Part shown: in pieces, positions 1 to 34,178 of the stretch
Layout of the letters: each line of letters starts with the position of its first letter
Position numbering within the stretch: position 1 is the stretch's first letter
Assembly (NCBI GenBank): GCA_947383145.1
Contig: CANDCH010000019.1
Span: forward strand, 1 to 34,178
Length of the DNA: 34,178 nucleotides
Origin: an uncultured bacterium
Lineage (GTDB): Bacteria > Bacillota > Clostridia > Oscillospirales > Oscillospiraceae
Direction: 5' to 3'
Notes under the pieces: generated by a model
What the model saw: the letters and a program-made list of their open reading frames with translations, nothing else
Database searches by the model: none
What the model was told of the DNA's origin: nothing
Program-made: the position numbers and the translations under genes

Positions 1-37
1 GTTGAGCAAAAGTCCGCGTGGGATTGATGTGGTATCT

Positions 38-187
38 TTAACTTTGGGAAACTCCCCGTTCCCACTTGCTGACTGTGGACTCGGTGACAAACAACTGTCC
101 GGCCAGCTCCTTTTGCGTCAGCCCCGCCTCCAGCCGCTTTTTCCTGAGGTATGCCCCAAAGGACTTTTTGTCGTCTGTCTCGCCCAT
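38..187 (-). CDS. Short XRE-type helix-turn-helix protein, probably truncated
   Basis: This 49-residue frame starts at ATG 187 behind the ribosome binding site AAAGGGAG. It reads as the start of an XRE/Cro helix-turn-helix: the core is 'LTQKELAGQLFVTESTVSKW' at residues 23-42, followed by ERG. Members of this family normally continue past the WERG motif for at least another 20 residues to finish the five-helix domain. Here a TAA follows only six residues after WER, so the fold would be incomplete. Either this is a decayed or frameshifted regulator whose remainder lies off the left edge, or a very short peptide. It has its own plausible promoter and is divergent from the MATE gene, so an intact version could have regulated that exporter. 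I cannot tell a real mutation from a sequencing error. Confidence 0.45.
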   Translation of the reverse strand: MGETDDKKSFGAYLRKKRLEAGLTQKELAGQLFVTESTVSKWERGVSQS

Positions 188-221
188 GGGCGGTCACTCC
201 CTTTCAACTTTTTGTGGGTTC

Positions 222-250
222 ACCTTACTCTGACGCCGGGAAAAAGTCAA
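222..250 (-). promoter_or_regulatory. Promoter candidate for the HTH frame
   Basis: On the minus strand TTGACT (245-250) and TAAGGT (222-227) are separated by 17 bp and lie about 35 bp upstream of the HTH start codon. The -10 is weak, so activity is uncertain. Confidence 0.4.
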
Positions 251-314
251 GCCTTCCGGGCAAAAAAGCAACTCGACCGTCAGGAAAGCCGGGGGATTTC
301 GGCGGTTTATCCGC

Positions 315-344
315 TTGAAACCCCGGATAAGCGTGTGATATGAT
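315..344 (+). promoter_or_regulatory. Promoter candidate for the MATE gene
   Basis: TTGAAA (315-320) and TATGAT (339-344) are 18 bp apart, and the -10 carries an extended TGN (336-338). The start codon of the exporter follows 37 bp downstream. The promoter is divergent from that of the HTH frame, so the two genes share a regulatory space of about 190 bp. Confidence 0.6.
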
Positions 345-381
345 GGTTCGGAGATTCTGTGGCGGGCGGGGAGGGACGGAT

Positions 382-1743
382 ATGGCGGCGCAAAACGATT
401 TTTCCCAGGGGAGCGTTCCCCGCAATATCATGGAGCTGGCCGTTCCCATGACGGCGGCGCAGCTGGTAAACGTGCTGTACAGCGTGGTGGACCGGGTCTA
501 TCTGGGCCACCTGCCGGAGAGCGGGAGTCTGGCCCTGACTGGGCTTGGGATCACCATGCCCATCGTGTCCATCCTGATGGGCTTCGCCAACCTGTGCGGC
601 ACCGGCGGCGCGCCGCTGTGCTCCATCAGCCGGGGCAGGGGGGATGTCCGGGAGGCGGAGCGGGTGATGGGCAACGCCTTTGTGCTGCTTCTCATTCTGG
701 GCGCGGCGGTCACCGCCGTTTTCCTGGCGCTGAAGCGGCCCATCCTCTACCTGTTCGGGGCCAGCCCGGACACCTTTCCCTATGCCGACGGCTACATGAG
801 CGTCTACCTGTGCGGCACCCTGTTTGTCATGATCAGCCTGGGGATGAACCCCTTTATCAACGCCCAGGGCTTTGGGCGGATTGGAATGATGACCGTGCTG
901 CTGGGGGCGGCGGTGAACCTCGCGCTGGACCCGGTGCTGATTTTTGCGCTCCACATGGGGGCGCGGGGGGCGGCGCTGGCCACGGTGTTCGCCCAGGCGC
1001 TGTCGGCGGCGTGGGTGCTGCGGTTCCTCACGGGGAGGCGGGCCATTGTGCGCCTGCGCCGGGAGGATCTGCGGCTGGACAGGAGCCGGACGGGAAAAAT
1101 TGTCTCCCTGGGCCTATCCGGCTTTTTTGTGAACATGACCAACAGCCTGGTGCAGGTGGTGTGCAACGCCACCCTTCAGCGGTGCGGCGGAGACCTGTAC
1201 GTGGGCGTGATGACCATCATCAATTCCCTCCGGGAGGTGTTCATCATGCCGGTGCAGGGGCTGACCAACGGCGCCCAGCCGGTGGCGGGGTATAACTACG
1301 GCGCCCGACTGTACAGCCGGGTGCGGCGGTCCGTCCGGTTCAGCGTGGGGGTGACGGTGGCCTATTCGGCCCTGTTCTGGGCCGCCGCCATGCTCTGCCC
1401 CGGGGCGCTCATCCGCATATTCGAAAGCGGTCCGGCCGTTTTAGAGGCGGGCGTTCCCGCCATGCGGATCTATTTTGCCATGTTCCTGTTCATGTCGCTG
1501 CAAATCGCGGGGCAGGGAGTGTTTGTGAGCCTGGGAAAGTCCAGGCAGGCGGTGTTTTTCTCTTTGCTGCGCAAGGCCGCCGTCAACGCGCCGCTGACGG
1601 TGCTTCTGGCCATGAGGATGGGGGCGTCGGGGGTGTTTCTGGCGGAGGCCGTCTCCCAGCTGGTTGGCGGTCTGGCCTGCTTTACCACCATGTACGTCAC
1701 CGTGTACCGCCCCCTGGAGCGTATGGCGGACGGAGAGGGCTGA
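382..1743 (+). CDS. MATE family multidrug/metabolite exporter
   Basis: This 453-residue polytopic membrane protein has the usual MATE length and about twelve hydrophobic segments arranged as two similar halves. The N-terminus shows the family pattern 'GSVPRNIMELAVPMTAAQLV' and later 'VDRVYLGH', where MATE proteins have the conserved 'D..fiG' region of the first helices. These proteins expel cationic drugs or metabolites in exchange for Na+ or H+ at the cytoplasmic membrane; the substrate cannot be read from sequence. I chose ATG 382 because GGGGAGGG ends about 7 nt upstream; an in-frame ATG at 340 has no ribosome binding site and overlaps the -10 element. The truncated XRE frame is divergent from it and is a candidate former regulator. 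Confidence 0.88.
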   Translation: MAAQNDFSQGSVPRNIMELAVPMTAAQLVNVLYSVVDRVYLGHLPESGSLALTGLGITMPIVSILMGFANLCGTGGAPLCSISRGRGDVREAERVMGNAFVLLLILGAAVTAVFLALKRPILYLFGASPDTFPYADGYMSVYLCGTLFVMISLGMNPFINAQGFGRIGMMTVLLGAAVNLALDPVLIFALHMGARGAALATVFAQALSAAWVLRFLTGRRAIVRLRREDLRLDRSRTGKIVSLGLSGFFVNMTNSLVQVVCNATLQRCGGDLYVGVMTIINSLREVFIMPVQGLTNGAQPVAGYNYGARLYSRVRRSVRFSVGVTVAYSALFWAAAMLCPGALIRIFESGPAVLEAGVPAMRIYFAMFLFMSLQIAGQGVFVSLGKSRQAVFFSLLRKAAVNAPLTVLLAMRMGASGVFLAEAVSQLVGGLACFTTMYVTVYRPLERMADGEG

Positions 1744-1827
1744 CGGCGGGCAATGCCAGAATTTACATGGGAAAAGATTGCTGAAAAGGGTAAAGCTCCG
1801 GCGTTTTACGGACGAATGATAGAATTG

Positions 1828-1858
1828 CAGGGCGGCGGGCCCATGGCCCGCCGCCCTG
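1828..1858 (+). terminator. 14-bp hairpin between the MATE and C39-like genes
   Basis: Perfect inverted repeat: left arm 1828-1841, three-base loop, right arm 1845-1858, with an almost pure G/C stem. Only a short TAATTT follows, so as an intrinsic terminator for the MATE gene it would be weak. It may instead fold in the leader of the next gene. Confidence 0.5.
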
Positions 1859-1899
1859 TAATTTACCCGCAAGACGGACAGAAAGGAAGGGTTTCCACC

Positions 1900-2916
1900 A
1901 TGATGAAACGACTTGCCGCCTGGGCCGCGGCGCTCTGCCTGACGCTCTCCGCCCTCACCACCGCCGGCGCCGCCGCCTGCTTTCCCCGGTACGCCGGGAA
2001 CAGCGGCTCCATCGCCGCGGCGCTGGACGCCGTAGGGGCGGACGCCTCCTATGCCAACCGTGCCAAAATCGCCCAGGCCAACGGCATCGGCGGATATCGA
2101 GGGACCGCCGCCCAGAACACCCGGATGCTGGAGCTGCTGAAGGCGGGGACGCTCATTGACCCCGCCGCCCCGGACAGCCCGTATTTCCCCGTGTACGGCG
2201 GGGATTCGCCCTCCATTGCGGCGGCGCTGGACACGCTGGGCGTGGAGTCCGGCTTTGCCTACCGCGCCCGGATCGCCGCCGCCAACGGCGTGGCGGATTA
2301 CTCCGGCACGGCGGCCCAGAACACCGGCCTGCTGGCGCTGCTGAAGCAGGGCAGGCTGGTCAGGCCGGAGGGCTCCGCCGCCCCCGCGGCCTCCGGCGGC
2401 CCCTTGGATTCCAAGGGGCCGGCCGGCGCCAACCTGGGCCGGGTGTCCTTCCTCCGGCAGGACAAGGACACCTGCAAGGCCACGTCGGCGGCGATGGCGG
2501 TGAACCTTCTCCTGGGCTGGGATCGGTACCGGACCAGGGACATGATCTATAGCGGCGTACTGTGCCGGAGCCTGGACGGGGAGCTGTACACCGGCTCCGA
2601 CGGGAACGCCTATCGGGCCGCCTACAAGACAGACGGCTATGTGGGCAGCCTGAAGGCGCTGGAGAACGCCGTGGAGGCCGCCGTGTCCCAGGGCCTGCCC
2701 ATCGTGGCCGCGGTGCACTCCGCCGCCAGCCGCCACCACTGGATTGTGGTGGTGGGACGGGACGGCCAGGGGGGCTATCTGGCGGTGGACCCGGCGAGAA
2801 GCGGCTCCGGGTCCATGGCCTCCCAGGCCAGGAGCATGGCCTCCATGGGCTATTCCTTCGGCCTTGCCGACTACGCCCAGCCCCATTACGGCTACATCAG
2901 CTTCCAGCGGCGCTGA
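1900..2916 (+). CDS. Secreted C39-like (papain-fold) protein with two wall-binding-like repeats
   Basis: The product has 338 residues. A signal peptide covers residues 1-26 (MMKR start, hydrophobic core, cut near AGAAA). Two copies of a repeat of about 60 residues follow (27-86 and 95-154), sharing 'SIAAALD', 'ANG' and 'GTAAQNT'; I recall similar modules at the ends of clostridial amidases and phage lysins, where they are thought to bind the wall. Residues 180-338 resemble the peptidase C39-like fold: Cys192 in 'DTCKATSAAMA', His279/His280 in 'HHWIVVVG' and Asp297 in 'AVDPAR' form a possible catalytic triad. The target could be peptide cross-links or a secreted peptide. Start ATG 1900 follows AAAGGAAGG. 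It stands alone, between a GC-rich hairpin and a strong terminator. No export partner is adjacent. Confidence 0.68.
   Translation: MMKRLAAWAAALCLTLSALTTAGAAACFPRYAGNSGSIAAALDAVGADASYANRAKIAQANGIGGYRGTAAQNTRMLELLKAGTLIDPAAPDSPYFPVYGGDSPSIAAALDTLGVESGFAYRARIAAANGVADYSGTAAQNTGLLALLKQGRLVRPEGSAAPAASGGPLDSKGPAGANLGRVSFLRQDKDTCKATSAAMAVNLLLGWDRYRTRDMIYSGVLCRSLDGELYTGSDGNAYRAAYKTDGYVGSLKALENAVEAAVSQGLPIVAAVHSAASRHHWIVVVGRDGQGGYLAVDPARSGSGSMASQARSMASMGYSFGLADYAQPHYGYISFQRR
1978..2361 (+). repeat. Tandem protein-level duplication within the C39-like gene
   Basis: Codons 27-86 (1978-2157) and 95-154 (2182-2361) encode two diverged copies of the same 60-residue module. Shared landmarks are an aromatic-P start, 'SIAAALD', 'ANG' and 'GTAAQNT'. 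The DNA identity is lower than the protein similarity, which points to an old duplication. Confidence 0.75.
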
Positions 2917-2941
2917 ATCCGCCGCGCCGGAGGTGAAAACG

Positions 2942-2977
2942 ACAGCGCGCCGCGAACATAGCGGCGCGCTGTTTTTT
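2942..2977 (+). terminator. Intrinsic terminator of the C39-like gene
   Basis: A 12-bp perfect stem (2942-2953 with 2961-2972), seven-base loop, then a run of six T (2972-2977). It lies between two converging genes. On the minus strand the hairpin is followed only by CGTTTTC, so it may also stop the solute-binding-protein transcript, less efficiently. Confidence 0.9.
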
Positions 2978-2986
2978 GAACGGGGG

Positions 2987-4306
2987 CTATGGCTCCGACA
3001 GGGACGCGTCCTGGAGCCGGTCGAAGGCCTCCATGCACTGGTCCACCGTGGCGCCGCCCAGCAGGCGGCGCACAATTTGGCAGGTGTTGCCCCACTGCTC
3101 CACCTTCATCCCGGCGTTGGAGCCCAGAACATATACCCCCTCCTCAATCCGGGCGTTCAGGGGCCGCAGGGAAGGGACGCATTCCACCGACACGTTTTTG
3201 GACGGGGAAATCACCCGGTTGGTCTCCGAATAGACCCGAAGCGCCCGGTCGGATACCATCACGTCCAGCACCTTCAAGGCGTCGCCGGCGTGCTCCGCGC
3301 CGGCGCTCACGGCAAGGCCCGTCATGGGCATCACCGGCATCTGGCCCAGGCTGCTCGGAAATCCGATGACCTGCATTTCGAAATCCGTTTTGCCGTAGGC
3401 GGTCTCGGTGTTGGCCGCCCCCCAGTAGGCCATGACGATGGGGGTTTTCCCGGCCAGAAAATCCGGCCGCTCCGCCTCGATGGCCTCGCTGACCAGGGCC
3501 CTTTCCGCGTCAATATAGCCCCGGTCGACGAGCTCCTGGAGAAATTCAAAGCCGGGGCGAAGATAGTCGCTGTACCGGGCCTCGCCGCGGTTGAGGGCGG
3601 CGATCTCCGCCTCCGTGTTCCCGCCGTTGTAGAGCTCCGCGTAGGCCTGGGCGAACACAAAGGCCTCCAGCCACCACCGGTTGGCCCCCACGGGGGTGTC
3701 AATCCCATTCTCCTGAAACACCCGGCAGCACTCCAAAAACTGCTCCGGGGTCTCCGGCAGGTCCAGCTCATACCGGCGGAACAGCTCCACGTTGACAAAC
3801 AGGCCGTAGGCCACCACCTCCTGGGGGATGGCCACCAGCTTTCCGTCCACCGTGTTGGCGGTTCGGATGATGTCCCGCAGGTTTTTGGCGCTGTCCAGCC
3901 CGGACAGGTCCATCAGCCTCCCCTCCGCGCCCAGCGCCAGAATGGCGTCCGGATTGAGCAGGTAGAGGTCGTCCATGTTGTTTCGCGCCCGGTCCAGGGT
4001 GACGTCGTCATAGGTCTTGTCCTGGTGATCCTCCGCTGTATAGGTGGTGTAGGCCACGGATACGCCCAGGGCGTCCTCCGCCATGGCCACCGTCAGGTCC
4101 AGCGCGCTGCGGGCCACGTTTTCCGCGCTGGGGTCCGTTTTTTCCATGGGGCTGAACAGGTTTACCACCTGCTTGCCCACCTCCTTGGAGGGAAGAAGGT
4201 TTTGGCTTCCCCCCGTGTCTGTACAGGCGGTCGCCGCCAGCAGCGCGGCCCCCGCCAAACAGGCGGCGGCCCATCTGAACAGGCCGGAACGCCTAAGCAT
4301 TTTCAT
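2987..4306 (-). CDS. Extracellular solute-binding lipoprotein (ABC sugar-type)
   Basis: The product is a 439-residue secreted lipoprotein: basic N-terminus, hydrophobic stretch, and a lipobox ending in Cys28 ('LAATAC'). The body has the layout of family 1 ABC solute-binding proteins, including 'DAILALGAEGRLMDL', a hinge-like 'AIPQEVVAYGLFVN' and a late 'MTGLAVSAG' segment. Such proteins bind sugars or oligosaccharides outside the membrane. No permease or ATPase gene is nearby. Its start lies inside the end of the hybrid kinase gene (overlap 14 nt from ATG 4306, or 8 nt if ATG 4300 is used), so the two are translated from one message. This suggests that it may hand ligand information to the kinase rather than feed a transporter. 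The choice between the two starts is uncertain. Confidence 0.82.
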   Translation of the reverse strand: MKMLRRSGLFRWAAACLAGAALLAATACTDTGGSQNLLPSKEVGKQVVNLFSPMEKTDPSAENVARSALDLTVAMAEDALGVSVAYTTYTAEDHQDKTYDDVTLDRARNNMDDLYLLNPDAILALGAEGRLMDLSGLDSAKNLRDIIRTANTVDGKLVAIPQEVVAYGLFVNVELFRRYELDLPETPEQFLECCRVFQENGIDTPVGANRWWLEAFVFAQAYAELYNGGNTEAEIAALNRGEARYSDYLRPGFEFLQELVDRGYIDAERALVSEAIEAERPDFLAGKTPIVMAYWGAANTETAYGKTDFEMQVIGFPSSLGQMPVMPMTGLAVSAGAEHAGDALKVLDVMVSDRALRVYSETNRVISPSKNVSVECVPSLRPLNARIEEGVYVLGSNAGMKVEQWGNTCQIVRRLLGGATVDQCMEAFDRLQDASLSEP

Positions 4307-6866
4307 GGTCCGTTCGGTCCTTTCCTTTTATGCTGTGCCGGATTACTCTTTTCAGCAGCTCCACGTCCAGCGGCTTGGCCACGTGGGCGGTCATCCCGGC
4401 GTCCAGCGCCGCCTTTTCATCCTCGGCAAAGGCGTTGGCCGTCATGGCGATGATGGGGACGCCCCCCGCGTCCGCCCGGTCCAGGGCGCGGATGGCCCGG
4501 GACGCGTCGTGGCCGTTCATGACGGGCATCTGCACGTCCATCAGGATGGCGTCGAATTCGCCGGGCTGAGACCGCCGGAAGCGCTCCACGGCCAGCCGGC
4601 CGTTCTCCACGATCTCGCAGGAGGCCCCCTCCAGCTCCAGCAGGTCGGCCAGAATTTCGGCGTTGATCTCGTTGTCCTCCGCGGCGAGGAAGCGCAGCCC
4701 CTCCAGGCTGTCCGGCCGCTCGGGCTCCGGCGCGTCGGAGGGGGCGCCGCCCCACAGCTCCTCCATCTTTTCCCGGAAGGCGGAGAGGAAAAATGGCTTT
4801 ACCAGCATGGCGGTGCGCTCCATTTGGAGCGCCTGTTCCAGGCCGGAGACGCCGTACTCCGCCAGGAGCAGGAGGGGCGCCGGCTGGGGCAGGGCCTCCC
4901 GCAGGGCCCGCGCCGTCCCGGGGCCGTCCCAATCCAGCAGGGCCAGCTGATAGTCCTCCCCGCGCCGGAGCCGGTCCAGGGCCTCCTCCAAGCCGGCCAC
5001 GGCGTCCACCTGGAGGCCGGTGTCCGCCGTGAGCGTCCGGATGGACTCCCGGCCCTCCGGGTCCCCGTCCACCGCCAGCACCCGGGAGATGCCCCGGTCC
5101 GCCCAGAACTGCCGGTCCGCGTGGCCCTCCTGAATGCGCAACTCCAGCTCCACCCGGAAGGTGGAGCCTTTGTCCACCTGGCTGGTCACGTCGATGGTGC
5201 CGCCCATGAGCTCTACAATGCTCTTGGTGATTGCCATGCCCAGGCCGGTGCCCTGCACCTTGTTGGTGGTGCTGTTTTCCGCCCGGGTGAAGGCGTCGAA
5301 AATAGTCTCCAGATACTCCGGCGTCATGCCGTAGCCGTCGTCCTCCACCTCGATGCGGATGTGCTCGTACTGGCTGGAGCGCTGCTTGAGGCCGATGATG
5401 CGCAGCCAGATGTGGCCGCCCTCCGGGGTGTACTTCACGGCGTTGGACAGAAGGTTGATGAGGATCTGGTTGATGCGGGTCTCGTCCCCCACCAGGTACT
5501 CGTGGCGGATGCCGGCCACCTCCACGTGGAATTCCTGCCGCTTGGCCTGGGCCATGGGCTGGATAATGGCGTCCACGGAGGAGACCACGCCGCTCAGAGC
5601 GAACTGGTCGAAGGTGAGCACCACCTTCCCGCTCTCGATTTTGGACACGTCCAGGATGTCGTTGATGAGGCTGAGCAGGTGCTGGCCGGAGGCGGTGATC
5701 TTTTTGGTGTATTCCCGCACCTTGGCGGGGTCCCCGGCGTCCTTGGCCAACAGGGTGGTGAAGCCCAGCACCGCGTTCATGGGCGTGCGGATGTCGTGGG
5801 ACATATTGGACAGGAAGGTGGTCTTGGAGGTGCTGGCAATCTGGGCGGCCTGGAGGGCCTGGGCCAGCTGCTGGCTGTGGTGCCTGCGCTCCTCCTCCCG
5901 CTCCTTTCTGACCCGCTCCTGCTGCCGCCAGCTGAGATAGTACAGAAGAACGCACAGGAAAAACGCGGCCAGCATGGCGGCGACCACCATGGCGATGTTT
6001 TGGTTGACCGTCCGGCCCTCCTGCTGGATGGCCTCCACAGGCACATAGCCCACCAGGAAGACAGTTCCGCCGTTGACCGGCCACATATAGCTGAGGGCGT
6101 TGGCGCCCCGTATGTCGTGGTAGAAGAGGATATTCTGCCCGCTGTCCAGGCATTGGGCCACCTCCGCCCGGATGTCCGGGTCGCGGATGTTGTTGGCCCG
6201 GTAAAAGTCGTCCAGGTTCAGGTGGCCGGCGCTGCGCTGGCCCATCCCCTTGGGCTTCAAAACGAAGCGCTCGCTCTGGGCGTCCATGATGTACAGCATG
6301 GCCTGCTTGTTATAGAACCCCTCCGGGGGCAGGGCGCGGTCGATGGTGTCGTAGACATACTCGACATAGAGGGTGCCGATTTCCCGCCCGTCCCGTTCCA
6401 CGGGGCACTTCATGGTATAGGCCCAGGTGCCCATATAATTCAGATAGGACCGGGAGACCGGCATTCCGGCCGCCGTTCCCCCGGAGGAGAAGTCCAGGCC
6501 CTCTTCCGTGAAGGCCTCTCCATTATTTGACACGCCCTGGGTTTTCCCCGACAGGATCAGCGACAGCTTGACGACGGTGCGGTTGCTCTCATAGGCGCGG
6601 ATAAAGGCCTCCGGGTCCTCCGCCCGGGCGGCCTCCCGGGCGATCAGGGACTGGAAGTCCGCCTCGCTGTTTAAAATGGCCTCAATGGTGCACTGGATCA
6701 GGTCCAGGCTTTCGCTGAGGTTTTGAATGGCGGCTGAGGACATCTCCTGGGATGTCTTCAGGGCCAATGCGTATATGACGGCGCCAAAGACGCAAAAAAC
6801 CAGCAAAATGGAGAGGAGCAGGTGAATGCCTCTCCGCCGTTCCCGCTTGACCGGTTTCTCGTTCAT
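4293..6866 (-). CDS. Hybrid sensor histidine kinase with two receiver domains
   Basis: The product has 857 residues. TM1 is at about 13-35, an extracellular sensor of about 250 residues (Cache-like by size and position) at 36-290, and TM2 at 291-312. A short coiled segment leads to the kinase core: His357 in 'SNMSHDIRTPMN', N-box 'NLLSNAVKYTP', G-boxes 'DDGYGM' and 'GTGLGMAI'. Two receivers follow. The first (about 595-700) is degenerate, with the acidic pocket reduced to 'DGD' and Asp645 in 'LLDWD'. The second (about 723-850) is canonical, with 'AAEDNEIN', Asp777 in 'LMDVQMP' and a final 'AKPL'. There is no HPt or DNA-binding output, so the downstream target lies elsewhere. ATG 6866 has GGAG about 9 nt upstream; ATG 6881 lacks such a site. 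It is cotranscribed with the solute-binding lipoprotein. Confidence 0.88.
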   Translation of the reverse strand: MNEKPVKRERRRGIHLLLSILLVFCVFGAVIYALALKTSQEMSSAAIQNLSESLDLIQCTIEAILNSEADFQSLIAREAARAEDPEAFIRAYESNRTVVKLSLILSGKTQGVSNNGEAFTEEGLDFSSGGTAAGMPVSRSYLNYMGTWAYTMKCPVERDGREIGTLYVEYVYDTIDRALPPEGFYNKQAMLYIMDAQSERFVLKPKGMGQRSAGHLNLDDFYRANNIRDPDIRAEVAQCLDSGQNILFYHDIRGANALSYMWPVNGGTVFLVGYVPVEAIQQEGRTVNQNIAMVVAAMLAAFFLCVLLYYLSWRQQERVRKEREEERRHHSQQLAQALQAAQIASTSKTTFLSNMSHDIRTPMNAVLGFTTLLAKDAGDPAKVREYTKKITASGQHLLSLINDILDVSKIESGKVVLTFDQFALSGVVSSVDAIIQPMAQAKRQEFHVEVAGIRHEYLVGDETRINQILINLLSNAVKYTPEGGHIWLRIIGLKQRSSQYEHIRIEVEDDGYGMTPEYLETIFDAFTRAENSTTNKVQGTGLGMAITKSIVELMGGTIDVTSQVDKGSTFRVELELRIQEGHADRQFWADRGISRVLAVDGDPEGRESIRTLTADTGLQVDAVAGLEEALDRLRRGEDYQLALLDWDGPGTARALREALPQPAPLLLLAEYGVSGLEQALQMERTAMLVKPFFLSAFREKMEELWGGAPSDAPEPERPDSLEGLRFLAAEDNEINAEILADLLELEGASCEIVENGRLAVERFRRSQPGEFDAILMDVQMPVMNGHDASRAIRALDRADAGGVPIIAMTANAFAEDEKAALDAGMTAHVAKPLDVELLKRVIRHSIKGKDRTDHENA

Positions 6867-7100
6867 TGTTTCGATCTCCATTCCGCGCCCGGGAGGGCAG
6901 CTCCAGAACGATGGTGAGAAAAAGGACTTCAGAGCCTGTATCCACAGGCCCGCACGGCCCGAGGACGGGCCTTTTCCATCAGATTTTCCGGCGGTTTTGT
7001 GAGATAAGCGCAATGACTCCCCCGAAATCCCGCTTGCCTGAGGGGAGATCTCCGGTCCTGCCGCCTGTAAACGCGGGCCCGCAGCCGGGGCTGTTTCTTG
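6867..7100 (-). other. Long structured 5' leader of the kinase operon
   Basis: The distance from the promoter to the kinase start is about 230 nt, and this stretch holds no convincing gene. Two tandem tetraloop hairpins are visible: 6934-6949 (6-bp stem) and 6956-6971 (6-bp stem), within 90 nt of the start codon. They match no riboswitch class I can recognise. A pyrimidine-rich TCCTTTTTCTC follows them on the minus strand, so an attenuator is possible. Confidence 0.35.
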
Positions 7101-7130
7101 ATTATACCATTTTCCTCATTTTAGTGTCAA
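7101..7130 (-). promoter_or_regulatory. Consensus sigma-70 promoter of the kinase operon
   Basis: On the minus strand TTGACA (7125-7130) and TATAAT (7101-7106) both match consensus exactly, with an 18-bp spacer. It reads toward the hybrid kinase and the solute-binding protein. Confidence 0.85.
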
Positions 7131-7289
7131 TACCGCTTGGGTAAGTCCGGCGGGGCCGCCCCAGGCCGCGGGGCGCTCCCCGGGCCTGACACAGTATATT
7201 CGGCGGCGCCGCGCGTGGCGAATCGCGGCCGCCTGAGACAAGGGCCGGCGCCAAGCCGCGCCGGCCCCGCTTGAAACGCGCTCCCCATG
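7131..7289. other. GC-rich intergenic stretch with inverted repeats
   Basis: No gene is visible. The stretch separates the kinase promoter from the end of the DNA-repair-type operon. It holds several G/C inverted repeats, among them 7162-7088-type pairing of 7162-7173 with 7078-side bases at 7178-7188 (11 bp with one bulge) and the terminator-like hairpin described separately. It may simply be transcript-end structure of the minus-strand operon. Confidence 0.4.
7242..7267 (-). terminator. Possible terminator of the DUF4130/radical SAM operon
   Basis: A 10-bp perfect G/C stem (7242-7251 with 7258-7267) and six-base loop lie 23 bp past the stop codon on the minus strand. It is followed by TTGTCT rather than a clean U run, so it would be a weak intrinsic terminator. 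Confidence 0.5.
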
Positions 7290-8078
7290 TCACCGCTCCG
7301 CCGGACGGCTCCCCTGTCCCGGCGGCAGGCCCCGCTCCGCCTCCCCGTCGGTGATGAACTCGGTCATGACGTGGCGGTAGCGCTTGGGCAGATGTGTGGA
7401 CTGGCATTTTGGGTTGAGCCGCCCTTCAATGGCGATGGCCTGGTAATAGCGCCGCCACATGGCCCGGAACGCCCGCTCCCTGCCGCCGGCGGGGGCCATG
7501 CGGAAGTCTTCGGCGGGCAGGAGCCTCCAGCGGCCCCGGTCGGAGAGAAATATTTCATGGTGGGTCCGGTCGTACAGGGCCAGCCGCTCCCCGGAGTACC
7601 GGGCGGCAAAGTGGGGGGCCAGCAGGGGCAGCACCCGGTTTTTGGGCTCGATTTCCCCGGCCAGGACGCCGTCCAGCTCGGAAAAGCGGACGAAGCCCTT
7701 CAGATGGTCCCACTCGGTCCACATTTTGGTCAGGGCCAGATTCACTCTGGCCATCACCGGGTCGCTCAGGTCGAGCCGCACCCGGTCTCCCTCCCGCAGC
7801 CCCCGGCGGATGAGCGCCAGCAGGTCCAGCTCCTTCTGGGGCAGGCAGGTGAGGAACCCGCGGGCGATGAGCGCTTGAAACGCGGGGGAGACCCGCTTGG
7901 CCAGGGCGGCGTAGAGCCGCCGGGCCCGCCCTTCGTCCGCGGCCAGCTCCCGCTCCTCCCAGAGGGAGGCGCCGCCGCCGGTGAGCAGGAATTCCACGGG
8001 CTCCGTCTGACGCTCCAGGGCGTCCCAGACGCAGGTCAAAAAGCCGGCGAAGGTGCCGTCGTAGCGGTAGGCCGTCAT
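7290..8078 (-). CDS. DUF4130 putative DNA repair/metabolism protein (TIGR03915 type)
   Basis: This 262-residue protein starts 'MTAYRYDGTFAGFLTCVWDA', which is the family's recognisable beginning, and contains the late 'RYYQAIAIEGRLNPKC' and 'HLPKRYRHVMTEF' segments of DUF4130. The family is found next to a radical SAM protein, and in some bacteria it is fused to a uracil-DNA-glycosylase domain; its biochemical role is unknown but DNA repair or base modification is usually proposed. The start overlaps the stop of the radical SAM gene by ATGA, which fixes the start at 8078 and implies translational coupling. No glycosylase domain is present here. The product is probably cytoplasmic, with no signal peptide or membrane helix. 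Confidence 0.85.
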   Translation of the reverse strand: MTAYRYDGTFAGFLTCVWDALERQTEPVEFLLTGGGASLWEERELAADEGRARRLYAALAKRVSPAFQALIARGFLTCLPQKELDLLALIRRGLREGDRVRLDLSDPVMARVNLALTKMWTEWDHLKGFVRFSELDGVLAGEIEPKNRVLPLLAPHFAARYSGERLALYDRTHHEIFLSDRGRWRLLPAEDFRMAPAGGRERAFRAMWRRYYQAIAIEGRLNPKCQSTHLPKRYRHVMTEFITDGEAERGLPPGQGSRPAER

Positions 8079-9352
8079 GCCGTTCCCCCCTCCCCGCCGA
8101 AGAGGGACAGCTGCTCCCAGCTCTCCCCGGCGCCAAGGGCGGCCTGCTCCAGCCCCGTCAGGCGGCGGTAGACGCTGTCGGGGCCGCACCGCAGGCCGGG
8201 CAGCATTCTGCCCGAACAGGTGACAAAATACTGAGCCCGCTTCATCACCACGCCCAGCCGCTTCAGCCCCTCGAAGGAGAGGGGGCCGTACCGGCGGGCG
8301 GCGACGATTTTTTTCGCCCCGCGGATGCCGATGCCGGGGACCCGCAGGATTGCCTCGTAGTCCGCCCGGTTCACCTCCACCGGGAAAAACTCCGGGTGGC
8401 GCAGGGCCCAGTCGCTTTTGGGGTCCAGGGCCGCGTCAAAGTTGGGGCGGCTCTCGTCCAGAATCTCCTCGGCGGTGAAGCCGTAGAACCGCAGCAGCCA
8501 GTCCGCCTGGTACAGCCGGTGCTCCCGCAGGAGGGGCGGCTTGAAGCCTGCGGGGGTGGGCAGGCCCTTGTGGTCGGACACCGGCATATAGGCGGAGAAA
8601 AACACCCGCTTCAAGCGGTATTTCCGGTACAGCCCCTCCGTCAGAGTCAGGATATGCCGGTCGCTCTCCGGGGTGGCGCCCACAATCATCTGGGTGGACT
8701 GCCCCGCCGGGGCGAACCGGGGGGCGTGGCGGTAGAGCTTCAATTCCGCCGTGGACTGGGCCGCTCCGTCCCGAATCTGGGCCATGGGCCTAAAAATGGC
8801 GGACCTGCTCTTGTCGGGGGCCAGCAGGCGCAGGGAGGATTCCGAGGGCAGCTCGATATTGACGCTCAGCCGGTCGGCCAGCAGCCCCAGCTCATAGGTG
8901 AGGCCGGGGTCCGCCCCGGGAATGGCCTTGGCGTGGATGTAGCCGTTGAAGCGGTATTCCCCGCGCAGCAGGCGGAGGGTTTCAATCATCCGCTCGGTGG
9001 TAAAATCGGGGCTTTTCAGCACCGCCGAGGACAAGAACAGCCCCTCAATGTAATTGCGCCGGTAGAACTGGATGGTCAGCTCCGCCAGCTCCCGGGGGGT
9101 GAAGGCGGTGCGGGGCACGTCGTTGGAGCGGCGGTTGACGCAGTAGGCGCAGTCGTAGCAGCAGTGGTTGGTGTAGAGCACCTTCAGCAGGGAGACGCAC
9201 CGGCCGTCGGCGGAAAAGGTGTGGCAGCAGCCTGAATTTGTGGCGGTGCCGATGGTTCCCGGCCGCGCCCCCCGCACCACCCCGCTGGAGGTGCAGGCGG
9301 CGTCATATTTGGCGGCGTCGGCCAAAATGGCCAGCTTATCCATAACTTCCAT
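8075..9352 (-). CDS. Radical SAM putative DNA modification/repair protein (TIGR03916 type)
   Basis: The product has 425 residues and starts 'MEVMDKLAILADAAKYDAAC', typical of the family. The radical SAM motif CX3CX2C is visible in 'CCYDCAYCVNRRSND', so the protein should bind a [4Fe-4S] cluster and cleave S-adenosylmethionine. The C-terminal part carries a helix-hairpin-helix motif ('RVPGIGIRGAKKIVAARRYG'), a DNA-binding element. Known members travel with the DUF4130 protein, as here; the substrate is not established. ATG 9352 has AAGGAGAGG upstream, and an alternative ATG at 9343 is less well placed. Transcription starts from a near-consensus promoter whose -10 is covered by a perfect inverted repeat, pointing to repressor control. 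Confidence 0.88.
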   Translation of the reverse strand: MEVMDKLAILADAAKYDAACTSSGVVRGARPGTIGTATNSGCCHTFSADGRCVSLLKVLYTNHCCYDCAYCVNRRSNDVPRTAFTPRELAELTIQFYRRNYIEGLFLSSAVLKSPDFTTERMIETLRLLRGEYRFNGYIHAKAIPGADPGLTYELGLLADRLSVNIELPSESSLRLLAPDKSRSAIFRPMAQIRDGAAQSTAELKLYRHAPRFAPAGQSTQMIVGATPESDRHILTLTEGLYRKYRLKRVFFSAYMPVSDHKGLPTPAGFKPPLLREHRLYQADWLLRFYGFTAEEILDESRPNFDAALDPKSDWALRHPEFFPVEVNRADYEAILRVPGIGIRGAKKIVAARRYGPLSFEGLKRLGVVMKRAQYFVTCSGRMLPGLRCGPDSVYRRLTGLEQAALGAGESWEQLSLFGGEGGTA

Positions 9353-9393
9353 GGGGGTTCCTCTCCTTCGGCGGCCGGCCGAAATCAAATATT

Positions 9394-9413
9394 TGTACTA
9401 GTATTATAGTACA
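9394..9413. promoter_or_regulatory. Operator-like inverted repeat over the radical SAM promoter
   Basis: TGTACTA (9394-9400) and TAGTACA (9407-9413) form a perfect 7-bp inverted repeat around a six-base centre. The centre overlaps the -10 hexamer of the minus-strand promoter. This is the usual position for a repressor site; which repressor is unknown. Confidence 0.6.
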
Positions 9414-9430
9414 TCTGCTCTGGTTGTCAA
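9403..9430 (-). promoter_or_regulatory. Promoter of the radical SAM/DUF4130 operon
   Basis: On the minus strand TTGACA (9425-9430) and TATAAT (9403-9408) match consensus, with a 16-bp spacer. It lies about 50 bp upstream of the radical SAM start codon. Confidence 0.8.
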
Positions 9431-9454
9431 GCCCTAAAATAATCCCGCCGCTTC

Positions 9455-9484
9455 TTGACCTGGGCGCGCCGGATGGGGTACAAT
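9455..9484 (+). promoter_or_regulatory. Promoter candidate for the PHP phosphatase gene
   Basis: TTGACC (9455-9460) and TACAAT (9479-9484) are 18 bp apart, about 50 bp before the start codon. It is divergent from the radical SAM promoter and separated from its inverted repeat by about 40 bp. Confidence 0.65.
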
Positions 9485-9536
9485 AGAGTCAACGCGGCTG
9501 AAAAAACGCGCCGGGCTGAAAAGGAGCGGTGTCACG

Positions 9537-10250
9537 ATGACAGAATTTCAATTGGATATCCACACCCACACCATCGCCAGCGGCCACGCCTACGGCACCA
9601 TTCGGGAGATGGCCGCGGCGGCGGCGGAGCGGGGGCTGGCCCTGCTCGGCATGAGCGAGCACGGGCCGGGAATGCCGGGAACCTGCGATCCCTTCTATTT
9701 TCTCAACCTGTCCGCCATTCCCCGCCGGCTGTCCGGGGTGGAGATCGTGCACGGGTGCGAGGCGAATGTGTGCAACGGCATGGGGGGCTTCCAGCTGCCC
9801 CAGCGGTGCGTTGACCGGCTGGACTACATCATCGCGGGGGTCCATCTGCCCTGGTATCAGGACGAGGGCGCGGAGAAAAACACCGATAACGTGATCGCCT
9901 GCATGAAGCACGAAAAAGTGTTTTTTGTCTCCCACCCGGACAGCGACAGGGCGCCGCTGCAATATGAGCGGCTGGTGGAGGCGGCCAAGGAATACCATGT
10001 GGCGCTGGAGGTGAACAACAGCTCCCTGCTTCATCCGGAGCGCCGCCCGGGCTGCGTGAAGAACTACAAGGAGATGCTGGCGCTGTGCGGGCGGCGCCGG
10101 GCCCCCGTCATTGTCAGCTCCGACGCCCACGACCCCAGCGCGGTGGGCGGATTTGAGGCCGCCCGCGCCCTGCTTGACGGGATTGGTTTCGACGAGGAGC
10201 TGATTCTCAACACGGACGTGGAGAAATTCAAGCGCTTCATCGGATTGTGA
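9537..10250 (+). CDS. PHP-domain phosphatase, YcdX family
   Basis: This 237-residue protein follows the E. coli YcdX sequence closely in layout. Metal ligands of the polymerase-and-histidinol-phosphatase fold are visible: 'DIHTHT' (His9, His11), 'SEHGPGMP', 'HGCEAN', 'AGVHLPW', 'VSHPDSD', 'LEVNNSS' and 'SSDAHD'. Such proteins bind three metal ions in a seven-stranded barrel and hydrolyse phosphate esters; the natural substrate of YcdX-type enzymes is not settled. ATG 9537 has AAGGAG 10 nt upstream. It is divergent from the radical SAM pair and alone in its transcript, closed by a strong bidirectional terminator. No special link to the neighbours is evident. Confidence 0.88.
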   Translation: MTEFQLDIHTHTIASGHAYGTIREMAAAAAERGLALLGMSEHGPGMPGTCDPFYFLNLSAIPRRLSGVEIVHGCEANVCNGMGGFQLPQRCVDRLDYIIAGVHLPWYQDEGAEKNTDNVIACMKHEKVFFVSHPDSDRAPLQYERLVEAAKEYHVALEVNNSSLLHPERRPGCVKNYKEMLALCGRRRAPVIVSSDAHDPSAVGGFEAARALLDGIGFDEELILNTDVEKFKRFIGL

Positions 10251-10263
10251 CCGAAAACGAAGC

Positions 10264-10301
10264 AAAACCGCCGGACAGCAGCGGCGCTGTCCGGCGGTTT
10301 T
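10264..10301. terminator. Bidirectional terminator between PHP and DASS genes
   Basis: A 12-bp perfect stem (10268-10279 with 10286-10297), six-base loop, preceded by AAAA and followed by TTTT. It can end both the plus-strand phosphatase transcript and the minus-strand carrier transcript, whose stop codons lie just outside it. Confidence 0.93.
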
Positions 10302-10315
10302 ATGTACTCCTGAGG

Positions 10316-11788
10316 TCAGCTCATGAAGAGGTTCGTCATGGGAATGCCGATCACCAGCACCAGCGCCAGCTCCAGCAGGACGATGACGGCGCAGTATTTG
10401 TAGATATCCTTGGCGTCCAGCCAGTCCTTGTTGCCGAACATCATGGCGGCGAAGGGGGAGGCGGCGGGGGTCACCATGGCGCAGCTGAGCACGAAGAAGA
10501 TGGACAGGGTGACGATGGGGGCGGCGTTGATGCCGTTGGTCATGCAGAAGTTCAGGATGACCGGCTGCATGATCATGCCCACCACCAGGGAGTTGCACAG
10601 GTTGGTCAGAACCATCAGCAGCACCATCATGGCGATGACGAAGGTCACCGTGTTCATGCCGGAGAAGATGGGGGTCAGCACCACGTTCAGGAAGGCGGAG
10701 ATGCCCGTGTTTTCCGCGGTGAGCACATTGCCGATCAGGATGGCCGTCAGGCAGATGAAGAAGGAAGGCCAGGCAAACTGGGTGGTCATCACCTTGCCGA
10801 ACTTCAGCACCGGCTCGCCCTGGATGAGAACGGCGGAGAGAATGGCCACAAACCCCACGCACAGGCCCAGGGAGTTGGCGCTGAGGAACGCCATGCCGGG
10901 GAGGGAGGGAACCCAGCTGGGCAGCAGCATGAACAGAACGTATACGCAGAAGGCGCCGGACAGGAGCTTCTGCCGGAGGGTCATGGGCGGCAGGGGGTTC
11001 TTGTTCAGGTCGGCCACCTTGAGCTCCTTCAGCTTGGATACGTCGGGGCGGAAAACGAATTTGCAGAAGAGGATGGTGGCGGCCAGGATGATGACGGCCA
11101 GGAGGAGGGTGCAGGTCAGGTACATGGCGTCGTTGAGCACCACGTCGCTGCCGGCGGCGGCGGAGATGTTGCGGTAGTTGGCCAGCAGGGCCAGGCCGTT
11201 GCTGGCATAGGGCGGCACCGGGAAGCCAAGCAGGGCGCCGAACACCACCAGAATGACCATCAGCTTGACATATTTGTCATTCCGGGACATGCCAAGCTGT
11301 TGGAACACCCCGTACATGATGGGCCAGAACAGGAAGATGGGGGCGAAGGGCGCGGCCATCACGAAGGACATGACGCAGCAGCCCAGGGAGATCACAAAGG
11401 TGAACACCCAGGGCCGGCCCTCCATGACCTTGCGGGTGAGGAACCAGCGGCCGATGTACAGGGTGATCTTCTCCTCCACCAGCGCGCCGGTGAAAATCAT
11501 CATGAACATCATCTGGACGACCACGGGGGCGCCGAAGGCGGCGGACAGCACCCCGGCCATGGGGGCGTAGCTGCTCACGCCGATGGCGAAGATGCACAGG
11601 ATGCTGGACCAGAGGGGGTCCACGGTGGTCCACAGGTAGAGGGTGCCGATGAAGATGCCCAGCACCTCCATGCCGGTGGGGGTGACCTCCGGCAGGGAGA
11701 TGGGCAGAAGATGGAACAGCAGCATGATGGCGATGCCGATGGCGGAGTGGATCATGGGCATCAGGCCGGACTTCTTTTTGTCAGCCAT
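10316..11788 (-). CDS. DASS/SLC13-type anion:cation symporter
   Basis: The product is a 490-residue membrane protein with about twelve hydrophobic segments. It has the DASS layout: a long N-terminal membrane half, a charged loop at about 265-290, and a second half with a conserved Asn/Ser/Pro-rich turn ('NLCNSLVVGMIMQP' and 'VTPAASPFAAMMFGN'). Family members take up sulfate, di- and tricarboxylates or sulfonates with Na+. The substrate here cannot be read directly. It follows the thioredoxin-reductase-like gene by 68 nt on the same strand, divergent from the sulfotransferase and sulfite reductase genes, so a sulfated or sulfonated anion is a reasonable guess. ATG 11788 follows AAGGAG with 9 nt spacing. 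Other anions, such as tartrate or succinate, remain possible. Confidence 0.82.
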   Translation of the reverse strand: MADKKKSGLMPMIHSAIGIAIMLLFHLLPISLPEVTPTGMEVLGIFIGTLYLWTTVDPLWSSILCIFAIGVSSYAPMAGVLSAAFGAPVVVQMMFMMIFTGALVEEKITLYIGRWFLTRKVMEGRPWVFTFVISLGCCVMSFVMAAPFAPIFLFWPIMYGVFQQLGMSRNDKYVKLMVILVVFGALLGFPVPPYASNGLALLANYRNISAAAGSDVVLNDAMYLTCTLLLAVIILAATILFCKFVFRPDVSKLKELKVADLNKNPLPPMTLRQKLLSGAFCVYVLFMLLPSWVPSLPGMAFLSANSLGLCVGFVAILSAVLIQGEPVLKFGKVMTTQFAWPSFFICLTAILIGNVLTAENTGISAFLNVVLTPIFSGMNTVTFVIAMMVLLMVLTNLCNSLVVGMIMQPVILNFCMTNGINAAPIVTLSIFFVLSCAMVTPAASPFAAMMFGNKDWLDAKDIYKYCAVIVLLELALVLVIGIPMTNLFMS

Positions 11789-11856
11789 ACGGATAAGCTC
11801 CTTCTCTTTTTCTCAGATATGGTTGGTATCGTCCAGGGGGCAGGCTGTTCCTCCGG

Positions 11857-13029
11857 TTATGCACCTCCCACCTTGACCGCCGCGGCCGGCTGCCGGTCGT
11901 TCAGAGTGATGCCGTAGCGCAGCGCCAAGCTCTTTTTGCGTGTGATGTCCAGCTCCATGAACCGGCAGGGGGCGGCGGAACGCTCGTTCTCCTCCCGCAG
12001 CTGGTTGAGCCGCTCCAGGCTGCCGGGGATCTCGGGGGACCAGAAGCCCAGCAGGGTGGGGGTATCCGATTCCAGCACGCTTGTGCGGAAGTCGTTCATC
12101 TCGCTGATATACCGCTCGGCGGCGGTGGCGGCGGCGGCGCCGTCGCTGACGGCGGTGGCCACCTGGCGCAGGTATTTCTGCCGCACGTCCCCCGCGGCGA
12201 ACACGCCCCCGATGCCCAGGTCCATATCGTCCCCGGTGTGGAGCCAGCCGCGCTCGTCCGTGGGGACCTGCTCCCCCAGGAAGCCGGTCTCGGGAACCAT
12301 GCCGCAGAAGAAGAACACGCCCTGACAGGGGAAGTCGGTGATCTCCCCGGTTTTGGCGTTTTTCACATGGATGCCCTCCACGTTGTCCCTGCCGTAAATG
12401 TCCGCCAGGGAGCTGTTCCAGAGGAAATGCATTTTAGGCTCGGCGAACGCCCGCTCCTGGGCCACCTTGTTGCAGTCCAGAACGCCCTCATCGTGGATGA
12501 CGACCACCGTGACCTTGGAGGCGAACTTGCAGATGTAGAGCCCCTCCTCGATGCCCTGGTCGCCGCTGCCCACCACCACGACCTCCTGATCCTGGAAGAA
12601 CTCCGCGTCGCAGGTGGCGCAGTAGGCCACGCCCATGCCGGTGAACTCCGCCTCGCCGGGGATGTTCAGCTTGCGGGCGGTGGTTCCGGTGGCGATGATA
12701 ACCGCCGGGGCCTCGTACTGGTGGCGGCGGGTCTTCACCACCTTCAGCTCTCCCGAGACGTCCAGGGACTTGGCCGCCTCCTTGCGGATTTCCACGCCGA
12801 ACTTCTCCGCGTGGGCGCGCATCCGCTCCATCAGGGCGGGGCCCGTGGTCTCGGCCACCGAGGGATAGTTCACGATTTCACGGGTGGTAAAGGCCCGGCC
12901 GCCCACATTATCCTTTTCCAGCACCAGCGTTTTCAGCCGCGCCCGCCCGCCGTAGATTCCGGCGGCCAGTCCGGCGGGCCCGCCGCCGATAATCACCAGG
13001 TCAAAGCGCTCCATCGCTGTCTCTGCCAT
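11857..13029 (-). CDS. Thioredoxin-reductase-like flavoprotein with Trx-like C-terminal extension
   Basis: The product has 390 residues, about 80 more than normal bacterial thioredoxin reductase. FAD binding is shown by 'IIGGGPAGLAAGIYGGRA' (13-30) and 'GGVFAAGDVRQKY'. The redox pair is Cys137/Cys140 in 'YCATCDAEF'. The second nucleotide-binding site is altered: 'GSGDQGIEEG' replaces the usual GGGDSA pattern, and the NADPH 2'-phosphate motif HRRxxxR is missing ('VVIHDEGVLDC' instead), so NADPH use is doubtful; NADH or ferredoxin-type electron supply are alternatives. Residues 312-390 look like a thioredoxin fold without its CXXC ('LLGFWSPEIPGS' where WCxxC would be). Start ATG 13029 follows AGGAGG. 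It heads a two-gene unit with the DASS carrier and is divergent from a thioredoxin gene, its likely partner. Confidence 0.85.
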   Translation of the reverse strand: MAETAMERFDLVIIGGGPAGLAAGIYGGRARLKTLVLEKDNVGGRAFTTREIVNYPSVAETTGPALMERMRAHAEKFGVEIRKEAAKSLDVSGELKVVKTRRHQYEAPAVIIATGTTARKLNIPGEAEFTGMGVAYCATCDAEFFQDQEVVVVGSGDQGIEEGLYICKFASKVTVVVIHDEGVLDCNKVAQERAFAEPKMHFLWNSSLADIYGRDNVEGIHVKNAKTGEITDFPCQGVFFFCGMVPETGFLGEQVPTDERGWLHTGDDMDLGIGGVFAAGDVRQKYLRQVATAVSDGAAAATAAERYISEMNDFRTSVLESDTPTLLGFWSPEIPGSLERLNQLREENERSAAPCRFMELDITRKKSLALRYGITLNDRQPAAAVKVGGA

Positions 13030-13068
13030 AAAATCAGCCTCCTATGATAAAAATGGTAAATAGTGAAA

Positions 13069-13098
13069 TTGACAATGCGCGGGAGTTAATGTTATAAT
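13069..13098 (+). promoter_or_regulatory. Consensus promoter of the trx-sulfotransferase run
   Basis: TTGACA (13069-13074) and TATAAT (13093-13098) match consensus with an 18-bp spacer. The transcript would have a leader of about 145 nt before the thioredoxin start. A second TATAAT (13184-13189) lacks a good -35. Confidence 0.8.
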
Positions 13099-13106
13099 TT
13101 TAACAT
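13089..13106. promoter_or_regulatory. CRP/FNR-geometry palindrome over the trx promoter
   Basis: ATGTTA (13089-13094), six bases, then TAACAT (13101-13106) form a perfect inverted repeat in the 5-6-5 spacing typical of CRP/FNR-family sites. A further ATGTTA half-site follows at 13105-13110. The site covers the -10 hexamer, which suggests repression. The regulator is unknown. Confidence 0.5.
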
Positions 13107-13249
13107 GTTATGACCCCTCCGATCTATACAAAATGCTTATGAGGCATTCGCAAAACAAATGGCAGATTTGGGCGAAACAACGTTATAATAAAAGGGACAT
13201 GCTCAGGCGTTTTGTAAAAATTGATCAAATGACAAAAGGAGGAATGCGT

Positions 13250-13561
13250 ATGGAGACCTTGAACCGGGTGGCCTTCCAGGAGATCGTGGAGGGGGACGGC
13301 GAGCCCTGCCTCGTCATCTTCTCCCGGAAATCCTGCCATGTCTGTCAGGCCGTTCACGGCAAGCTGGACAATCTGGAGGGGGAGTACCCCGACGTCCCCT
13401 TCTATGAGGTGGATGTGGAGGCGGACCCTGAGCTCCAGAACAAATTCAGCCTGAAGGGCGTGCCCCATGTGCTTCTGTTCAAGGACGGCGAGGTGCTGGC
13501 CCGCCTGACTGGAAACCACGATGAGGACGAGTACGCCGACAAGATTGAGGAATTCCTGTAA
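13250..13561 (+). CDS. Thioredoxin-family protein with CHVC active site
   Basis: A 103-residue single-domain thioredoxin. The active site is Cys29-His-Val-Cys32 ('SRKSCHVCQAV'), not CGPC, and the usual Trp before the first Cys is replaced by Ser. The cis-proline segment 'KGVPHVLLFKDGE' is intact. The dipeptide between the cysteines tunes redox potential in this fold, so CHVC suggests a specialised partner. I chose ATG 13250 because AAAGGAGG ends 7 nt before it; an ATG at 13244 lies only one base after that site. It is cytoplasmic, with no signal peptide. The sulfotransferase gene follows after 39 nt and the reductase-like gene is divergent, so these three probably act together. Confidence 0.85.
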   Translation: METLNRVAFQEIVEGDGEPCLVIFSRKSCHVCQAVHGKLDNLEGEYPDVPFYEVDVEADPELQNKFSLKGVPHVLLFKDGEVLARLTGNHDEDEYADKIEEFL

Positions 13562-13600
13562 CCAAGATGTCAATACGCTAAATTTAAGGAGGAAATTGTT

Positions 13601-15025
13601 ATGGCCAGACCTACCGTATTCCCCACCGGCACCACGATCTATAATCCGGACAAGTGCTGGAGCGGCTACACCCTCTTTACCGCGCCGGCCAAGGGCGTGA
13701 CCCTGATCGACATGAACGGCAAGGTCGTGCGCTGGTGGAAGGACTTCCAGGGCTTCCCCTGCAAAATGGTCCCCGGCGGCAAGGTGTTCGGCTCCCTGGG
13801 CTCCCGCGACGCCCAGGTGGCCTACCAGGATCAGAACGACGTCACCGAAATCGACTGGGACGGCAACGTGCTCTGGTCCTTCGACCACAACCAGTTTGTG
13901 GACGACGAGGACACCGGCCCCCGCTGGGTGGCCCGCCAGCACCACGACTTCCAGATCGAGGGCAACCCCGTGGGCTACTACGTCCCCGGCCAGGACCCCA
14001 AGGACGACTTCGGCAAAATGCTCATCCTGACCCACAACGACGTGAACAAGCCCAAGGTGTCTCCCCAGCTGCTGCTTGAGGACGTGCTGCTGGAGGTGGA
14101 CCGGGAGGGGAACGTCCTGTGGAGCTGGAACCTGATGGACCACTTCCGCGAGTTCAACCTGAGCGAGACCCAGAAGAACACCATCTTCCGCGACCCCAAC
14201 ACCCAGCAGACCGGCCCCGACGGCCAGGGCGACATCTTCCACATCAACTGCGCCAGCTATCTGGGCCCCAACAAGTGGTTCGACCAGGGCGACGAGCGGT
14301 TCAACCCGGAGAACATCATCATGGACTCCCGGGAAGCCAACATCATGTTCATCGTCTCCAAGAAGAACGGGAAGGTGGTCTGGTCCATCGGCCCCGACTA
14401 CACCGCCAGCCGCGAGCTGCGGATCATGGGCCCCATCATCGGCATGCACCACTCCCACATGATTCCCAAGGGCCTGCCCGGCGAGGGCAATATCATGGTG
14501 TTTGACAACGGCGGCTGGGCCGGCTACGGCGCTCCCTCCCAGGTGTCCACCATGGGCATCAAGTCCGAGCGGCGCGACTACTCCCGGGTGATGGAGATCA
14601 ATCCCCTGACCCTGAAGATCGAGTGGTCCTTCACCCCCGGCGACCTGGGCTTCAAGACCCCGTTCACCGCTACTTATTTCTACTCCCCCCTGACCTCCAA
14701 CGCCCAGCGCCTGCCCAACGGCAACACCGTTATCACCGAGGGCACCACCGGCCGCATCATTGAGGTCACCGCGGACAAGGAGCTGGTCTGGGAGTACAAC
14801 TATCCCGACGTGGGCCCCGCGCTGCTCTACCGCGCCTACCGCGTCCCCTATGAGTGGGTGCCCCAGCTGCCCAAGCCCCAGGAGGTCCCCGTCGCCAAGC
14901 TGGACAACGCCAAATTCCAGGTTCCCGGCGCCAGCGACCCCACCGTTACCGACGAAACCGGGGTCACCGTGGCCGGCACCAAGGGCTTCGGCACCATGGG
15001 CCACTTCTGCGTGGATAAGCTGTAA
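13601..15025 (+). CDS. Cytoplasmic arylsulfate sulfotransferase-like protein
   Basis: The product has 474 residues and the repeating beta-propeller pattern of arylsulfate sulfotransferases (ASST): 'VDREGNVLWSWN', 'NGKVVWSIGPDY', 'AQRLPNGNTVITEG' and the family end 'YRAYRVPYEWVPQL'. Known ASSTs move a sulfuryl group from a phenolic sulfate to another phenol through a histidine, without PAPS. Candidate catalytic residues are His114/His115 ('RQHHDFQ'), His214 ('FHINCAS', where the family has HxNS), His283/His284/His286 ('IGMHHSHMIP') and Arg325. Unlike the periplasmic enterobacterial enzymes, it has no signal peptide, so it should act in the cytoplasm. It contains Cys19, Cys54, Cys217 and a Cys near the end. 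ATG 13601 follows AAGGAGG. It sits between thioredoxin and LysR, upstream of asrABC. The true donor and acceptor are unknown. Confidence 0.85.
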   Translation: MARPTVFPTGTTIYNPDKCWSGYTLFTAPAKGVTLIDMNGKVVRWWKDFQGFPCKMVPGGKVFGSLGSRDAQVAYQDQNDVTEIDWDGNVLWSFDHNQFVDDEDTGPRWVARQHHDFQIEGNPVGYYVPGQDPKDDFGKMLILTHNDVNKPKVSPQLLLEDVLLEVDREGNVLWSWNLMDHFREFNLSETQKNTIFRDPNTQQTGPDGQGDIFHINCASYLGPNKWFDQGDERFNPENIIMDSREANIMFIVSKKNGKVVWSIGPDYTASRELRIMGPIIGMHHSHMIPKGLPGEGNIMVFDNGGWAGYGAPSQVSTMGIKSERRDYSRVMEINPLTLKIEWSFTPGDLGFKTPFTATYFYSPLTSNAQRLPNGNTVITEGTTGRIIEVTADKELVWEYNYPDVGPALLYRAYRVPYEWVPQLPKPQEVPVAKLDNAKFQVPGASDPTVTDETGVTVAGTKGFGTMGHFCVDKL

Positions 15026-15059
15026 AAAGACAGGGAAGCCTGCAAGAGAAGAGATTGGC

Positions 15060-15085
15060 CCGGGGCGGCCGGGAGGCCGCCCCGG
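15060..15085 (+). terminator. Hairpin after the sulfotransferase gene
   Basis: An 11-bp perfect G/C stem (15060-15070 with 15075-15085) and a four-base loop are followed by AGCCTCTTTC. The U tract is interrupted, so this may be a partial terminator or an RNA-stabilising 3' end that lowers expression of lysR and asrABC relative to the sulfotransferase. Confidence 0.55.
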
Positions 15086-15133
15086 AGCCTCTTTCAGATA
15101 TGCGCGGCGGATTGAGGGAGGTACTGTACTGCG

Positions 15134-16099
15134 ATGCGCTTGGAGCAATTGACCTACGTTGTGACCATTGCGGACTGCCGCTCTATTTCAAAGGCGGCGA
15201 AAAAGCTGTACGTCACTCAGCCGGCCCTGAGCAACGCCCTGCGGGACCTGGAGAAGGAGCTGAACTTTCCAATTTTCTACCGGAACGCCCAGGGGGTTTC
15301 CCTCACGGAAAAAGGGGAGGAGCTGTACCGCATCGCCCAATCCATCCAGAGCGACCTGGAGCAGATACACCGGCTGTCCGCGAAGGGGCGTCACGCCGAT
15401 AAAATCAACATCGCCGCCGCGCCGCTGGTGTGCTGCTACGCCTTCTTTGAGGCCATGGACTCGATCCGGATCGCTTTCCCGGGGCTGGATCTGTCCATTG
15501 TGGAGCTGCGCCCCAGGCAGATGTCGCAGGCCTTGGGCGGCGGCGCGGTGGACATCGCCCTGTGCGGCTACCGCGTCTCCCGGCGCAAGGAGTTCGCCCA
15601 GGCCATGAGCCAGCTGGGGCTGGAGCGGGAGTCCCTGGCCCGGTGGCCCTTCGCCGTGTTTCTGCCGGCCCAGAGCCCCCTGGCCCAGGAGAGAATTCTC
15701 TCCCTGGAGCAGATCCGGGAGCTGCCCATCATCTGTTTTCAGGACTACGAGACCAGCGGGGCCCAGGCCTATAACATCCAGGCCGCCTGCACCTTTACCA
15801 GCCGGGCCAGCATCAAGGACGCCGTCTCCCACGGCAGGGGGTGCGCCCTGCTTCCCATCTCCATGGCCCTGGACGATGTGTATTTCGAGTGCGACAAAAT
15901 CAAGGTCGTTCCCCTGAAGGAGACCTCCCTCATCCACGTGGATTTGGTGTACCGCCGGTCCAAAACCATGACGGAGGAGGAGACGGCCATTCTGGAGATT
16001 ATCAGAAGCTATATCCGAAAGGCGGACGCCCGCCTGGCCCGGCAGTTTCTCCGGGGACAAAAATACGCCGTGGGCAGCAACATCTGGCTGCCCTACTAA
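15134..16099 (+). CDS. LysR-family transcriptional regulator
   Basis: The product has 321 residues. The N-terminal winged helix is clear: 'RLEQLTYVVTIADCRSISKA' begins the domain, followed by 'LYVTQPALSNALRDLEKEL' and 'YRNAQGVSLTEKG'. Residues 90-300 form the two-lobed effector-binding domain. LysR proteins usually activate a nearby operon when they bind a small pathway metabolite. Being embedded between the sulfotransferase and asrA, 21 nt before asrA, it probably controls this sulfur region; CysB and Cbl are precedents for LysR control of sulfur genes, but I see nothing that places it in those subfamilies. ATG 15134 follows GGGAGG. I found no convincing T-N11-A site that I would assign to it. 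Confidence 0.9.
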   Translation: MRLEQLTYVVTIADCRSISKAAKKLYVTQPALSNALRDLEKELNFPIFYRNAQGVSLTEKGEELYRIAQSIQSDLEQIHRLSAKGRHADKINIAAAPLVCCYAFFEAMDSIRIAFPGLDLSIVELRPRQMSQALGGGAVDIALCGYRVSRRKEFAQAMSQLGLERESLARWPFAVFLPAQSPLAQERILSLEQIRELPIICFQDYETSGAQAYNIQAACTFTSRASIKDAVSHGRGCALLPISMALDDVYFECDKIKVVPLKETSLIHVDLVYRRSKTMTEEETAILEIIRSYIRKADARLARQFLRGQKYAVGSNIWLPY

Positions 16100-16120
16100 A
16101 ACCGAAGAGGAGGTATGAAC

Positions 16121-17158
16121 ATGGGTTATACCCTGAACCGCCAGCAGGCGGACGCCCTGCTGGCCGCGCTTCGCAAGGACTACACGGTTTACGCCCCCAA
16201 GCGCTTCCGCAATCAGGGACGCTATTCCGACACCGATATTATCCGCTACGCTGAGGTGGAGCGGTTTGAGGACATCGTGTGGCAGACCAAATCCGATTAC
16301 CCTGCCAAGGAGGTGCTCACCCCCATCCAGCAAGCCATTTTTTACTTCACCGAGGACGAGTACCGGGAGAGCAAGGGGCCCAGGAAGCCCATTCTCATTC
16401 TGGCCCGGCCCTGCGACATCAACGCCCAGCACGTTCAGGCCAGAATTTACGCCGGAAACGGCGGCTACACCGACCTGTACTATGAGCGGATGCGGGAGCT
16501 GGTCAAGTTTGCCATGATGGAGTGCGGCGGCGGGGACGACACCTGCTTCTGCGTGTCCATGGGCACCAACAAGACCGACGACTATTCCCTGGCCATGAAG
16601 TTCTCCGACGACGGGGTGCAGGTCCAGGTGACGGACGGCGCCTTCGCCCCCTATTTCGGGGACCTGCCCCAGGCCGACTACACCCCCGCCTTCGTCGAGG
16701 AGAACGAGCTGAAGGTGACGGTGCCCGACCTGGACGACAAGGAAGTGCGCAAGGCCTTGAAGAGCCACCCCATGTGGCAGGAGTTCAACGCCCGCTGCAT
16801 CTCCTGCGGCGCGTGCACCGTGGCCTGCTCCACCTGCACCTGCTTTACCACCCGCGACGTGATCTACGGCGACAACCCCGAGGTGGGCGAACGCCGCCGG
16901 GTCACCTCCTCCTGCCAGATCGCCGGCTTCGACCAGATGGCGGGACAGCGGGAGTTCCGCTCCACCGCAGCGGACCGGATGCGCTACAAGGTGCTCCACA
17001 AGTTCCACGACTACAAGGCCCGTTTTGGGGACAGCCACATGTGCGTCGGCTGCGGCCGCTGCACCCACCGCTGCCCGGAGCTGATCTCCATCTCCGCTAC
17101 CGTCAACAAGGTCAGCGCGGCTGTGGACGAGATCAAGGCCGGTCTGGCCAAGCAGTAA
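16121..17158 (+). CDS. asrA: Anaerobic sulfite reductase subunit A
   Basis: The product is a 345-residue iron-sulfur electron-transfer subunit. It carries two ferredoxin-type [4Fe-4S] motifs: 'CISCGACTVACSTCTC' (from residue 226) and 'CVGCGRCTHRCPEL' (from 308), plus the family 'ARPCDI' segment near residue 98. In the Salmonella-type Asr enzyme, AsrA passes electrons between AsrB and the siroheme subunit AsrC for the six-electron reduction of sulfite to sulfide in the cytoplasm. I chose ATG 16121 (GAGGAGG 7 nt upstream) over ATG 16115, which is one base from that site. asrB follows after 18 nt. Confidence 0.95.
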   Translation: MGYTLNRQQADALLAALRKDYTVYAPKRFRNQGRYSDTDIIRYAEVERFEDIVWQTKSDYPAKEVLTPIQQAIFYFTEDEYRESKGPRKPILILARPCDINAQHVQARIYAGNGGYTDLYYERMRELVKFAMMECGGGDDTCFCVSMGTNKTDDYSLAMKFSDDGVQVQVTDGAFAPYFGDLPQADYTPAFVEENELKVTVPDLDDKEVRKALKSHPMWQEFNARCISCGACTVACSTCTCFTTRDVIYGDNPEVGERRRVTSSCQIAGFDQMAGQREFRSTAADRMRYKVLHKFHDYKARFGDSHMCVGCGRCTHRCPELISISATVNKVSAAVDEIKAGLAKQ

Positions 17159-17176
17159 GGAAGGAGGCGCGTGATT

Positions 17177-17968
17177 ATGATGAACCCTGTACAGCCCAAG
17201 CCCTGCACGATTTTAGACGTACATAAGGAGAGCGCCCACGAGTGGACCTTCCGGGTGGAGACCGACGCGAAGGTGGCCCACGGCCAGTTCATGCAGCTGT
17301 CCGTTCCCAAGATCGGCGAGTGCCCCATCTCGGTGTCCGCCCAGGGGGACGGCTGGCTGGAGTTTACCATCCGCAGCGTGGGCAAGGTGACCAACGTCAT
17401 TTTTGAGAAGACCGCCGGAGACACCCTGTTCCTCCGGGGCCCCTACGGCAAGGGCTGGCCTGTGGACCAGTTCCGGGGCAAGCACCTTGTGGTCATCACC
17501 GGCGGAACCGGTCTGGCCCCCGTGCGCTCCATGCTGAATCTGTTCGCGGCGGAGTCCGGCGCGGTGAAGAGCGTCCACCTGATCTCCGGCTTCAAGAACG
17601 AGGAGGGCGTTGTGTTCCACAAGGAGCTGGAGGCCTGGAAGGAGAAATTCTCCACCATCTACGCGCTGGACAACGACGCCAAGGAGGGCTGGCGCACCGG
17701 CATGGTGACCGCCTTTGTCAAGGAGATTCCCTGGGATTCCTTCGGCGGCGATTACGCCGTTGTGGTGGTGGGTCCGCCCCCCATGATGAAGTTCACCGGC
17801 CTGGAGCTGCTGAAGAACGGGGTGGACGAGGAGAAAATCTGGATGAGCTTCGAGCGGAAGATGTCCTGCGCCGTGGGCAAGTGCGGCCACTGCCGCATCG
17901 ACGAAACCTATGTCTGCCTGGACGGGCCGGTGTTCCCCTATACCGTGGCCCGGGACCTGGTGGACTGA
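17177..17968 (+). CDS. asrB: Anaerobic sulfite reductase subunit B
   Basis: The product is 263 residues and belongs to the ferredoxin-NADP reductase-like family. Visible elements are the flavin-binding 'RGPYGKGW', the nucleotide-binding 'ITGGTGLAPVRSM', the late 'VVGPPPMMKF' and a C-terminal cysteine cluster 'CAVGKCGHCRI...YVC' that holds a [2Fe-2S] centre, as in dihydroorotate dehydrogenase electron-transfer subunits. It takes electrons from NADH and passes them to AsrA. ATG 17177 lies 9 nt after AAGGAGG; a GTG at 17171 is only 3 nt from it. asrC follows after 18 nt, so the three subunits form one operon. Confidence 0.95.
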   Translation: MMNPVQPKPCTILDVHKESAHEWTFRVETDAKVAHGQFMQLSVPKIGECPISVSAQGDGWLEFTIRSVGKVTNVIFEKTAGDTLFLRGPYGKGWPVDQFRGKHLVVITGGTGLAPVRSMLNLFAAESGAVKSVHLISGFKNEEGVVFHKELEAWKEKFSTIYALDNDAKEGWRTGMVTAFVKEIPWDSFGGDYAVVVVGPPPMMKFTGLELLKNGVDEEKIWMSFERKMSCAVGKCGHCRIDETYVCLDGPVFPYTVARDLVD

Positions 17969-17986
17969 GAAAGGAGCGCGTGAACG

Positions 17987-19054
17987 ATGAACCATGACAT
18001 CAACGTGAAAAAGCTGCGGCTGAACTGCTTCCGCCAGTCCAAGGTTCCCGGCGAGTTCATGCTCCAGATGCGCGTCCCCGGCGGCACGGTGGACGCCAAG
18101 TACCTGTCCGTCATCCAGCACATCGCCGAGACCTGGGGCGACGGCGCGTTCCATTTCGGCACCCGCCAGACCTTTGACATCACCGGCATCAAGTATGAGA
18201 ACATCCCGGCCGTCAACGAGTACCTGGAGCAGTATATCCGGGAGGTGGACGCGGAGCTGTGCGGGGTGGATATGGACACCGTGGCCCACGAGCCCCACCC
18301 CTGGGACCCCAAGTCCGGCTACCCCACCATCGGCGCCCGGAACATCAGCGGCTGCATCGGCAACTACCACTGCATCTGCGGCAACATCAACACCTTTGAG
18401 CTGGCGCGGAAGATCGAGGGCATTATCTTCCCCAGCCACTATCACATCAAGATCAACATCTCCGGCTGCCCCAACGACTGCAACAAGGCCCACCTGTGCG
18501 ATTTCGGCATCATCGGCGTGTCCAAGATGACCTATCACGCCCAGCGCTGCATCGGCTGCGCCGCCTGCGTCCGGGCCTGTGAGCACGGGGCCACCCGGGT
18601 GCTGTCCCTCAACGAGGGCATCGCCAAGATCGACAAGGACCCCTGCTGCTGCGTGGGCTGCGGCGAGTGTGTGCGGGCGTGCCCCACCAGCGCGTGGACC
18701 CGGAGCGAGGAGCCGCTGTACCGGGTGATCCTGGGCGGCCGCACCGGCCGTCAGACCCCCCGGACGGGCAAGATGTTCCTGAACTGGGCCAGCGAGGACG
18801 TGGTGCTTGGCGTGCTGAAGAACTGGCAGAAGTTCTCCGCGTGGGTGATGGACTATAAGCCCGAGTACCTCCACGGCGGCCACCTGATCGACCGCGCGGG
18901 CTACAAGAAGTTCAAGGAGATTGTCCTGGAGGGTGTGGAGCTCAACCCCGAGTGCCTTGTGGCGGAGGATATCTTCTGGCACGAGACCGAGTACCGCTCC
19001 AACTTCAACGTGAAGCCCATCGAGCTGCACCATACCGCCGGACCCCGGGCGTAA
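17987..19054 (+). CDS. asrC: Anaerobic sulfite reductase subunit C (siroheme catalytic subunit)
   Basis: The product has 355 residues. The siroheme/[4Fe-4S] signature is present as Cys123-X5-Cys129 ('GCIGNYHC') and Cys161-X3-Cys165 ('GCPNDCNKAH'). A ferredoxin insert follows with 'CIGCAACVRACEHG' (from 188) and 'CVGCGECVRACPTS' (from 222), as known for AsrC. This is the site of sulfite reduction to sulfide. 'FGTRQTFDITGI' near residue 57 is the substrate-side arginine region of the nitrite/sulfite reductase half-domain. ATG 17987 follows AAAGGAG. Its cofactor would be made by the enzymes encoded at 21829-23944 in the same run. Confidence 0.95.
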   Translation: MNHDINVKKLRLNCFRQSKVPGEFMLQMRVPGGTVDAKYLSVIQHIAETWGDGAFHFGTRQTFDITGIKYENIPAVNEYLEQYIREVDAELCGVDMDTVAHEPHPWDPKSGYPTIGARNISGCIGNYHCICGNINTFELARKIEGIIFPSHYHIKINISGCPNDCNKAHLCDFGIIGVSKMTYHAQRCIGCAACVRACEHGATRVLSLNEGIAKIDKDPCCCVGCGECVRACPTSAWTRSEEPLYRVILGGRTGRQTPRTGKMFLNWASEDVVLGVLKNWQKFSAWVMDYKPEYLHGGHLIDRAGYKKFKEIVLEGVELNPECLVAEDIFWHETEYRSNFNVKPIELHHTAGPRA

Positions 19055-19075
19055 GCGGGCGTTTTTGCAGGGGAA

Positions 19076-19107
19076 AAGGGCGTCCCGGCTCTCACCGGGG
19101 CGCCCTT
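19076..19107 (+). other. Intercistronic hairpin between asrC and the ABC transporter
   Basis: A 13-bp stem including one G-U pair (19076-19088 with 19095-19107) and a six-base loop, with no T run after it. It could protect the asr message or reduce read-through into the transporter genes. Confidence 0.55.
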
Positions 19108-19125
19108 ACTGCCGGGAGGGGTACG

Positions 19126-20085
19126 ATGAAACGATTGAGTCTGATTCTTACGGCGCTGCTGCTCCTGCTGGCCGGCTGCGGCGGGAGCGGGGCGCCCGGC
19201 GGGGAAAGCGCTGCCCCCGCGCCCTCCGGGCCGGAGGCCGTGACGTTCACCGACGATCTGGGCCGGGAGGTGTCGCTGGCCCGGCCCGCCCGGGTGGCGG
19301 CTCTGATCGGCAGCTTTGCCGACGTCTGGTGTCTGGCGGGGGGGCGGGATACGCTGGCCGCCGCGGCCAACGACGCCTGGACCTCCTTTGACCTGGAGCT
19401 GGACGAAGCGGTGGCCGACCTGGGGGCGGTGAAGGAGCCCAATTTGGAGGTGCTGCTGGCCGCGGAGCCTGATTTTGTCATCGGCAGCGTGTCCACGGCG
19501 GCGGACCTGGAGCTGGAGCCCGCGCTGACCCAGGCGGGTATTCCCGTGGCCTATTTTGACGTGGACGGCTTTGAGGACTATCTGCGGATGCTGGAGATCT
19601 GCACACGGCTCACCGAAAAGCCGGAAAATTACACCCGCTATGGGACGGAGGTGGCCGCCCGGGTGGAGGCGGCCATTGCCCGGCAGGACGGCAGCGCGCC
19701 CCGGGTGCTGTGTATGCGGGCCACCGGCTCCTCCTGCAAGGTCAAGGGCAGCGAGGGCACCGTGCTGGGCGAGATGCTGGCGGCGCTGGGGTGCGTCAAC
19801 GTGGCCGACAGCGACGCCTCCCTTTTGGAGGAGCTGAGCCTGGAGGCCATCATCGCCGCGGACCCGGATTATATTTTTGCGGCTCTTCAGGGCGCGGACC
19901 CCAGCAAAGCTCTGGCGGCGCTGGAGGCCGGACTGCTGTCCAATCCCGCCTGGGAAACCCTGACGGCGGTGAAGGAGGGGCGGTTCTACACCATGGAGCA
20001 CGCCCTCTACAATCTGAAGCCCAACGCGCGATGGGGAGAAGCCTATGAAAAGCTTGCGGACATCCTCTACCCCGGGGAACAATAG
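19126..20085 (+). CDS. Metal-chelate/cobalamin ABC transporter substrate-binding lipoprotein
   Basis: The product has 319 residues. The lipobox is clear ('LLAGC', Cys18), so it is anchored outside the membrane. The body is of the FecB/BtuF type (class III binding protein): 'TFTDDLGREVSLARPARVAA' begins the mature domain, 'LEVLLAAEPDFVIG' marks the first lobe, then a long linking helix, and 'AIIAADPDYIFA' the second lobe. Ligands in this family are B12, haem and iron-siderophores; no residue here decides among them. ATG 19126 follows GGGAGGGG. The permease gene starts inside its last 41 nt. Confidence 0.88.
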   Translation: MKRLSLILTALLLLLAGCGGSGAPGGESAAPAPSGPEAVTFTDDLGREVSLARPARVAALIGSFADVWCLAGGRDTLAAAANDAWTSFDLELDEAVADLGAVKEPNLEVLLAAEPDFVIGSVSTAADLELEPALTQAGIPVAYFDVDGFEDYLRMLEICTRLTEKPENYTRYGTEVAARVEAAIARQDGSAPRVLCMRATGSSCKVKGSEGTVLGEMLAALGCVNVADSDASLLEELSLEAIIAADPDYIFAALQGADPSKALAALEAGLLSNPAWETLTAVKEGRFYTMEHALYNLKPNARWGEAYEKLADILYPGEQ

Positions 20086-21064
20086 AATTCTGGCCTGGGC
20101 CGCTCTGGGCGCGCTGTGCGCGGCCTGCGCGGTTCTCAGCCTGTGCCTGGGGCCGGTGCCCGTGGGCCTGGGGGATACCCTGGGGGCGCTGCTGGGGCGG
20201 GGCGAGGGGCCCCAGGCCCACATCGTCCTCTATTCCCGGCTGCCCCGGACCTGCGGCTGCCTGCTGGCGGGAATGGCCCTGGCGGTGTCCGGAACGGTGA
20301 TCCAGGGGGTGCTGGGCAATCCCATGGCGGCGCCCAACATCATTGGAGTCAACGCGGGGGCGGGGCTTATGACGGCCCTGCTGGGGGCGGCGGCCCCCGC
20401 GGCGGCGTCCGCCGCCCCGCTGGCCGCTTTTTTGGGGGCGCTGCTGGGTGTGATGCTGGTGCTGGGCATCGCGGAGCGCACCGGGGCCTCCAAGCTCACC
20501 CTCATCCTGGCGGGGATGGCGGTGTCCGCCGTCTTTTCCGCGGGCATCGACGCGGTGGTGACGTTTGTGCCCGACGCCCTGCTGGGCTATTCGGACTTCC
20601 GCATCGGCAGTCTGGCCGGATTGACCATGGCACGGCTGGCCCCCGCCGCCTGGGTGATCCTGCCGGTCTTTGGGCTGGTGCTGTCCCTGGCGGGGGAGAT
20701 GGATATCCTGATGCTGGGCCGGGACGTGTCCCAGAGCCTGGGCCTGCGGGTGAAGCCCATGCGGCTGCTGCTGCTGGGGCTGGCCGCGGCCCTGGCGGGG
20801 GCGGCGGTGAGCTTCTGCGGCCTGCTGGGCTTTGTGGGGCTCATCGTGCCCCATATCATGCGCCGCCTGCTGGGGGAGGAGAGCCGGGGGCTTGTGCTGG
20901 GCTCCGCGCTGGGAGGGGCGGCCATGCTCACCGGCTGCGACCTGCTGGGGCGGCTGCTGTTCGCCCCCTTTGAGCTGCCCGTGGGCATCGTGCTGTCCTT
21001 TGTGGGGGGCCCCTTCTTCATCGTCCTGCTGCTGCGGCAGAGAGGAGGGCGGATTCATGATTGA
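20045..21064 (+). CDS. FecCD/BtuC-type ABC transporter permease
   Basis: A 339-residue permease with about ten hydrophobic helices. The FecCD signatures are 'RLPRTCGCLLAGMALAVSGT' near residue 63 and 'CGLLGFVGLIVPHIMRRLLG' near 259, the latter containing the loop that contacts the ATPase. It forms the membrane channel for metal-chelate or cobalamin uptake, as a homodimer with two ATPase subunits. The reading frame overlaps the binding-protein gene by 41 nt and the ATPase gene by 8 nt, so all three are translationally coupled. The ribosome binding site GGGGAGAAG lies within the binding-protein coding sequence. Confidence 0.92.
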   Translation: MKSLRTSSTPGNNRILAWAALGALCAACAVLSLCLGPVPVGLGDTLGALLGRGEGPQAHIVLYSRLPRTCGCLLAGMALAVSGTVIQGVLGNPMAAPNIIGVNAGAGLMTALLGAAAPAAASAAPLAAFLGALLGVMLVLGIAERTGASKLTLILAGMAVSAVFSAGIDAVVTFVPDALLGYSDFRIGSLAGLTMARLAPAAWVILPVFGLVLSLAGEMDILMLGRDVSQSLGLRVKPMRLLLLGLAAALAGAAVSFCGLLGFVGLIVPHIMRRLLGEESRGLVLGSALGGAAMLTGCDLLGRLLFAPFELPVGIVLSFVGGPFFIVLLLRQRGGRIHD

Positions 21065-21812
21065 GCTGCGGGAGCTGTCGGTGGGCTATGGGCGCAGCGC
21101 GGTGGCGCGAGGGGTGTCCATGGAGCTGGAGCCGGGAAAGGTGATTGCCCTGCTGGGCCCCAACGGCTGCGGGAAGAGCACCCTGCTGAGAACAATTCTG
21201 TGCCTCCAGCCCAAGCTGGCGGGGGAGATTCTGGTGGACGGGACGCCCTCGGAGCGGCTTACCCCCCGGCAGCTGGCCCAAAAGGCCGCCTATCTGGCCC
21301 AGTCCCGCGCGACCCCCAACATCACCGCCCGTCGCATGGTGCTCCACGGCCGGTTTCCCTACCTCTCCTACCCCCGGCGCTACCGGCGGGAGGACTATGA
21401 GATGGTGGAAAAGGCCCTTCGGTGGGCGGACGCGGAGGGCATTGCGGACCGCTTCATGGGGGAGCTCAGCGGGGGCCAGCGGCAGAAGGTCTATCTGGCC
21501 ATGGCCCTGGCGCAGGACACCCAGACCATTCTGATGGACGAGCCCACCACCTTTCTGGACGTGGCCCGCCAGCTGGAGGTCATGGCCACCGCCCGCCGCC
21601 TGGCGCGGGAGGGGAGAGCGGTGCTCATGGTGCTCCACGACCTGTGCCTCGCCCTGCGCTGGGCGGACAAGGTCGCCGTTTTGGCGGAGGGCGGACTGCT
21701 GTTTCAGGGGACGCCGGAGGAGGCGGTGGAGGCGGAGATCTTAAACCGGGTCTTCGGCGTCCGGCTGTCCCGGGTGATGACGGAGTCCGGCTGGCAGTAT
21801 TATTATGGGTAG
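21057..21812 (+). CDS. ABC transporter ATP-binding protein (FecE/BtuD type)
   Basis: A 251-residue ATPase with Walker A 'GPNGCGKST' (34-42), Q-loop 'AYLAQS', signature 'LSGGQRQKV', Walker B 'TILMDEPTTFLDV' and H-loop 'VLHDL'. It drives import through the FecCD permease encoded just upstream. ATG 21057 overlaps the permease stop by 8 nt and has GGAGG upstream. The siroheme gene follows after 16 nt, so transporter and siroheme genes very likely share a transcript. Confidence 0.93.
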   Translation: MIELRELSVGYGRSAVARGVSMELEPGKVIALLGPNGCGKSTLLRTILCLQPKLAGEILVDGTPSERLTPRQLAQKAAYLAQSRATPNITARRMVLHGRFPYLSYPRRYRREDYEMVEKALRWADAEGIADRFMGELSGGQRQKVYLAMALAQDTQTILMDEPTTFLDVARQLEVMATARRLAREGRAVLMVLHDLCLALRWADKVAVLAEGGLLFQGTPEEAVEAEILNRVFGVRLSRVMTESGWQYYYG

Positions 21813-21828
21813 AGAGGGGGAGGCGCGT

Positions 21829-22461
21829 ATGGCGTACTTTCCGTTTTTTGTGGAACTGGACCGCCAGGAGGGCTTGATTGTGGGCGGCTCCACGGTGGCG
21901 CTGCGAAAAATTGAAAAGCTGCTGCCCTATGGGCCCCGGCTGACGGTATGCGCCCCCGATATCTGCGGGGAAATCCGGGCGGTGTCCGGCCTGCGGCTGG
22001 TGGAGCGGGCCTTTTCCCCGGAGCTTTTGGAGGGGAAGGCGTTCGTGATCGCCGCCACGGGCGACCGGCAGGCGAACCGCCGGATCTCCCAGCTGTGCCG
22101 GGAGGAACGGATTCCCGTGAATGTGGTGGACGACCGGGACTGCTGTTCGTTTTTGTTCCCCGCCCTGGTGAAGCGGGGCGGGCTCAGCATAGGCGTATCC
22201 ACCGGAGGGGCCAGCCCCACCGGCGCGATCTACTGGAAAAAGCGGATCGACGACATGATTCCGGAGCGTTTTGGGGACATTCTGGCCCACCTGGACGGCG
22301 TCCGGGACGCGGCCAAGGAGACGCTTCACGGGGAAGCGGCCCGGAGCGGGTTTTTCGCCGCGCTGTTTGCCGCCGACATGGAGCGGGGCGGGCCGCTGGA
22401 CCGGGAGGAGACCCAGGCGCTGCTGGAGCGGCGCCGGAGGGAGGAGGAGAACGGTGGATAA
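21829..22461 (+). CDS. Precorrin-2 dehydrogenase/sirohydrochlorin ferrochelatase-like protein (Met8/CysG-N type)
   Basis: The product is 210 residues, the length of a free-standing Met8-type enzyme. The NAD-binding motif is 'LIVGGSTVALRKIEKLL', then 'ATGDRQANRRIS' and 'NVVDDRDCCSFLFPALVKRG', and the chelatase signature region 'SIGVSTGGASPTGA'. It oxidises precorrin-2 with NAD+ to sirohydrochlorin and, in bifunctional members, inserts Fe2+ to give siroheme. Whether this copy also chelates iron cannot be read with confidence. ATG 21829 follows GGGGGAGG; ATG 21805 is less likely because it overlaps the ATPase end and lacks a site. It overlaps the next gene by 8 nt. The product feeds AsrC. Confidence 0.9.
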   Translation: MAYFPFFVELDRQEGLIVGGSTVALRKIEKLLPYGPRLTVCAPDICGEIRAVSGLRLVERAFSPELLEGKAFVIAATGDRQANRRISQLCREERIPVNVVDDRDCCSFLFPALVKRGGLSIGVSTGGASPTGAIYWKKRIDDMIPERFGDILAHLDGVRDAAKETLHGEAARSGFFAALFAADMERGGPLDREETQALLERRRREEENGG

Positions 22462-23944
22462 ACAGGGAAAGGTCTATCTGGTGGGGGCGGGCTGCGGGGA
22501 GGCCGACCTCATCACCCTGCGGGGGCTGCGGCTGCTGCGGGAGTGCGGCGCGGTGGTTTATGACGACCTCATTGACAGGTCGCTTCTGCGGGAGGCCCCG
22601 GCCTGTGCCGAGATCATCTACATGGGCAAACGGCAGGGCAGGCACTCGGCCAGCCAGGAGGAGATCTGCGCCAAGCTGGTCCAGCTGGCCCGGGCCGGAA
22701 AGACGGTGGTCCGGCTGAAGGGGGGAGACCCCTTTGTGTTTGGACGGGGCGGGGAGGAGCTGCTGGCCCTGGGGCGGGCGGGCGTCCCCTGCGAGGTGGT
22801 TCCCGGGATCAGCTCCGCCCTGGCCGTTCCGGCGCTGGCGGGCATACCCGTGACCCACCGGGGGCTGAGCCGGAGCGTCCACATTGTCACCGCCCATACC
22901 GCGGATACCCCGGACGGCCTGCCCGGCGGATTTGACCGGCTGGCGGCCCTGTCCGGGACGCTGGTGTTCCTCATGGGGCTGTCCCGGCTGGAGGAGATCA
23001 CCCGGCGGCTGGCGGCGGCGGGCAAGCCGGGGGACACCCCTGCGGCTGTCCTGTCCGGCGGCAGCGCCCCTCACCCGGCCCAGGTGCGGGGAACGCTGGC
23101 GGATGTGGCGGAAAAGGCCCGCGCGGCGGGCGTACAGCCCCCGGCGGTCATTGTGGTGGGCGAGACGGCGGGGCTGGAGCTGCCCGTGCCCGCCGCCCCC
23201 CCGCTGAGGGGGGTGACCGTGGGCCTTTCCGGCTCGGGGCCCATGATCAAAAAGCTGAGGGACGCCTTGGAACCCCTGGGGGCCAGAACCTTTACGGCCC
23301 AGCGCTCCATCCTCCGGGAGCTGCCCCTCTCCATAGAGCTGGGCAGCCTGTGCGGCGGCGCGCCCCGCTGGCTGGTATTCACCAGCGCCAACGGCGTGAG
23401 GGAGTTTTTCCGGCGGCTGAGGGCGGAGCGGGTGGACCTGCGGCGGCTGGGTCAGTGCCGCTTTGCGGTCATCGGCGCGGCCACGGGGGAGGCCCTGGCG
23501 GGACAGGGCTTCCAGGCCGACCTTGTGCCGGAGCGCTACACCACCGCCGCGCTGGCCCAGGCCCTGCTGGAGGCGGCCGCGCCCCGGGAGGAAATTGTGC
23601 TGCTGCGCTCCCGGCAGGGCTCTGCCGAGCTGTTCCAGACCCTTTCGGCGGCCCGGACGGTGCGGGACATTCACCTTTACGACGCCGAACCCGCCCCGCC
23701 GGCGGCGGGGGACGCGGAGCTGCTGGCCCAGGCGGATTATCTGGCGTTTACCAGCGCCGGAGGGGTGAAGCTGTTTTTGGAGCGGCACGGCGGCCTGCCC
23801 GGGCGGGCGGAGTGCGTCTGCATTGGGGAGGTGACCGCCGCCGCGCTGGCCAGAAGCTGCGGGGTGACCCCGGTGGTCGCCGGAGACACCAGCGCGGCGG
23901 GGATTGCGGCGGCCATTCTCGCGCGGCGCCGTCCGCCCGTATAG
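22454..23944 (+). CDS. cobA-hemD: Fused uroporphyrinogen-III C-methyltransferase and uroporphyrinogen-III synthase
   Basis: The product has 496 residues in two domains. Residues 1-245 are an S-adenosylmethionine:uroporphyrinogen-III methyltransferase: 'LVGAGCGEADLITLRGLRLL', 'VYDDLID', 'RLKGGDPFVFGRGGEE' and 'HRGLSRSVHIVTAH'. Residues 250-496 match uroporphyrinogen-III synthase by layout ('VFTSANGVREFFRRL', 'FAVIGAATGEAL', 'FTSAGGVKLFLE'), a family with low conservation. Together they convert hydroxymethylbilane to precorrin-2. This fusion is common in Firmicutes. The start is GTG 22454 behind GAGGAGGAG, overlapping the Met8-like gene by 8 nt. Genes for the earlier steps (hemA, hemL, hemB, hemC) are not in the window. 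A strong hairpin closes the transcript. Confidence 0.92.
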   Translation: MDKQGKVYLVGAGCGEADLITLRGLRLLRECGAVVYDDLIDRSLLREAPACAEIIYMGKRQGRHSASQEEICAKLVQLARAGKTVVRLKGGDPFVFGRGGEELLALGRAGVPCEVVPGISSALAVPALAGIPVTHRGLSRSVHIVTAHTADTPDGLPGGFDRLAALSGTLVFLMGLSRLEEITRRLAAAGKPGDTPAAVLSGGSAPHPAQVRGTLADVAEKARAAGVQPPAVIVVGETAGLELPVPAAPPLRGVTVGLSGSGPMIKKLRDALEPLGARTFTAQRSILRELPLSIELGSLCGGAPRWLVFTSANGVREFFRRLRAERVDLRRLGQCRFAVIGAATGEALAGQGFQADLVPERYTTAALAQALLEAAAPREEIVLLRSRQGSAELFQTLSAARTVRDIHLYDAEPAPPAAGDAELLAQADYLAFTSAGGVKLFLERHGGLPGRAECVCIGEVTAAALARSCGVTPVVAGDTSAAGIAAAILARRRPPV

Positions 23945-23975
23945 TCGCCTGAAAACCGGCAAACGGTTTCAAGAT

Positions 23976-24019
23976 GGGAAAAGCGGAGGCGTCCCGGCCG
24001 GGACGCCTCCGCTTTTCCC
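23976..24019. terminator. 20-bp perfect bidirectional terminator
   Basis: Left arm 23976-23995, loop GGCC, right arm 24000-24019, with no mismatch. The arms contain AAAA and TTTT, so a U-rich end exists on either strand. It marks the end of the sulfur/siroheme transcript. Confidence 0.85.
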
Positions 24020-24059
24020 GCGGCCTGCCGTAAATCGGAGAATTTTGCCGGCAATTTGG

Positions 24060-24088
24060 TTGACAACTGGCCGCCAAAATATTACAAT
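24060..24088 (+). promoter_or_regulatory. Promoter of the M60 protease gene
   Basis: TTGACA (24060-24065) and TACAAT (24083-24088) with a 17-bp spacer. The AT-rich leader of about 60 nt before the start codon contrasts with the GC-rich surroundings. Confidence 0.8.
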
Positions 24089-24153
24089 GAATTCCCCCCA
24101 TAATGATTTACTTTACATAATATTCCATGACAGTGTGAAAGGATGGCGGTACG

Positions 24154-27100
24154 ATGAAACCAGCAAGACGATTGATCTCAGGGGCGCTCAGTATGGTCAT
24201 GGCGTTCTCTCTGGGCGCGGCGGCGCTGCCCGCGGCCTATGCCGCCCCCGCGTCCCCGGCGGGACAGACCCAGGCCCTTACCGGCTCCATCGGGCTGACC
24301 CTCCGCTTCGACCTGCCTCAGACGGCGGCGAACGCGGCGGGGCGGGGCATCAGGCTCCGGGTGGACGGCCCGGGGGGCGCGGCGGTGGCGGCCCTGCCCG
24401 GCGGAACCCTGGACTCCAACACCCTGGGCGCGGCGGCCAGCGTCCTGGTGAAGAACGTGGACGGGGCGGAGCTGACCTCCGAGACCCGCGTGGGCTATTA
24501 CGAGGTGGAGCTGTCCGGCCTGCCCGCCGGAGGGGCGCAGTATGAGCTGACCCTCACCGGGACGGGGTACAAAACCTTCACCCAAACCGTCGTTCTGGAC
24601 GGCTACAGCCGGCACATCATCGTGGGCACCGGGGACGGCACCTTCTCCCTGGGCGACCTGAACGGCGACGGCGCGGTGGACGACCGGGACCTGGTGGCCA
24701 TGGACAGCAGGCTGGGTCAGGCGGCGGACAGGCCGGAGCTGGCGGTTTTTGACCTGAACGGCGACGGGAAGCTGGACGTGACCGACCTGGCGTATGTCAA
24801 CCACAGCCGGGGAATCACCGGGGAGGCCCTGCTTCTGGACGCCGCCGCCATTGTGGCCCCTGTTGTGGACACGGCGGGGCTCGCCGCCGCCGGACAGGTT
24901 GAGGACCTGTTCCGGGACGGGGGCGTTGTGACGCTGTCCCCGGCGGCGGGAGCCGGCGGGCTGTCCATCCCCATCGAGCTGCCCCGGCCAGTGGAGATGA
25001 GCGAGATTCAGATCACCTGCCCCGAGGGCGGCGGCGCCATCCGGGCGGGCGCGGCCGTGGCGGAACTGGAGGACGGCTCCACCCTCCGCGTGCCCTTTGA
25101 CGTCTCCCTCCCGGAGGGAGTGCACGCCATTGGCCGGACGGCGGGCCAGCGGCTGATTTCCATTGATCTGGGCAGAAAGGCGGCGGTGAAGAAGGTCACC
25201 ATCCAGGTGACCGCCACCGACGGCCCGGAGGGCTTCGCCACGGTGACCAAGATTGAGTTTCTGAAGGATATCGTGCCGGACAACCCCAAGAACGACGCCG
25301 ACCAGGCGAAGGGCCTGGGGGCCGCGCCGGGGGACGGCCAGGTGACGCTGGCCTGGAACGCGGTGCGCAATGTGACGGGCTACACGGTGGCCTATGGCGA
25401 GAGCGCCGCCGCCCTCACCAAGACCGTCTCCGTGAACACCAACCGGGCCGTGATCTCCGGCCTGGAGAATATGAAGACCTACTATTTCCAGGTCGCCGCC
25501 GTCAACGGCGGATGGAGGGGAACGCCCTCCGAGATCGTGTCCGGCACGCCGGAGCCGGGCCGCGTTCCCGGCGCGCCCTCCAACATCCGGGTGACCCCCT
25601 CCGACCAGTCCCTGCGGGTGAGCTGGGGTTCCACCAAGGACGCCGTTTACTATCAGGTGTTCTACCGGACGGCGGGCCAGAGCGCCTTCCAGCAGTCCGG
25701 CGGCAATCTGAGCGGCACCTCCGCCGTTATCACCGGCCTCACCAACGGCACGGCCTATGAGGTGGCGGTGAAGGCGGGCAACGGGAAGGGCGTGGGCCCC
25801 TACTCCGCCACCGCCTCGGGCACGCCCAGGCGGGAGGAGCTGGCGATGCCCAGCCTGCCTGAGGATGACCGCATCGACAACAGCCATGTCGTGGATGTGG
25901 CGATGTCCGACCCCGGCAATGTGGACCGGAACCTCTGCCCCAACTTCACCCCCATGCAGGTGGTGGACGGAGACGCGGCCACCTACTGGATCGCCCGGGC
26001 CTTCTGGGAGGGCATGGCCTTCACCTATACCTTCGACGAGCCCCAGGACATGAACTATGTGGTATGGGTGCCCTATCTCCAGGGCAATTACAAGTATATG
26101 ATGGCCCGCTACAGCATCACGGCCATGGATGAGGCGGGCAATGTGCTGGCCTCCGGTACTTATCCCGCCCCAGCCATGACGGACAAGAATTATCTGGTCC
26201 TGCCCTTCCCCATGGTGAAGGGCGTGAAGAAGCTGACCGTCAGCCTGGCGCAGGTGGAGGGACGCAGCGCGGTGAACATCGCGGAGATGGCGTTCTACAA
26301 GGGGGACCCCCTGGCGGAGGATATCGCGGCCCTGTTCACCGACGGGTCCTTTACCGCCCTCAAGCCAGGCGTGAGCGCGGAGACGGTGGCCGCCCTGTCC
26401 CGGCGGCTGGACGCCAAGCCCGGCTTCTACATGGACCCGGAGCGCCTGCGGGACGAGCTGGCCCTGGCCCAGGGTCTGGCCGAGGGCAGGCGGGATGTTC
26501 TGGGCGTGGTTCAGAACGGCGTACAGAGCCGGAGCGGCGGGCAGGACCGTCCCTATGGCCAGAGCGCCAGCGACCTCCAGCCCTTGGGCGTATCCGCCAA
26601 GGCGGGGGCGGTGGTGGCGGTGTACGCCAATATCCCCGGCGGAGAGCAGGTCACGGTGGTGCCCACCCAGTTTTTCGGGGAGTCCGGCGTGTGGCGGGGC
26701 AGTCCCGTCCAGCTGGTGAACGGCCGCAACTATATCACCGTGCCTCAGATCGGCTCCCTCACCGACGAGCGGGGCGGGCCCCTCTACCTGACCTATGCCG
26801 GGGACCATCCCGAGAAGATCACCCTCCAGGTCCGGGGGGATCGGAATGTGTTCCCCGTGCCCGTGCTGGAGCTGTCCGGCTGGTATGACATGGGGGAGGC
26901 CGCCCGCCGGGAGGCCATCCGGGACTATGTGACCCGGCTCCAGAGCCATGTGTCCGCCCTGGGCGGCGGAAATCTGGCGGTGAATGTGCGCAACGCCACC
27001 GAGATATCCACCCCCAGCGTGCTGCTGTCCATCCCCGCCGACCGGGCGCTGGCCGGACTGCAGGGGGTCGGCGGCTCCGTGGAGCAGATGGTGGAGACCA

Positions 27101-29013
27101 TGTACCAGAATGTGCTGGCCTGGGAAGAGGAGCTCTTTGTGGCCAACAAGGTCCAGGGCATCATCGACTCCGGCACCCAGCTGAGCGGATACCGCTATCC
27201 CATGACCACCCGCCAGAATATCCGGTATATGCGGATGTTCGCCGGTGCCTTTATGTACGCCGCCGGAAACCACGTGGGCGTGGGCTATGGCTCCACCTCC
27301 GGGCTGATGTCCGGCAAGCCCTCCTCCGCGGTGGGCGGGGACCGGGCCAACGGCCTGTTTGGCTGGGGCATCGCCCATGAGATCGGCCACAATATGGATA
27401 AGCTGGGCAAGGCGGAGATCACCAACAACATCTATTCCCTGGCCATCCAGGCCTGGGACGGCGGCTCCATGGCATGGCCCACCCGCCTGACCCTCAGCAA
27501 TATCTGGCCCGCCGTCTTTGAAAAGACCGCCGCGGGCCGCCCCGGCTCCGCCGGAAACGTGTTCGTCCAGCTGGCGATGTACTGGCAGCTCCACCTGGCC
27601 TACGATCAGGCGGACCGGCCCCTGGACTTCTTCAACCGCTTCTTCCGGGCCTGGAAGGCGGGGGAGGCCGGCGGCCGCACCTACGACGAGCGGGTGGCCC
27701 TCATCGCGGCCAAAACCGCGGGGCGGAATCTGACCGGGTTCTTTATTCGCTGGGGCCTGACCCTCAGCCAGGACGTGAAGGACCAGCTGGCCCAGTACGC
27801 CCCGGAGCCCCGGGCCATCTGGTATCTCAACGACGGCGCCTACGCCTACCGTCTGGACGGCGGCGGGGCCTTTGACGGGACCGTGGAGATTTCCGCCTCC
27901 GTCAGTGAAAAGGACGGCAAGGTGACCCTGACCATCTCCGGCGGCAATGAGGCCGTGCTGGGCTATGAGGTGCTGCGGGACGGAAAGCCCGTGGGCTTTG
28001 CGGCGGAAAACGCCGGCGGAGAGACGGCCTTTACCGACGATTTGGGCGCGGCCAACAATCTGACCTACTCCTACTCGGTGATACCCGTGGACAAGCTGGG
28101 GAACGTGGGAGAGGAAACTGGCCCCGTGGAGGTGCTGGTGGCCTATGACAAGGCCATCGACGCCGGACTGTACACCGTGACCCGGGAGGGCGGCGCGGTG
28201 ATTATCACCATGCGGCAGGGCGCGGTTCCCGTCACCGGCGTGAAGATCACCGGCACGGCGCTCAGCGGCAGCTATACGGTGGAGCTGAAGGAGGACGCCG
28301 CCGCCCCGGCATGGCGCGCCGTCAAGGAGGGAACGCTGTCCGGCGAGTCCGCCGTTGGGTACTTCGCCAAGCCCGGGGCGGAGCCGGGGGACACCCGCAT
28401 CTGGACCTATGACGCGGCGGCGCTGCGGATCACGGGGGCGCCGGAGGGGGCCTCGGTGGTCCCGCTGGACTACCCCGGCGACCGGGTGGACTTCTATGAG
28501 GACGCCTGCGTGGGCGTGCTCAAGGAGGACTATCGGTACGCGGAGGGAGAGGACGGCGTGATTCCCGCAGGTACGGTGGTGATTCTGGGCTCCTACCGGG
28601 GGGACCCGGTGTACAACACCGTGGAGATTCAGGCCCGCTACAGCACCACCCCGGAGGCCGGGGAGGCCGCTGAGGCCGGGGCCACCTATCAGGAGCGGCC
28701 CATGAACGGAGAGGTCCTGCTTTTCGCGGAAATTCCCGCGGACGGCGCGGTGAGCGACACCAGCGACGGCTTCTGGATCTTTATCCCCGATTGGGAGGCG
28801 GAGGACGCCCTCCTGCGGGAGCTGCTCAAGGAGGAGGAGATTCCCGGCCAGGAGGAGGAGATTCTCCACAGTCCGGCGGAAATCCGGGCGGTGTTCTACC
28901 GCAACGACGACCCCAACAGCAGCGGCAGCCGCCGGGAGACCAGCCGTACGGTGTGGATCAGCTTCCCGGAGCGGGCCACCCTGCCCCAGGTGGAGCTGAC
29001 CGGCGCCCAATAA
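24154..29013 (+). CDS. Secreted multidomain M60-type metalloprotease with dockerin
   Basis: The product has 1619 residues. The signal peptide is 1-30 (cut near AAYAAP). A dockerin lies at about 165-221, with two calcium loops starting 'DLNGDGAVDDRDL' and 'DLNGDGKLDVTDL'. Residues 235-378 form a possible carbohydrate-binding jelly roll. Two fibronectin type III domains are at 386-470 and 472-560, and a discoidin-like F5/8 C domain at about 565-720. The peptidase M60 domain is at about 730-1210, with zinc motif His1075-Glu-Ile-Gly-His1079 and Glu1088 eight residues later. More FN3/Ig-like modules fill the C-terminus. M60 enzymes cut mucins and other O-glycoproteins, so host glycoprotein degradation is likely. 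There is no LPXTG or SLH of its own. The SLH protein encoded 9 nt downstream is the probable anchor. The start follows AAAGGATGG. Confidence 0.85.
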   Translation: MKPARRLISGALSMVMAFSLGAAALPAAYAAPASPAGQTQALTGSIGLTLRFDLPQTAANAAGRGIRLRVDGPGGAAVAALPGGTLDSNTLGAAASVLVKNVDGAELTSETRVGYYEVELSGLPAGGAQYELTLTGTGYKTFTQTVVLDGYSRHIIVGTGDGTFSLGDLNGDGAVDDRDLVAMDSRLGQAADRPELAVFDLNGDGKLDVTDLAYVNHSRGITGEALLLDAAAIVAPVVDTAGLAAAGQVEDLFRDGGVVTLSPAAGAGGLSIPIELPRPVEMSEIQITCPEGGGAIRAGAAVAELEDGSTLRVPFDVSLPEGVHAIGRTAGQRLISIDLGRKAAVKKVTIQVTATDGPEGFATVTKIEFLKDIVPDNPKNDADQAKGLGAAPGDGQVTLAWNAVRNVTGYTVAYGESAAALTKTVSVNTNRAVISGLENMKTYYFQVAAVNGGWRGTPSEIVSGTPEPGRVPGAPSNIRVTPSDQSLRVSWGSTKDAVYYQVFYRTAGQSAFQQSGGNLSGTSAVITGLTNGTAYEVAVKAGNGKGVGPYSATASGTPRREELAMPSLPEDDRIDNSHVVDVAMSDPGNVDRNLCPNFTPMQVVDGDAATYWIARAFWEGMAFTYTFDEPQDMNYVVWVPYLQGNYKYMMARYSITAMDEAGNVLASGTYPAPAMTDKNYLVLPFPMVKGVKKLTVSLAQVEGRSAVNIAEMAFYKGDPLAEDIAALFTDGSFTALKPGVSAETVAALSRRLDAKPGFYMDPERLRDELALAQGLAEGRRDVLGVVQNGVQSRSGGQDRPYGQSASDLQPLGVSAKAGAVVAVYANIPGGEQVTVVPTQFFGESGVWRGSPVQLVNGRNYITVPQIGSLTDERGGPLYLTYAGDHPEKITLQVRGDRNVFPVPVLELSGWYDMGEAARREAIRDYVTRLQSHVSALGGGNLAVNVRNATEISTPSVLLSIPADRALAGLQGVGGSVEQMVETMYQNVLAWEEELFVANKVQGIIDSGTQLSGYRYPMTTRQNIRYMRMFAGAFMYAAGNHVGVGYGSTSGLMSGKPSSAVGGDRANGLFGWGIAHEIGHNMDKLGKAEITNNIYSLAIQAWDGGSMAWPTRLTLSNIWPAVFEKTAAGRPGSAGNVFVQLAMYWQLHLAYDQADRPLDFFNRFFRAWKAGEAGGRTYDERVALIAAKTAGRNLTGFFIRWGLTLSQDVKDQLAQYAPEPRAIWYLNDGAYAYRLDGGGAFDGTVEISASVSEKDGKVTLTISGGNEAVLGYEVLRDGKPVGFAAENAGGETAFTDDLGAANNLTYSYSVIPVDKLGNVGEETGPVEVLVAYDKAIDAGLYTVTREGGAVIITMRQGAVPVTGVKITGTALSGSYTVELKEDAAAPAWRAVKEGTLSGESAVGYFAKPGAEPGDTRIWTYDAAALRITGAPEGASVVPLDYPGDRVDFYEDACVGVLKEDYRYAEGEDGVIPAGTVVILGSYRGDPVYNTVEIQARYSTTPEAGEAAEAGATYQERPMNGEVLLFAEIPADGAVSDTSDGFWIFIPDWEAEDALLRELLKEEEIPGQEEEILHSPAEIRAVFYRNDDPNSSGSRRETSRTVWISFPERATLPQVELTGAQ

Positions 29014-29022
29014 GGAGGAGAC

Positions 29023-30144
29023 ATGATGAAACGGATTCTTTCCCTGTTGCTGGCGTCCGCGCTGGCCGCCGGGCTTCTGGTATGCCCCGCGGCGGCGGCC
29101 TCCGCCCCCTGGGTGCGGATCGACGGCCGGGGCACCGGCAGCCAGACGGTGAGTGTGCAGGGCCTGTCCGGCAGCTATAACGGCGTGCAGCTCACCCTGA
29201 ACCTGAATAAGGCCCCCGGCAGCTTCCAGTTCGACCAGGCCCTGTCCGGCGGGGGCAGCTACGCGACCTACAGCCCCGACGGCAACAGCATCACCCTCTA
29301 TGTGACCTCCCGGGGCCCCCTGAATCAGGGGGGGGTCATCTCCCTGGGGTCCCTGCTGGGGGACGGGGCCTTCACGGTGCAGTCTGTCACCGGGATGAAG
29401 CTGTTGGAGATAAACCCGGACGGGGCGGCGGAGTCCGTCTTTGACCGGGTGAGCCTCAGCGGCGGCTCCGGCTCCGGTTCCGGCGGCGGCAGCTGGACCC
29501 CGGACGGCGGCACGGGCTCCGGCGGCGGGACGGGCGGCACAAATACCGGCACGGGCTCCGGCGGCGGAAATACCGGCGGCGGAACGGCCCCTCTTCCCTT
29601 CGCCGACGTGAGGGAGGGGGACTGGTACCGGGAGGCGGTGGACTACGTCTACCGCACGGGGCTGATGAACGGCACCGGGCCCAACGCCTTCAATCCCGGC
29701 GGCACCACCACCCGGGGCATGATCGTCACCATCCTCCACCGGCTGGAGGGCTCCCCGGCGGCGTGGGGCGCGGCCTTCCCGGACGTGCCCTCCGGGCAGT
29801 ACTACTCCCAGGCGGTGGCGTGGGCCTCCGCCAACGGCATTGTCAACGGCTATGACAACGGCCTGTTCGGCCCCAACGACAGCATCACCCGGGAGCAGAT
29901 GGCGGCGATTCTCTACCGCTACGCCGCCCATAAGGGCTACAATGTCAGCGCCCGGGCGGACCTGTCCGCTTACCCCGACGCGTGGCGGGTCAGCGGCTAC
30001 GCCCTGGACGCCATGTCCTGGGCCAACCAGGCCGGACTGATTACCGGCTCTGGAAACAGCCTGCTTCCCGGAGGGGACGCCATCCGGGCCCAGGCTGCGG
30101 CCATCCTGATGCGCTTCTGCAAAAATGTGGCCGGACTGCCCTGA
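29023..30144 (+). CDS. SLH-domain surface protein with cohesin-like N-terminal domain
   Basis: The product has 373 residues. Signal peptide 1-26. Residues 28-140 form a beta-rich domain with the look of a cohesin: 'QTVSVQGLSGSYNGVQLTLN', a middle 'NSITLYVTSRGP' and the closing 'GVISLGSLLGDGAFTV'. The identification is by pattern only. A Gly/Ser/Thr linker covers 146-188. Three S-layer homology domains follow (about 192-235, 252-300, 313-366): 'FADVREGDWYREAVDYVY', 'FPDVPSGQYYSQAVAWASAN' and 'YPDAWRVSGYALDAMSWANQ'. SLH domains bind pyruvylated wall polymers. The gene lies 9 nt after the dockerin-bearing protease, so a role as its anchor is the simplest reading. ATG 29023 follows AAGGAGGAG. A strong terminator closes the two-gene unit. 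Confidence 0.85.
   Translation: MMKRILSLLLASALAAGLLVCPAAAASAPWVRIDGRGTGSQTVSVQGLSGSYNGVQLTLNLNKAPGSFQFDQALSGGGSYATYSPDGNSITLYVTSRGPLNQGGVISLGSLLGDGAFTVQSVTGMKLLEINPDGAAESVFDRVSLSGGSGSGSGGGSWTPDGGTGSGGGTGGTNTGTGSGGGNTGGGTAPLPFADVREGDWYREAVDYVYRTGLMNGTGPNAFNPGGTTTRGMIVTILHRLEGSPAAWGAAFPDVPSGQYYSQAVAWASANGIVNGYDNGLFGPNDSITREQMAAILYRYAAHKGYNVSARADLSAYPDAWRVSGYALDAMSWANQAGLITGSGNSLLPGGDAIRAQAAAILMRFCKNVAGLP
29509..29567 (+). repeat. 20-bp direct repeat in the Gly/Ser linker
   Basis: The sequence at 29509-29528 recurs exactly at 29548-29567, 39 bp later, in frame, encoding the Gly-Thr-Gly-Ser-Gly linker. Recombination between the copies would change linker length by 13 residues without a frameshift. 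Confidence 0.8.
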
Positions 30145-30163
30145 GGGCGGAGAAAACAGCAAG

Positions 30164-30197
30164 AAAGGACCGTCTGCTTCGGCAGACGGTCCTTTTT
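30164..30197. terminator. Bidirectional terminator between the SLH and birA genes
   Basis: Eleven-bp G/C-rich stem (30167-30177 with 30182-30192) closed by a TTCG tetraloop, extended by AAA/TTT pairs, then a T run to 30197. The two genes converge on it, and the AAA side serves the minus strand. Confidence 0.95.
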
Positions 30198-31162
30198 CAC
30201 AGCATTTTCACGGTGCCGGAGGAGACGGCGTGCTCCTGCCCGTCGTCCCCCGCAACCAGCAGGGCGAAGCGGCCGTCCACCCCGGCGGCGGCGCCGGTCC
30301 CTCCGTCGAAGCTGACCCGCCGCCCCAGGGTGACGCAGTGAGCGCGGTACCGCTCCAGGTAAGCCGCCCGTTCCGCCGGGAAATCCCGGTTGAGCCGGTC
30401 CAGCGCCTCCAGCAGGCAGACGGCCAGCCGGTTGGGCTCCACGGGGTAGCCCTCCAGCGCCAGCGAGGTGGCAATGCCGCCCAGCCCCTGAGCCTGGAAG
30501 GTTTCGGCGGTCTGGCTCATATTGATCCCCATGCCCGCCACCACGTAGTCCGGCTCGCCGCTCTCCCCCAGAAAGGACAGCTCGGTGAGGATGCCGCACA
30601 GCTTTTTGCCGTTGAGATAGAGGTCGTTGAGCCATTTGATGCCCGCCGGGGCCCCGCAGGCCCGCTCCACCGCGTCCCGGGCGGCAACCCCCACCCAGCC
30701 GGTGAGGGTGAGCAGGTCCTCCAGCTTCGTCAGGCGGGGCCGCAGCAGCACCGACAGATACAGCCCCTCCCCCTTGGGGGACTGGAAGGAGCGCCCATGG
30801 GTGCCCCGGCCCCCGCTCTGTTCCTCCGCCAGCAGAGCGCAGCCGGTGGGCGCGCCCGCCGCGGCCTGGGCCTTCAGCCGGGTGTTGGTGGAGTCCACCA
30901 GGGGCTCCACCGTGACCTTTCCGGCGAAGAGGTTGTTTTGGCTCAGCTGGGCGGAGATATAGGGGGCGGACAGGGCGGGGGGCGGCCCCGCCAGCCGGTA
31001 CCCCTTCCGGGTGGAGGACTGGATGGGCCAGCCATCCCGGCGCAGGGCCTCGATTTCCTTCCACACCGCGGCCCGGGTGACGCCCAGGGCGCGGCTCATC
31101 TCCTGCCCGGAGAGATAGTCCCGGCTTCCCGCCAGCAGCGCGGCCACCTGATCCCGTTCCAT
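30197..31162 (-). CDS. birA: Bifunctional biotin-protein ligase/repressor
   Basis: The product has 321 residues. Residues 1-60 are a winged helix ('GQEMSRALGVTRAAVWKEIE'), so it may repress biotin genes as well as act as an enzyme. The ligase core shows 'STNTRLKAQA', the biotinyl-AMP loop 'GGRGTHGRSF', 'KWLNDLYLNGKKLCGILTE' and 'VAGMGINM'. It activates biotin with ATP and transfers it to carboxylase carrier proteins such as AccB. A small C-terminal SH3-like domain ends the protein. The start lies 10 nt after the HtrA stop, so it is probably cotranscribed with the protease. No biotin synthesis or transport genes are nearby. Confidence 0.93.
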   Translation of the reverse strand: MERDQVAALLAGSRDYLSGQEMSRALGVTRAAVWKEIEALRRDGWPIQSSTRKGYRLAGPPPALSAPYISAQLSQNNLFAGKVTVEPLVDSTNTRLKAQAAAGAPTGCALLAEEQSGGRGTHGRSFQSPKGEGLYLSVLLRPRLTKLEDLLTLTGWVGVAARDAVERACGAPAGIKWLNDLYLNGKKLCGILTELSFLGESGEPDYVVAGMGINMSQTAETFQAQGLGGIATSLALEGYPVEPNRLAVCLLEALDRLNRDFPAERAAYLERYRAHCVTLGRRVSFDGGTGAAAGVDGRFALLVAGDDGQEHAVSSGTVKML

Positions 31163-31172
31163 CGCGCCGCCC

Positions 31173-32453
31173 TCAGTTCTGGGCCAGGCTGTCCATCAGC
31201 GGGAAGGAGATGGTGTACTCCGCCCCGTTGCGCAGGACCGTGCAGGTCAGCTCGCCGTCCGCCCCGGTGCGGTAGAGCACCCGCCGCAGCTCCACCAGGG
31301 AGGTGACGGGCCTGCCGTTGGCGGTGAGAATGAGGTCGCCCTTTTTCAGCCCCGCTTCCCTGGGGGCGTCGGCGGTCACCTTGTCTACCAGAATTCCCTT
31401 CCGGCCGTCCACCTGGAAGGCCCCGCACTGGATGCCCATGGCGGGCCTCCAGGTCTTGCCGGTGGCCAGAATGTGGTTGAGGAAGGGGACCGCGTCGGAG
31501 ATAGGGATGGCCAGACCCATCCCCTCCAGCACCACCGCGCCGTCGATGGTCTCGCTGTCCTCCCAGACCATGCCGGTGATTTTGGCGCAGGTGATGCCCA
31601 CCACCTGGCCGTACTCGTTGAGCAGGGCCCCGCCGGAGTTGCCCGGATTCAGGGGGTTGGACACCTGAATCAGACCCAGGGCGCTGCCAGACCGGTCCTC
31701 GTCCCGGTCCAGGGCGGACACGATGCCCACCGACATGGAGCCCAGCAGGTAGCCCATGGGATTGCCCACGGCGTACACCCAGTCCCCCACCGCCAGCAGG
31801 TCGGAGTCCCCCAGCCGGGCGGGGGTGAGCTGGACGCCCTTGGGGTCAAACTTCAGCACGGCAAGGTCAAACTCCTCGTCAAAGCCGACAACCTGGGCGC
31901 TGAACAATTGGCCGGAGCCGTCCAGCAGGGAGATATCAATTTTAACCGCCTCGTCGATGATATGGTAGTTTGTGACCACATAGCCGGTCTCTTCCACCAC
32001 CACGCCGGTGCCCACGCTGCCCTCGAAGGGGTTGGAATGGGTGGTCTCCACGCACACCAGGGTGGGAAGCGCGGCCTGATAGAGCTCCCGGCCGGTGAGG
32101 ACGGAGCCCGCGGGAAGGATGGACAGCTCCACCGACGGGTCCGGGTCGCCCCAAGGCAGGTCGCCGGGGGTCCAGCCGGAGGGGGTTTCGTCCAGGTGGC
32201 GGCTGACCCAGGGGCGCAGGTCGTCCGGCAGGCCGGGGGAGGCTTGGGCGAGCATGCCGGCGATGGCGTTCACCGCCCAGAAGCTGATTCCGCCCAGCAG
32301 GGCCAGCACCAGCACGACGGACAGCGCTGGGATCAGCCAGCGCCGGAGCGTGCGCCGGGGCCTGCGGCCGGAGCCGCCGGGCTGCGCGGCGGGCACGGGG
32401 GGCGGCTGAACGCCGGGGCCCTTGGGCCAGCGGGGGGACAGGTAGTTGTCCAT
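31173..32453 (-). CDS. HtrA/DegP-type membrane-anchored serine protease
   Basis: The product has 426 residues. A proline-rich cytoplasmic segment (1-38) is followed by one membrane helix (about 39-62), which places the protease outside. The trypsin-like domain has the triad His164 ('TNYHIID'), Asp197 ('DLAVLKF') and Ser273 ('NPGNSGGALL'). A single PDZ domain at about 335-420 ('ILVDKVTADAPREAGLKKGD') would bind exposed C-termini of damaged proteins. Such enzymes clear misfolded exported proteins and are often under two-component control, which fits the kinase and regulator genes upstream. ATG 32453 follows GGGAGG; an in-frame ATG at 32531 lacks a good site. The 94-nt gap before it shows no clear promoter. 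Confidence 0.93.
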   Translation of the reverse strand: MDNYLSPRWPKGPGVQPPPVPAAQPGGSGRRPRRTLRRWLIPALSVVLVLALLGGISFWAVNAIAGMLAQASPGLPDDLRPWVSRHLDETPSGWTPGDLPWGDPDPSVELSILPAGSVLTGRELYQAALPTLVCVETTHSNPFEGSVGTGVVVEETGYVVTNYHIIDEAVKIDISLLDGSGQLFSAQVVGFDEEFDLAVLKFDPKGVQLTPARLGDSDLLAVGDWVYAVGNPMGYLLGSMSVGIVSALDRDEDRSGSALGLIQVSNPLNPGNSGGALLNEYGQVVGITCAKITGMVWEDSETIDGAVVLEGMGLAIPISDAVPFLNHILATGKTWRPAMGIQCGAFQVDGRKGILVDKVTADAPREAGLKKGDLILTANGRPVTSLVELRRVLYRTGADGELTCTVLRNGAEYTISFPLMDSLAQN

Positions 32454-32547
32454 GGGGGTTCCTCCCATCAAAAAACATTGGGTCTGCGCAAGCGCCGCCC
32501 CGCCTTTGGCGGGGGCCCTGGAGAACATCACGGCAGAGAATTGCGGT

Positions 32548-33981
32548 TCAGGCTCTGGTCATTGTAAAAATAAACTTGGTCACGCCGTCCTCGCTGACAC
32601 AGGTGATGTTCTCCTTGTGGCTGTTGAGGATGGTCTTGACGATATACAGCCCCAGGCCCACCCCGTCCCGGTCGGCGGAGCGGGAGTGGTCGGTCTTGTG
32701 AAAACGGTCGAAAATAAGGGACTGCTCCGCCTTGGGGATGGTCTCTCCCTGATTGCTGATGGTGATGGTGGCCTTGGGACCCTTCGCGGTGACGGACAGG
32801 CCCAGCACGCCCCCCTCCCTGGAGAACTTGATGGCGTTGTCCAGCAGGTTGTAGCACACCTGGGTGATGGCGTCCTGGTCCCCCCACACGGGGATGGGTT
32901 CGTCTTCGGGGAGCTGCGCGTCCACCTCCAGGCGCTTGGCGTTCACCTTGCCCTCCAGCGTGACCAGGGCGCGCACCAGGGTCTCACAGATGTCAAACTG
33001 TTGCTGGGCCGCCCGCTCGTCGGACTGGAGCCGGGACAGGTCCAGCATGGACCGCACCAGCCGGGACAGCCGCCGGGTCTCCGAGGAGATGATCTGGAGG
33101 TAGTGCCGCTCCTCCTCTGGGGGGATGGTGCCGTCCAGAATGCCGTCGGCGAAGCCGGCGATGGTGGTCATGGGGGTTTTGAGCTCGTGGGAGACGTTGG
33201 CGATGAATTCGGAGCGCCGCTGTTCGCTGTTGGAGAGGGACTCCGCCATGGCGTTGAAGGCCTCGGCCAGTTCGCCCACCTCGTCCCGGCGGCTGCCCAC
33301 GTTCACCCGCACATCCAGCTGGCCCAGGCCGAACTGCCGGGCGGCGGCGGCGATCTCCTTGATGGGCTGGGACTGGCGCATGCTGGTGACGGAGCTGATG
33401 ATGGCGGCGATGAGGATGACCGCCAGGGTGGTGACCAGCAGGATGGCGAACAGGTCCCGCCACACCCCGCTGATGTTGGACGCGGAGCAGGACACCAGCA
33501 CCAGCCCCTGGAGATAGTCCGTGCCGTTGACGGCGGTGGTGATGGGCAGGCCCACCAGATACCTGGGCTCGCCGTACAGCCCGTCCAGAGTGGTCATCCC
33601 GGTGAAAGAGCCGTTTACAATGGTCTCCACCATATGCCGGCTCAGAGGGGCGTACTGGAGGTCGGTCAGGGCTGCGTCGCCGCTGGCGGCGTAGACGATC
33701 ACCCCCTCCCCGGTGGCCACGATCACATGGGAGTCGGACACCAGGGCCACCGAGCTGAGATAGTTCTGGAAGGCCTTGGTCTGCCAGACCACGCTGCCCC
33801 CGGTGTTCACCGAGTCGGAGGTGAACTGGGCGATATACTTGGCGTTGCGCTCCAGGGTGTCCTTTTTTTCCCGGATGGTGTACTGGTAGCTCAGGGTGGC
33901 GAAGGACGCCCCCAGCATGAGGAAGGACAGCAGCACCATGCCCACCATGGTGGCGAACTGCCGGCCGTACATGGTTTTCAA
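32548..33981 (-). CDS. Sensor histidine kinase (PhoR/ResE type)
   Basis: The product has 477 residues: TM1 at about 10-32, an extracellular domain of about 140 residues, TM2 at about 176-198, HAMP at about 200-252, His265 in '[10 protein letters not shown]', N-box '[11 protein letters not shown]', and ATP-binding boxes ending '[14 protein letters not shown]'. It senses an unknown envelope or extracellular signal and phosphorylates the regulator encoded directly upstream. I chose TTG 33981 because it overlaps the regulator's stop as TTGA and has GAGGTG 8 nt upstream; ATG 33972 is the alternative. Confidence 0.92.
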
Positions 33982-34178
33982 GCGGAAGTCACCTCAAACT
34001 TATAGCCCACGCCCCACACGGTTTTCAGCGACCACTGCTCAGAGACCCCCTCCAGCTTTTCCCGCAGGCGCTTGATGTGCACGTCCACCGTGCGGGAGTC
34101 GCCGAAGTAGTCGAAGCCCCACACCTCGTCCAGCAGCTGGTTGCGGGTGAACACCCGGTTGGGGGAGGAGGCCAGGTG
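33978..34178 (-). CDS. OmpR/PhoB-family response regulator (C-terminal part, cut by window edge)
   Basis: Only the last 66 residues lie in the window. They form most of the winged-helix DNA-binding domain: '[20 protein letters not shown]', '[11 protein letters not shown]' and the closing '[10 protein letters not shown]'. The receiver domain must lie beyond 34178. The stop codon overlaps the kinase start. It is the evident partner of that kinase and may control the htrA-birA genes downstream. Confidence 0.93.

What the first reader, a model, noticed from the sequence alone, without database searches (positions are those of the whole stretch)
10316..23944. Possible sulfate-ester-to-sulfide module joining a sulfotransferase, thioredoxin pair and AsrABC
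Seen: a DASS anion carrier and a thioredoxin-reductase-like gene are divergent from trx, an ASST-like sulfotransferase, lysR, asrABC, an ABC transporter and two siroheme genes, with no other pathway mixed in. Known: ASSTs transfer sulfuryl groups without PAPS; AsrABC reduces sulfite; no sulfate adenylyltransferase or APS/PAPS reductase gene is in the window. Inference: the carrier brings in a sulfated compound, the sulfotransferase moves the sulfuryl group onto an acceptor, perhaps a thiol, a thioredoxin step releases sulfite, and AsrABC uses it as electron sink. This would let a gut Firmicute respire sulfate esters without ATP-dependent sulfate activation.
Basis: partly seen in the sequence, partly recalled or inferred. 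Interest (0 to 1): 0.82.

Follow-up and report, generated by a model that had tools for sequence, protein, structure and literature searches.

The report
Thioredoxin-linked sulfotransferase and sulfite-reductase genes
A gut bacterium carries a gene set, echoed in other bacterial phyla, that looks built to strip sulfate groups off organic molecules, release them as sulfite with a thioredoxin, and reduce the sulfite to sulfide without spending ATP on sulfate; no step has been tested in the laboratory.

Summary
Three relatives keep the DASS/TrxR/Trx/ASST/LysR block. Of 65 distinct ASST-like genes, 17 are fused to a thioredoxin domain, 8 adjoin a thioredoxin gene and 10 a glutaredoxin-like gene. 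Canonical ASSTs have adjacent Trx plus TrxR in 8 of 16 loci. ASST catalytic residues are conserved in 62-65 of 65. A further feature: one conserved cysteine (Cys470 here) on a low-confidence C-terminal tail, in 56 of 65 ASST-like and 14 of 14 aligned canonical ASSTs. All five ASST-like proteins with a signal-like N-terminus lack it, and so do three exported ASSTs. Best reading: His283 takes the sulfuryl group from an imported sulfate ester and passes it to Cys470; Trx releases sulfite; TrxR recharges Trx; AsrABC makes sulfide. This parallels APS reductase on another fold. Rex-like operators precede 17 of 30 such operons (shuffles 2.9), fitting an electron sink. No ATP sulfurylase or full-length CysD/CysH was found in the 85%-complete genome. 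Only 4 of 65 loci have a sulfite-reductase gene within 3 kb. Substrate, thiol acceptance and energetics are untested; "respiration" is not shown.

The parts
10263..10302 (-). strong terminator-like hairpin closing the TrxR-DASS unit
   Evidence: 18-pair stem; a consensus match, not proof
10316..11788 (-). DASS/SLC13-like anion carrier, candidate importer of the sulfated compound
   Evidence: no direct Pfam/NCBIfam hit; phmmer homologues L095, L115 hit PF00939/PF03600; 69-79% identical orthologues in L002-L004, which show 12-13 TM segments by a simple hydropathy count
11857..13029 (-). thioredoxin-reductase-like flavoprotein with CATC motif and C-terminal extension (Trx fold in the homologue L103; no PF00085 hit in the window's own copy)
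   Evidence: PF07992, TIGR01292 324.5 bits, under cut-off; CATC; PF00085 at 313-405 of L103 homologue
13069..13098 (+). perfect sigma-A-type promoter TTGACA-18-TATAAT with TG
   Evidence: 12 of 12; TTGAC and TATAAT conserved in L002-L004
13089..13106 (.). Rex-like operator ATGTTATAATTTTAACAT overlapping the -10
   Evidence: only match in the window at up to 3 mismatches, 0.10 expected; enriched upstream of similar operons
13250..13561 (+). thioredoxin with CHVC active site (codons 13334-13345)
   Evidence: PF00085 54.9 bits; CHVC subfamily
13601..15025 (+). ASST-like sulfotransferase without signal-like N-terminus; H214 xN216 R244 H283 = E. coli H356 xN358 R374 H436
   Evidence: PF05935/PF14269; alignments; E. 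coli ASST/Cpz4 fold
15008..15010 (+). codon of conserved C-terminal tail cysteine Cys470, proposed sulfuryl acceptor
   Evidence: tail Cys in 56 of 65 ASST-like genes; tail pLDDT under 50
15134..16099 (+). LysR-type regulator
   Evidence: PF00126/PF03466
16115..17158 (+). asrA
   Evidence: TIGR02910 426 bits
17171..17968 (+). asrB
   Evidence: TIGR02911 322 bits
17987..19054 (+). asrC, siroheme sulfite reductase subunit
   Evidence: TIGR02912 368 bits; sole PF01077 protein of the assembly
19126..21812 (+). ABC importer (binding protein, permease, ATPase), iron/heme/corrinoid type; role here unknown
   Evidence: PF01497 for the binding protein; ORFs; same order in L002
21805..23944 (+). siroheme genes (Met8/CysG-N type; CobA-HemD type)
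   Evidence: TIGR01470; PF00590+PF02602

Best explanation
A thioredoxin-coupled, ATP-independent sulfate-ester reductase feeding AsrABC. Steps: (1) the DASS-type carrier imports a sulfated organic anion [inferred]. (2) The cytosolic ASST-like propeller takes its sulfuryl group on His283, as E. coli ASST does on His436 [residues shown, reaction inferred]. (3) The sulfohistidine passes it to Cys470 on the C-terminal tail, giving S-sulfocysteine [inferred]. (4) The CHVC thioredoxin attacks that Bunte salt, releasing sulfite and becoming oxidised [inferred by analogy with APS/PAPS reductase]. (5) The TrxR-like flavoprotein re-reduces Trx with NAD(P)H [family level]. (6) AsrABC with siroheme from the operon reduces sulfite to sulfide [family level]. 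Net: R-OSO3- + NAD(P)H gives R-OH + sulfite; sulfite + 6 e- gives sulfide. It is probably induced at high NADH/NAD+ by Rex, as an electron sink and sulfur source. Bacteria without any NIR_SIR protein would stop at sulfite; PF03601 exporter genes lie beside three such operons, two of them in genomes without NIR_SIR, and could remove it.
For: (a) ASST-like proteins fused to Trx in 17 of 65 distinct genes, beside a Trx gene in 8, beside a Grx-like gene in 10. The tree needs at least 6 changes for having a partner and 2 for fusion. (b) Canonical ASSTs: Trx+TrxR adjacent in 8 of 16 loci. (c) Catalytic set H214 62, N216 63, R244 65, H283 62 of 65; mapped to canonical H284/N286/R302/H351 by profile alignment and to E. 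coli ASST. (d) Tail Cys in 56 of 65, the only conserved cysteine. Equivalent C582 in 14 of 14 aligned canonical ASSTs, none of which has such a stretch (0 of 16 loci). Absent from exported E. coli, Salmonella and E. raffinosus ASSTs. Both Peptoniphilus proteins that lost H214/H283 also lost it. (e) In a fused protein the Cys (473) lies in a low-confidence linker (pLDDT under 50 at 468-484) between propeller and Trx; in the window protein in a tail under 50. (f) Sulfite-reductase linkage: asrABC here, in L002 and in Kluyvera L012; SiR+MetY+ThiF/JAB in L046. (g) No PF01747 in 32 of 38 ASST-bearing genomes including the window's. (h) Rex-like operator at up to 2 mismatches upstream of 17 of 30 operons against 2.9 +/- 1.6 in shuffles, maximum 7 in 200; Rex present in the window's genome. 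A predicted Rex site precedes asrABC in Thermoanaerobacterium (PMC5886521, passages). (i) Divergent promoter and operator conserved in four orthologues.
Against: No activity data. No thiol acceptor for ASSTs was found in the review passages read. Energetics (recalled): sulfate/sulfite about -0.52 V and ester hydrolysis modest, so NAD(P)H/Trx reduction is uphill unless the ester is activated or sulfite is kept low. Only 4 of 65 ASST-like loci have a sulfite-reductase gene within 3 kb, and 10 of 38 genomes have no NIR_SIR protein. 30 of 65 ASST-like genes have no Trx/Grx within 3 kb and 23 of these still have the tail Cys, so partner and tail are not tightly tied (Fisher p = 0.07). The CHVC Trx is not exclusive: 8 of 34 subfamily genes adjoin an ASST and 12 of 20 other regions have it by a 682-aa PF01663-type protein. 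Rex presence against motif: p = 0.28. One permuted motif, a close variant, scored 16 of 30. asrABC linkage is loose in L003/L004. The window's genome also has three PF00884 sulfatase-family proteins.
Confidence: 0.6

Rival explanations
1. Same redox-coupled ASST chemistry but another sulfur donor, such as an organic thiosulfonate, sulfonate or N-sulfate; the propeller moves an SO3 group from S, C or N rather than from an ester O.
For: Transporters range over DASS/SLC13, NhaC-like and Ssu/NMT1-type ABC; donor never identified; sulfate-ester reduction is energetically hard (recalled).
Against: All E. coli ASST catalytic residues compared are kept, an active site known for O-sulfate esters; simple Bunte salts should not need an ASST.
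Confidence: 0.17
2. An ordinary ASST that shuttles sulfate between phenols, next to an unrelated sulfite reductase; Trx/TrxR only keep cytosolic thiols reduced.
For: In the passages read, ASST assays concern hydroxyl and amine acceptors; 30 of 65 ASST-like genes have no Trx/Grx nearby and 61 of 65 no sulfite-reductase gene within 3 kb.
Against: One-to-one Trx fusions, repeated partner gain, tail Cys, transporter genes and Rex-like operators in the same units.
Confidence: 0.15
3. Trx/TrxR is a foldase or redox switch for the ASST, as DsbL/DsbI is for periplasmic enterobacterial ASST.
For: Enterobacterial ASSTs do pair with Dsb proteins (PMC13426309 passage).
Against: Window ASST has no signal-like N-terminus and lacks the loop cysteine pair seen in E. 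coli and Salmonella; only one cysteine is conserved, so no conserved internal disulfide; TrxR implies reducing direction.
Confidence: 0.06
4. Accidental neighbourhood.
For: Only 2 of 60 genomes searched carry the ASST: the window's own and one congener.
Against: Block kept in L002-L004 and re-assembled elsewhere in Bacillota, Fusobacteriota, Actinomycetota and Pseudomonadota; chance about 0.009 per locus.
Confidence: 0.02

Closest known systems
E. coli arylsulfate sulfotransferase AssT (PDB 3ELQ/3ETS/4P04) and Cpz4 (9KF4/9KF6)
   Same: Propeller family; active-site His/Asn/Arg/His set; closest solved folds, profile match to the canonical family
   Different: Window protein has no signal-like N-terminus, lacks the Ig-like domain PF17425 and the loop cysteine pair, has a C-terminal tail Cys and Trx/TrxR partners
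Thioredoxin-dependent APS/PAPS reductase (CysH)
   Same: Proposed logic: C-terminal Cys becomes S-sulfonated, Trx frees sulfite (recalled mechanism)
   Different: Unrelated fold; no nucleotide donor, no ATP sulfurylase found in the window's genome assembly
AsrABC anaerobic sulfite reductase
   Same: All three subunits over curated cut-offs
   Different: Proposed to be fed by an ASST module rather than by APS/PAPS reduction; no other NIR_SIR protein in the assembly
Steroid and phenyl sulfate desulfation by Peptococcus niger (Van Eldere 1987/1991; seen only as cited in PMC12178105 and PMC3508456)
   Same: Anaerobic Firmicute removing sulfate from aryl and steroid sulfates
   Different: Reported there as sulfatase activity; not linked to ASST genes in the passages read; papers themselves not held

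Membership tests
Arylsulfotransferase (PF05935) | profile score above curated cut-off | tested here: met
   71.4 vs 24.2 bits
Arylsulfotransferase (PF05935) | propeller fold and catalytic His436/His356/Asn358/Arg374 | tested here: met
   Foldseek hits 9kf6, 3ets, 4p04; residues
Arylsulfotransferase (PF05935) | N-terminal Ig-like domain PF17425 of canonical ASSTs | tested here: not met
   absent, present in L045; so a separate subfamily
Arylsulfotransferase (PF05935) | PAPS-independent transfer from aryl sulfates | not testable with these tools
   needs an assay
AsrABC | three subunits over TIGR02910-TIGR02912 cut-offs | tested here: met
Thioredoxin | Trx family with CxxC | tested here: met
   PF00085, CHVC
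Thioredoxin | housekeeping equivalog TIGR01068 / CGPC site | tested here: not met
   47.1 vs 96.8 bits; CHVC
Thioredoxin reductase | TIGR01292 equivalog cut-off | tested here: not met
   324.5 vs 343.45 bits; CATC motif present; C-terminal extension
DASS/SLC13 | PF00939 match | tested here: inconclusive
   no direct hit; homologues hit it; no solved relative found
APS/PAPS reductase (CysH) | PF01507 fold | tested here: not met
   ASST hits only PF05935/PF14269; analogy of mechanism only
Rex regulon | operator within 2 mismatches of TTGTKAN6TMACAA and Rex in the genome | tested here: met
   2 mismatches at 13089-13106; PF06971 75.7 bits
Rex regulon | binding of Rex and response to NADH/NAD+ | not testable with these tools
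   needs a gel shift or expression data

The most novel reading that the evidence does not exclude
A new class of enzyme system: reductive cleavage of sulfate esters to sulfite by sulfotransferases that carry a swinging-arm cysteine and a thioredoxin or glutaredoxin partner, found in both the ASST-like and the canonical non-exported ASST subfamilies, in several phyla. It would serve as an NADH-controlled electron sink that ends in sulfide where a sulfite reductase is present and in sulfite where none is (lactobacilli, Vagococcus, Mobiluncus; an exporter gene is in the operon in Vagococcus and G196).
Probability: 0.5. Interest if true: 0.92.

Novelty: new variant of a known kind. Interest (0 to 1): 0.8.

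Why it matters
If true, organic sulfates in the gut (steroid, bile-acid, phenol and glycan sulfates) would be a direct source of sulfite and sulfide for bacteria that cannot activate inorganic sulfate. The route would not appear in surveys that count only sat, cysH, aprAB and dsrAB. It would assign a physiological role to non-exported ASSTs, which the passages read here treat mainly as sulfation biocatalysts, and give a testable convergence with APS reductase: a C-terminal cysteine on another fold. It also gives simple predictions: C470, His283 and the CHVC site should each be essential for sulfite release.

Tried and rejected
Grd (glycine reductase) origin of the CHVC Trx: guessed from a neighbouring protein and rejected. 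The neighbour is a PF01663-type protein, and 30 of 38 ASST genomes have no PF09338. Viral copies of one canonical ASST (pattern scan): none. E. coli genomes with the Kluyvera TrxR-ASST:Trx DNA: none. Rfam and tRNA scans of the window: nothing. phmmer of the single ASST or of the DASS alignment against PDB: no useful hit. PDB match for the C-terminal part of canonical ASST: none. Tight co-occurrence of tail Cys with a nearby Trx, and of Rex with the operator: not significant (p = 0.07 and 0.28). 'Dedicated' CHVC Trx: weakened. AF2 of the fused protein shows two folded domains but pTM 0.72, so no fixed docking can be claimed; no coordinates were available to measure distances. Papers: searches listed no paper that I could see linking ASST, thioredoxin and sulfite release. 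Listings were capped (for example 20 of 172), only abstracts and passages of some hits were read, and most subscription papers are not held, so this is weak evidence of novelty. Samples are not random: loci were found by similarity to the window gene; searches took regions around selected hits (31 of 398 genomes had hits), not every hit. Two of the 16 canonical loci (L032, a double-length ORF, and L110) were left out of the alignment that shows C582. Operon starts for one search were set by eye for L018, L019, L020 and L045; with the ORF start listed for L020 its site would lie inside the ORF. Signal-like N-termini were judged by a hydropathy cut-off in the first 45 residues of ORFs with unrefined starts.


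Full report
Anatomy. The window is contig 19 of a 2.48-Mb, 85%-complete genome. Divergent from a 220-bp region lie, to the left, a TrxR-like flavoprotein and a membrane carrier, closed by an 18-pair hairpin. To the right lie trx, an ASST-like gene, lysR, asrABC, an ABC importer and two siroheme genes. A perfect TTGACA-18-TATAAT promoter stands at 13069-13098; on the + strand the terminator scan found only short candidates between trx and the end of asrC, both inside lysR. The promoter and a palindrome over its -10 are conserved in the three orthologous loci L002-L004.

Distribution. Only 2 of the 60 genomes of the relatives search (the window's own and one congener) have the gene, so it is patchy. 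L002 keeps the whole order from the DASS gene to the siroheme genes. L003 and L004 keep the DASS-to-lysR block, with asrA beginning 5.3 and 8.2 kb after lysR and other genes between. In the 28 genome-collection loci, the relatives from Blautia, Ruminococcus, Enterococcus, Vagococcus, Companilactobacillus, Liquorilactobacillus, [Clostridium] asparagiforme, Faecalicatena, Mobiluncus, an Actinomycetaceae MAG, Kluyvera and Peptoniphilus are about 600 aa. The extra C-terminal part carries a CxHC site and is a thioredoxin domain by Pfam in the one tested (L006). Cetobacterium has TrxR, ASST:Trx (CKNC site) and SLC13 in a row on a plasmid.

Counts. After removing duplicates, 65 ASST-like genes (the window's included) were scored within 3 kb. 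17 are fused to Trx, 8 have an adjacent Trx, 10 an adjacent 250-310-aa protein, and 30 none. These ten proteins are L011's own and relatives of it by phmmer; only two were tried on Pfam, where PF00462 glutaredoxin was above cut-off in L011 and just under in L084. A TrxR over 150 bits is near 22. Transporters near: DASS/SLC13 15 (16 with the window's own, which lay outside the short copy used), NhaC-like 11, Ssu-type ABC 12. A sulfite-reductase gene is within 3 kb in 4 (window, L002, Kluyvera L012, L046). Of 16 canonical ASST loci, 8 have Trx and TrxR together. Short loci with under 3 kb of flank are included, so these are lower bounds; the sample was chosen by similarity and is not random. On a maximum-likelihood tree the dithiol partner needs at least 6 changes and fusion 2; 19 of 62 inner branches are weak.

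Active site. E. coli ASST keeps the sulfuryl group on His436 (PMC13426309, passages). The wild-type and H436N crystal sequences (3elq, 4p04; named) differ at the QH that aligns with canonical H351. Profile-profile alignment of the ASST-like and canonical sets (98.2% probability) pairs HHD, HxN, R and QH. In the window these are H114-H115-D116, H214, N216, R244 and H283, conserved in 62 to 65 of 65 (one H283 cell is an unread X). The AF2 model (pLDDT 85.6) matches Cpz4 and E. coli ASST best (TM 0.46-0.54 over the query).

Tail cysteine. Cys470, four residues before the C-terminus in a segment with pLDDT under 50, is the only conserved cysteine: 56 of 65 have a tail Cys, 55 of them followed by V or I. 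The nine without it are L026-L028, L043, L044, L021, L005 and the two Peptoniphilus fusions, which also lack H214 and H283. All five proteins with an N-terminal hydrophobic stretch (L021, L026, L028, L043, L044) are among the nine, against 4 of the 60 others (p about 1.5e-5 by hand, without correction for kinship; L027, one of the 4, has a signal-like stretch further in by eye). In 14 of 14 aligned canonical ASSTs an equivalent Cys (A-x-C, then V in 13 and T in 1) is invariant; none of the 16 canonical loci has an N-terminal hydrophobic stretch. It is absent in the exported E. coli, Salmonella and E. raffinosus enzymes and in one short Aerococcus enzyme without a signal or a Trx neighbour. In the fused Blautia protein the Cys (473) lies in a low-confidence linker between two well-folded domains. 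This is what a swinging acceptor between ASST and Trx would look like; the analogy to the C-terminal Cys of APS reductase is recalled, not tested.

Redox partner. The window's CHVC thioredoxin belongs to a subfamily separated by score from other Trx (34 genes over 150 bits in 18 of 398 genomes). 16 of these 18 genomes carry an ASST, against 31 of 398 overall. Only 8 of the 34 genes adjoin an ASST. Of 20 other regions fetched, 12 have it by a ~682-aa protein; those tried on Pfam hit PF01663. So the pair is a specialised reductase module, not an ASST-only one.

Sulfur context. Among 38 ASST-bearing genomes, 28 have a NIR_SIR protein, 6 have ATP sulfurylase and 17 have any PF01507 match, several of them weak or partial. 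In G170 the ASST-like gene sits between an Ssu-type ABC importer and MetY, SiR, a Trx-like protein, ThiF and JAB genes, as if in place of sulfate-activation genes. Ten genomes have no NIR_SIR match at all. Two of them (Vagococcus, G196), and E. pallens, which has one such match, carry a PF03601 'putative sulfate exporter' in the operon (the Vagococcus one by similarity). In the ten, siroheme reduction to sulfide cannot follow, if the assemblies are complete in this respect.

Regulation. A Rex-type site (TTGTKAN6TMACAA, up to 2 mismatches) precedes 17 of 30 Trx-linked ASST operons; dinucleotide shuffles give 2.9 +/- 1.6, maximum 7 in 200. Of 80 permuted motifs the mean is 3.3, but one close variant scores 16. 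The regions are not independent (orthologues and congeners). Rex is found over the cut-off in 23 of 27 genomes searched. Three of the four without it (Kluyvera, two Actinomycetota) lack the site and one MAG (L004's) has it; nine operons in Rex-bearing genomes lack the site, and the association is not significant. PMC5886521 (passages read) lists a predicted Rex site before asrABC in Thermoanaerobacterium.

Verdict. Sulfate ester as substrate, thiol transfer, sulfite release and the word 'respire' remain unproven, and the energetics are a real objection.

Noticed in passing
L147-L153, L155-L158, L166 (12 of 20 regions): CHVC-Trx (mostly with the long TrxR) by a ~682-aa PF01663/alkaline-phosphatase-superfamily protein, in some loci with an MFS-like carrier (by eye): perhaps a second Trx-coupled sulfo- or phospho-ester enzyme.
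   Followed up: partly
L023:10007-11788, L024:9995-11782: Peptoniphilus ASST:Trx fusions keep TrxR and CxHC but have lost H214, N216, H283 and the tail Cys; function must have changed.
   Followed up: partly
L003:9289-14359, L004 same region: Between lysR and asrA these relatives carry other genes, among them an SDF symporter (L003) and a protein that looks like cysteine desulfidase (by eye).
   Followed up: no
window 24154-29013: Large protein (signal peptide by eye) with Peptidase_M60 (enhancin type), dockerin and fn3 domains right after the siroheme genes, with its own near-consensus promoter at 24060; possibly mucin-directed.
   Followed up: partly
L011, L077-L079, L082, L084-L087, L102: ASST-like genes beside a 250-310-aa protein with a weak N-terminal glutaredoxin-like match, in some loci with a ~460-aa disulfide oxidoreductase: a third redox-partner design.
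   Followed up: partly
genome contigs C16, C6, C17 (L167, L168): Three PF00884 sulfatase-family proteins elsewhere in the window's genome, so ordinary desulfation may also exist.
   Followed up: no
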